A DNA stretch of 64,000 bases from the NCBI GenBank assembly GCA_944472155.2, contig OX235277.1, positions 22,268,804-22,332,803 on the forward strand, in the 5' to 3' direction. A model generated the notes under the pieces. That model made no database searches, was not told the origin of the DNA, and worked only from the letters and a program-made list of their open reading frames with translations. Within the stretch, counting starts at the first letter, position 1. Every line of letters begins with the position of its first letter. The stretch comes from Trichobilharzia szidati. Lineage: Eukaryota > Platyhelminthes > Trematoda > Strigeidida > Schistosomatidae. Made by a program: the position numbers and the translations under genes. Shown here piece after piece: positions 1 to 64,000 of the stretch.

Positions 1-496
1 ATGGAGCATTATATTAGAATTAAAAAAGCGAAACAAATCCAACTTTGGCGTGAACACGGCCAGTAATTTTGCTCGAAATATTACCAATAATAAAACTTAT
101 CATTGTGTGCAAACCACTGAAATATCATTATACTTTATTTCATAATATTGGCGTTAAGTGTTTTGTTGATTCATGAGTAGTGGTATTCCTGAAAACTACT
201 ACTGGTCGTATGGTGTATCCTGGCTTATGTATTTTAATAGTACATAATATTCTACTAGCATTCGTAAAAAGCCTAATGATTGCACTGCATGCATTAACAC
301 ACAAACACACAGTAGGGTGGGACCAGTTCGGACCAGATTGCTGAACGAAACGTTGGAATTAATCATTTCAATTTCGCTGAGATTTTACAAATACAATTTT
401 ATAAATGGTACATTGTTATGAAAACCATGCTATTTAATATGCGTGATCACAGGTTTCATCGTAAATGGACATCTGATCGGTTTGCTGGGTACTTAC

Positions 497-502
497 GCTT
501 TT
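497..502 (-). CDS. Weak candidate micro-exon, 6 nt
   Basis: The donor GTAAGTACC is strong. The acceptor ATATCACTTTGAAG precedes six nt, AAAAGC, open in phase 1 (E-K). The local sequence resembles the alpha exon at 18268 but is shifted, so this may be a decayed alpha exon or a new, shorter one. Confidence 0.33.
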
Positions 503-1952
503 CTTCAAAGTGATATAATAAGAGATATAGACTAGGCATATTAGAAGATGACATATCTACTTTGAAAACGATGACATGCGGGCTTCAATTTCAGACTTTA
601 TTCTCATTGCAAATTCAGCTAATCAAACCATCAAACAGTCGCGCATTCAAATCTCGCGCCATATTTTTCAGTTTACTTGAATTTTCAAGTCACTGATTAT
701 CATACTGTGCCGATGTGATACATAGGAATGTGATCAAATGGAATACCGTTCTCACATATTCACATAATTCATTACTCCATTAGCAACAGAATAATATATA
801 TACATGTGTATATATTAGAAACTTTTATTTCACGTCGTTTGGTGTAAACCAAAATCACATGCTTAGTGATTATTCGAAGAATATAAAACTATATATATAC
901 TTAAATAAATGGCGGTTTAATCAATAGAAAATATAATTTGTCACTTGTCTCCAGCGTTCTATTGTTACAGTACGGATGCGTTTGTAAAGAATATATATTG
1001 CTTTACTTGCCTACAGAGATGGTGTATTGCGTTAAAATGTAATTAATAATGTTTAGCTTTGCAAAGAAATTGATATCCTTAACTTCACACATCTGTATAC
1101 AGCCATTTTTTCAGTTTTATTTATCTGCGGAAGTCAACTTGGACTGAGCAATAAAGCAAAGCCGAGTGGAAACTCATATAAAATAACTCATTTCATCGAT
1201 ATACAATTTTTCTCATAAATGATAGTTGTTAAAAAATGAGTCGTCACAAACGCAGTTGTTAGTATTAGTCAGAGGAGTTGAATTAGTGTATTCGAGTTAT
1301 GTGGTAAGATGAAAAATTTAACGAATGACTTGTATTCAGGATGTACATTGACATAAAGTAAAATATGAAATTATGTCAATATTTTAAATATTTAAGTATT
1401 TCCACATTTTCCTCAGTTTCAATTTGTAACCTGATTACAACTCATTCAATAAATTATTCACCTTATTCTGTAACTCTGACACATTCATCGAATCCATTCA
1501 GTGAATTGACTATTTGACAACTCATCCCTTTTTTAATATAATTTTCCGAAAAATACCGGTACATAAACCTGACTGTACAGCTAAGAGAAGTGAATTCGCC
1601 GGTAGCAGCCTCTTCGCTGAAGTATGTATTTGTTTTCACCAATGTCCGGTTGGTGATTATCAACGAATTAATACATGTACCTTTGAAACAGAGTTTTCTC
1701 TATGCGAAATATCTGATGCACAGGGAATAATATGGGAACCATTGATATTATTAAGAATTTTGAAAACGTCTTCATGAATAGGTGAATAATTTCAATTGTG
1801 ATTTGGATAACAGAACATGAATCAGGGTAGTGATTAAATTTCCTAATGAATTAGAAATTAGCATCTCTCATACATGATATACATTCCACTCTCATTGTGA
1901 ATATAATTTGAAATGAAATGTTGCTTAGTTTAGATGTCACCATTCTCCTTAC

Positions 1953-1961
1953 CCAAACCTT
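1953..1961 (-). CDS. Gene A micro-exon, 9 nt (delta type, copy 1)
   Basis: The acceptor CATCACGTTTAG, the 9 nt AAGGTTTGG and the donor GTAAGGAG read K-G-L in phase 1. It pairs with 13388-13396. The same kind of nine-mer (AAGGGTTTG) appears in gene B at 61924-61932, which suggests a shared origin of the two exon series. Confidence 0.65.
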
Positions 1962-2767
1962 CTAAACGTGATGATATTCATAATAAGACATGAAAGAGAA
2001 ATTCAAACACATTACTGTCTTTCGTGCATAGGTCACGATTTTGGTGTCGGCGAATAGCTTGGATATTTTAATAGACATTTTGTAAGAATAATTCTAGGAA
2101 ACTCTTAACGACTGAGTGGACTGGTAAGAGTGATTTGTTGCGTTATTGTCACCGTTAATACATCGCTTAACGTGACGAGTGCTTATTGTGCTCACACCTA
2201 GAAACGTGAGATCTGTATATTATATTTCATTATTTCATTTATCATATTGTACAGTAGTTTAAACAAGTTATGTGTTTTAAACATTAGGCCTAACTCAATG
2301 AGTATTTTAATTATTTGATCGAATAACTGCTTCGAATTTGTAATAAGAAATATAAAGTACAGAACGCACTGGAATCAAAGAAGTATTTCAATTATTCTAC
2401 GAATCTTCTCTAATACTGCAGATAATTTAATTTTTTCCATCGTTCGTTCACGTATCATATGATTTTCTGATATTATTCAAATTCTTATGAGTTTTGATCC
2501 GCTTACGAATGCATGAGTTGATAGACAATTTGGAAGTGTCATTCAAAGGATAGTAAGTGGATATAATAAACTTATTACGTGCCATAATAAACGATTTGAA
2601 AATGTTATTGGAGGACTGAAAACGCTAGTTTCTTACATGAAATGTATTGGTGTCAAGGTTTTCTGGACGCAAGGTTCTAATAAACAGCTTAGCATGGCAC
2701 ACATTGAAAATTTAATTGAAACTGTCGTACAAAAATTTTCCATCATATAATTCCTATTTCAACTCAC

Positions 2768-2776
2768 TCAGTGCAT
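2768..2776 (-). CDS. Gene A micro-exon, 9 nt (gamma type, copy 1)
   Basis: The acceptor TTGTTCTTTGCAG, the 9 nt ATGCACTGA and the donor GTGAGTTG read D-A-L in phase 1. The TGA is out of frame. It pairs with 14563-14571 (E-A-V), and both have an alanine codon GCA in the middle. Confidence 0.7.
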   Translation of the reverse strand: MH

Positions 2777-3248
2777 CTGCAAAGAACAATATACGAAATT
2801 TTCTTATATGCGTTACATTATACTTTATAAATTAAATGGGTTGGCGACTATTTTATCTAGTTTACCGTTTCAGTTTGACTTCTTGTGACTTTGACTCTGA
2901 TACTTTTCACGCTCTGGTAGCTTTCAGTGAATCGCCTTTCTAGTATAGGCGAAACGTGCAGACAGAAGTTTCAATTACGAAATCCTTATGGATGAATCTC
3001 GATGAGGATTGAAACATTGACCAGAAATTGACTGCCCAATGTAGTTTTAGATATAGTTTCACCGTAATTATAGACGGGAGATGTTTTCACGAATGCATTT
3101 GCCAATCCATTTATGACGCCACTACTATACATTTCTTGCCGTGCTAATTATCGTTCGGTCTCCAAGTGATGTCAGTTTAATCCCAGGTCGTAATTTAACA
3201 ATCATCCAGTGATTAGGTTTATAATTCAGCAGTGTTTCCTGTGCTCAC

Positions 3249-3257
3249 CTTTACACT
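3249..3257 (-). CDS. Gene A micro-exon, 9 nt (beta type, copy 1)
   Basis: The acceptor CTTGATTTCAG, the 9 nt AGTGTAAAG and the donor GTGAGCAC read E-C-K in phase 1. It pairs with 15049-15057 (M-C-E). The cysteine codon TGT, the exon length and the GTGAGC donor are kept while the flanks have diverged. Confidence 0.7.
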
Positions 3258-4364
3258 CTGAAATCAAGTAGTACAAAGAAATATATATAAAGGTTATTAG
3301 TATGCAATTTAATAAACATAAGCATACTTCAGAGAACGGTTTAACTTCCTACAGTAAACCTGGGTAGAAAGATGAATATACACAGATTTCGGGCATCCTT
3401 ATCTACATCTTCACTATCCATATTGAGTTTGCGTAAGTATAACTCACGATGCTGAGAGTGAAATAACATTGCATGGACTTTCCTACATGTACTAATCTGT
3501 TGTAGAAATATCAGCAGTGAAACAAATTCTGAATATGCTAACTGAATATATGATTTAGTGTTTCTTGCAAGTACCGCTGAGTAAAATGAAATAATAATAA
3601 ACAAAACCTCTTCAAATGCATAGTCTGGTGTCATTTCTGCAAGTGCGAGACATAACACACAGTCATCAGAAGTGTTTATTTCTTTTGTTTTGGACTCAAC
3701 AATGAAGCCTGCTCATTTCTACTGCATTTACTTAGTCTTCAATGGATAGGTTGAAATTCTGTCATCAATAGTGCGTGAGAAATCGTGTAATATGATCGAC
3801 AGGGAGAAAGTGAATTCATCGCTCTGCGTTGCATCAAATAAGCAGAATTCAATGAATTTCAGATACTAAGTTGTTTCGTTCGTTCTTCAGTCCTGCATAT
3901 TTTCACAAATGTGCATTAACGATGATAAGAATCCACGAGTTTAATTGCCTCACAGGTGAGTAAGTTTTGGCCTAAAAATAGTGCGTTCCATCAACTCAGA
4001 TAAAAGATCGCTTGGAGACTGACTAGATTTAATAATCGCCAGTTGGTGATTTCTTAAACTGCAGAAAGAGATTGCGGAAACATCAAAATCATACTGATAC
4101 TCAACTCATTGTCTAACATTTGTGAATTAAGCGTTTATAAAATGTCTCCAGTAACGCAGGAAAAGCTACATCTGACTAAAGTTCATGTCTGACTGAGTTG
4201 CCTGTACTTTCAAAATAGAGTACCTTGTAGTGAAATGGTTACAAATCTGTTAGTTTCCACTCAATCAGCGCTTTGGTGGAGGGCTAGAAATCACATTTCC
4301 GTAATTCGTGTGAAACGGTGAAATATGTCCGTGAAATTCCAGATATTTAAATAGGTGCACTTAC

Positions 4365-4373
4365 CCGTCTCAA
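4365..4373 (-). CDS. Gene A micro-exon, 9 nt (alpha type, copy 1)
   Basis: The acceptor TTTTCATCTTAG, the 9 nt TTGAGACGG and the donor GTAAGTGC read F-E-T in phase 1. Related sites are at 18268 (intact), 16501 (acceptor lost) and 18785-18793 (both sites weak). The intact donor hexamer GTAAGT is shared by three of the four. Confidence 0.65.
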
Positions 4374-4732
4374 CTAAGATGAAAATATCATTTACGGTAA
4401 TTTGATAATCCAATTCAAGTATCAAATTAAGAACATTTTAAAAGAAACCCACATTTGTCTATCCTCTTTAATAATATTTAATTTTAAATTCACTTTACAA
4501 TAATTTGAAGTAGTGCAATATATTGTTTTTCCAATAAAAAAGCATGACATTCTTAGGTGAAATAAACTTATACTCAACAATAACATACAAACGTAAGGTT
4601 GATTATGACGGAAAATGTAAGCTTAAGAGATAATTTGAAAAATTGATGAAAAAAGGCTTCGATCACTCATATACATGAAATCAAATCACTTAAAAGCCGT
4701 TGCGAGGACTGCGTGTTAAGAAACTCTTTCAC

Positions 4733-4750
4733 ATTTAGCGCCAACTTCTA
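4733..4750 (-). CDS. Weak candidate micro-exon, 18 nt
   Basis: The acceptor GCATTTTACAG and a weak donor GTGAAAG bound 18 nt that stay open in phase 1 and join its neighbours without a stop. No second copy was seen. It is listed because it would fit the gene A frame, but the donor is poor. Confidence 0.22.
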
Positions 4751-4967
4751 CTGTAAAATGCAAGAGGAAGGAACTTCGGAATAGCCTGGTGATACTGAAA
4801 CTGAAGCTGGAATGTGAAACCCTGTTTCACACAATCACCAAAAATTGATCAGACGAACAATATTATTCAAGGCTGCAAAAACCAGTTAGATATCTCATTT
4901 CCAGAATTACGCGTTTGTGCAGAAGATACTCAGTTCTACGAATATGTCTTCAGTGGTCTAGTAATGT

Positions 4968-4988
4968 AGTGATGATGATGATGATGAT
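4968..4988. repeat. (GAT)n microsatellite
   Basis: A run of about seven GAT units in intron-like sequence. No coding role is visible. Confidence 0.85.
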
Positions 4989-5336
4989 AACTTGCAGAGT
5001 TCGAATGTGCACCTTAAAATGTGACATAGTGTTAAGATGGATGCTCAATCCGCTCTATTTGTGAGTGTTGATCAATTGCTGTAATGCCAGTGCACACCGT
5101 CGCAACAATAAAATAATCACTCACAAATACACTGATCTCTACTACAATCATGATGCATATTGAGTTCCGCTGTCACTTTCAGATATCAGGGACACCTCAG
5201 CTCTGATTTACCGGCGAAACAGGAGGTATTGGTTAACAATTTGAAATTTCTCTTCGGCCGTTGGCAAACGTATTTATGTCACGTCATATTAGTCACACAT
5301 ACATTTGTCACCACAATCGCAGATATGTGAACTCAC

Positions 5337-5342
5337 AATAAT
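5337..5342 (-). CDS. Gene A candidate micro-exon, 6 nt
   Basis: This has one of the best acceptors in the window, a long pyrimidine run TTTTTCTTCCCTTTTTAG. It is followed by only six nt, ATTATT, and then the donor GTGAGTTC. In phase 1 it reads D-Y. Six-nt exons are at the known lower limit for micro-exon genes, so it needs transcript proof. Confidence 0.5.
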
Positions 5343-8065
5343 CTAAAAAGGGAAGAAAAACAAACATTAGTCAGACTTTCACATGGGTTTTATTTGAAGT
5401 TCACAGTTCAACATGTGAAACGTCTGCCAGTGTATTCAAGTACTCGGTTTGCTTCCAAAATCTCGTTCAGATATGGCTTACCTAAACTGCACTAAAACCG
5501 AATGGCACTCTGTTCGATATGGAACATGAAATAATTCACTATATCATTCAGTCACTGTGTGCCTGGTAGAGGAATTCAAAACAGTAAAAGAGAAATTATC
5601 GACTCAAACCTCAGAACATCCATTTGGTTCCACCCATTTAGTCAGGAATGCTATTGCGTTTGTGTGGAGGAATGGTCAAGCTAGACGTCATTCACCCCCT
5701 CACTGAAGACATATATGCATTCACATTACAGAATACCATATTTAGGCGAATCGGTGGTATAGCGTAACTAGTGCACAGCAAGCCTTGAACAAATTATTTC
5801 GCCAATAGCAAGCAATGGCCTCCATTCAGAGCGAACTTCCAGTAATTCTCAGTCAAATGCCAACTTTACTCAAAAGGCAGAACCATACTCAGAGTCTGAT
5901 TCCACTGACGTTTCACCAGTAAAATTAAGTGACAACTCACAGAGGAGTTATGCTCACATGGAAGTGATGATTCATTTATTTCCCGATCTGCAGCCCTTGG
6001 CCAAAAGGTGGTTTCTCATAAATTCACTTTGCTGGAGACACCAGGAAATATGCACCCAAGCCTCTGTTGCCCTAAATGCACAATAAGCTGAGAAGAACGA
6101 AATTCGGAATTAAGTTTTCAAAATGCCTTAGTGGAACATAATATTCTGCCAGTCAACGAATAACATCCTCTGGAATGAAACATTTTAGCCAGCGTGTATG
6201 TCACTTCACCTTCTCGCAATGATTCAAACAGATTCGCCACGCTGCAGGTGTGCACTACTTAGATTGTCCGATGAACAGGTAACGAGTAAGTGTCTATCAT
6301 TCGAAGACGCAACAAACTGCGAACTCAGGATAACCAATTGCTTTCGAGTTATCTGACGTTACCACTGGGTGGAAGTGACATCAAGATATCTGAGAATGAG
6401 TGAAGAATTGGTGATTCGAAGATTCAAACCAGGGCTGTTTGTCATGAATAAGCATGTCTGATTTGTAAGGCAAATGTAAATTGAAAGTAAAAATCACATC
6501 ATTTCAGCATAGGCGAACAGAAATGCAGATAACTCAGTGCTAAAATCTCAAAGCTATATCAAAAATATACTGTTTGTAACTATGGAACAGAGGAAACCAA
6601 TGCTTTGTTTCTGGTGAAGTGCTTCATTTGCAGATGGATATCTTCAACAACCGTAACCCTTCAGCTACTCGTGGGAACCAGAATGCTGAAACGACAAAGT
6701 GAGAGGACGAACAAATAACATTATACGCTGGAATAATTCGAGAGAACATGAAACTGTCGCACTCAGAATTCAGCTCACATAACTGCTTCTGATATACTAT
6801 TTTTTCGAGTGCGAAACACAACTACTCAAAAATACATTGGATACGAAATAAAGCATTCATGTTGAAATACAAACAGACAAATAGAAAGTAGACTATAAAC
6901 ACATTACCCTTTAGGTCAGCTATTACAGCAGTAATAAAAATTAAGGAAGGTGAGACGTGTTTATTTTTGAGCCTCTAATCAGCGTAGAAAAGGCAATAAA
7001 TGTTCAGCAGAATTTATAAATTGAAATTTATGAGACTTCACAAATTGGTGCTCCCTCTGTTCTCATTTCGACAGGGATATTCATCAAGAAGTTGTTTTTA
7101 GACAGTTATCGTCAGCATGGTTGATGTAGAAACCTTGAAGAGATTCTTTGACATCTATATCACATTCGAATAGCTGCAACACATAAGGAATCTGTGATCA
7201 TATTATCATACAGAGACATTAACACTGATAAAGTAACTACCATTCAAGAGAATAGTGCAATGTTTCACATATTTCCTGATGACATATATAACGCAGATGA
7301 AATTGAGGAGCAGAATTCATTTAATATAACTTTCGACTCTTCATCATTTTGTACAAAAAATATTTCCAACAGTATTCCATAAGGCTGAAATCTATTCATT
7401 TCCTAAAGGCGAACACGTGTGATATAATAAATGTGTACTGTATACACGATATTAAAATGCAATGAACATACCGTTTCTCGCTTCAAACCCAAAATTTATG
7501 CAAACAATAATTTGAATTCCATAACGAATAAGGGTGACTCTGAGTTCAATTAAATATCTTGGATTTTTATTTTTCTACTTCATGAGTTGAGGCCTAAAAT
7601 ACCTCTGAATAGATAAAAGTCCTTCCCTGAGAGCTATCAATATATTATTTAATAACTTCGTTACGAGTAACAATTAAGAACTGGTTTTCTAGAAAATTAT
7701 CGTCAGCAAGACTGCACCGAATATATAACTCATGAAACAAAGTTTAAAATTTGAAAGACTCAGCAGACCATCTCGAGTTAACTTCGGTTAATCTGTTCAA
7801 AATCATCGTAGAATAATAAAAGTGGTTTCAAAGGAGAATACAAGAGATCTCACTAAAGCTTGCATTGTAAATAAGGCAATAGAAGAAACATCTCAATGTA
7901 AAGATACTGCAGTCACCAACAAGGTGTGTATTAATTCAAAAAGTCTCGAAAATATTGATTAAAATACTTGAGGTATTGATGATTGTATTAATAACCTTTA
8001 TTTATTAAATGAGAATCTTTAAATTATTTCAATGGAACAAAAAGATGAAGCAAAACGCGTCTCAC
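5343..8065. other. Intron-like stretch of gene A
   Basis: Apart from the exon at 7472-7480 I see no gene. A further 12-nt candidate at 6908-6919 (CTGACCTAAAGG, acceptor GCTGTAATAG, weak donor GTAATG) is open in phase 1 but poorly supported. No transposon remnant was recognised. Confidence 0.3.
7472..7480 (-). CDS. Gene A candidate micro-exon, 9 nt
   Basis: The acceptor TTTTGGGTTTGAAG, the 9 nt CGAGAAACG and the donor GTATGTTC read A-R-N in phase 1. The exon resembles the alpha exons in composition, but homology of its flanks is not clear. Single copy. Confidence 0.45.
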
Positions 8066-8074
8066 CCCCTTTCA
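8066..8074 (-). CDS. Gene A candidate micro-exon, 9 nt
   Basis: The acceptor CCTCACCACTTTAG, the 9 nt TGAAAGGGG and the donor GTGAGACG read M-K-G in phase 1 after an exon ending in A. It is the first candidate to the left of the RTE insertion. No second copy was found, so support comes only from splice-site quality, length and open phase. Confidence 0.5.
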
Positions 8075-8624
8075 CTAAAGTGGTGAGGACAATCAAGTGT
8101 ATACGTTGACATGTTTTAAACGTATTTCTCAGCAAGATTATATTTTCTGATAAATTTCACAGCACTTGGTGATAGACACATCCCAATTTATGCAGGTTTG
8201 TGATTTGTTTCTGTGGAAAATGAAACGATATCATGAAATTTCCATTATGTCAGGCTATCATTCACTACCCGCTCAGAATTCTGTCTAAACGTTGGATTAT
8301 TTATTCGTGTAACAGTTAGTCTAATTGTCTTTGAAATATTGATTTCGTTGACACCTATGCTTCTTTCAGATTATACTTATGCCAACATTCAGCTTACTGT
8401 ACATGATTACCATGGATTGCATTGAAATTTCTATATGTCATACATTTGGTTCCCTTGATAGATTTCGGTGTAAGCAATACAATTGTCAGTTTAAGATTTC
8501 ATCATCAGTTTATACGTTTTCAAAATAGAAAAGACGAGGGAGGGGTAAGACAGAAAACAGAAGAAATTTACAAAGAGTGTTAGCTTGTAGGTTCACATAA
8601 CAACTCGATAAACAAAACCTCTCA

Positions 8625-8800
8625 TGGCTACCGTGGCCTGAGTGCTCTAGTGGATAACCCATTGACGTTTGGAACTGTAGATAATGAGTACGAAACTCGG
8701 TTGGAACATCAACACCCACTGGAGAATGCAGGTACATCCAGATGACGAGTCCCATATATGACAAAATGCGCTTCCTGGATTCCACTGCTAGTCATCATCC
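8625..8800 (+). mobile_element. tRNA-derived SINE with hammerhead-like core (Sm-alpha-like)
   Basis: The head GTGGCCTGAGTGCTCTAGTGG resembles a tRNA box A region, and CGAAACTCGGTTGGAAC sits where a box B would. Downstream, ATCCAG (8736-8741) and CTGGAT (8775-8780) form a perfect 6-bp stem. They enclose GATGACGAGTCCC and ACAAAATGCG, close to the hammerhead ribozyme core (CTGATGAGTCC...GAAAC). The schistosome Sm-alpha SINE is known for this combination. The core here carries substitutions, so activity is doubtful. It lies in a gene A intron, antisense to the gene, just upstream of the RTE target site. Confidence 0.6.
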
Positions 8801-8934
8801 ACCAATTCAAAATCCATGACAGTTTAAAACATTGAGATTTGCTCAAGGAGTTAAGATCACCAAACTAGATGACTAATTACTGCAATCAAAATCAAAATTC
8901 AGCTACCAAGGGAGTGAGATAATAATCACACCCT

Positions 8935-8950
8935 ATTTCCGTATGCATAA
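8935..8950. repeat. Target-site duplication, left copy
   Basis: The 16 bases ATTTCCGTATGCATAA are repeated exactly at 12184-12199, immediately outside the RTE element. Confidence 0.9.
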
Positions 8951-11900
8951 CCTCGCCTAGATTACTAGGTCACTAGTATTCTAGCCGGTCCCAAGCCCGG
9001 ATAAAGAGGGAGGGTTGGGGCGTGGTGCTAGCAACTCCACCCCCAAAACTTAACCAAATTGCTACTAAAACTTCAACGCACAAATATATTCAAAATTCTA
9101 AAATTACAAATAGTGACCTTATTTTTCGCTGGAATCGGGGAAGTGAAATGACGCGGGCTGGTGAAAGCCTTCGGGAAGCCAGTCAGCCGATGTGCCTTCT
9201 TTCGATGAAGGCGAAAATAAGGATGGGGACGTGGAATGTTCGTACAATGTACGAAGCTGGGAAGGCTGCTCAGGTAGCCGCAGAAATGAGGAGGTATAAA
9301 ATCGAAGTGTTGGGAATCTGCGAGAGCAGATGGAACGGATGTGGAAGGAGCCAACTGTCAACTGGAGAGACAATAATCTACTCCGGTCACCCAGAGGACG
9401 ATCACGAGCACACCGAGGGAGTAGCCATCATGATGTCACCAACAGCGGCTAAAGCCCTCATGCAGTGGGAACCAATCTCCTCCAGGATAATGACAGCCAG
9501 GTTCAACTCAAAAGGAAAAAAGGTTACAATCATTCAGTGCTACGCGCCTACAAACGCCTCAGAACATGAGAAGAAGAAGGACTTCTACAGTCAACTACAA
9601 ACAGTAATGGACAACGTCCCAAAGAGCGATATCAAAATCCTGATGGGCGACATGAATGCGAAACTGGGAGGAGACAATACAGGAAGAGAACTCACCATGG
9701 GTCGTGAGGCCCTCGGTGAAATGAACGAAAATGGTGAACTCTTCTCAGACTTCTGCGCCTTCAATGATTTGGTGATTGGTGGCAGTGTGTTCAAAAACAG
9801 GGATATACACGAGGCAACATGGATTTCACCAGATGGACACACCAAAAACCAGATAGACTTCATTTCAATCTCAAGGAAGTGGAGACGGAGCCTACTGGAC
9901 ACAAGATCTAGGAGAGGAGCAGATGTGGGTTCAGACCACTATCTAGTACAAGGAACATTCAAGGTGAAGCTGAAAGCCTCGAGGATACCTGGGGATAGGC
10001 CACAATGCAAGTTCAACACGCAAAAACTGAAAGACACAACCACAAAGGACACTTTCACTGCAACTGTCAGAGCAAAGCAGGAAACACTACGTAGCACCAC
10101 CGAGGAATCATCCGTGGAAGACCATTGGAACTCTCTGAAGGTAATTTTCAACGAAACGTGCTCAACGGTTTTAGGAAGAAAGAAGAAACAAGACAAGGAA
10201 TGGCTCTCAACAGACACTTGGAAACTAATAGAGGAGAGGAGAAAGGTGAAAGAAAAAATGATTCAATGCAAAGATGGACAAGAGTAAGAGACGCTGAACT
10301 CAACTTACACAGCACTGGAAAAAGAAGTGAAGAAGAGTGCCAGGAAGGACAAAAGACAATTCTTCGACAACCTGGCTACTGAAGCTGAGAAGGCAGCAGG
10401 CAAAAGGGACCTGAGGACACTATATCAGATAACCAAGTCTCTATCCGGGAAGAGATCAACACAAGTGAAACCTATAAAAGACAGCCAAGGGAACCCAATA
10501 ACCAAAGAAGAAAGACAGATTAAACAATGGGCGGACCACTTCAAAGGACTCTTGAACCGACCACCACCTGCAGACCGTCCAGCAATACCAACAACAGCAC
10601 GTACACAACTGCAAGTTGACACCAACCCTCCAACGAAAACTGAAGTCATGAATGCAATCAAGCTTCTGAAAGCTGGAAAAGCAGCTGGGCCAGATGGAAT
10701 ACCCCCGGAAGCACTGAAAGCGGACCCAGAAACGACGGCAGATATGCTGACTCCATTATTGCAAAAGATCTGGAAAGAGGGAAAGGTGCCTACTGACTGG
10801 AGGAAAGGTTACCTCGTGAAACTACCAAAGAAGGGCGACCTGGGACTCTGCAAGAACTGGCGAGGAATCATGCTCCTGTCGACGCCAAGTAAAATCTTGA
10901 GTCGCATCATCCTAGAGAGAATCAAGGACGCGCTGGATACAGAACTCCGACCAGAACAAGCTGGATTCAGGAAAGGCAAATCATGTTCTGACCAAATTGC
11001 AACTCTACGCATCATCATCGAACAAAGCATGGAATGGCAATCAAACCTCTACCTCAACTTCATAGACTTTGAGAAGGCCTTCGACAGCGTTGACCGCGAA
11101 GTAATTTGGAAACTACTCGAGTACTACGGCGTACCCCAAATATTCATCAACCTCATTCAACAACTGTACGACAACGGCACATGTCAAGTGATCCACAACG
11201 GAAAACTCAGCGAAGCGTTTGGAGTAAACACAGGAGTCAGACAAGGGTGCTTATTATCACCAATGATATTCCTAATTGTGGTGGACTGGATTATGCGTCA
11301 GACAGTGGGAAACGAGAAGACAGGGATATCCTGGACCGACGTGAAGAACCTAGAAGACCTGGATTTCGCGCGTGGATGATTTATATTTGATGTCACACAA
11401 GATCGAAGACTTACAAGCGAAAACCGACAAACTGGTCGAAGAAGCAGCAAAGACAGGACTCCAGGTGAACATAGACAAGACGGAGGTTATGAAAATAACC
11501 AACCAACAACAACAACAGCAGCAGTAACATCCAGCGCCAATCACCATCAACGGGAGGGATTTGAAAGAGGTCACTTCATTCACTTATCTAGGGAGCATTG
11601 TCTCAAATACAGGAGGAACGGACGAAGATGTCAAATCGAGAATCGGGAAGGCGAGAAACACATTCATCAACCTGAAACCAATCTGGAAATCTTCGTCACT
11701 CACCATCAACAACAAAATTCGGATTTTCAATACAAACGTGAAGTCAATTTTGCTTTACGGATCAGAAACTTGGCGAGTCACCAAGAATATTTTCAACAGG
11801 TTGCAGACCTTTATCAACAACTGTCTTCGCTCCATACTGAAGATTAGATGGCCAGAAAGAATCACAAACAAGAAGCTATGGGAACAAACGAAACAGGAAC

Positions 11901-12183
11901 CGATCGCCCAACAAATATGCAGGAGGAAGTGGAGATGGATTGGACACTCGCTGAGGAGGCCGTTGAGTGACATCGCGCGTCAAGCCCTCGAGTGGAACCC
12001 GAAAGGGAAGCGGCGAGTGGGTCGTCCAAGGGTGACATGGAGGAGATCGTGTGAGGAGGAGATGAAACAGTATGGAATAACATGGACGCAAGTGAAAAGT
12101 ACAGCACAAGACAGAAGCAAGTGGAGACGTGCAGTTGAAGCCCTATGTTCCACTAGGAACCCAAGGGAACAATAATAATAATA
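8951..12183 (+). mobile_element. RTE-clade non-LTR retrotransposon, near full length, inactivated
   Basis: The element has a short GC-richer 5' UTR, one long reading frame with an apurinic-type endonuclease followed by reverse transcriptase, a very short 3' UTR and an (AAT)n tail at 12171-12183. Exact 16-bp target-site duplications flank it, as target-primed reverse transcription produces. The 3.2-kb length and layout match RTE-type elements, which are abundant in schistosomes. The intact flanking repeats show it is a single, fairly recent insertion. It lies in the intron between micro-exons at 13388 and 8066, in antisense orientation to gene A. Confidence 0.92.
9022..12175 (+). pseudogene. 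RTE endonuclease-reverse transcriptase, three lesions
   Basis: The endonuclease starts at about 9217 (GTWNVRTMY) and continues with CESRW, GDMNAKLG and SDHY near 9940, the family's catalytic positions. Reverse transcriptase motifs follow: AGPDGIPPE (about 10684), KNWRGIMLLS, QAGFRKGKSCSDQ, NFIDFEKAFDSVDRE (11056-11100) and GVRQGCLLSP. A C-terminal region ends in VEALCSTRN. The frame is broken at three places. An in-frame TAA lies at 10285. A 4-base excess at about 11371-11374, inside the FADD active-site box, shifts the frame. A TAA at 11525 follows a CAA/CAG run. Otherwise the frame is open, so the copy is young but should not make active enzyme. ATGs at 9022 and 9148 are both possible starts; conserved sequence begins only after 9148. 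Confidence 0.9.
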
Positions 12184-12199
12184 ATTTCCGTATGCATAA
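12184..12199. repeat. Target-site duplication, right copy
   Basis: Exact repeat of 8935-8950, directly after the (AAT)n tail of the RTE element. Confidence 0.9.
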
Positions 12200-13099
12200 G
12201 TCTGGTTTGAATCGTTCGACTGTGATCGCTTCGGCAAATCGTCGTAAATTTGCCGTCCTTTGTCTATTCAATATTTTGAAGAACTTAGGAATGCCTACGA
12301 AATGACCATTATCAAAATTATGTCTGGTAATTACACTCTGGGAATATCTGCTTCATTTCAGGCACAGGTTTCATGGAATATGCTCAGAAAACCGGATAGA
12401 AGCTATTCTTTCTCTCCTTTTAATGTCCTCGCTCCCGCTAGTGCACGTAATTTCGTAAACCCGTTTGAAGATGAAATCAGCAGGCTATTTATCCAGTTTT
12501 GACTGGCTTATAGAAGAAATAGGAATGTATAATGATATGAATTTAGCTGCATCTTTCATTATTTTGCCAGTCTTTTGTGGCAGTGCATCCCCTTTGAATA
12601 GGAGATAAATAAACACATTCTTCTTTTCTACAACTGGGAGTTTTTATTTCTCACCTTTTCTCTGCTATACTTTTGTGGAAATCCCTTTTGGTATCTATTT
12701 TCTCCTAAGCATTTCGCAATGAAACCTAATTTTCCCTTCAAATTGTTTAGCGAACAAAGCTTCCTGGCTGTGTTGTGTAATGTCCTTATTAATCTCCGCG
12801 TACAGATTATCATGCAGAAAACAATGCCGGCTAGAACAGTTTCTAAAGAACCTTTTAGAACCATCAGAACCTATGATGAGAACATGTGAAATAGAATGAT
12901 ATCATTTTATACTGCAAATGTGGCTTTTTTCTAAATCGAAAATTTATATCTATTAATTTTCAACCTTACAATTATTCTTATACTATGAATTTCATAAGAT
13001 ATGATTAATGGAACTTCTTAGTTTCATTTCTGTTCCGATCGAAAAGTTCGGTCATCAAAGTGAAGACTACGGATATGGCCTAATTTACTTGGAACTGTA
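12200..13099. other. Intron-like stretch
   Basis: The open frames here (plus strand 12260-12502, minus strand 12628-12864) show no recognisable domain and lack coding character. No micro-exon with good splice sites was seen. Confidence 0.3.
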
Positions 13100-13387
13100 C
13101 TGGTTTTGGAAACAATGTTCTGTTTATGCGAAATATCTGATCCACTCTCAATTTTAGGGTAATCAGTAGTTTTACACAGTGCCGTTCACATCATTTGGAA
13201 TTTTACGGCACAGTTAAATATGTCTAACTCTGTTTAAGTTGCGGAGGGTACCTTGAAAGGGTAACTAAATTTTCAGCAACATTCGAGAACAAATAAGTAG
13301 AAAAGAATATTTTTCATATAATAAAACATTTCACTGTGTTAATGGATGGAATTTGAAATGAAGTTCTTATTCCACAATCCTCCTTAC

Positions 13388-13396
13388 TTGCTTTCT
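13388..13396 (-). CDS. Gene A micro-exon, 9 nt (delta type, copy 2)
   Basis: The acceptor GGTCTTATTTTTAG, the 9 nt AGAAAGCAA and the donor GTAAGGAGG give E-K-A in phase 1. The counterpart is 1953-1961, with the same length and the same GTAAGGAG donor. The next candidate exon to the left lies beyond the RTE insertion, so the intron here has grown by the element's 3.2 kb. Confidence 0.7.
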
Positions 13397-14562
13397 CTAA
13401 AAATAAGACCGTTATAATAAATATCATGAAAGACAAATTTGAAGTTATTCATGGTCTTCATACAAAACCATGTGTAAGGTGAAGTTGGGCGTTCCTAATA
13501 TTTAACAACATTTATGTGGGGAATACTTTCAAGTAACACTTGACTGATGAGTTGATTGGTATGAGTAACGAGTTGTACAGAACTGAGACAGGTCGCATCG
13601 CCAATGATGCATTATCACATGTGACGAATATTCTTTGTGTTGAAGATTATATCCAAAGTGGCAGATTGAAGATCATCAAAATTTTGCTTTGAATGTTAAT
13701 GTCATTCTCATTTTTTAAATACTTGAGGATAAAATAAATTTTCACAAACATCCACGATTTCATCTGCGTTTTTCTGTTTCTACTGAGTTTCCACTTAGCA
13801 GCTAATATTCATGTCCATATGTGAATAAAATCTGTCTTAATTCTTTGCTTAGTAATACTACTACTATTTCACTTGCGATCGACTCTGTACCTTAGTGTGT
13901 CGAACGTTGATTATTTTGTTTTCTCATATTGACACAAAGTAACTGTGCATTTCATATACTTAAGCCACAGGCACCTCAACATTTGAGGTTTGCACATAAT
14001 ATTTCATTGTTTCATGTACAATGTATTACTGTGGTTAAGATTGATCCTGTGTTTCTCATGTATTATACGTAACTGAACATATATTTTAATTGATCATTTG
14101 GATTAGTTGTATCGATTTAATAAAAGAAATCAACAGTAATTATCTACCCATCGAACTGATATGATATGAAAGCGCAGAAGGCAGTGAAACCAAAAAGGTC
14201 ATCCGATTAGGCCACAAATCTTCTTTGTTGCTGAAGATATGTTTGATCATTCCACAGACTATTTAACTCTCCGATGATTTGCTTATAATAATGAAATACA
14301 AATGAGTTTTGATCCATTGATGAATTCATAAATGAATTAGAAATTGAAAAGTGCCGTTTAAAGGATGTTAAGTGGATACATTAAAGATATTATCTGCTAT
14401 GATACATGAATCGATCATGATACTGGTAAAAGCATAACTCTGATTTCTCACAGTAAATTAAGGATTTCTTATCCCAACGCCATAATGTCTGCGTAATCAT
14501 GGTTGGAATGACCATGTTTATTGAAACTGTGAAAAGAAATTGCTGTTTCCATTTCAACTTAC

Positions 14563-14571
14563 CTACTGCTT
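14563..14571 (-). CDS. Gene A micro-exon, 9 nt (gamma type, copy 2)
   Basis: The minus strand shows the acceptor TTTGTGTTTACACAG, the 9 nt AAGCAGTAG and the donor GTAAGTTG. In phase 1 it reads E-A-V. The apparent TAG at its 3' end is out of frame. Its counterpart at 2768-2776 also has 9 nt with a consensus donor. The distance to the beta exon (486 bases) nearly matches the other copy (481). Confidence 0.7.
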   Translation of the reverse strand, partial: KQ

Positions 14572-15048
14572 CTGTGTAAACACAAAATATCTCATTGAGT
14601 TACATTACGCTTTATACATCAAGGAGGGGCATCCCCTAATACATGCTTCTGAATTTATCTGACTTTTACTTTGCTGCATTTCATGCTGTGGTAGTTTCCT
14701 GTTACATGCTTTGGGCGTATTTATCTTCATTCTGTCTTGTATATAATTTCAGTGTGAACAGCTGAATATAGGCAACAGGTATGCACGATAGGCTGAATTA
14801 CGAAATTCTCTTGAATGGATACACCACAAAGTGACTGCACATCACAGTTTAGGAAATGGTTTCATTGAAACTTTAGACAGAAGACCATTTCACGAACAAG
14901 TCCTCGATTCTGGTGGAACAGCATGAATGTATATCTGTGGCTTCTTAAAGCTGACTTATCCATGGATCGTATAGATTCATACTGAGACCAACATTTGAAA
15001 ATCAGTATATGATTAAGTTGTAAATTCAGAACTGTTTGTCATGCTCAC

Positions 15049-15057
15049 CTTCACACA
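15049..15057 (-). CDS. Gene A micro-exon, 9 nt (beta type, copy 2)
   Basis: The acceptor CAAATTTTAG, the 9 nt TGTGTGAAG and the donor GTGAGCAT are clear. In phase 1 it reads (x)TG-TGT-GAA-G, which is M-C-E after the preceding exon. It is the counterpart of 3249-3257 (AGTGTAAAG, E-C-K) in the other copy of the duplication: same length, same donor GTGAGC, same cysteine codon, although the flanks differ at many positions. Conservation of length and both splice sites across diverged copies is good evidence of use. Confidence 0.7.
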
Positions 15058-16500
15058 CTAAAATTTGTCAGTATGAAAATAAAATTGTATGTACGAAATT
15101 ACTAGTATCCAATCTAAAGATAATAATTTCGGTGGCTTCATAGCACTTCAGAATACATCATAATTTTCTTCTTAAATTTATGGTTTTACCTATGCTATCT
15201 CGCTTGAAGATGATAGAAACCATGATAGAAAAGAAACCATTATTCAATAATTTCAGATGAAAATTCTGTACAGCATATGAACACTGTTCAGAATGAAGCG
15301 ATTATTGTTATTGTTGTTGTTGATATGATCATCGAATACAGATATTATTCGTGAATATTCCAATACTGCAAATATTGAGTCTATGTAAATATATCTCAAT
15401 AGACAGACACTGTGACATCATCATATACATTTTTGAACATTTCAACTTTTGGAAGTATTACTCATCGAGACCTAAAAATGAATAGGAATTTCGACTTTGT
15501 GATGGCACATGAATTATCCATGAGCAACTCAGATATGATTCTTAATATTACTTCGAAGCTACAGTAGAAATGTCATCAGTGCTAAAAGATTCTGATAAAG
15601 TGACTGAACATATGATTCAGTGTTTCTTGGATGTACGAAATATGTACATTCGGATGTACGAATGAAATTATGAGCCATTCAGTCCTTGTAAGAACCACAA
15701 TTAACAATCCAGTAATGTGATCTGTATAACTGTTATTAATGTTATTCGATAAAATTGGATGCAATATTGTACCAGATGCTGAAATTTCACAACCCGACAT
15801 AAGTACTCTTCGGAATAAAGCAAATTATTATGATCATTTCAAATTGCATAGTCTATTGTCATTTAACAACAAATGTCACAAGAGTGATACTTGATTGGAA
15901 GCCATCGAAAATTTATATTCCCTTCCTGTTGAAAACACTAAACTCCACTGAATTCACCATGGAAGCCTATTCATTTTACTACATTGCCTAAGTCTTCAAT
16001 GAAAAACTAGAACTTTTGTCACAAATGAAGTGTCAGAAAAAGCGTCAGACGGCGATTCTGGAAAACATTAACGTTTTGATATAAAATACAACGTAGTTTT
16101 TCATTCTGTACACCATCACTTGTTGTCCTATCGAATAAACAGACTCCGAGGAAGTTTAGGTACTGAAGTGTTCCATTCTCTCCTCAGTCACTTGAGCACA
16201 GAAATACTAAGCTCATTATGAAAAACACATGTATGTTGAGAACCTTCATTTTCAACCAACTAATGTTTTCAAATGAAGAAAGTGTTTTGTCTGTGTGGAA
16301 ATGCCGCCCCAACAACTCATGGGCATTGTGTTATCTTTGGTTGTGAAGTTGAATACCTGTCAGCGAATAATGTTGATAAATACGTATCTTTCTTCTGAAA
16401 ACATAGATTCAAGGGAAGACTAGGAGTCACTTTTCCATTACGTGTGAGAAATGATGAGATTTGCCCATAAACTTCCATATTTTTGGGTCTGTGCACTTAC

Positions 16501-16509
16501 TCGCCTCAA
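16501..16509 (-). pseudogene. Damaged alpha-type micro-exon in duplication copy 2
   Basis: This is the counterpart of the exon at 4365-4373: TTGAGGCGA followed by an intact GTAAGT donor, with the same upstream stretch (TGATATTCTCATACTGT against TGATATTTTCATCTTAG). The acceptor AG is replaced by GT, so normal splicing to it should fail. Because the exon is a multiple of three, skipping it leaves the frame intact. Confidence 0.5.
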
Positions 16510-16754
16510 ACAGTATGAGAATATCATTTCCAATACTTAAGTTAATCAATTTTGATTGAAGATCAGGAGCATTTTTACTAAAATGAATTTTAGTGGTTCT
16601 ATTTGAAGTAGCTTTGTTTCAGTCATCAATATTTTACCTAAAAACTAGTTCACATTACCTTAAGGACTACGTTGATGCTGTTTCCAATACCAATTCCTCT
16701 GATATAAACTAACAATAAAATTACTTCGCGGTGAGACTGTCTCAGAGACTGACT

Positions 16755-17230
16755 TGAGTCGGCAAAATACCATTGATATCCTGTGGGTTCAACGCAGGTG
16801 TAAGACACCGAATAATCAGTTCTGTGCATTGCAAAATGAGCCAATGTCTTCAAACAATAACTGACACATATTTCAATACTATTAACCCGGTTGATGTCAC
16901 CGTATTAACTGCTGTTAATGAAGCCTTAACTGCGAGAAGAGAAAGAGGCTTGGACGTGAAAAAATCAACTCCACCTGAGAAAACCAGGTGAATAACAAGG
17001 AAACTTGATGACACATAAAGAATATAAACAGCGAAGTTATTTTTTTGCCTTGAACATGGGAACAGAATGAAATGGGTTGCTGGAAACATTTAGGAAGTCA
17101 GTCACAAGATAGGCCTTGTTTTGATAAAAAGAAAACTAAGCATGATGAAATGGAATTTTCCGTACAATGTACAAAGCTTAGAAGGCTATCTAGGCTGCCA
17201 AGGAAATGAAATTGCACAGAAATGCCAGGA
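16755..17230 (+). mobile_element. Decayed RTE fragments
   Basis: At 16781-16815, GFNAGVR resembles the GVNTGVRQG motif of the RTE reverse transcriptase at 11221. From 17156, CCGTACAATGTACAAAGCT followed by GAAGGCT matches the endonuclease start of the intact copy (CGTACAATGTACGAAGCTGG, 9240). AACTCCACC at 16968 recalls its 5' UTR. The order shows at least two pieces, heavily mutated. The short open frame at 16773-16991 is a remnant, not a gene. Confidence 0.55.
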
Positions 17231-18169
17231 CTTTGTCAGAGACAACGGAATGAGAGGACACTCTATAAATTGTGTACTGAAATGTCAGTGATCTAGCCAG
17301 GTCATTCAGACTGTAATGCATTTGCCTCTTTTGGCATGAACAATGATTTACTATAAACCTTACTGACTAAAGCGTTTGAGGCGAAAGCATTAGGAAGCAG
17401 TCGTGATGATGTTATTCTGCTGAGTTTTCGTGTGTACCTTGGTTTTTGTCCCAAACCTCACAGGCGCTTCATTAACCTAGAATAAAGTATTTGGAACATT
17501 CTGAGGATAAAGTTTGGTAGTAATCATCTTTTTGTGGCTGACCTACTGACTTCGACGAAATCAGTTTGTGTAACCTGTGAAAAAGAGAAGCGTTAATTTA
17601 CCTATTCACTTCGTCAAATGTGTCGTCGTTAACATTAAACTTTAAACACCTTCGGCATCTACCGGCGGTCGCGTCATTTATTTGCTTAACGTTGTGCTCA
17701 TTCATTTTGATAGATTCACCTTGACCTTACATTATTTATGGTGCTATGCAAGTGATTTCGCTACAGGCTAGACTGCTACAATGGTCGCAGACAGATTAAT
17801 ATGTAGACTATTCTACAAGTGTATTCAAAATTATAACTGCACTTATCTATGTTGCTGCACTTAAAGGCTCCCTAACGATTTTGTATTCACACAATATTAT
17901 GAAGGAAGCTTCATTTAATGTGAGTGATGTAAACTAAGAAGACACCACCTGAAAGACTTTACTTTCGATTACGACAAAAGAACAGAATATTTATCAGAAC
18001 TTTCATGTTCCATGTCCATTATCTACTGATGAAAAAACATCAAACACGGACATCCCTTATTTTGTTGCTTAGGTGAATTCCGATGATGTGTTGATTAAGG
18101 TGTATAAAACTTAAAAAATAAAATATACAGTTGCAAATAATGGTATTTTTTTCTCATCTTTTCAAATAA

Positions 18170-18640
18170 TGGATTGAGGCTAGACTAGGAGTCACATTTC
18201 CAAAGTGAATAAGAAAGTATGAAATACATTAACATACCTCTCGATTTATTCAAATTAGTGGACTTACTCTTCTTATCTAGTATAAAAAGATCATTGAAGT
18301 TACTTTAATTATACTTTTTCAAAAGAAAATCAGAAACATTTAAAATAAAGTGAATCCTTCTCGTTTGTATTTTGTGAAGCTACACTTTGGTTTCACTATT
18401 TTCTTTTCACACTACACTATGTAGGAAACTGTATTTATTAACAGCGCTTCAAACTGTAAAGACGCAATCTGAATGTCATTCAATTTTGTTTATGGAAATG
18501 AAACAGAAAATCTAATGGAACTACGAAGTTCTTTGTGCATTATTTACTAATGTTAAAACCATCATGCAGATACTTCTCTTATACTGTCACCAAGATGAAA
18601 TCAGCTATTATGATGAAGATGTATAAAAAAATAGGAAAAT
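18170..18640. repeat. Alpha-exon block, further copy with an intact exon
   Basis: It begins with GACTAGGAGTCAC, also found at 16416 in copy 2, and runs through the 18268 exon. It then continues with a stretch (about 18370-18640) related to the one that precedes it (about 17880-18160), indicating local tandem duplication. Confidence 0.55.
18268..18276 (-). CDS. Gene A candidate micro-exon, 9 nt (alpha type)
   Basis: The acceptor TTTTTATACTAG and the donor GTAAGTCC flank the 9 nt ATAAGAAGA. In phase 1 it reads D-K-K when preceded by G. The surrounding block (18170-18640) is related to the sequence around 4365-4373, around the damaged site at 16501, and to the next block at 18700-18990. This exon is therefore one member of a repeated exon type, here with both splice sites intact. 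Confidence 0.6.
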
Positions 18641-18699
18641 TTCATACCGAGAAATGGTTACAAATACTTCTCCTCTTTTGCGGAGCATAATAGCTTCAT

Positions 18700-18990
18700 G
18701 GTAGCCTGAGATTTTTTTTTCAAAATGAGTGAGAATGAATGAAATATATTTAAATACCTCCAGATTTTAAAATTGGTGAACCAACTCTTCTCTTTTCGTA
18801 TTCGTAGAGCAGCTTCATCGCCTAAATTATACCGTCTCAAACGAAAATTAGGAATACTTTCATTAAAATTCTTTTTTGTCTCACCTTATTTGATGAAGCA
18901 CCAGTTTGGCAAGTTAAATTTTACTTGAAAATTATTTCACATTAACAAAATGGCCATACTGACACTCTTTATAAAGCCCTTTCCACTAAT
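18700..18990. repeat. Alpha-exon block, degenerate tandem copy
   Basis: It aligns with 18174-18440: a shared AAATACAT/AAATATAT stretch, ACCTC, AATT-GTG, CTCTTCT and AAAATTAGGAA/AAAATCAGAAA. The exon position (about 18785-18793) has donor GTTGGT instead of GTAAGT and no clean acceptor, so it looks dead. Confidence 0.5.
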
Positions 18991-19239
18991 GTAAAGTCGC
19001 TGTACAATTATTTGACGATGAGGCAATCTGAGAAGCTGTCTTCGATTGGTGGGAAATCACTGATGTATTTGGCGTTTACTAACAGTGAGCTCGGAAAAAT
19101 AGCAAGTTCTGTTCAGTCGGAATGGAGCTAATATACCTTAACGAATAAGTAGATATATTTCAATACAATCACTGTGGGGAATTTCAACATAATTACTGTT
19201 CTTAATAATCCCCATCCAATTCATTAGTCAATATAAATT

Positions 19240-19450
19240 CCAGTCAGAGAGGGACGACTGGGCGTTGGGCTAGCCGAAACAACAACCCAGCCTCTACAGA
19301 AACTTCACAGCACAAGGAACATATAAGGATCAAAAGTATTCTTCACTTGAGTTGGAGAGATTTTAGGCTTTCGGCTACTAAACTCTCTTGGGCCGCCAGC
19401 CATACCGATAATCGTCCTTTCGATGAAAGCGAATACTGTGAAGATGGTAG
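19240..19450 (+). mobile_element. Decayed RTE 5' fragment
   Basis: GAGAGGGACGACTGGGCG, then TTGGGCTAGC and ACAGAAACTTCACAGCAC, and later TCCTTTCGATGAAAGCGAA, follow the 5' end of the intact copy (9005-9215) in order, with many changes. Confidence 0.6.
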
Positions 19451-19484
19451 GGATTTTCGCGCATTATATGATGGCAAAAAAGCC

Positions 19485-19565
19485 GTTGTGGCCGGTGGCA
19501 TAGCGGTTAGGACGCTTGCCGACCATGCACATGGTGAGAGGTTTGACCCCCGGCCAGCGCACTCC
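19485..19565 (+). mobile_element. tRNA-like repeat, copy 1
   Basis: It contains GGTGGCATAGCGGTTAGGAC (box A) and GAGGTTTGACCCCCGG (box B region), with GCCGACCATGCACATGGT between. It matches the copies at 61672-61747 and 51665-51745. It interrupts decayed RTE sequence, so it arrived later than the 19240 fragment or joined two fragments. Confidence 0.7.
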
Positions 19566-19595
19566 TTTGCCTCGCTAAGCCAGAAATAATGCTGG

Positions 19596-20290
19596 TGAAG
19601 AGGAAAGGTTGAGCATGGGGCTAGCAGCCGTATCCTGAAAAATTAAACACTGCTACAGAAACTTCAAGCCTCTAGCTTGAAGCCCTATGTTGCACTGGGA
19701 ACGTGAAGGATTAAAAACAGCCGTTGGAATAGCAGGAAAAAGATTCAGGAATCTTCGGGAACATTCTGAATTGAGCCCTTGAAATGTTAAACCGCTTTGT
19801 CAGCTGTCAACTGTAGTCACCCAGATGACAAACGTGAGCATAGTGACAAAGTGGCTGTCATCATTTCGCTAACAGAGCCCAAGGAGTTTCTGCCGTGGGA
19901 ACCAATCTCCTTCAGGATAATGACTTTAGTATTCGGCTCAAAAAAGAATGAAAGTTATAACTGTCCACTGCTATGTGAATATTAACAAGTAACAAAAGAT
20001 GAGAAAGAATAAGATTTCTTTAGTCAACTGGATAACATTCCTAATGCCATGATCGAAATTCGAATAGATGGTATGAATACTTAAATGAGGGCAGACATAC
20101 AGGGAAATGATTCATAATAGGTCAAGAGGCTTTCGACGAAATCAATGAGAATGGAGGACTTAGCGAACTTCTGCGCATTCATTGGTTTGAAGATTGGATA
20201 GAGCGCGTGCACGAGCAAATATATACACAAGGCAATATTGATTTCACCTGACGAAAACACAGAAAAAGCAAAGAAAAATACTAATATATG
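19596..20290 (+). mobile_element. Decayed RTE endonuclease region with an embedded 3'-end piece
   Basis: It begins with a 5'-end match (GCATGGGGCTAGCAGCC). It then shows CTTGAAGCCCTATGTTGCAC, which belongs to the RTE 3' end (12137-12156 in the intact copy), and resumes in the endonuclease (GGGAACCAATCTCCTTCAGG at 19899, against 9468 in the intact copy) up to the IHEATWISPDG counterpart near 20230. Numerous frameshifts. The mixed order implies nested or recombined copies. Confidence 0.65.
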
Positions 20291-20309
20291 TGTAAGACTT
20301 GGGCGCTGT

Positions 20310-21380
20310 GGTAGTAAGTGATTCCATATCTGTTTTTTGTTATCATTTATGAATTGGAAAGTCAGGAAGGAGAACTGCCAATGTTAGATTGCAGTGTAAA
20401 AGGGGAAGAAGACGGGAAGCTAAACACTAGTGTTTACAGGAAACCCACACATTCAAACCCATATTTGGACTTCCCATCCTATGTCAGTAAAAATAGGGTT
20501 GGTGAAATGTTGAAGTGACAGAGTACAAAAACCATGTATTGTCAAGGAAAATCCAAGGCAGGAAGTGAAACATATAAGAGAAGGTTTGGAACCTAATAAA
20601 TACCCTGATACATTTGTCAAGAAATATTTAGGGAAATGTAAAAATAAAATAAAGAATCATAGTAGTGATAGTGATAATAATAATAACAATATTAATGAAG
20701 ACATGAAAGTCAAATGGGCCCAAGACAACATCAACAGTGAGCATTCTAAATCATCAGTAGTAATTCCATACAAGGAAGTGACCTCGGAAACCTTACGCAG
20801 AATTCTTAACAAGGCAGGAATAAAAGTGGCATTCAAACCCACAAACTCAATTTGAAACAAGCTTTGTCGATTAAAGAATCCTGTGTAGCTTTTAAAACAA
20901 AACAATTTAGTTTATCTAATACCCTGCAATGATTGTCAGGTCAAATACATAGGTCAAACTAGTAGAACAGGGGCATTCAGACTGGTTGAACATAAAAACC
21001 TAGCAAAATCTAGATTGGTTGACCTGAATAAGATAAGAAATCTAGAGAAAAGTTCAGCTATAGCACTACATGCAGTTACACACAACCACACAATAGGATG
21101 GAATTGGATGGTAGTTTTCAAATTTAATGTCACAGGGTGTAGGGAGAGATTGATAACAGAGGCTTTGTTTGTCAAATCAACTGGAAATACACGTAACAGA
21201 AATGTTTCAACACCTGTCCACCCAGATATCTGAGAAACTCTACTACCCCTACGACAAATAAGAGAGGGCAAAAATCTTTAAAACTCAAGTTTTGAATTCG
21301 TGTGATTATAACTGATATGATTATGAACAACAAATTTTGTTCGAAACGTCATCCAGTAAATAATACTGTTTCACTGTGTG
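20310..21380 (+). mobile_element. Penelope-like element, decayed 3' half with GIY-YIG endonuclease
   Basis: Fragments in three frames give LPMLDCSV, then TSVYRKPTHSNPYLDF (20430-20475), the end of a Penelope reverse transcriptase. These are followed by VVIPYKEV and KVAFKPTNS, the linker. From 20911 comes the endonuclease: VYLIPCNDCQ, KYIGQTSRTGAFRLVEHK and ALHAVTHNHTIGWNW. The CC-type GIY-YIG motif with the following EHK and AxHxxxxxHxxxW is diagnostic of these elements. At least two frameshifts and a stop at 20886 show it is dead. It lies antisense to gene A, in the intron after its second exon. Confidence 0.85.
20665..20696. repeat. Low-complexity AAT/GAT tract inside the Penelope remnant
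   Basis: GATAGTGATAATAATAATA and following bases encode an S/D/N-rich insertion in the remnant's linker. Confidence 0.6.
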
Positions 21381-22428
21381 TTACACATAATAAACAAACT
21401 AATACGGAGGAAAATACGTCTGACTGATAAGACTTCGAAAGATCTTGTTAGTTTCACGGTTTTCACAGATTTACCGGCCCCTTATAATGGAAAATAAATA
21501 GATGAGTTAAGCTAAAGAGCGTGAATGCTATGCCAAACAACCCTTTTTCTTCTTGATAGTTTGTCAATACACCAAGACAAAGCGCAAGTAATTTTTCGTT
21601 CAGGCTTAATTATAGCGGATAAAATTGATGGGCCTAATTTTCTTATATGAGTTACTTATAAGAACAGATCGATTATACTTAGATTAGAATTTATAAGTGC
21701 ACGCAAGTGAAGATTAACAAAGAGAGAAACTCCTGTCCCACATTCACAATATGAACGGCAAGTAACAGGGTTTGAAAAGAGACAACAAAAAGGTTCATCA
21801 GGGTGCTCACTGTAAAAGATGGTTACTTGAAACTGAAAACGCCTGATTGAGGAAGTAGCTGTTTGTAATTGCCAATGAAATTTGACTTTGGTTCGACTAC
21901 TCGCTCCATTAGGACAACCGTATAAACATATATCTGAGAATGTTAGAAATGTATAATTTTCGCTAAGTACACCATATTTTACTTTCATTCAACAAATGAT
22001 GAAAAGTCATAAACCCTAAAAACAGTAAAAAATGACTTGACTAGTTTTATGTCGATTGGGACTCATGGGATATTAACAAAATGAGGCTAATTTTTTTATG
22101 GCACTGTTGCATATGCTACAGCTTCTTACTGACAGATCTTACAGTTCAACTGCGAACAAAGTGGTCTAGAATTCTTCACGGTTAAATTAAAGCACTGAAT
22201 GAAGAACCATCACCACCCAAATACTCATCACTTCAGGCTGATGTGTCCTAAACAATAACGACCAGGATGGAAATTCCTAATATATTCAATGCCATTTCAG
22301 TTAAGCACAAGCAACACTGAAACCGATTCAGGCAGCTTTTTAGAAATGAACTCTAGAACAAAAAGCTTCAAGTTATTTCTATTCAACCAAATTAAAACGC
22401 TCAGTGTAAATTGAATAACATTAAATAC

Positions 22429-22443
22429 CTTCGTCTTTCTTCC
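22429..22443 (-). CDS. Gene A candidate micro-exon, 15 nt
   Basis: On the minus strand the order is a strong acceptor CCTTTTTCAG, 15 nt GGAAGAAAGACGAAG, then the donor GTATTT. After the phase-1 G of exon 1 it reads G-K-K-D-E, highly charged, and exits in phase 1. It is the first candidate downstream of the signal exon, after an intron of about 860 bases. Seen in one copy only. Confidence 0.5.
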
Positions 22444-23303
22444 CTGAAAAAGGTTCAGAACAAAGTTTTATGTCCTTGAAAAAGTTGCTGTTATTAACAC
22501 AATGTGATGTTGTAGCTCATCATGTGATGTGTACCAGTCAACGTATCTTAGTCACATAAATCATATAAATATACCAAAATATCTTTGTCAAACAAAAGTC
22601 ACCGTAAACGACTCGTTAATGAAAAGTCAGCGATGGACTTTAATGTTGTGAAACCATCCTATACAAAGACATCTTAAAGTTGTATTTCCAATACACTAAT
22701 GGGATCATTATACAGTTAATAATGATAACATAACTGATCTCAGTTAACAATAGTCAATACGAGATTCGTTTTTGATGATATATGCAACACCGTTTCTTCC
22801 ACATATACCTCACTTCATTGAGCATGACACAGAAATTTCCAGTAAAATTGTGACTGATTTACCCTTGATGAGCACCCATTAATAAGAAAACTGATCTTCT
22901 GTCCCTAAATATACTAGATTTAGTTGAAATGTCACAGCACAAAAACTAAAATTATTGCCTTAATTACTTATTCAAATATGTTGTGCGTAAGTGAAATATC
23001 ATTACACTTTTAGCGGGAGTTGACGTTTAAACATGCCTGTTTGGCACTTCATTCAGAACATTTATTTTAATCTGCACTCCTAATTGTTTCTGTCAGTTTA
23101 CTTATGTGTTATTCATGAATCGTGATTGTATTGCTCCATGACCTTTCATAATACGAAAATCTTGCATGTAAATACCAGTGACAGGGGAATTCTTTCCGCC
23201 GAAGGGTTCATTCATGAAACAGATTCAGCTATTAAGATGAATTATTATACAAAAACTCGTTCATACAATATAGAAATTAAACCAAAAAAACATCAGAACT
23301 TAC

Positions 23304-23370
23304 CTGAGGTACCTTCAGTGTAAATCACCATGATGAACAAGCAGAAAAGCAGGCACAGAATAACTTTCAT
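23304..23370 (-). CDS. Gene A exon 1: signal peptide of a secreted micro-exon protein
   Basis: The ATG lies at 23370-23368 and the exon has 22 codons plus one base before a GTAAGT donor (donor GT at 23303-23302). It begins MKVILCLLFCLFIMVIY: one lysine, a hydrophobic core of about 15 residues, then a short polar stretch TEGTS. That is a textbook cleavable signal peptide for entry into the secretory pathway. The exon is too short to stand out as an open frame. It is preceded by a short 5' leader and a TATA box about 55 bases upstream, and is followed leftwards by phase-compatible micro-exons. MEG first exons in schistosomes have this size and content. Chance remains possible, since a hydrophobic stretch with a donor could occur randomly, but the coincidence of ATG, hydrophobic core, consensus donor and TATA box makes it the best single coding exon here. 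Confidence 0.7.
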
Positions 23371-23420
23371 AACTGTTAAATCCAAATGGACAAATATGAG
23401 TACAATTTATCTTCACTACC

Positions 23421-23427
23421 ATTTATA
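23421..23427 (-). promoter_or_regulatory. TATA box of gene A
   Basis: On the minus strand CTATAAATGG reads toward the signal-peptide exon, with TATAAAT at 23427-23421 about 50 bases before the ATG. Transcription starting 25-30 bases downstream would leave a leader of about 25 nt. The position and the sequence both fit a core promoter. AT-rich DNA makes chance matches common, so the call rests on the context. Confidence 0.45.
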
Positions 23428-26400
23428 GAAAGTCTTAAATCTGCTGAATATGACCAATAGGTATTGTACAGCAACACTGACCACTAAAATTAGAGAATAA
23501 AAATTTGAATACTAGACACACACTGTGGTTCACATTCTGACATACTTTTACAGTAGCAGACGTGTACAGTTCCAGCTTAGGGGACAATATTTAAAAAGCT
23601 TCTTCTTTGAAAAATCTAAAGAAAATCAATATTGTCTCTGGCAGAAAAAAGTATATGAAATTTAATCGATCACTGTTATCAGATCTACACGTTTGTTTTG
23701 TACTGAGAATATGAAGCGCTGACAAAAGAGCGAAGTCTCGACTCTGCGACTAAATGTAAATATCTACTCGAATAATCTGATTTCTTATAACGTTTCTCCG
23801 TATGACTGTCTCCAATGAATACAAATTATGTAGCACAAAGATTTTGCTCAACATATTACCATAACAGTGACCATTATTTTATGTGAAAGTCACTGAAATT
23901 CATAAATATGCGGTAGGATGAAATTTTCACCGTCGAATTCACCCAGTAGAAAGTCAAAGACCTACTTGTTATGTATCTGTTTTGAAGTGAATTCCTGCTG
24001 AAACATCCACCCAAAGCCCGGTATTTCCCTAACTTTCAAGTCTCTTTGAATGAACAGGGCAATCACATTCCATTAAGATCATCAAACGCTACATTTCCAC
24101 GTAACAAACATGCAACCTTATGCATGCAATCTAAGCGTATTGTTTCTAAATATCGAAGCTGAATTTTAGGGGACTAGATTTGAACGTGAAGAATTCAGTC
24201 ACGACTCAGAAATCAAAAAGAATTCAGGATACACACATAAGTTAGTTATGTATGATTACGCAGACTGTTGTGTAGTTACATGATGAGAAATTGCTGAACC
24301 CTTCAACCAATTTCTAGGTGGATTGGAACCACGAAGTGTGTTAACTCATTATATTCCCGTTTGTCAGGTGGACAATTAACTGCTCTACTTCCCGTAGAAT
24401 AACAATTTCCCCCTTTAGAATGAACGTGTTATCAGGCTGTATGTTCGTAGAAATATACACACATTTATGTAATAATATCAGATGGTAATAATGTAAATCG
24501 AGACAAATAGATTGATTGGATTCTTTAAAAATAATTCATGAAATGCACAAATCGTAGAAACGTTTGTATAACTACTAGGAATAGCAGGTGACTGAAACTC
24601 AACGAAGTGGGAACTATGATAGCACATCGTAAAAATATTATGTTTAGCCAAATGAATAAATATCAGATAGTACTGAAAGTCGTTTCAATCGGAAATAATG
24701 GCAACAGTCAAGACAATAAGGGAAGGATATGCAAATTATATGAACAAAACGTATAAGGTATGAATGAGGCTTGAAACAATTTTATTACAGATGTCTGAGA
24801 ATAGCTCTCACTATTTTGAAATCATAAATATACGATTGTGCTACCTGATATAGGATATCTATATTTCGAAGGAAGACTCTTAGCTGAACCACCTGTTTTG
24901 ATTTTCTGTGTTCTGAAGGGAATATGTTTTTCAGTTTTCAACTTATCAAACCGCCTACTCTTATATCTCTTTAACTATTGCGTCATTTTCGATTGATTGA
25001 AACTACTTCTGAGTAATTGTATTACACAATAGACTATTTCATGATTTTAGTAAATAATAATAAGATTGTACACCCTCAGAAAACTATTTTGCCAAAAAAG
25101 AAAATTTCCGTTGCAATGGTGTGTTCTTATTGTTTGACAGATTCGTTACATCTGAGTGTAACTGTCTATTGCTTAGTAAGTGAATGTTACTTTCGATGAC
25201 AGTTTAGTTACCTGACATCGTATATTCATTTTATTCTACCCTCTATTCAGATTCACAATCTCATGAACAACTACCATCTTTCCCACTTGCTTTCAAACCC
25301 ATGTCACTTGCTTTCTCGTCTCATCAGTTGCCCAATACATGAAAACTTGATCTTCTTGAACACGAAATATGTAAAAGAATTTGTTGAATTACAGGTTATA
25401 GAGACGAACGAAAGACGTATCTTCCAAACAGATTGGCTTGGCCATGCCTAAAATCTCACTGTTTCAAAACTACTCACGAAAAATGAAGAACGATTCTGTT
25501 GGTTCTCTTAGCATATCGTTCAGTATACAACAAGCAAGCTACCGTTTTAATGGGTGTGTGATAGTAAATCAAGACTAGTTAAGCAAAATAAAACTGACTT
25601 GACCACTAAAACTGGGGAATGAACATGTGACAAACGGGATGGAAGGCAGTGATTGGGTATGTGAAACATAAACAGAATGTTGAATCTGTGAAATTTGAAC
25701 TAACAAAGGAAGTAGCCTTTTAAATTGTGTTGACAAAGTATCATGCTCTGAACTCATTTGAAAATTTACAATAGGCTTTCAATTATATATCAGTGTTAAA
25801 TAATCCAAATTACTAAAATAATTCTTACAAAATCTTAGTCAAATGTCACGACAATGTGCCAAATGTTTTCTACATACAACATATCAGACTGCACATGAAG
25901 TTCTTCTAAAGAGCGACATCACAGTTGTCAAAACTGGAAAAATAATTTAGGATACTTTGTAGGTGTAGCCAGAATTCACTGTTCCCATTCTTACTCAAAA
26001 CATAAAGTCACATTGAATTATCCTTTATGGAAAATTCTACTGTTGCTGCCAAGCTTTTGGAAGTTGACCAACAAACGGACTGGTTAACACAGATTGCCAT
26101 AGTAGCACAATTTGACAGCCTTCCGAAACCAGATTTATGAACGTAAGCGGCAGCCTACACCTCATATTTATGTGAGGATAATTATTCTATTGGATGGATA
26201 TTTGAATATTTGTGATGACGAAATTCAAAGAAAATATCTCATTTGTAATCCTGATCACTAAATTGAATAAGATTCTTCAGTTACATTATACCAACTAACA
26301 AAATTGTAAAATTTCTGTGAATTCAGATGAGACTGTGCTTAAATTTTAAAAGGTCAGGATAGCAGATAACTAAAGGCATGATGACAGTGTGAGGATCAAG

Positions 26401-28376
26401 AACAACCCATTCACAGAGGGTTTAGTAAAATTAACTTTGAATAGATAGCATTATAAAAGATAATTTTACTGAAGTTAATTAGAAACATGAAATTTCAAAA
26501 CTCACACACTTTATATTGCATTTGCTTTATACGCAAAACTCACTCCATGATGCTCATGACTGTAATAAACCTATGATTAAAAGCGATTTGAGAATTCATT
26601 AGAAAATGCCAAAAAACATCCTTTTGATCTGGTGCACTTGATACTAGTTTAGTGGTTGTATGTCGAAAGCGCAAATCAAACTATGCAAATGACAAGCAGT
26701 TCGTGTCGACGGAATATTACAAACAAATAGGTATTCTGAATATTAAAAAGTAACTTACCTTCTCAAGTATGCTTATATTCTCATTATAAAGTTGCTTTCT
26801 ATTCAGGTGCCTCAGTTGTAAATATGGAGGGAATATCAATTGCACTGCTGTTTTAAACTGACATCGGGAACTGAAAATCGCGAGAAACATACGGTCATTA
26901 AATGAGTGAAACCTCAGTCATTATAAAAGAAAGTCAAATCAGCTACTGAATTAGGTAAGAATGAAAGATTGTTGACTCGAGAAGTTGCATCGATATATTT
27001 CTAACCGGGTTACAGTAAATGCATTGTTGAATCAAGTATTCATTCTATCAGCAGCGATAAAAATTGAAATTGGCACTAAGATGTGTTTGTTTATTTGAAA
27101 AGCCCTCTCCGAGGATAATTGGCTTTCTCGGTGGGAGCACTTTGGTTTGTGTTTGTCGATGAAAGCAAGGTGTCAACATATTACACTGGAAGCAGCTATG
27201 ACAAGTGAGAAATATCCAGAAAAAAAGAGATCATGTTTCCTTCATGAAGATTCAACTGAATTGTCATAATAGACAGTTATTATACAGATCACCTAAAGCC
27301 ATCACTTGAAACTACATTCCTACTACAGTGCAAAGAAAGACAAAGAAAGAATAAGCGATCGTTGTATACGCGTCTGAATACATTAAATATTAAGATTCAA
27401 CATGAAAATAGTTGCTCACATAAAGCTGACTAAATAGCATCATTACAAGACAGAGTTCATCTGAAAAGTTTAAATCTGCAACAGGCAGTTAACAAAAAGG
27501 CATATCACTTCTACAAGTCAATCCATTTGCACAAAAATGAAATAATTGGAAACTCAAAGACAAGCAACAAGATAATAGTGTATTTTGGGAGAAGGAATAT
27601 TATAATTGACCCTTATCTCCTGAACGAATTTGGTTATTACACTTGAAGTGTCTGCTCAGATTAAGAGAAATTGATTTTTCATACAAAATGAGGCCTAATT
27701 GCTATAGCCTAAGAATATTTTTGAATATGCCCATCTGTATTTTTGGACAATTTGTATCTGTTTTGTTGTTCGTCAGATCACCATTGCATGCTAAGATCAA
27801 CTACTCCACACTACGTATGCATGTTCGTACTTGAAAACCTGTTGTGTGATATTGAGTGTGACCTTTGAAATGAAACGCCTTCACAGGAGTAAATTATCAT
27901 TGAGTCCTAAACCGCCTAGTCAACTTCAGATTATTTGTAAAGGCTGTGATGTGTATTATAGCATAATCTGTTTATCATGTGTGCTGCTGGTCAATGAGTG
28001 ATCTGTTATTAACCAACTAGAAAATATATCAAATCTTCCTACAGAATTGTGATGAATAGCTACTATGACTTCGAGCGATTTGTAGATGAAAGTATTTCGG
28101 CACAAAATATAAACTGTCACTAGTGGAATGTATTAAAACTTTCCAACAAAAGGATCAACTCGAAATACAGATTTCAGAAACTTTCCGTGATCCAACGAAT
28201 ATGAGTCAGTATTTGTCTGGTAGTAATATATTTGGTTGATGCATCGTGGCTCAATACTTGCCAATTCCGTCAACTAGTAATATGAGGACGTCACCTGTGA
28301 GGCAAAGTTTCATCGACCATTGGATTCAAACCAAATGATTGGATGAAAATATTACCCTATAGAGAGCTGTACTTAC
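23428..28376. other. Region between gene A promoter and leftmost gene B exon
   Basis: No recognisable protein domain or transposon. Minus-strand candidates, all weak: 27420-27425 (CTTTAT, acceptor ATTTAGTCAG, donor GTGAGC) and 26544-26552 (CATCATGGA, donor GTGAGT). A possible terminal exon at 25470-25495 would follow the acceptor AACCAACAG and reach TAG in phase 1, with AATAAA on the minus strand about 240 bases on. One of these may hold the end of gene B. Confidence 0.25.
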
Positions 28377-28388
28377 CGTTTCTGTTAT
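28377..28388 (-). CDS. Gene B candidate micro-exon, 12 nt
   Basis: The donor ACG/GTAAGTAC is strong. The acceptor AACACTCAAAAG precedes 12 nt ATAACAGAAACG; phase 1 reads D-N-R-N. A second AG inside it would leave 5 nt, which breaks the frame. Its end AAACG resembles the exon at 7472-7480. Confidence 0.38.
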
Positions 28389-31300
28389 CTTTTGAGTGTT
28401 TGAATGCGTTTTGTTAACTCGCTGTTTATGAAAATGATACAAGAATTAGGCCTGGCATGATTTCCCCTCTCCTTTCAGCTGAGTCGGCTTTATGATGAAC
28501 ATAACACTGAAACTGTCGTGTTATCAACAATTAGGAATCAGTCTACTCCATTTAAGTTAGTTATAAATGATGAAGGTCCCTGAGGTAACGAATGATGTCG
28601 GATAAACTGCTAGTTTATGATGAAATTTCATGGCGTTGATGTTAAATCATTTAGTTTGCCATTGCTACTACTACTAATTTCTCATACCTTATCTACAACT
28701 CAACTCGAAAAGTAGTGCGAAATGAAAAAGACAAAACCTCTGATCCCTAGAATCATTCGATAAAAACTACCGTTGTTTGCAAGGACATTCACGTACTCCA
28801 TCGATTAATCAGTTTTTACTTATGCTACAAATTGACAGTAAAATTCATGTACTGATTGTTCTAAAAAATCAGATATCTGCAGATTTCATTTTCGGTCGAA
28901 GCGTATTTGATAAAAATTTTAAGAAATTCGACTGAATAAATAAGACAGTATTTGACGTTGTTTTTGATTTGATTTATATGATGGATTTTATTTTACATCA
29001 GACGAAATCAAGTCTATTCTATAACTTTCTATAAAATCATATTTCAAAATGCATATGAAAATTGTAATGAAATAAGCTACTTTTTATAAAATAAAAATTC
29101 AAACTTTGATCAGAACATTTGGTGCTAGAGGTTTTGTTAGTATTTTTGCAATGCTTTCAAACCCTTATATTTTTTCTTTTGTGTAGAGACATTACATTCT
29201 TCACACATTCACTACTTTTAAGTTTGAAGATAACTTAGAAGAACATTGTCACTTCGTTTTAGAATAAAGCGTGTTCAATCCCCTCAAGTTTAACCTTCGT
29301 AAAATTTTCATAAGCACGCCTACACTGACAGTGGAGAATCCAGATATTTTATTCGTTTTAACAATCAGTTCATACAGTCTAGTGCTTGCCAGTTTGTAGC
29401 GTGGAGGACACGTAGCTAACATGCTGGGAAGAACACTGAATGACTCTAAAATTAGCTGGGAGAAAATCAACATATCCGCTTTAAGAAGGAACGAAACATG
29501 TGGTAAGAAATAGCCGTCACCAGACATCCGAAGATCAGTTTACGAACGAAGATTGTGGAAAATGAACAACTGCGGGGATAAACACCGAATACGAGATGCT
29601 CTTTTGAAACCATACAGCAATGAAGAAAGGGTTTAAGAAAATTTTCTGTCAAAAACCGAATTTTTAATAGCAAATGTGAAAAAAGCAAGACAGGATGCGG
29701 GCACAACAGTCTCGACAGTTCTACAGATAATATTCAGCTCTTTATCCAGAAAATATGTGAACACAGATAAAGACAGTCCAGGATAGTTAAGCTAACCTTG
29801 TTAGCAAATGACAGATAAAGAGAACACCAGAGGTTGACGCCATGCGCAAAATCCTTGCAGTGGAATCAGATTGGGAAGCTCATTATTTTCGAAACAATAG
29901 CTATTTCTCTTTTTTGTGAAACACCACTTTGTATGGATTGGTTTCCAGCCTGGATTGGTCACCTCTGCTGTGAATTTCAGAATTATATTACTCACCATTA
30001 CGGTTTCGTCTCTGCAGAGAAAACTTTCAGATGCTACTAGATATCACATACGAGGAAACAGCAAGTCATTATAGCCTCGAAGTTCTATTGTGACCGGCAC
30101 ATGTGAGATTCAGGTATTTTTTGTCATTATTTTGTGACTTTCAGAGTTACATGACATGTACTGCATACCACCATTTTTATATTTCACTGGTTTGAAATTA
30201 GTAGATGAACACTGAACTGAAGTGGATTCACAGATTACTGACAACAGAAAAATACGCTTTGTTCACTCAGGCCAATAGTTAGTTTGAGAAGATAGCAGGA
30301 GTACGACGACAGTGTGCTCTCCACCTGTATTGAGATGAATCATGAATATGTGGTGATTACGAAGACAAGCATATGTTGGACCACAGAGTTGTCTAAGACA
30401 TACATATTTTATATTGATGAAATTAATAATTTAGTTATCAATCATATCAAGAAAACTCGAAGATTTCCATGAAGAACTGACAAGTTGGATGGGAATCGGA
30501 TAGTGGAATTTCAAATAATCTTTTCTCTATTACGATTAAAAAATACGCCAAAATTAACGCTGAGAAGCGATACATGTATGACAGCCAATGGTGCATTTCC
30601 TAAACTTAAAAAAATTCTGAGAATTGAGCGAGATTGAGCTTTTGCCTTCGAATTAATATCTACCCATTCTCTGTTTTGACTACGAACAAACTTTCATGAA
30701 GGGTTTAGTGCACTGAAAACGGAAGATTAGCCGCATTTCGTTAACCTTCAAATGCCTGTGGTCCTTCGATTCCGGATTAATTTTAATGTAACGATGATAC
30801 TACACAATTCAAATCAAAGCAAATTAGAAAAAAGGATTTTGCACTTTGAAGCCTATAGTCAAATCGAACTAGAAAACTACTCAAGAATTTCTTTTTCTCT
30901 CTGTCTGAGAAAGTCGTTCAATTCATTCTTCGTGCACGCACACCACTTGTAATCAAATCTTGTATGATACTGTCATTCACCTTGTATATTAAGTCTCCTC
31001 TGCCAGGAGTCGCGGTGAACTTTTTTCAAACCACTTTGCTCATCTTCCCTTGAATTGCTCAATTGACTATTCTCATCTAACACACAGTAAAAGTGAGATA
31101 TGTTTCTGTGTTGAAATGATGCAAATTTCATACAATTTCATCGAAAGGTAAACCAAATTTGGTGAAAATAGAATAACGTTTGACAGAGTTAATGTAAGTC
31201 TACTGGACACGCCCTGCTATTCGATTAGCAGTAGAACTCTCAGTTTACAATTTATCCTACATAATTTTACCTAGTTTTATCTTTAATTATTTGTAGAACA

Positions 31301-34300
31301 AAAAAGAAGTCATAACACATCTGAAGAAAAATATCTATTCACGAAACATAAAACATAAGCGCTGAAATGATCAAAATTGACTTCATGACTGAAATTTTGT
31401 GAAAGACCAGTGATATTGATTTTAAATAGCTGAACGTAGAAAATTTAGAGTTCACTACCTATACTGCTAAGAATGAATTTTGACTGAAAATTTCAAGCAT
31501 ATATACACATACCAGGGAGAACGTCTAATTATTTATTTCTTTTCATTGTGAGAACCTTGTTATTTGTTTATCAAATGAATCCGTGTGTCGTTCAAATCAG
31601 CAGTCTCTATTCATCATATTCGCCTCTATGAAACAAATTCACCATCTAAAACTTTTTATTTCACATTTAAAATAACTAATCTCCATCAAAAATTCTATAA
31701 TCGCGGGTCATATTTTGTGTGAAAAATGATATCATTACATTCCTAAGATATAAGTCAACGTTGATCGAATCCACTTAGCAACCAATTATTCATTCATCAA
31801 CATGAAAGATTAATACTGAAACACATCATCCTATAGAAGTAAAGCAATTCAGCCATTGTTTCGAAGTCAAAACATCTTGAACTCAGGATCCTTTCACTAA
31901 GCGATTTATGCAAGCCAGTAATAATGTTTTCTACTCACATTTTGTGTTTGAACTTGGAAATCCATGCTTTGCATGTGGCGACTCATTCAAATACAAATAA
32001 TCGTGGTTTTTCAAGTTTGCACACCAGTTATGAAAACAAAACATTTCTTATTTAAGGACTGTGCTGTAAATATTTCTTGTGGGAATGGTAGTTAATGAAT
32101 GTTGTTTGTAAATGTCTTCTCCTGACCCATTCAGGAAAGTTGGATAATATACCTCTTCAAGACCCTGTAAATTTATGAATTGAAATGAATTCAAAGAATT
32201 CTGGAATTTCAAGTAACGAAATATTTCATTGACCCTAGTGATTGGCTGTGAATCATATAAGTGTCAATAGATGAAGAACTGCTGTATTCATTCGATCAAC
32301 ACCATCTTATCTACATTCATTGTTATGCAGTTTGTTAATAACAAAACTATGGTACGCAATACGGTCAATCAATCACTGAAACATTTTCAGTTTTACACTT
32401 ATACAATCTTATATTTATTGATGGATCGAAACTGACAATTAATAACACGTTCATTGTGAAATTATGTTTGTATATGTAGACCGCAGTTTCTTCTGCAGGC
32501 TTATTTGGATATTATTTGACACTGAAATATATTGAACTCGTCAGAACGTCACTTGTAGCTTACTGTATCCAAGAGTCAATTAAATGTGGTTGCCTAAACA
32601 GAATTTTGGATTGAATATGTTTATCAATAGCTGTAGATATTCAACTGTATAAAGTGAGATGTTATACAGGGGCTGACAGTCGATAATATTTCTAGTTAAA
32701 TTAAAGATTTCATCTTACTTACTTACAAACCTCAATTCACTAGCAACTGAAAAACATATAGAAAGATGTGTTTTGTATCCAGCTACTGATTACATGACTA
32801 TGAAGGAACTTGGCTAGTAGCACCATCGTCAGGCTACTGAGTGAATTTGACAAGCCATTATAAATTATTTAAATTAATCCCAGCGTGTTAAGAAAATCAA
32901 AACAAGATTTGTCGGAACGTTTCTGACTCGGCGCTCAAATTATTCCAGGAAGTGCGTAACACCCACGGCCTGGAAGCCTATAATTTGACAAGTGTTTACT
33001 ATTTTGTGATCCAGAGTGCAGAATATTGCGTTTTCTTTTTAAATCCCACATAAGAATGCTGAAGCTGATTGATAGATGTAGATGATTGTGAGACGTTTAT
33101 AAATGCAATGCGGAAATCGACATTTCTAAATTCCTGAGTAGTTGTAGGAAATGCTATACTGACGAATGCATACAAACTCAGATTTTTCATCGCTTCACAT
33201 GACCCCTGGTATAATATTACATGAATGAATTCATTTATAAATTATTTAATTATCTGAAAAAAGATGACACTTATTTAACATCAGCGATTTTAAGAAGAAA
33301 GTGCCCATTGTAAACATGTACTTTCAAAAATAGCTTGACTGTTATGATGAATAATCTTATGGAACTGGAGGAGATCTAAACGCTGGAATATTCAGCAAAT
33401 CATTCAACCAATCAAACAGTCATCTCCAGCAAAAAACGAGGGATACTGTGTAAAAACATTATTCGTAAAAAGTGAACACAGTTCAGCAGCTGTATGGTTA
33501 AGTTAAAAGATGTTTATCAATTGAATATTCTTACGAAACCATCAAAAGGTGTCCACTTTCAAGGCAAACAAACATCACCAGCTATAGTTGCATTCTGCCT
33601 TTCATCAAAAGTATTTATGAAATATTGGATGGAATAGCAAAACCTTCAGATAAAGACATTGCACTCAAACTAACATGATCACTTCATTCAGTGAAATGCG
33701 CACCATAACATCCAACATCAAAATAGCACAAGATCAACGACACTTACAATAAAGACATTGTACCAGTCGTAAGAAATGCTTCACTGGCCTTCGCATAATA
33801 TAAAATAGCGAGAGAAATACATTATACACGTTCACAATAATGGATGATCGTAGAAAACCACCAGTAAAAATGTGACTGGTAAAGGGTGTACAAACGTCTA
33901 TTATTGGTAGTACTGAATTTATCAATAATAACCCTACTAATAAGGCTTTTTTCTGGATAATTATTCGCCAAACATGCAGGTTGATGGGGATTAGATTCAT
34001 CACTCGCTGAAGAAATAGCCACAAGTTACACGTGGCCGAAAAACAATTCAGCGTTGTACCATCAGAGTTATCTAGTTCATGGTTTGTTTTATTCCTCTGA
34101 GTATGACTCAGTTTTTAAGGCAACAGATCGTTTATTAAGGAAAATCAACACATATTTATAGATTTTAATGTACATTATTGTAAATTATTGTTAGTATAAA
34201 ACACAGTCTTTTGATTGGTTGTTTCCCACAGAAAGTTAACCTTGCATCTCTTTGTGGCTGTGTCAGATCACCCATATGCTAACTGTTCTCATTTTCTCGC

Positions 34301-34748
34301 CACCACTATTGGGGACATAAACATTGACGTCAATGACTGTCTACCAACTTTGTCTAGCAGCCAGCTCTCACCACAAACTAATCACTTAGAGTTATCAGGG
34401 TGGACTTCAAAAAAACTATTTACACAATGACCAAAATGTCTATTTCACTTGCGTTCCAATGTAATTACTATTAGACCATTCCTCATATTCCTTGATTGTT
34501 AAGTTAAATGATCACTCTGTGAAAATACTCACGGAATATTATATACAACAGCCAAGTAAACTACTTGCTGAAATCCTTCTGTAACTTCTCGAATGAAATC
34601 CATTCCGCTATGTGTCGTTATAGAATACGATACTATTTTCACTCATTGTTTTAACAAATGTTTATATGTGATCACGCATGAATGAAGAAAAAAGGAGAGA
34701 GTACATTTAATGATCAGCGACTTCAGATGCATAGTATTCACTTCTCAC
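28389..34748. other. Intron-like stretch without recognised genes
   Basis: Open frames here (for example minus strand 29249-29527 and 33734-34024) have no recognisable domain. Two 12-nt candidates at 31513-31524 and 32153-32164 were seen; the first has an A-rich acceptor and the second a stop in phase 1. No transposon remnant recognised. Confidence 0.3.
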
Positions 34749-34763
34749 CTGAATAAATCACAG
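34749..34763 (-). CDS. Gene B candidate micro-exon, 15 nt
   Basis: The acceptor GGGCAGAAACAG is purine-rich and weak. The 15 nt CTGTGATTTATTCAG end in a strong donor CAG/GTGAGAAG. Phase 1 reads A-V-I-Y-S. Only about 440 bases from the 35204 exon. Confidence 0.33.
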
Positions 34764-35203
34764 CTGTTTCTGCCCATGAATTTCATGCCTTAATCATTTG
34801 ACGCTCGGTAGCCTTATTCGGGTCACAAGAATTATTAACTTTTTGGAACTTTCTTCGATCGTTTAGCAGAAGACTCACTTTTTCTATACTATCACTCTTA
34901 TTCACCTTAACTCCACCAAAAGTCTTCATCAGGTCTAGTTATTTTCAGCTTTTCACTAATTCTCAGTTTATGCAATGCATCTCTGTCGATTGGGCGTTTC
35001 TCAGTCTAAAATTGATAGCTGGTTTAAATCAGAGTAATTTTGAATCAGATGCATTTGAGATGGAATTAATTGTTTTTATAGGAAAATATGTTTCTGTTTA
35101 ACAAAGCACTCGGTAGAATTAACCTGACAACGTCTCACACAATATTATAAACTTCTAGTTGTTGCTTATGAAGGCATAAAAAGATAAAAAGTTAGAAACT
35201 TAC

Positions 35204-35215
35204 CACTTGTGGTCG
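35204..35215 (-). CDS. Gene B candidate micro-exon, 12 nt
   Basis: The acceptor AATTAATTTATCAAG, the 12 nt CGACCACAAGTG and a strong donor GTAAGTTTC; phase 1 reads A-T-T-S after a G. Single copy. Confidence 0.43.
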
Positions 35216-38200
35216 CTTGATAAATTAATTCCACTAGCTTGCGCACATAGTCCTTCACTCATTGACATCCATTTCTTGTTTTCTCTGATTTCCATTACTT
35301 TTATTGAAAAGTCAATAGGGAAATCTTTGAAATTCCGAGAGAGCTCATAAACTCCATGATTCCATATTAGTTTGTTTAGTGAATGTATCGCACAGTGAAA
35401 CAGCATTATTTAATGGATGACACTTCGAACACAATTTAATGTTCAATATTATATCAGTTATGATAACATCACTTCGAAACTTTAGTTTTCTCTAGTCCTC
35501 AAGGACACCAGCTATTCAGAATGTAACTGAAAAAAGTCTAAGCTCGTTTTCATCTCATCCATGTGGTTGAATACTAGACAAATACAAACTGAACTGCATT
35601 GGATTGCAAAACGTTGTGGATTTTATGTGTCAACTTCATGTGCACGTTGTAAACTCTTTGATAAATTCCTCTTATTACTGTTCACATTTTTCATGACATT
35701 TATGTTATTCTCAAGAGGGAGAATTATGGTTTCATATTTAAGATGAGATGAATAGAAGTTGAATTTAATTTACACCTCAGGTGAAATTATATGTTCATCA
35801 ATATCGTGCTTTCATAGGATATTGCCAACCCAGAATAACAAATGATTATTTTGATTCTATTCAGCAGAAGTTTTATCTGAGGACGAATATTCAAGAAAAT
35901 CACTTTGGTTGGAATGAGCAGCCCGATGCATTCACAAACTGCAATGAAACAGTAGTTAATTATCCTTAGTATGGAAGAAGATTCCAGAGATTGTGATAGT
36001 TGATCTAAAACACATCACTTGTTGACCATTGACAAGGTTTTGTATTAATATAGAAAAACGCATTTATAAGTGATTACAAATCGATTAGGTGAGAAGAGAT
36101 GAGTCAATCAGCTATTATTATGGTCTTCCACTGCATATATTACATTCAACATTTTATACCAGCATACATGTGCGGACATGAATACATAGGGTGGAGTTGT
36201 CACACTTTGTACGTGAAGGTGAAATGACAGACACATCAACTACAAAACATTCATAAGACAGATAGGCGTATAGAACATAATCTGATGGAATAACTACTAG
36301 TAAATTTAAGTTATTGATTGGTTTGCATAAACCGTTTCTTGTGAAGGTTACCCTACACGAGAAGCATGTGTGCGGTATTATCAATAAGACTAGTGTCAAC
36401 TATTATCCTCATTACTCATAAATACTTCATTATTTTGTAGATTTCATTTAAACTATCGTTTCTCCCTTTTGCGAGATGCAGATATTTCAAAGAAATGAAT
36501 GCGCACATTAAACTGTTATTTACTGGCCATTTTGGATTACAAATAAAGAACCATTCACGTCAATCAGTTTACTACTCCATCAGAATGATTATCATCATAT
36601 ATGAATCACATTTCATGATAGAAAGTACAGGAAAGGCAGCATACCAGTCTATGTTGCATTGTTTTCTCTAAGCTGTAAAAAATATCAAGAAATATTTGCT
36701 AAGAAAATTTACATCTACTCTTGTTCTACGCTGACTTTATCGTAAAGAGCTTTCTATCGTATATTCATTCATGAACTTTTCTCATCTTGAACATACCAAA
36801 GCTGATATATTTGGAAGAGCTTAGTGTACATTTTGAATTTCAGGATTCTGAAAACTTGACTGAACAAGAGAACGAGTGTCTGAATTCAAACAAACATCTA
36901 GAGTATAGAAATGCCACGCTCAGTCTGTTCACATTGTCACTTATTAACCCATTTCTCTAACAGTGTAATCCTGCATTCCCTATAGTGAAACAGAATGAGC
37001 AGCAGCATAATGCATATAAGCATGTAGCAGGCAGTAAGATACACACCTGATTACACATTTTGAGTGAAACATTGTTCATGCCATGTTTTCTGTACAAATA
37101 CTTACTCGTTCAACATGATACACATTTGTTATCAAGTTGCAGGAACCATTACACTTCCCAACGCGAAAAGTAATTTGGACGTCAAAATTTACATTAGTTC
37201 TGAAATCGAAGTAACCTGCACATTCTCTTGTCGAATATATTAACCCTCAAGAAATTTCAATTTGACATGTATAGCATAGTTATTCAGATATGCGTCAGTC
37301 TTAGGTATTATGATAGCCTCCAGCACCATAAAAATGTTTTCATTGGTTACACATCGGAAGTTAATACTACAATACTGTTATGAATATAGTTCAACTGTTC
37401 CACTATCTGGCAAGATAATACAAAACTGCATCGTATTTGAGTTTTATAAGTAACACACATGGGATGAATCAAGGCGACTTCAAGTTTTGATCGAATGAGG
37501 AAAATCCAAACAATCTCACGAACGTTCCTATCCTAGTCTACTGTTGATCCAGTCTAATAAGTCTCTCAAATAGAAATGATACCACAAGAATGCGATCACA
37601 CTGTCCACCAGTTAAAATAATACGAAACCACGATTTAAGTGTTAAAGTAATATTTCTCAGATACACCCAGGCTTAGGTGTATATCTGGTATAGTAGAGTG
37701 TCTGAATTTTTCCCAAATTAAATAAATAGTCATATCTAAGCTCACTGCCTTTGAACTCAATGACATATATTCTATTATTGATGCCTACAAACATGCAAAA
37801 CTAAACGTGGGCATTAATGATCACCCTGTTGTACGTTTTTGATGGGCTGAACTAAATTTCACTTCGGGGTGGTACTGTATTGTCGTGATGTTTGTTACTT
37901 CAGGTCTACTTCTATAGAAATGAATTCTTCTGAGTAAAACATTTTACCATTTCCAGAAATAACGTGTCGCAATGACCAGTGGAACCCCTTTACACGGTAT
38001 TTTGTTTATCTATGAGATAATGTTAACTGCAGTGTCCTTAGGTTTCATCACATTATGAAAGAGTCAGATTGTATGTAATTGGTATTTATAGTACGAAGGG
38101 AATAATTCTAAGTTATTCACAAATAACTATGAAAGGAATAACAGCACTTGTAGGAAACATGATATGAATCCAGCTGGTTCACTCTCCTGTAACTCTGGCA

Positions 38201-40085
38201 TGAATTTATAATATTTTTAAAATCTAAACAAGAAGCATTGTAGCAGAATTAACGATGACATTTTATTTCACTGTTTCTTTTATCAACTGCATAAAGCCAT
38301 GCACCATTTTAAGATGTATATGGATATATTCATTTTACATATTAGATTTGATGACATTATTGTCATGTGAATAAGCAGCATTATGGGAAGAAATACGAGT
38401 TGTTGTTGCTATTTCTTCACGAGATAATGATGTCTCACAAGCTCATAATTAACAAGCATACAATTTGAGTATTTATGTTTCATGTTTTCGAGAGGGAAAA
38501 CACTGAAATTTAATTACGTTATCTTATCTTGCTCAATTCATCTTTCTGGATTTAGCCAGGTTCATCATGGTAAACATTTGCATGAAATTTGCCTCATTCA
38601 AGATGGCAGCGCCTTTCAAATTTAGGTATCACTGTGCGAAATAACACTATTGAGAATGTCAAATACTTGAATTAAATGCTAACTGCATTTGATGAAAAGA
38701 AACAGCAGGCCTGATCACCTTTAATCCTTGTTGTCCTTCAAATGCAAAGTGCATATGAACACGTGAGGATTATAATTTTAGAAAAATAGAGATTTGTGGC
38801 TCATTATGGAGATCGTAACCGTTCGATGCCGCCTGACATCTCATTTCGGAACTTCAATATTTCGTTGCTGGTTTGCATGACATTTTCATCAGTGGCTTCA
38901 TCAACTATTTTACTAATGAAAGCTCAGGAAGCAGAATTATTTTCAAAGCCGGTATCATTTTAAACATTGATAAAACTATGCTTTGCAGTGAAATTAACAT
39001 TATATGTAACAAAATTTATCAATCGTTTAAAGAATAATGATCAAAGGAATTGTGTAACGATTAGTGATTTGAACCTAATCGAAAAAAATTTGGGAAAATG
39101 GTTCATAGATATGGAATTCTTCGACAAAATGAATTCCCAAACAATATAAGTCCATTTCGACATTCATTTATGTAGTGTATTGGTCGCGTTGATGTCTTCG
39201 TAATTTGCAGAATATTTTCCTTTGTATTTTAGATTGCAATATATAGAAAATTTTGGAATAAAGCTACATTTAATCTTTTAACCTTATAAATAAATAGTAG
39301 TTGACTACAGTAATATATCCTGACTGAATTAACATGTTACTATCGCCTTTACCTCTCTATCAACAGTTCCTGTCAAAATCCTAACTTGAAATTTTGATTT
39401 CATTTATCTGAATAATGTCTTATTGAAATAAACGCAAATTATGCTTATCACTAAATGTACACCCTTTCTGATGGAATAGCAAGTCTAATCTAACTGTTAC
39501 ACGGATTTCACCTGCCAGTTATTACTGAATTGATTGCAGTTTAAATTTGCTAAAGAGGAGACGATTTCCATGCAATGTTAAAAGAAAACCAATTGGGGGC
39601 TCGGTTTTCACGAATCTTTCTTATTTGTTGGAAGTCGAATTATACACTGAAGTGATTACTGTGATGACAGGCCTAGCGTTGAACTTTAAGCAGGAAACAT
39701 AGTGCAAATCCCAGAATTCTACTTCAGTATGGATAAATGAAATAAGAATTTTCTACCTGATTGTTCTATTCGAAACGTCTGATGATTCTACTTGTTTCCA
39801 TGGAAAACCCTGCTGGAAGTAGAAATCGATGCTTATTCTCACTTAACAAAGGTCAGTTGAATATGTCTGCATCGTGATACACATAGTGGCCTCCATTGTA
39901 GCCTAGTGCTGTCTTCCTGAGGCTTTATTCTGATAAACTTACCATAAATAGGTTGATTTATGTGACTGCATACCGTTCAAATCAAATACTGGTGCTCGCT
40001 ATTCAAAACAAAATGATTTAATACCGCGCAGCTCGTTTTTGTGATTGAATGCTAAATCATCAGTGAATAACTTTAATTCACTTAC
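35216..40085. other. Intron-like stretch without recognised genes
   Basis: The plus-strand open frames at 35561-35969 and 38967-39149 lack recognisable domains. One weak minus-strand candidate exon lies at 38121-38126 (TTATTT, fine acceptor ATTCCTTTCATAG, poor donor GTGAATAA). A short imperfect hairpin lies at 37658-37687. Confidence 0.3.
37658..37687. repeat. Short imperfect inverted repeat
   Basis: CAGATACACC and GGTGTATATCTG pair with a two-base bulge around an 8-base loop. No element boundary or gene end is evident beside it. Confidence 0.5.
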
Positions 40086-40094
40086 CTGAGAGGG
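40086..40094 (-). CDS. Gene B candidate micro-exon, 9 nt
   Basis: The acceptor CGAAATGATTCAG, the 9 nt CCCTCTCAG and a near-perfect donor CAG/GTAAGTG. Phase 1 reads P-L-S after a C. Isolated: the nearest good candidates are about 5 kb to the left and 15 kb to the right. Confidence 0.5.
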
Positions 40095-42544
40095 CTGAAT
40101 CATTTCGAATTACACGAGATCTAGCAGAACAAACTGTGTGCAGAGCTTGCCAAAATTCGTTTGGAAGTTGCACTTTGAATAAATTGAGTATGGATAGAAA
40201 GTAATTCCTCAAAATAGAAACTCTCAATTCGTGAGTGTATATTTGTATGAAGACGAAATCACAGCATTCCCAGAGAATGATTTTGTTTTCGGAATGTTTA
40301 AGGCTTAAGTCTAAATAATTGCAATTAACAAATGTATTCTGTGTTCCACGTAGTAGTCGTGTTTTGCGCACCACAACTCCTGTAAAGTGTCTTGCGAAGA
40401 TAAGATCCCTAATGAAGAGAATTTGAAATTTTTTATCTTGACGAAAAAGATTGGCTATCTCAGTAGCTACATAACGAATAGCAGGAGACTAGCAAGAAGT
40501 ATTCGAAAAATATTCTGCTCAACAAAACGAATTTTGTCGTTTCCTAGACAGCGAATTGTTGAGAATGAAATGAAGGAAAACTAAGACAATTTAACCACAT
40601 CTTTTCGTATCAATCAATTCAACTGCTCCTCAACATACAGCTTAGCCAGTGTGCTGATGAATATTTCACATCGTGGTTTGTTAGAAGAGCATGCAGAACT
40701 CATCCGATGTTTTATTTTGTTGCACTAATTGAGACAAACGGTAGCAATCATAGTCATTCTTCGCATCCTATCAAGCCTGCACATATGTGAGACAGCCGCT
40801 ATTTGAACTATTGGGACTAAACTATGCATTCAGTAGCTTTTACAGGCATTCGCCCACATTTGGATAGTTTAGGTCTTCTTAAGTGAACACACCACCATGC
40901 ACTTTTTGATCTGCCTGTATGTCTTTCTAATATTTATTCCTAAATGCATGGTAATTGTAGTGAGGCCTGTTGAAATCTAACTGAAAACTAGTTTTGTTCG
41001 CTTATATATTTTGTTACTCAATTTACTGTCGGAATACTTAACATTTTATTGAAGATTCAGAATGATTTTGTGATTATAAGAGGACAAAAGCCATGAAGAT
41101 GAATTGTGGGATTTTGCAATACTAGATTTTATTTGAACTTTGGAAATAAATTTCAAAGAAGTTTCAGCCATAGTCAGGGGGAATTGACTAGAATCACTGG
41201 AAAGAGAACAGAAATACATAAAACGTGCTGGTGGCTTACTCATTTTGCTGGAGCTTAGCGTGAGAATGAATGCATCAGAGATCTGCCAAATTTTTCTTGA
41301 GCTTGAGAGTTTGGACCCGAATTACCTCTGCTTTATACAGTAGGAGAATAACTAGACCATTAGAAATATCCGATGCGATGCAATGAATCATATCAAATGC
41401 TTTTGTTTTGTCCACTTAATGGACACTGTCAACCGAATTCGACAAAAACAGAGCTTCAAATGGTTTTTATTCGACATTTGCCACATCACAATGGGTGCTC
41501 AGTAACCGGCTATTTAGGCGATATTTGTGAGCTTCATCTATGCAATCTGCTTTATAGATTGCCAAATCTTCGCGAGTCCGAAATTGCACTTCAGCAATAC
41601 CAAAAGACCTTGTTGCACTACTGAATCGTTCGTTGAAGTCAATAATAATAACTTGTATCAAAAAGTCAAAAATTTATTGACAATGCCAAATCGAACGATG
41701 AAAGAAACTAAAGAAAGTGAGTAAAATCCGCTAAATGGTCGTTACGCTAAACATACCGATGAGATAGACGCATGTAAACGAGTATTTAACAGTTATTATC
41801 CAACTAACAATCTCCAACGAACGAGGCAAGCACATTTTTGTATGAATCAAGTGAATGACAATGCATCACTTCATGAATTCAAGCTTCATTTGTGGCGGCC
41901 ATGTATTAATACTTGACGGAGTCAGAAATGACTAAATATTTGACACTAAACAATCGCTGAAAAGTTCGCTAGTATGTCCTTAAGTCTGTGTGTTGACGAG
42001 TACATTTAAGTTAGCAAATGATATTTTTCAGACACTTTCTTCGCATCCTCCGATTATGTGTCCAAATAAGATAAGAAATACGTGTTACTAACAATGTTGA
42101 CGAAAAGAGATGAACACTCTCAGGTCAACAATAGTCTCATTTTAATTCCTCTGAAAATGAATGACACTGGGAAACTCCAGCTTATATTATGATGAAACAT
42201 ATCATGGAAACTAAAAGCATTAGAAATATATGTTTAAGTTTTTCAATGCCTCAAGCACGAATAGAAGTGAGGCGAATGCTTGATTCGAAAAGTGAAATGA
42301 TTGTCACTGAGGAAGAAGTATGTTATTGAATATATTGAATAAACCAGTTCAAAATCAATGCAGGGGAGTTATCCGTTTCATCAACAATCCTGAATCCGCT
42401 TCTCAAGTTTGACCACTAACTGTTATCAGTTAGAGAGCCAAGAAGTACTGAGTAGCTGTTTCGTACTAGTTTTGGACTCATCGACAGAACGCACTTATCG
42501 GGTTACGAACGCAGGACATTCCCGTTACAAGGCAAGTTAGTAGA

Positions 42545-42605
42545 CCATTCGGTGATTAGGACATGACACAGTCGTCAGCCGTGAATTCCGATCCCTACCA
42601 TTTCG
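42545..42605 (+). mobile_element. Possible degenerate tRNA-like repeat
   Basis: TTCGGTGATTAGGAC and GAATTCCGATCCCTACC are spaced like box A and box B of the tRNA-like repeats at 19.5 and 61.7 kb. The match is loose. It sits in a locally GC-richer island at about 42480-42720. Confidence 0.3.
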
Positions 42606-42799
42606 TGATTTTAGCGCGATCACCTTTTAATGTCATCGGCGAGCATTTCCCTTCAGTCCCCACAGGATGGACCTCACTGGTTACGTAATCGCACTAGAAC
42701 TCTAGGAAAATCAAACCTGTAGTCAGTCACTAGCGAGCAACAGATTATTTTCCAGGATTCCAAAAACCAGACAAATTAGCTATCCAGTGCTCATTGGTT

Positions 42800-43260
42800 T
42801 TCACTGGTTATCCCTCTGATTGATATCAATCCGTGGTCAAAATTGAAAACCAAATAAAATGCTTAGAAATCAACACTTGAAAAATCCTAAATCTACCAGA
42901 TATAAGAAAATATTCAGATATATTTCGGGTAGGTTTATGAGTAACGATCAAATAACAGACAGATGCTTCGCTTTAGCATCACTGTACCGTTGCTGAATTA
43001 AGTTTCTAAATGATTACGTTAGCGAAGTTAGCAGTAAACAGTATTGCATTTGAATAAACATGCACACAAAAATTAAAAAATTCAATTGGATTTATAAAAT
43101 AAATAATTCATCGGACATTCACGAATCTAATGTGGTGAATCACATTACTGTATCACTAAAAAAACACAGAGTAAATTAATTGATAAAATGACTGTAATTT
43201 ATCTATTATAAAACAATTATGAGAGGAGATGCAACCTAAAGTTTGCATATAATCGTTATA
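42800..43260. repeat. Diverged tandem duplication, copy 1
   Basis: It starts CCCTCTGATTGATATCAATC with GGTCAAAATTGA, then TGCTTCGCTTTAGC and AATGACTGTAATTTATC. The same landmarks follow in order in the second copy about 830 bases on. Confidence 0.5.
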
Positions 43261-43629
43261 CTACTTGTAAGTAGTTCAAAAATTATTATCAAGAATCTCG
43301 TGGAATCTCTCGGCGTCAATAATTTCAGTACGCGAAACGTACCAAAAAAATAGATTTCCAACTCACTTTTCACAACTCCCACAATGAACCAACAATGAAA
43401 AGCCTATGACGCCGTCATGGAGAAGAAACTTTCGGTGCGAGTATTCAGCAGCTTTAGAAGCCTATCTCAGAGTGATTCAACTGTATTAATTTTAATATAA
43501 CACAACCTAGAAATCAAGCGACACTACAATTTCTCCAGGTCCGTGAATGACCAAAGTGCCCAACGCATAGTCTGAAGATTTTGATAATGCCATAGGCATA
43601 TGCTGCTGATAAATCCAAAACAATTTTCT

Positions 43630-44050
43630 GCTATTCCCTCGATTGATATCAGTCGGTGATCAAAACTGACACAATCAGCAAAACACCAAATTTTTATTTT
43701 AAAATGATATTCTATTGCTTGAAACATTGTTAAAAATACTCAGATAGGACGTTATCAGATTGATTCTCCTCACATGGTGCATGACCTGCGCCCTATTCAA
43801 ATATTTATACACAAATCAGAAATTATCATGCCATGGCTCATAAAATGTCACAGATATTTATTTCCGTGCTTCGCTTCATTCGAAGGGTGATTTCTCGTGA
43901 CAATTGTAGCATATTGTATTTCAAATTAGCGGAACACTTGCAATAGTGTCTACATCTCTGAGGTGAGGCATATTTGTGATAAGTGAAATAAGATGCTTAC
44001 AAAGTGACTGTAATTTATCGATATAATTTTGATGAATGAAGACTAATAAT
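43630..44050. repeat. Diverged tandem duplication, copy 2
   Basis: It contains CCCTCGATTGATATCAGTC with TGATCAAAACTGA, then TGCTTCGCTTCATTC and AGTGACTGTAATTTATC. A 9-nt candidate exon at 43367-43375 (TTGTGAAAA, donor GTGAGTTGG, mediocre acceptor) lies between the copies. Confidence 0.5.
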
Positions 44051-45139
44051 TTGATTGGAACGTAAACCTCATTTCATCCACGAGTAAACATATCATGTTT
44101 GCAGTGGAAACAAACAGTACAAAGCTTGACTGAATGATAGTGGTGAAATTCGCCACAGAGATAAACAAATTCACACAATGGATGCACATGCAAAAAGAGT
44201 TCATAGTTGATATCTACCCATAATTTTTTGTGGACAATGTATTATGAGAACAGAGCGAAAAGCTACCCCTAGCATCTTAAAATCAAAAATATTGGACTCC
44301 CACGATAAATCCTACATTGATTTATGCTACATTGTCACTTCTGCTAATTTGATTCATTTAATTTTTGGTTTTGGGAATTTTATTTCTTTTCTGTTTGAGA
44401 GAATCACCGAGGCTTACTTTCTAATATTATATGGAATATTTTTATATCCATTTCCAGTTATTCCATTGTAAAATAAGCGCTTTCATGTAAGTCAAATAAT
44501 GAAGTGTATTCATTAAATTCAATAACTTGTCTTGTTGAATACATTCTATATAAGCTGACTCCGTCACGTTGTAAGACAACGATTTTACCTCAGGTCAACT
44601 GGAAGAGGTTCCACACAATGTCGCACTCACTTTGTTGTATTTCCGAGAACTATCAGCATTACATGATTCTTCTGAAATTGAAAAGACGAGTCGTTTTACC
44701 CATCTGAAGATGATTCCGAATAGATAAACGTTATGATTCACTTTAAGCTTTCTACATTCAATAGTACTGCCTTCATTCTGAAAATATTAACACATATTAC
44801 AGAATTTTTATGTTATCTTTGACTTCTAAATTTGCGGAAACTTCAATTGGAGCAGCAATCCAAAGAACGACATTGGGTGTATTTTCGGTCGAACAGGTAA
44901 ATGCTAGAAGTTTTTGTGATGAAAGACTTCCTCCGAATGCGTGTGCATTCACAATCATTTTCAAGGACGTGAAAATTTGTTTAAACAAACCACAATTGAC
45001 TGACTTTGACTTATTTTGCTCTGTGGATAAATAGATCGTCGAATGATTTTAGCAAGACACCACGACAGATGGTCACGTTCTGCGAATTCACGCAGAATAT
45101 TCGATGGTGAATTTAAGAGAATAAGAGCTTGTGGCGTTC

Positions 45140-45500
45140 GCATGTTTTCCAGCTTTATGACAGACTGCTATGTGAATCAGACGAATGGCAGTTTTACACA
45201 GAAAACTGTCTTAAGGGAACTCCTTAAGATGTTGCAGTTAACTACGCCTTTCGATTAATTCAACTAAACTATTAGTAATTGAGTTCTTCAATTGTCTGAG
45301 TAAAATTTCACAATGAGATAAAATACAAATGAGGTTATTAGAAACTATTAAACTGGTAAGTTCACGACTGAATCTGAAGAAGAAATCTTTCAAGACAGAG
45401 TGTAACTTATTTGAAATTAATTTGTGAAACGAAAGCATTCCGTCATTATTTGAATCTGCTTTCCAAAACTCCTTAATCTTATGCAGCTCACGAATGTTTC
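45140..45500. repeat. Tandem duplication, copy 1
   Basis: Landmarks shared with copy 2 about 520 bases on: GACAGACTGCTATGTGAATC, ACTACGC, TTAATTCAACT, TTGTCTG, AGATAA and TGAATCTGAAGA. No good micro-exon is seen in either copy. Confidence 0.7.
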
Positions 45501-45639
45501 GTTCTGTGAAAACGTCACAGCTTCTTTGAGCGAACACCAAGATGTAAACTTAATCGATAGCAAGAAGCCTTTCTTATAAATGTGGTGACTATTATGAATT
45601 CAGTTGTTAGAATAGTAATGGTAACTTCCAAGTGCCATG

Positions 45640-45990
45640 TGGTCTAGCTTTTGGCTCAATCATGTAGTTCAGATTTAATGATAGACTGCCATGTGAATCA
45701 TTTGAACGGAGCTTTAGACAGCAAAATGGTAATTTGATACAATTTCTCTGAGATTTCGCAGTTTACTACGCTCTTAAATTAATTCAACTTTACCGATTGA
45801 TAATTCGATTCTTCGCTTGTCTGTATAAAGTTTCACACTGAGATAATATTCAACTTAGATTCATAGAAATTATTGAAATGTTTGGTGCCTGCATGAATCT
45901 GAAGACGAGATCATACAAGACCTTGATTTTACTCGAATTTATTTGAAATGAGGGAAACAGAGAAACAACCGTTGAAGCTTTGCTAATAGA
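45640..45990. repeat. Tandem duplication, copy 2
   Basis: GATAGACTGCCATGTGAATC, ACTACGC, TTAATTCAACT, TTGTCTG, AGATAA and TGAATCTGAAGA occur in the same order as in copy 1. Confidence 0.7.
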
Positions 45991-48900
45991 AAATGCGTGC
46001 AATATCAGTCATAGAACATTTTCACATTCGACATTATCACATTCGAAAGTCTCAATTATTTTATTAACGTAACGCTACTCATTTCTTAACGTCTAAAAAT
46101 TTATGCTCACAAATGAGGAAATTTTCGTTGCGAAATCCTATCATCTGTTCAATCCTTTGTACTTATTGATACCATTTACTGATTCATATTTCTGATCAGT
46201 TCATACTTCTTAGCAATCTTAACCAATAGTCTCACAGTGCAACAGATCACTGACTGGTTAATTTCAATTTTGTAAGCCATATGTAATTATGATTGTAAAG
46301 GAATAAAAATGAACCCGTCGGGATGATAATTTTCACTGTAAAAATTTGTTGAATGTCTGTACGCAGATCATTTATTTGACCTTATTCGAGTAACTTTCGA
46401 GATCTAAGTGTAAAGTTGCCAAATACGTATAAGCGCACAAAGTATGTCCTAAAATGTATGTTGACATATGTAATATCGGAACATATACTGTTATTTTGTA
46501 GATATGTGTATATATAAATTCAAACAGCTTCACAACTCCCACATGAACTGCATGTGCATAATTCATAACTTATAATGAGACAACAAATATTTCAGATCTC
46601 TTTTAAGATTTTATGGTGAGCAGAATAATGTCAGCGTATTCGTAATAATTCAGTGTGAGTTAATACTACGCAGAGCTGTTGTACATTCTATGTTCGTGTC
46701 AAGTACGTTATTCATAAATGGGGTATTCATTCGCACGAAATTCGGTAAGTTTTGGAATACATCAATTTGATATTATTACTGATCTAATTTCTTTATATTT
46801 CAAATAATTTGCATCATAATATCAACTGCCTCTGCATTTCGAGTAAATCCAATCACATTAATGCATTTCGCTCTATCACATCCGTACTGTTGTGAAGGAG
46901 AAAATTCTCTAAGAATCATCACATCACTGTACCACGAGAATATAATAATTTTTTGAAATGGCTTTCGGTTTAACATCGTATGCACCAGAAATTACAATTT
47001 TTGCTAGTCGAGTTTCAGTATATAGAGAAGACCTCACTGAATTGTTGAATGTTATGCAACAATTAACGAAGTATATTTTATCACTGAAACAGCCCAATTA
47101 AATGAGAGCAATACAGAGCCCATATCCCAGCTATCTTTATCCCATACAAAATAATATGAAATGTCAGAATCTCTCATGTTACGTTCACAATATCATTTCG
47201 TCGATGGCCTCAATGAGTTTGATTTTTCCACCAATAGAGAATTCATTGGAATTCCAAGTTTCTTAATATAGGTTAAACAGAACCAATAGAATAATTTAGA
47301 ATATCAGTATTCAACATACATCCGTATGTCCATGTAATGGCGTATTGTACGTTCATACGTGTGTGTTTTGTTCAGGCATTTTCAATTTTTGTGACTGCAC
47401 AAGTCTGAATCTCTCAACAGTGATGCTTAATCCAGGTTTGAAACCACTCTGAACAACATGATGTTTCATCAAAAAGAGAAATAATCATCATTTCTGATGA
47501 AATTAACTTTTTACCCTCTGTCTTTTATGAGTATTATTTTATCACGTTCCATTGAGGCAGCTGCTAAAATCACTGAACAATCTGCTCTGTCAAAGAGGAT
47601 AATGACTCAAATTTCTTTGACTCTACTTTTTCAAACATTATCTACTTTCTTGATGATCAATCTGTACTCACGCACATTTTCGAAACTCTTCTTTCAAGAG
47701 TTGGCTTAGCTGAAAGTCGAAGCCTATTCTGAACTGAAGTTAAACGTCGCTAAATTGTATACAGTAGATTACTGTCTTACTTAGAAATTCTGCAAATGTA
47801 AACGTTTAACCGACACTGAAATTTCTTGACCATTTGCAAACATCTTCAGAATAAAGCTGTCAATAATATATTATTTATTCCAGCTCACTTACTGCTAATT
47901 CCATATATCTGTATGTATACGACATTCTGTTCAAATGGTGTGTCTCACCTCATCACTTTCAGATTTTTCGTACATTGGTAGAACCAAGTAAACATGAGAT
48001 TGATTGAGATGCTTTTTTATTCTATTTATCAATTGATATAAAAGTTATTCCATAACACAACATTAAGTTACTGAGTTTGCTGGATACACCCCTTTATTTG
48101 ATTCATATCAAAATAGTAAATTCTACAATGAGGTGACTTCAGAGACATAAATTTACTCCACAGAGTTTTACAAAGTTATCTCTAGATGATTTAATATCTT
48201 ATATACTGCTTATTTTAGCATCTAATGTTATGAGACAGAAAAGAAATAAAAAACTGATGTTGAGAATAAAACAGTTTTAGAAACGTAGACAGAAATATTG
48301 AAATCGACTGAGCTGACTTTGTGACAGCAGTAAAAAAACAAAACTTTTGTTCAATGGTATTGATATTGATTTGAAAACGCTAGATTGAGCATATCTAGTA
48401 GATATGTATTTTTCAAATACAATTTAAGAATGAGTAAACCATGACAGTAGTTTCAGCAGTTACTTAAAATGTCTACTGGTATGACAGAGAATAATAACAG
48501 CACATAGTGGCAATATTCGTCAGTCAGTCCTTTGACAGGCTGTTAATGTTTTAATCATTGAAAATTTAAATCAATTAAAATTGAATAATTCATGTCACAG
48601 TATAAAAGAACACTGGTGAAATCCACAGAATGTTTAATATTTGATGAATGAATATGTTTTCATTGTCAAAGTAATCAACTTATACATCGCTATGCAGATA
48701 GTGGCATAACCGACACCAAGATGAGCCTACAACAAGTTCTCTAGTTCCCAGCAATAGTGTATCATAAAAACTTCCTCCCGAAACTCAAAAGAGTGTTTGG
48801 TTTCTGTAGATACATGTGAACTGAAGTATCCTTACCTAAAGTATGGCAACATTTTATAAACAAACATGCGAAAGAATTTCAGCGTTGTCTGCGTTCAGAT

Positions 48901-51660
48901 TATCCATGAGATGGTAGAATAAGGTTCACTAACAATTTCAACTGGTATTGACTTGAATGAGAGATATTATGCAAGCGGGTTCTCAAAAGCAGCTACGGCA
49001 AAGACCAAAAAATTGTGACCAGGTGACCAACCGATGTTTTCTTCTATAGGGGTGATTAAAAGTAGTGGGTAACGCACAGTCCTATAATCTGCTGATAGTA
49101 AACACACTTCAGTTATTTACGATAGAATCTGTGGTACTGTTTAACAATGTTAATGATTTAATGTGTGAGTGCGACTGGTTAGTACTTTTGAATGCGTTGT
49201 TATTTATTGTTCTGTAATATAATGTGCTGATATAATAGTTCACTGTTTTCACACTGAGTTGTATTTTGTTACTGCTACTAGTTCGCCTGCGGTCGACCAC
49301 AGGCTTTCGGTGCAATCAAAAACCTGCCTGTATCTACTGAAAGTGTCTCACAGTTTCATTCGTTTTCATTTAGAATACAGTTAATCATGCAGTAGGGAAG
49401 ACGATTTAACACCAAGATGTTGGATGACAGATATCCAATATCTCGCACTCATCACACTGAGTTACTGATTGTTGAATTATTGAACCAGCAGTAGGCTGGC
49501 TTGATCGCATATAATAAAAGGCAACATCAGAGCTTTATTTGTAATAACAATGACATAGGGTGAGTGTGATGAACTCATTCCGCTGTCACTTCATTCGTCT
49601 ACTATTCCAAATATCTACAGCAAGTAGACTTCTAGAAGTAGACATATGTTTACACATGTTTATGTTTACATATGTTTAATATTTATACACCCCTTATATT
49701 CATTTTCATGTCACACTGACACTTTTGCAATCCATAGCCTTCTATTGTTGAATACTATTTCCGTTAAATGTTTGATTTCCTTGACTTAGTAACTCTTTGT
49801 TTTTCATGCATTATTTAATATCTCTGTCATTAGAAATACTGTACACATAATAGCTCCATATTCCACCTTATATCACAACTAATCAGGACATTAGTCACGT
49901 GTTTACCACTCTTGTAGAAATCATCATGTACTAGTTGCTAAGTGTTTCATTAATAAAAAAGTTCTGGTCAACCTGGACACTGAGATAATCGGTTTGTTAT
50001 ATAAACGTTGTTATGTTTGACAAATATCTAAGAGATCGCCTATTTCTGATGCTTTCTCTATTTTGATGTGTCTTCTATTGAGTAAGAAATTGTATGAATA
50101 ATGATGATTTCATGAATTGTAATAGTGTCCGGCAGATGGAACATGAATTAAAATTCATGTATGCTTACTTCTGTGAAGTACGCAAACTCTGGTTCGCAAG
50201 AACCTTATGTATACAAAAATGAGACTGAATACTTGTTATATATTTTTTCAGTCTCCTACTACGCTTTATTTCGTGAATAGCTCTTGTAGTTCACATTGAC
50301 AATTATACTGTCGTACCTGGTTTTTCATTGTGAAAACTCAAATATATTTAATGGAAGCTGCACTCTCAATCATTTTGCACTTCTCGACTACTACGATAGG
50401 AGTTATAGTCAAGTGTAGATCACTCTTGGCATCGTTATCATTCATCTATTGAATCAAATATAAAACGTAGTCAAGATAACAGCGGTTAATTTTACTAAAA
50501 GGAATATTAACCAATCATGCTCAAACTGCATATACATGAGACTGCAAAAAGTGAAGTGAACGTTCAGAATTGGCACAGTTTAAAGTTTCACTTGTTCATA
50601 CTATGCCATAACACCCGATACTGTCTCCTTAAACTTCAAAACTTCGCCCAATTCTAATATCCTCCGCTATCCTTTAACCATTTTCGCATACAAGCAGTTA
50701 TTGCAGAGTTTAAAAAAGCAGAAATATTGTTCAGTGATTGATATGACTGTTAAAATAAAATGAAAACAATAAACATGTAAACCATTCCATTTTGAGGGAG
50801 ATTTTCTGAAGCGATCTGGAACCCCATGTAATTGTTTGTCGAACTGCTCAACCCTCGGTAGTCAACTTGTGAGACAATAAAATTTAGCCCCACTGAAAAT
50901 CATAATTCGGAATGAGTCATACGAACATATGGATGCAGTTTCGCCAATTGAAATTTTACCACTTATCCATCAACATTGTTATCACACTTGAAATATATGT
51001 CCATGTTAAAACATTTTTACCCGATAGATCACAGTCATTTTTTCCCTAGTCGGCATCTTGACAGTACACTCTCTATTCAACTAACACATCACATTGGGAA
51101 ATAACCATCAATCTAACTAAAAGGAGTAAATTTCCAGCATTTATTTACGTGTAATACACTATCAAGAGTTGTGGTCTATTTCACATCGAAAGACTTTTAC
51201 ATGCGGTGTGTCTCCAAATTCATAAAAATATATAAATAAAAAGTAGAATTTTGGTACAAAGATTAAATTCGGTCATCCGTAGAACTTATTATGCACTCCG
51301 GCTTATAATTATCAAAAATGCCAAATATATGCTTCACTGCAAACCCCAAAAGTGCACAGATGATTTTGTCACATCCAACACTATATACCGATTTTCGTGT
51401 GTGTTTGTGTGTGTGGAGAAGCAAACGTAGGCAGGAGTAATCGTGCTTTGCAAGTGATGGTGTGTGAGCATATCCCGAAATGTTTAGAAAAATAAATGAA
51501 TTTTGAAAAATCAATACATGCAGGTAGCAGACTACCAACTTAGTCTATAGCCAAACATCTATTCGAGATAAACGATAAGATTCGTGTTAACACAGCTTTC
51601 AAGGTTATCTATAAAAAGAAGCAAGGGCTCTTATTGAAAAATGCTGAGGCTAAAGCTATT
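45991..51660. other. Intron-like or intergenic stretch
   Basis: No domain or element recognised. One weak 6-nt candidate at 47889-47894 (CAGTAA, donor GTGAGC). The plus-strand frame at 47497-47709 has hydrophobic segments but no family resemblance. Confidence 0.3.
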
Positions 51661-51664
51661 CAGA

Positions 51665-51745
51665 CCGCACATGGATATCAGGTGTGCATCGAACCCTGGA
51701 TCATGCGCATAGTTGGCAGGAGTCCTATCCGCTGTACCGCTTCGA
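51665..51745 (-). mobile_element. tRNA-like repeat, copy 2 (degenerate)
   Basis: The minus strand reads GCGGTACAGCGGATAGGAC for box A and CAGGGTTCGATGCACAC for box B, with TGCCAACTATGCGCATG between. This is a mutated version of the copies at 61672 and 19485. Confidence 0.65.
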
Positions 51746-54700
51746 GAATGCTTCAAATTGTGTCCTCAGGTAATTAAAATTTCTCAGTCAATCCAGTTCT
51801 ACGGTACTCATTTAGTACTGGAGATGATTTAAGACTGAATAACTGCCGGATTACCTCATTATGGTATTTTCTGTCTTTTTTGCTATAAATGATTTAAACC
51901 AAATATTCCATCGAGTTACAAGGATGTTTTATATTGCTAGGATAGAATATCATGTTCAAACTTTCTGACACCACTGGTTGTCATGCTTTCTAGCCTAAAT
52001 TATAGGTTGTGTACATGGCTGATTGTTCTTCAGCATCTCAAGTTTGAATTTTACTCATTATTCCTTCTAGACACTATGTATTACAAGTAACTGAAGTCGA
52101 GAAAACCTACTACGACAATGGTTTTGAACAAGATGTCTTCATTGAATTCTTTTTTCAAGTCTCTGATGTTTTCTTTTCAGAACTTGCTTGCGTTTTCTGC
52201 TTTTTTCGCCAATAATATTTGTTGTTGCGCCATGCATGACAATCTCACTTGCCGAAAAACAATTCTGAATTTACTAGTACTTCGACGATGGGACTTTATA
52301 ATCCTTGAAATCACTGTTGAATTCTGTAGATTTGACTACACAATGAAGCACCTACGTTTCGAAACTCTTCGTCATCAGTGTTTGTTGAATCTTTCAAGTG
52401 TCGTACTAGTTGAACTCACATAGACAATTTGTCATGCACTGAACTCTAAATACATGTATTGCAACTTAAATGTCAAGCATTAGAATGACGATCAACTAAA
52501 TGCCTGTAGTCGAATTTATTCCAATCTTGTAAATTGCAAATAGAGGTTCGCAAAATATAGTATAGTTACAAAGTGGAAATCAGAATGAAAAGATTCAGTT
52601 CGCTTATTTAAACTGCCAACTGAAATATACTGGACGAATTATTCTTCACAGAATACTGGTGGCAGAATATTCATTCCTGACTTTGCATTTATACTTTTTA
52701 GGTAATACTTCTGATATATTCAGACCACAGCTTGCAAATCAGTTGACAATAAACATCAAAGGCATAGTTTGACCTGCCTGTATTTAGGCGGTTTAGAGTG
52801 ATTCAGCCTCCTCAGATGAGCAAGAGTAATGCCCTTGGATCCAAGTAAGTGAAACGGCCATATAGTTTATAGGTCACTTTGTCCATTCCCAATTTCATTA
52901 GGATTTTCCAGGATAACAAGCAACATCAATATTTCGTATACAACAACAAGTGAGTAAATGTTCGTTCCCTCTTGAATGAAGTAAAATTCTGCTATTTTTC
53001 AATGAATTCAATGCGTTTCCTTTCAACCCTCAACCATCAATCACTGCTATTATTTCAATTTCAGTTATCAACGTCATGAAAAATGTCTGCAAAAATTAAT
53101 TCATCATTGAGATTTATTTCACATTGTCGCTTTTCGTTTCGTCTAAAGGAAAGTTATTAATCGACAACTGATTTCACGATAACAGCCAGCTTTATTGCGA
53201 GAGATTTATTGAATGCCTTATTCCATGATAAACAGTGCACATTTGCTTGTTAAAATAATTCACATTTATTTCGTTTTGACATTAATAACACAAACAAATT
53301 AAAAATTTATAGAGAGAATTTAGACAGAAATTCCAGTATGAGCTGAATACGCAACATTCACACATTTAATGAACCAGAAAATGTCAGTGTAGATGAATTA
53401 TCATATGAGTTTGTGAAAAGGTTAATGGTAATTTTATTATGAGAAAGCGTCCTTCCCATGACCTAAAAGACAAATGAGAATATTTTGAAGGATGAGTGCA
53501 AACAGTTTTAACCATAGTAATGAAGAAATTAATGTGTGAATTCCACGTGGTAAATAGACTTATGTTTCTCGCAATTCATTTTGCATTACAATAACTTAAA
53601 TTATCCTGCAGTGAACTGTTGTCGCTGATTTTTCTATTTATAATTAAGTCTCCATTTGTTTACCTAGACTCTTGATCACTACTCTGTGACTGATAAACGT
53701 TATTGATACAAAAAAAGGCATTAATTTAACTTATATCAAGGAAAGAGTCGTGATATTCAATGATACATGTGCATATAGTTGAAGAAGAATGCATTTAAAA
53801 TACTTTCTGTTTCGATATTTGAATGTTGTCATTTTATCAAATATTTGTTGAGACAGTGATGAAGATATCACGCAACTTGTCAAAATATTATCCAGGATCT
53901 GATGTAGAATGTCAAAGTGCATCAAACAGTCTTCCTTCTTGTGAATTTGACAGGTATTACTAACATGGACAACCAATATTTTAAATCACTCAAAGATATT
54001 CACTTAGTCATGTAAATCTTTAGTGTGTACAACACAAATCTTTCATTATGTGTGATGAGACAACCTACCACATCAATTGATTCAGGGGTCATTGCGACAA
54101 GTTATTTCTAGAAATAACAAAACTATTACTGAGCAGATTATACTTTCGTGAGTGTATATTAGACAGTATAATACTATTGGACATGGATATTTAGTGCAGT
54201 CTATAAAAATGTATGATCACAGATTCCTTTTTTAGTCCTGCTTGATTCTTTATATTAGTAGGGCTTAACCCTAGAACATTTATCATTAGATTACAGAGCA
54301 GTGAAATACATACGGGAGGACATTTGCTACTTAAAATTCTATTTGAGCTTAAATATCAGTATTTGGAGGAACTGTTTCATTCTAGAGGAACCTGAACGCT
54401 CAGTTGTATCAGTTGTTGTAATAGAAGTAGGTGTATCTCGAAAATATTACTTTAACACTGGAATCGCAGCTTTTAATCTGAGATTTTGAACGATGTAATC
54501 GCATTTTCGCAGTATCATATCCCTGTGCAATACTTGTTCATAATACCTGACACCAAACATGCATGGGAACGTTTATGCGGTTGTTTGGATACTTTTCGTT
54601 TTTATATTATCTTGAGGTTACTTTACTTCATTTCATGTGTTAGGATTATAAAACACATCTAAGATGCAATTGTACAATTATTTTACTCAGTGAATGTATC

Positions 54701-54919
54701 ACATAATGAAACGATATCATGCACTGTGTAGTATTATTTACTTCTCTTATATACAATAGGGAATTAATATGGAATCTTGTATTACTATGATGTGCAATAA
54801 TTATCTACACATTATTAACTATGATATTGGAGTCGAATTCAATTTCCTTAAATATTATTGTCTAGGGAGATTGATTTCATGGCTTCAGTAAATGATACAT
54901 ATCTCTATGTCAGACTTAC
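51746..54919. other. Intron-like stretch
   Basis: The plus-strand frame at 52118-52423 has no recognisable domain. No transposon remnant or good micro-exon seen. Confidence 0.3.
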
Positions 54920-54946
54920 GTTTCCCATTGGGTAGCATAATGGTAC
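54920..54946 (-). CDS. Gene B candidate micro-exon, 27 nt
   Basis: The acceptor CGTTTCAAAATTCCAG and the donor GTAAGTCTG bound 27 nt with no stop in phase 1, reading G-T-I-M-L-P-N-G-K after a G. The length is typical of the larger micro-exons. Single copy. Confidence 0.48.
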
Positions 54947-55547
54947 CTGGAATTTTGAAACGTATTGTGGAGCAAGATTAGATTTGCTGCGAATATGTGA
55001 GAAGAATTTTAATTTGCATGGAAAGTGTTAATGCCTGCCATGTCATTTCTTTTCCATTATTTCTCTTTCTGTGTTTCTCAAAGAGGCAGAGTCACGTTGC
55101 CATAAGAATGAACTATTAACTGATGATGTGAAGTAGCTTCAAAACGAATTGCCATAATTTAAGCTAAAGTTGTAATAGACATCTGTTGTGATTTCTGAAG
55201 AACATTCATATATTCATTAGCTTAAATTTATTTTTCGCATTTGTTTAAAGCTTCGCCTTTCCATGATGTTAAAAGTAATTCATTGATATCAGCGGACGAT
55301 GATTGAACTGACTCAGATTAATCAAATGCAAATTCGCCAGGTGTCCAGGAATTTAGTCGGTTTTCAAACGTATAATCCAGTGATTACTGGTTCTTAGAGC
55401 TTATACCGTTGGATGTCAACAATGCCATGGGAAACTGGTGTCATGAGAGGGAGAAAAGGTGTAATTCACTATCATTGACCGACCGATTTCACTAGTTACT
55501 TGTGCTTCATGTACTTAGTAGACACCAAGAAATTCGCAATAACAGTG

Positions 55548-55586
55548 ATTATTATTATTTTTGTTCCCTTGAGTTCCTAGTGGAAC
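55548..55586 (-). mobile_element. Solo RTE 3' tail, extremely 5'-truncated
   Basis: The minus strand reads GTTCCACTAGGAACTCAAGG, GAACAA and an (AAT)n tail, matching the last 26 bases of the intact RTE (12149-12170 region) with one or two changes. Similarity ends abruptly upstream. This fits aborted reverse transcription soon after priming. Confidence 0.6.
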
Positions 55587-55589
55587 CCA

Positions 55590-57186
55590 AGTAGTTCACG
55601 TAGTTTGTTCAAATACTGATATGATATATAATGCAGTATACTACAAGTGATTCAGTTGCCCCTTTTTCTCAGTACTGGCTTAATTTCCCTCGATTTCATT
55701 AGGTGAACTTATTGTGACATAATCTTAATCATGACGTTTGTAGAAATGTGTACGCAATACAAGCCACAATTTATATTGAGAAGTATAATATATGCTAGGA
55801 GTAGAAAAGTTTGTGTTAGTCAGTGTTGCATAACTAAAGCAAAACAAGGTTTATCCTAAACAAGATCACAAGAATGATTGATTGAAATCATCACTTGCGA
55901 AATATTTGCAGTACTCAGGTAATCAGTGAGGCATTTTTATTTCCTTTCTCACTCCTGTTTGTTTTTAATTAAGTTTAGTTCAGATTTATTGCAAGGTAAC
56001 TACAAATGAATATCAAAAGTATCTCAATCATGTCCAGATTGTGTAGATCACTTGTTAGTGTTCCATTTTATTATAAATCATACATACACTGAACTATCCC
56101 TGGTATTATTTCAATTGTTCCACTTGTCATTCTAAATCAATTCTCTTTTACAACGTTAAAGTCTATGCCATCTAATTTCACACAACATTACGAAGCGCCT
56201 TTATTTTATTCGATTTGTCTAGTAATCCTATAACTGCACAACCTTTTTCAAGTTCTAACCATCCTATGAATTATTCTATATATGACATTATTGTATGGCC
56301 ACTTGACATTTAACTACGATTGTAAAAACAAACATTTTAGTTTTAGTGATGGTTTTGTACACCCTCATTAAATGTTATTCGAATGGAAGTGCTAAACCTC
56401 CATAGTGCGATCACCAAAAGATGATGTGCGACGGTGTTCATACTTTGGAAAGTGTGGTTCTACACACACTGAGTTGTGTGTACTACATCTATTCAGATTC
56501 TGCTTTAATCGCAAAATAACAGTTCAATGGTCCACACATTTAATATTTGATCACTGACCTCTCATCAATAAGTTTGATGATATCTCGGCTGTTTCACTAA
56601 TTCCAGAAATCACTAACAGTCTCAATTGAAAACACAACTGTTGCTCTTGTATAAAATGGTAAACTGGAGTTTGAATTCGAAGGTTGTCCTTCAGCTTTTC
56701 TCAGGGCCATCAATTCAACGCTTTTATCATTGACGAGTGCTTTATACCATTTCAAGATCTCTTGTAACAAGCTCTTGTTTATTTTATCTGCTGAATGATT
56801 CAACTCAGTTGCTATAAAACCTTATCGCACTGCAATCAGACATCTACAAGTGCAAATACTAACCTAAGTTCATGTGTCACGTTTCATGGTATCATCTTAT
56901 TTTGAGTCTTTTCAAAAACGATCACACTCTTCACTCACTCGTTAACGTTTTCTCCTTGGCTACAAATAAGATAAGGCTCTATTGATAATATGAAACGTGG
57001 AAAGCGTAGGTTATTGTTATAGAGGACTTCGACCTCACTTCAGTAGCAAATACGATATTCTTAGACTGCATTCACTAAGCGGAACTGTGAGAATTCTGAT
57101 TTTTACCAATTGATGTTACACATGAACCAGAGAAATTAAGCAGCTTTCCAAGAAATTCAAGTTCAGAAACTTTAAAATTAACTTAC
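55590..57186. other. Intron-like stretch
   Basis: The minus-strand frame at 56597-56803 has no recognised domain. Nothing else was identified. Confidence 0.3.
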
Positions 57187-57195
57187 CCTCCTTAA
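57187..57195 (-). CDS. Gene B candidate micro-exon, 9 nt
   Basis: The acceptor CTTTATCATTTAAG, the 9 nt TTAAGGAGG and the donor GTAAGTTAA; phase 1 reads F-K-E after an exon ending in T. It lies 250 bases from the similar exon at 57445. Confidence 0.5.
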
Positions 57196-57444
57196 CTTAA
57201 ATGATAAAGTGTATTTTTGAGGCTGGTTAATAATCGCATTTTAAAAATAGGGCGAATGAAGGCGAATACACCTCACCATGAACAAATATTGATCACCGGT
57301 GTTAACACAAATTCATTATGTGTTATTCTTGAATCAGTTACATCCAAAGATACTCGTTATCAAATAAAATAATGCTATTTGCAAATTCGAGTTATTGTGG
57401 AGCAAAGAGTAGATTCTCAGCCAAAAGATGATATGCAGACTTAC

Positions 57445-57453
57445 AATCCTTTA
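57445..57453 (-). CDS. Gene B candidate micro-exon, 9 nt
   Basis: The acceptor CTGTCACTTTAG, the 9 nt TAAAGGATT and the donor GTAAGTCT; phase 1 reads L-K-D after an exon ending in T. It resembles its neighbour TTAAGGAGG at 57187-57195, so the pair may be a local duplication. Confidence 0.5.
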
Positions 57454-58021
57454 CTAAAGTGACAGAATATATCAATAAAGACCGTCAAGAATCACATTCA
57501 GAATAACAAAGAAGACGATGATGTATATGTTTCACATGAAATAAATGCATGAATAATTTCATAGATGACTAATCGATATGTAGTGAAACGCTGAGCACCT
57601 CATTGATAAACAGCAGTGCATTCAGAGAAATGTACTGATTATAAATCTGATATTTCTTGCGCTGGCTTTAAACAGGAATAATTTTTATAATAGCGTATGT
57701 TTTTCCTCCGAAATCATCAATAGATTTCACTCTGATTAACTAGGTGATCATTTATTGAATACATATTCAGTAGCCTTATGTATATACTGTTCAGTTTTAA
57801 ACTTTTCTGCACCCTTATAGGAAGAGAAACATCATCCTGAATGACTCAACTATTGACGACAGTAGTCTATGGATTAATAGTTCAGGATTATTTGTACTCC
57901 AATTAGTTTAATGCTCAAATATTAGTGTATCTTTCCCATAATGATGCATGTTGTGCTGTCGACATTACATTTTGTTGTTAAGTTACTGTTTGTCACTAAA
58001 ACAGAAAAATATTCTACTTAC

Positions 58022-58030
58022 AATAACTTT
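58022..58030 (-). CDS. Gene B candidate micro-exon, 9 nt
   Basis: Very good sites: acceptor TTTGTTGTTTTCAG, the 9 nt AAAGTTATT, donor GTAAGTAG. Phase 1 reads E-S-Y after a G. No second copy identified. Confidence 0.58.
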
Positions 58031-60210
58031 CTGAAAACAACAAATACATTTGAAAATGCCAACAGTTGAGTGAGAGTCATTAACAGGTTTCAAAATGTAG
58101 AAATAAGTTTACACATCAGGAAGCATAAAACAATTTTTTCAGTGTTAACAGAATAGTGAAGAGAACTTGATAAGTTCCAATAGAATATATGGCCATAGTA
58201 ATATTGACTTTTTTTACATGCGTGTTACTTTTATTCGCCTATTGAATTTTGAGTGGATCAAAAAGCTTCAGCACCAGGTCTCTATCGCACTCATTGGTCT
58301 GCAGTCTGCATTAGTCTGCAGTTGAACTAAGAAAAAGCTTGGTATGAAACTTAAACGAAGTCAGACATATGTAAAGTAACACATTTAATATTATTCTGAT
58401 GCAATTTCATTACCACACGTTGTACATGAAAAACGTAACAGGTGAGGATATTCTGCAGAGTTGTATTGAGAAAAATTGATAGCACGAGCTTCTTTTTCTT
58501 GGAATTATTTGTCACTCATCCACATCATACAATAAATTGTTCACTATGGAAATTTCTAAATTTAAACATACTCAGCTCTGCTCAGTTGATGCAAAACAAA
58601 GAAACTCAATAAAATGAATCACAAGTGTACAGAAATACAACGTATAATGGAAACAATCAAGAGTATTGAGACAGAAAACACTCAGAAGTATAATTCGCAA
58701 AAATTTATTTCATCGACTTACGGCATGAATTCAGTCTCGAGGCGTAACCTTATTCGGACTGCGAAATATGTATTAAGTATGAGAGAAAAACGCCCAGTCC
58801 TACTGAAACACTGTCTTCTATACTGATCTCTACATCGTTACAGTTCAGTCGTAGTTATGCCCACCTTTCAAAAAGGGAGTAGATTCGATACCTGATTAGT
58901 TTACTGATGCTAAATGATTCTAAAATCGAGAAAGCGATTCCATTTTCCATTGGCACTGCCGTTGATGTCGTTTAATGAGGAGATACTATGTTAAAAACTA
59001 GTCATCTTACAAAATGACTTATCATTCGCAACACCAAACAACATTTAACAGCTATTGTGGCGATAAAAGTGCATTGAATAATATTGCATAATACATGGAC
59101 ATTGGTTAACTGATGAACAACTGAAAATGCAACTTCACTATACTAGTGATTTATTTCCTAAACATAGAAGAAGACCGACGAGGAGCTCGTATACTACTGC
59201 AATAAGTATATCAGCTGAAATAATGGCACTATTCACTGAAAGTCGCAACCCCTTTGTACAAAAACCTATGTATACATATACCTAGGTGCAGAGGAGTACA
59301 GCGAGTAAAACTTTCCTCATTTTAACGTTTGAAATTCTGAAATATTTTTAAGTTTATATAAAATGGAATGAAAAGTGTTTGCATGGAGACTGTTACTCTG
59401 AAAACATTGTTTTATTGGGAATGTAGTCGTACCCAGATAACCAGTAGCATACAGAGAAATATTGCTATTCACTACCTGCTTTCATCTCAGTCCTAGAATA
59501 TCATCAAATTATATAAACTAGGAGCACGTATCTTAAATCACACCGAAAGTTTCTGAGCAACGTAGTCATGAAATACGGAAATGCAGGTGATTTCAGAAAC
59601 TAAGTATAAATAATTCACCTAACTGGATCCTTTACTTGAAAAGAGTAGTGTAATGTATATGCTCTCCTGAACTTTTGGCATAAAAACGTGTCAGTTATTG
59701 TATTAAGCTGGAATTTGTAGATTCATGAAGTAACCGGAGAATTTAATATCTGAAAATTTGGTCAAATCATCCGAATACATCTTCTTCAGATATCTTTAAT
59801 TATTATGATGACAGCCTCAGTCTTATCGTGTAAAGTGTCATTACAAAAATGCTAAATATGATACCATCCAATTTAACATTTTTGTATTCTCGAAAATTTG
59901 GAGGAATGATATTTATTATACACCTCTATGTGTCCGCTGGAAAATAATAAACGACGCCACGTGCTTCGAATAGTGTGCAAGTCTTTTAGTGGTCAAGCAT
60001 TTTTCTTGTCACATAGACCTAATCTTCACTGATGGAAGAGGCGGTATGATATAGATCGACGCTTAATTTAGGTGGAACATCACTTTTCTCGCCGATTTAA
60101 TTGGATTCGCAATCTCGTCATATGTATTCATGCTACCTCTGAATACATTGTTAGCTGGACAACATTCAGTAATCTTTTGAATATTTTCAGTGATAATATG
60201 TGAAACTCAC
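58031..60210. other. Intron-like stretch
   Basis: The plus-strand frame at 58614-58826 is polar, without a recognisable domain. A candidate at 58572-58577 (acceptor GAGCAG, donor GTATGTTT) is weak. An 18-nt candidate near 58890 has a phase-1 stop. Confidence 0.3.
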
Positions 60211-60219
60211 CTTCCTCAC
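60211..60219 (-). CDS. Gene B micro-exon, 9 nt (delta-like, third copy)
   Basis: The acceptor TTCTTTTAATCCAG, the 9 nt GTGAGGAAG and the donor GTGAGTTTC; phase 1 reads G-E-E. The acceptor shares TTAATCCAG with the exon at 63010 and nearby bases match, so it seems to be a third, older copy. The exon itself begins GTGAGG, so an alternative donor could use its first base. Confidence 0.52.
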
Positions 60220-60484
60220 CTGGATTAAAAGAAGTATTTGTACATATTCCACTGCTTGAAACACACTTTTAATTATTTAATCCTTGTTTCATTTGTAGTC
60301 ATTAGTAACTTATTTACACATACGGTATAAGTTCATAATTTATAAACACATTTGCAGATTAGCATTTTGATTTTTTATAAGCAGAACTATGGCATTCGAG
60401 CCCAAACCAAGACTCTTGTGATTTTTATTCGATGAGCTTATTTGATAAACGAAAGTGTATTAGGTGGCATCATTATGAATTTAC

Positions 60485-60499
60485 CTACATGCCGTCTTG
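60485..60499 (-). CDS. Gene B candidate micro-exon, 15 nt
   Basis: The acceptor TTCAGCTCTAAG, the 15 nt CAAGACGGCATGTAG and the donor GTAAATTC. Phase 1 reads A-R-R-H-V after an exon ending in G; the terminal TAG is out of frame. Single copy. Confidence 0.4.
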   Translation of the reverse strand, partial: QDGM

Positions 60500-61671
60500 C
60501 TTAGAGCTGAATAAGTTGACATTTCCACACTTCCAACACCTCTCAGTAGAGAGATGAGGACAATGTTTCCTCTGAGTTACACCAACTAATACAATAGTGG
60601 ATTCAATTGCCCAGACACGTTAATAAACTTCTTCATTTAATATTACAGAAATCGACAAGACATCTTGAAATAGGTGAGGTTAAGATATTCGGAGTGGAGA
60701 GAAGAATGGATGGGTTAGATATTGTAAAATTGTCTGTATTCTGAAATGTCCGTCTAGGTTTCATGTTCAACACTAATCTGTACAGCGCGTTAGAGTCATC
60801 TGTTTAACTGTATCCTAATACTTCGTTGCAAACTATTCTGAAACTGTATTAGTCAATATCTTGTGAATGACTTACTGGAAAAGAAATATATTTACATGTA
60901 TTAATTAAAGACATCTGTGTTCTACTTTGTTAATTTTAACAAAACCTCCTATTCAGTAAAATTTTCATTGTCTTTGCGTCCTCCTTCATTGAAAATACAA
61001 TAAACTTCACATTAAGAAGTGAAAACCTTAATATATAAGCCCAAATATTTTGAATACGTAATCTTCATGTGTACTTCACTAAGAATCACCTTTTTTTTAA
61101 AAAAAAATTAGCGGAAGTTGCTAAGTCATTAAAGAATGAAGACAGTAGAATTCAATGTTCACTTCTACTTACTCATTTAGCCTGAATGAGACATTATGAC
61201 ATTGTTAGAAATCAATGCACGCGTTAATGGTTTCTTAGACAAATGCAGGATCATTTCTCACAAAGACTGATCTACATAAAAAGAGGATCCAAAAGAAAGC
61301 ACACTTATATTTCAAAATGAAGAGATTTGAGTAGAAACAGAAATCACATTCGCTATAAAAGTTATCACCGAGAATGTGCGAATTTCTTCAGAAAAAACAG
61401 TGAGAATCTTCTCTGATTTTATCTTCTACCAGAGAGTAGTTATGTTGTAAATTTGACACTCCCCAAAGACGAGTATGTCTTTGTTGAGTAACTGTTTGCC
61501 TGAAAATATCTAGACTATTGTTTTATGCTGAAACGTGTGAATAAATAGAGTAACTATGGTATTCATTATATGAAGAACGTGTTGGACAAATACAAGCTGA
61601 TTTAAGAAAATGCTTGATGTGAAACAGAAAAGTGTCAGAGATATGTCAGATTCCTCATTTGTCATAATATT

Positions 61672-61747
61672 GTGCGCCGGCAGGGGATCGAACCCCGGAC
61701 CATGTGCATGGTCGGCGAGAGTCCTAACCACTGTGCCACCGACGCAC
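61672..61747 (-). mobile_element. tRNA-like repeat, copy 3, best preserved (76 nt)
   Basis: The minus strand begins GTGCGTC and ends GGCGCAC, a 7-bp terminal stem with one G-T pair. Box A TGGCACAGTGG fits the tRNA consensus and box B GGTTCGATCCC nearly so. GACCAT and ATGGTC form a perfect stem around GCAC. The T arm does not fit a normal tRNA, so I call it a tRNA-derived repeat, not a working tRNA. The paralogous unit at about 62830 lacks it, which marks it as an insertion. Confidence 0.7.
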
Positions 61748-61923
61748 ATTATAAATGAATGCTTTTACTAATTTTCGCACATATCAAAAATCATAAGGAT
61801 GCACTCTGCCAGGTCAGGTTGTGAGTAATCTACGCTAACCAATTTAATATGTTTAGATATTTGTTTCTAATGCCCGACACACAATAAACACAGTGCTACA
61901 ACAAATTTCAGGACAAAACATAC

Positions 61924-61932
61924 CAAACCCTT
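61924..61932 (-). CDS. Gene B micro-exon, 9 nt (delta-like, unit 1)
   Basis: The acceptor TTCACTAATCCAG, the 9 nt AAGGGTTTG and the donor GTATGTTTTG; phase 1 reads K-G-F. Compare the gene A delta exon AAGGTTTGG (K-G-L) at 1953-1961. Confidence 0.6.
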
Positions 61933-62599
61933 CTGGATTAGTGAAGCAAGTTCCAAGTTGAGAAAATAAGAATATTAGTGAAATGAAAGATAACAAGGGA
62001 TAAACACAAAATAAAAATTAGATATTCGGTATAAACCGTGATTTATGTTAGTTAAATGAATTGTGACCGGAATGTTGAATAAAATCTGTTTTTAAGAATA
62101 AAATGGATTGTTTGATATATTGTAAATATTGTTCTGCACAGGTTAACTATTGATGAATCTCCTAATCATATTCCTGCTTCATTTCACTCCAATCATGAAC
62201 ATCCTCATTTCGAAGATCGAAGGGTGTATATTAAGTCCCTGACATGTTCACCAATACTAGGAGCTTAAAAGTGCATTTCCGTTTCTTTCAGCCATATATT
62301 TTGAAAAACAAACATGTGAAGAATTTGTGGCGTCAGTTAGGGCACAAATCTCAAGTATTTGCCATGAGGATGTGACCCATGTGAGTGCAAACTAGGAGAA
62401 AGTACACATATTAGCTTCAAATGCTGACCACCACCTCTTAGAATGACATCACGTCATTCTTTAGAAAATGGCAAACTGTATGCAGTACAAGTGAATATGT
62501 GAAAGGACACTTGAAATTCCAGTCCAACATAATCATTTAACAGGCAAATGTAAGTAACTTCACAAGCGAAGATTGAGAAATTTTTCTAATTTTCTAATT

Positions 62600-63890
62600 T
62601 ACTAAATAGTGTTTGTATGGTGAATGCTCTTCCCTGAAAGAACCATTAAATCTTCTCTGTGAAACAGATTGCAGAAAAAGTATTTCTTGTATTTTAGTGT
62701 TCTGAGATGTATGAATAGATGAAGTAGCCGAAGTATTCTTTGTATGTAAAACTTATTCTAGAAGTACAAGATGATTTAAAAATAGTTTGATGTGCTACTG
62801 AAAAGTTATCAGAGATATGTCGTTTTCTGCCCCTAATATATTTTGAAGGAAATGTTATGACTATCTGTTGCGAATGTCATACATAATATGTGCCAAGTCA
62901 AGTTGCAAATTATTTACATAATTCACTTAAATTCGCTCTAGTTATTTGTCACTCATTCGAGTCAACTAATACATTGTGTGCTACAACATATTTCAAATTA
63001 CAGACATACTTCTATGTTCTGGATTAAAAATGAATGTTTCAAGTTATCAAATTAACAGCATTAGTGAAATGAAAAAGAAAATAGGATGAAAACGAGGTAT
63101 CAATTATCGATTTAGTGTTAACTGTGAACTATGCTCAGGGAAGAAATATTTCTTTCCAACGACTTTGTTTTCAAGCTGTTTAGTTGCAGTGATATTATAG
63201 AAAAAGCCATTGAGTGGACCTTCAAATCACTCAGTCAATACATAAGATAAGAATAAATATAACTAACATGACATATTAGGAGAGTGAAGTTGATCATGGA
63301 TGAATCACAAAGCTTCCAAAGATTCAAGCTTCACACAAGTGCGTGAATGAGTATATGGACACAGAGATGAACATAACCAGTACTTTATCAATGATGCATT
63401 GTCTTATCATATTTCGGCTGATAAATACTAAATGTTAGGCATCTGCATTAAAAAGCGTTCAGTATATTTAGATAAACGACTTTAAATTTAGAAAAAACTG
63501 TGTTTTTCCTTATAAATTAATAGGAATACTTAACGATGTGAATTATGTGACCAATATGAATTGTGACCACTTTGTTGAATCAAAAGTGGCTTCCAGATGA
63601 AAACAGACTGATCATTGTTCTGTACAAAAAGAAGCATTAGGAAACTCATAGTCAATTTCTTATCTTATCTCCACTTCATTTAATTCTAGTCAAGTAAAAG
63701 CTGCCTTCCTTTCTCGCAGGTGATGTATTTGTCCCCTGATGAAGTTACTGATGATTATATCGTCAATAAAAATCTATCTGTTTCTTTCAGGTCGTATAGT
63801 AAGAGAAACATAACTCCGTAGTGTTTTTCCGTCAGTTCAGCAAGGAATCGTAAGTTTTACAAAGAGACTTAACGCTTATACTCATTGTTT
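62600..63890. repeat. Tandem unit 2 of gene B region
   Basis: Second copy of the unit, lacking the tRNA-like insertion of unit 1 and longer toward its right end. It holds the exon at 63010-63018. Confidence 0.72.
63010..63018 (-). CDS. Gene B micro-exon, 9 nt (delta-like, unit 2)
   Basis: The acceptor CATTTTTAATCCAG, the 9 nt AACATAGAA and the donor GTATGTCTG; phase 1 reads (x)AA-CAT-AGA. It is the counterpart of 61924-61932 in the tandem unit: same length, same TAATCCAG acceptor, same GTATGT donor. Confidence 0.6.
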
Positions 63891-64000
63891 CATTTGAAAT
63901 ACGTAGAAGTCAGCGTATGAGTGCAAGAAAGGACAAAGTACACCTACTGGATCCAAAATGTAGCCACTGTCTGTCAGAATAGTATCACGTGAACCAGCAG

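Follow-up and report, generated by a model that had tools for sequence, protein, structure and literature searches.

The window, by which is meant the whole stretch of 64,000 nucleotides analysed, raises the question of whether its minus strand carries a gene built from exons of only a few nucleotides, and to what kind of family such a gene would belong. Comparison between copies indicates that it very probably belongs to a giant tandem array of micro-exon genes (MEGs) shaped by diversifying selection, in a flatworm most likely of schistosome-like kind. Transcription would run on the minus strand from just above position 23370. Exon 1 would encode a signal peptide; a series of micro-exons, 35 at the least, all symmetric in phase 1 and 6-27 nt long (9 nt in most), would be joined to it over about 66 kb, and a candidate last exon located outside the window would end the coding chain. 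MEGs are among the least understood of the secreted proteins of blood flukes, and exons this small tend to escape gene finders. The window's own gene is here called U1, and the upstream neighbour copy, part of which lies in the window, U2.

The sequence-only reading placed an ATG signal-peptide exon ending in phase 1 at 23304..23370 on the minus strand, and this is borne out exactly. The 67 nt exon comprises 22 codons and one base, with the donor CAG|GTAAGT in the window copy. An N-terminal signal peptide is one criterion for a MEG; here it is a hydrophobic ATG exon, called by hydropathy, that is intact in each of the 25 near copies read and has the 67-nt form with GTAAGT in seven of the eight distant copies read. 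The ATG is missing from one distant copy of the eight. Among 25 aligned copies the variability of exon 1 (0.096) is slightly lower than that around it (0.105-0.162), and across copies the mean dN is 0.125 and the mean dS 0.142. From the signal-peptide sequence the protein would be expected to be secreted. Neither Pfam nor PDB contains a match to the peptides of the signal exon or the candidate last exon. At the place where a TATA box had been noted, 9 of 25 aligned copies have TATAAA, and the box was discarded as supporting evidence.

Thirteen micro-exon slots in the window, all on the minus strand, were compared with three other copies. In descending order from exon 1 they are 22429..22443 (15 nt), 18268..18276, 15049..15057, 14563..14571, 13388..13396 (hypervariable), 8066..8074, 7472..7480, 6908..6919 (12 nt), 5337..5342 (6 nt), 4365..4373, 3249..3257, 2768..2776 and 1953..1961 (weak in score), each of 9 nt where no length is given. 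Length and GT are kept in all four copies at every slot, and AG in four of four at ten slots, in three of four at 22429-22443 and 4365-4373 (lost in U2 at the latter), and in two of four at 7472-7480. Twelve micro-exons hold both splice sites in at least three of the four copies; the thirteenth, 7472-7480, is doubtful. The earlier report of twelve minus-strand AG-exon-GT units is confirmed. It listed only end points, and its twelve are presumably the slots other than 6908-6919, a later addition with a different sequence in each of the four copies. None of the 13 junction codons is a stop in the window copy, in agreement with the claim that the units are open in phase 1. The range noted stopped at position 1953, but the gene runs on past the window start. 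Variability in the second exon (22429-22443) is 0.244, little above the 0.205 and 0.179 of its flanks, and its acceptor AG is gone in L031 and L044 among 25 aligned copies. The slots 15049-15057 and 3249-3257 lie in a duplicated block, as do 14563-14571 and 2768-2776, so that exon gain through block duplication is established from the DNA. Further candidates are found at 7603-7626 (24 nt) and 497-502 (6 nt). Units at 21475-21480, 17551-17574, 17462-17476, 16754-16780, 10813-10839, 10562-10567, 10309-10314, 9896-9907, 6363-6389, 4733-4750, 3954-3971, 2198-2212, 1557-1568 and 1462-1467 were dropped as due to chance, retroelement sequence, or weak sites or stops across copies.

An equal density of such units on the plus strand or in shuffled sequence had been named as evidence that would tell against the gene. 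Under a textbook acceptor model, which proved too strict, only 1-2 units passed; it was relaxed to a generic splice model for AG-exon-GT units whose exon measures 6-15 nt and is divisible by three, with a score of at least 4. In region 1-23303 this finds 17 units on the minus strand, 0 on the plus strand and a mean of 1.9 (sd 1.3) in 40 dinucleotide shuffles; same-size minus units not divisible by three number 3. At its loosest threshold the model gives 4.3 units per shuffle. A held-out splice model, trained with 20 exons from beyond the window and applied to minus-strand units divisible by three with 100 shuffles, sets the region apart modestly, with 11 units against a shuffle mean of 4.4 (maximum 12) at threshold 9, 8 against 2.1 (maximum 7; three of the eight are rejected units) at threshold 11, and 5 against 0.8 (maximum 4) at threshold 13.

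The comparison of paralogs separates the strands and lengths further. Units conserved in two whole gene copies are divisible by three in 28 cases and of other lengths in 2 on the sense strand (the 28 counting one inside the signal exon, one nested and one threefold duplicate), against 3 and 9 on the antisense strand. Across four copies of the first 23.3 kb, units of 6-15 nt divisible by three with a mean score of at least 4 number 8 sense and 0 antisense, and units of other lengths 0 and 1. Stops in phases 0, 1 and 2 number 10, 0 and 12 in the 33 units of U1, and 5, 1 and 11 in the 29 units of U2. It is extremely improbable that AT-rich DNA abounding in AG-N-GT triples, from which those divisible by three were then chosen, made the set by chance: the yield of the loosest generic threshold, the 1-2 units of the strict model and the failure of the loosest held-out threshold to exceed the best shuffle would accord with this, but for the whole set it is refuted by the bias in strand, length and phase together with conservation among paralogs, and two slots recur genome-wide in 25 and 28 copies. 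Single weak units, such as 7472-7480, could be made by chance. The exon slots, their phase and their strand are established at the level of sequence, and the transcript would be spliced as predicted.

Beyond the window start the gene continues, and 35 micro-exons have been catalogued across about 66 kb, 27 of them of 9 nt, with one more added later. These units measure 6-27 nt; only lengths divisible by three were admitted to the list, and the bias towards such lengths was tested separately against other lengths. The part of U2 in the window contains minus-strand micro-exons of 9 nt at 63010..63018, 61924..61932, 61173..61181, 60211..60219, 58022..58030, 57187..57195 and 47781..47789, the last of which is threefold in U1. 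There is also one of 21 nt at 56939..56959, of which kind U1 has two, and one of 27 nt at 54920..54946. The slot 61173-61181 carries an in-frame TAA in U2, and acceptors are lost at two U2 slots; some copies or exons may therefore be broken or skipped. Within the gene lie a hammerhead ribozyme of type I and a non-LTR element.

The architecture resembles that of known MEGs, and is supported by length periodicity, phase, strand, conservation among paralogs and a sharp end of exon density. In the working definition of PMC7653826 micro-exons are below 70 nt and divisible by three, as they are here. The MEGs of Schistosoma mansoni, as described in the available text of PMC10526429, have 10-20 short exons, mostly of 15 bp, with introns of up to about 5 kb. 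They share with the present gene the signal-peptide exon, the many symmetric micro-exons divisible by three, the long introns, the clusters formed by tandem duplication and the secreted products (here predicted), but differ from its at least 35 micro-exons, 27 of 35 of them of 9 nt, over about 66 kb, and from its 26 starts in 4 Mb. The largest named run in that text is of eight consecutive meg-2 genes. In the available text of PMC4350168, three Schistosoma species have undergone species-specific MEG expansion, with mature parts outpacing signal peptides in evolution, and hammerhead SINEs and Perere-3 are enriched at S. mansoni MEGs; species-specific expansion, fast mature parts and hammerhead and non-LTR elements are all common to the present family. 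Its Table 1 gives six genes (MEG-2) as the largest tandem cluster, and MEG-17 (22 members) and MEG-25 (15) are mostly dispersed. The tapeworm Hymenolepis microstoma has ten tandem MEGs in about 430 kb (PMC7653826, available text), likewise a tandem family with a common signal-peptide motif; the printed motif differs from that found here, as judged by eye and unaligned. In a further published account, MEGs outside the genus Schistosoma were recognised by conserved C-terminal domains.

Micro-exon families of secreted proteins also occur in other animal lineages. The bicycle genes of aphids are such a family, with exons mostly in phase 2. A family of another animal lineage, bicycle-like for instance, in place of a flatworm MEG is very unlikely here, given the probable difference of phase and the ribozyme and non-LTR element within the gene, which resemble those at S. 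mansoni MEGs (PMC4350168, available text). A schistosome origin is likely, and both elements would be compatible with it.

The micro-exons diverge faster than the adjoining introns, as read from the aligned copies, with splice signals hardly changing. Their divergence is 22.5% against 12.4% in intron flanks (ratio 1.81, Fisher 6.5e-8) for 36 automatically chosen and partly non-independent units, which include six in a threefold duplication of U1, two pairs each mapping to one U2 exon, and +91408, a probable false unit past the candidate last exon. When the units are picked from U1 alone the ratio is 1.72, and for an earlier list of 32 units the divergence is 22.1%, where 2000 null draws average 12.1% and peak at 18.9%. 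Against two further, mutually close copies the ratios are 2.46 and 2.71. For decoy units of AG-3n-GT form taken from this DNA the ratios are 0.99 and 0.94, i.e. no excess. Since the micro-exons differ more than the DNA surrounding them, an arms race is suggested, perhaps with a host; the variation is probably an answer to selection with a host as its agent.

A decayed array, in which most copies of former MEGs (perhaps that of the window too) no longer code and the exons drift, would explain the in-frame stop and two lost acceptors of U2, the exon 2 acceptor lost in two of 25 copies, the distant signal exon lacking its ATG, the last-exon stops described below and a signal-exon dN near dS. It is nevertheless quite unlikely, as drift predicts neither exon divergence above that of introns nor kept splice sites with an open phase 1, and the signal exon is open in 25 of 25 near copies. 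Tandem paralogs often undergo gene conversion, and conversion homogenising the introns, or a mutation bias, might raise the relative divergence of exons in the way that selection on the protein does. This is unlikely. The decoys show no excess, and in the slot of 61173-61181 a single codon varies, at its first and second positions, with the next codon fixed. That slot has 28 genome matches with 13 different 9-mers, one phase-1 stop and 27 phase-0 stops; its flanks are almost fixed, the variable codon specifies seven amino acids, with a stop in a single copy, and the following codon is ATG in 28 of 28. At the slot 13388-13396, ten different 9-mers occur among 25 genome matches, none of them with a phase-1 stop. 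The preferred reading is diversifying selection on MEGs, and an array of dozens of aligned paralogs allows a direct test of it on the micro-exons themselves, because each exon has its adjoining introns as its own control. The test in the available text of PMC4350168 is of ortholog dN/dS; here an exon is set against its own introns, with one codon varying in a fixed slot.

Near full-length copies of the start region number 27 in the assembly (1.11 Gb), and 26 of these, within 4 Mb, stand along one chromosome. The array is established by this count, and a limited literature search found no report of a MEG array of such size. The candidate last coding exon of U2 is located at 44595..44671 on the minus strand, with 24 codons and a stop, and has moderate support; its homolog in U1 lies at about 22225752 of C7, outside the window. 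It is longer than 67 nt, which had been given as the upper limit for the gene's exons over a range that did not extend so far. In both units exon density sinks to background at one and the same homologous position, from 31 before the candidate to 2 after it in U1 and from 28 to 1 in U2. The gene borders may even so be wrong, with two genes in a unit or the true last exon elsewhere, a minority possibility of some weight. Of 23 copies of the last exon, 5 are interrupted by a stop and 18 have an open frame, a level that drift alone might produce, and two convergent starts stand only about 133 kb apart, neither with a paired 3′ region. Weak signal-type first-exon candidates at +31632, inside the gene span and unaligned in U2, and at +72882, beyond it, would also fit misplaced borders. 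The common point of the density drop argues for the borders as drawn, as does the pairing of 20 of the 26 C7 starts with a 3′ region that lies 35-82 kb downstream on the same strand, ahead of the next start. Between two copies the last exon has seven base changes, and six of six differing codons are nonsynonymous, too few for significance.

If the MEG array is read correctly, its comparison illustrates that exons of 6-15 nt can be detected from paralogs alone, without RNA. It is possible, though tentative, that the array acts as a combinatorial diversity system, in which a single fixed set of splice slots is common to about 26 neighbouring genes and every slot carries a hypervariable cassette of codons for two to nine residues. 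Choice of paralog, combined with exon duplication and skipping, would then yield a very wide range of secreted variants. Its role would then be comparable to that of antigenic-variation arrays, built from nine-base exons. From the symmetry of the exons, skipping would keep the frame and may generate many isoforms per gene. Predicted junctions contain a stop in 0 of 36 adjacent joins, 1 of 35 single skips and 26 of 666 ordered pairs.

The gene predicted on the minus strand of the window is a micro-exon gene (MEG) by the working definition set out in PMC7653826. Compared with the S. mansoni MEGs described in PMC10526429 the gene is longer, and its micro-exons are more numerous and shorter. It begins with a signal-peptide exon (23304–23370, minus strand) of 22 codons and one further base ending CAG|GTAAGT, exactly as described in the sequence-only reading. 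The 801-bp stretch around this exon has at least 27 near-full-length matches in the 1.11-Gb assembly (82–100% identity), 26 of which lie on the contig of the window itself (C7:22268804–22332803), within 19.60–23.55 Mb and on both strands, with one on C3. At least 14 weaker matches are found on C3, C475 and C593, and all these counts are lower bounds, 40 of 76 candidates having been scored. The tandem array is larger than those named in PMC4350168 (6), PMC10526429 (8) and PMC7653826 (10). The C3 copy (28.95–29.00 Mb) is 97% identical to the window's start region, with further exon slots (homologous exon places across copies) in matching order and orientation; it may be a gene copy that transposed recently, or else an artefact of the assembly.

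In all 25 near copies examined (of the 27) the signal exon starts with ATG, contains neither indel nor stop codon, and has GTAAGT or GTGAGT as donor. Among eight of the 14 weaker matches (62–66% DNA identity) seven have the 67-nt exon followed by GTAAGT, and one of the eight lacks the ATG. The variability of the exon (0.096) is little lower than that of its surroundings (0.105–0.162), and mean dN (0.125) is close to mean dS (0.142), so that the feature preserved is an open frame and not the exact peptide. ACAGTT directly precedes the ATG (23371–23376, minus strand) in all 25 aligned copies; the ACAG could act as an acceptor to which a 5′ or leader exon is spliced.

Downstream of the signal exon (1–23303) a generic splice model finds, at a score of at least 4, 17 minus-strand AG-(exon)-GT units of 6–15 nt with length divisible by three and none on the plus strand, against a mean of 1.9 (sd 1.3) in 40 shuffles; three minus-strand units are of other lengths. 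A stricter first model finds one or two units. A held-out model, trained only on 20 exons from outside the window, gives at three thresholds 11 units against a shuffled mean of 4.4 (maximum 12), 8 against 2.1 (maximum 7) and 5 against 0.8 (maximum 4). The separation in the held-out model is modest. The window by itself provides good but not overwhelming support, and the decisive support comes from the other copies.

A comparison of the first 23 kb took in four copies: the window's own gene (U1), its upstream neighbour (U2), and copies starting near C7:20947252 and C7:21353091, which are close to each other. GT and length are kept at all 13 minus-strand slots. AG is also kept in all four copies at 18268–18276, 15049–15057, 14563–14571, 13388–13396, 8066–8074, 6908–6919, 5337–5342, 3249–3257, 2768–2776 and 1953–1961, in three at 22429–22443 and 4365–4373, and in two at the doubtful 7472–7480. 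The proposal of at least twelve in-frame micro-exons extending to 1953 is supported by 12 slots with AG in at least three copies. In the window copy all 13 junction codons are free of stops. At a mean score ≥4 the four copies yield eight sense and no antisense units of 6–15 nt divisible by three, and no sense and one antisense unit of other lengths.

U1 and U2 are covered by a contiguous 210 kb, with the 3′ half of U2 in the window's upper part, and are largely collinear (72,367 aligned positions, 87.9% identity). Candidates of 6–15 nt divisible by three and of other lengths number 45 and 9 in the sense orientation of U1 and 32 and 7 in U2, against 7 and 16 (U1) and 4 and 11 (U2) antisense. 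Common to both are 28 and 2 sense, and 3 and 9 antisense, the 28 including a unit that lies within the signal exon, a nested unit and a threefold duplicate. Stops in phases 0/1/2 number 10/0/12 in 33 units of U1 and 5/1/11 in 29 of U2, under a model retrained on U1 and U2 exons and hence circular for unit counts; the phase kept open is phase 1, that at which the signal exon ends. Old duplicated blocks lie inside the gene (1849–4447 with 13295–16575, and units around 16.4–19.2 kb) with several exons within them, and U1 has three copies and U2 one copy of a 3.77-kb block that contains a single 9-nt exon, so that exon number grows by block duplication. An intron of U2, outside the window and ∼24–37 kb downstream of its signal exon, contains a tandem repeat of ∼33 units of 399 bp.

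The U1 catalogue holds 35 micro-exons totalling 366 nt, 27 of them of 9 nt, and includes the doubtful 7472–7480 and the three duplicates, 6908–6919 having been added afterwards. Stops arise at 0 of 36 adjacent junctions, 1 of 35 single skips and 26 of 666 ordered pairs of the model. A candidate last exon of 24 codons and a stop (44671–44595 in U2, minus strand) follows a strong acceptor common to both units, which in U1 stands 66.4 kb downstream of the ATG; 31 micro-exon candidates precede it and two follow it in U1 (28 and one in U2). Its region has 21 near-full-length and five partial places on C7, plus short matches, and lies on the same strand 35–82 kb downstream, before the next start, for 20 of the 26 C7 starts, being absent for six. 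The 24-residue peptide has 23 matches, 18 without an internal stop and five with one; drift in non-coding DNA might leave similar openness, so the exon is a candidate only. Inverted duplications of 59–62% identity (37116–37667 with 54974–54430, and 38818–39829 with 53930–52882) lie around the U2 exon. Scanning for further first exons of the signal type gave a weak candidate within the span (+31632), which has no aligned counterpart in U2, and a second candidate beyond the span (+72882).

The exons diverge faster than the introns. Between U1 and U2 87 of 387 sites differ in 36 chosen units (22.5%) against 12.4% in flanking introns, a ratio of 1.81 (Fisher p = 6.5e-8), and, with 69 exon sites in each case, the ratios against the two other copies are 2.46 and 2.71. 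For decoy units of the form AG-3n-GT the ratio is 0.99 with weak sites and 0.94 with AG and GT kept. Splice-signal divergence is 3–4%, low partly because the choice of units requires AG and GT. Across 25 copies exon 2 has only a slight excess (0.244 against 0.205 and 0.179 in its flanks).

Two slots were tracked genome-wide through their flanking bases, with controls. That at 13388–13396 has 25 matches, 16 without mismatch in 24 flanking bases, comprising ten different 9-mers with stops in phases 0/1/2 in 11/0/4 copies; the reversed control gave no match genome-wide, and a DNA search of the region found 26 places. The other slot, at a distance of 40.7 kb from the ATG (61173–61181 in U2), has 28 matches, 18 without mismatch in 25 bases (controls 0 and 1), with 13 different 9-mers. 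Seven amino acids (S, T, D, K, N, F and H) occur at its first whole codon, which is a stop in U2; the second is ATG in all 28; phase 0 is stopped in 27. Variation peaks at codon positions 1 and 2. The pattern is read here as diversifying selection on single codons, probably exerted by a host. One MEG, MEG-8.2, is reported in PMC12998952 to lyse host cells.

A type I hammerhead ribozyme (Rfam; 8736–8780, plus strand) lies inside the gene beside a plus-strand non-LTR retroelement (9022–12175), which has three open frames with endonuclease, reverse transcriptase and DUF6451 matches. By the alignment coordinates two other copies of the gene lack ∼8949–12171, while the ribozyme's place aligns in them. 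PMC4350168 reports an enrichment of hammerhead SINEs and of Perere-3 at the MEGs of S. mansoni, and the two elements here fit a schistosome-like fluke. Older fragments at 17018–17310 and 19807–20266 are 62–66% like parts of the retroelement. A short repeat pair (19487–19562 and 61748–61672, 83% identity) is perhaps, by its appearance, a tRNA-derived SINE.
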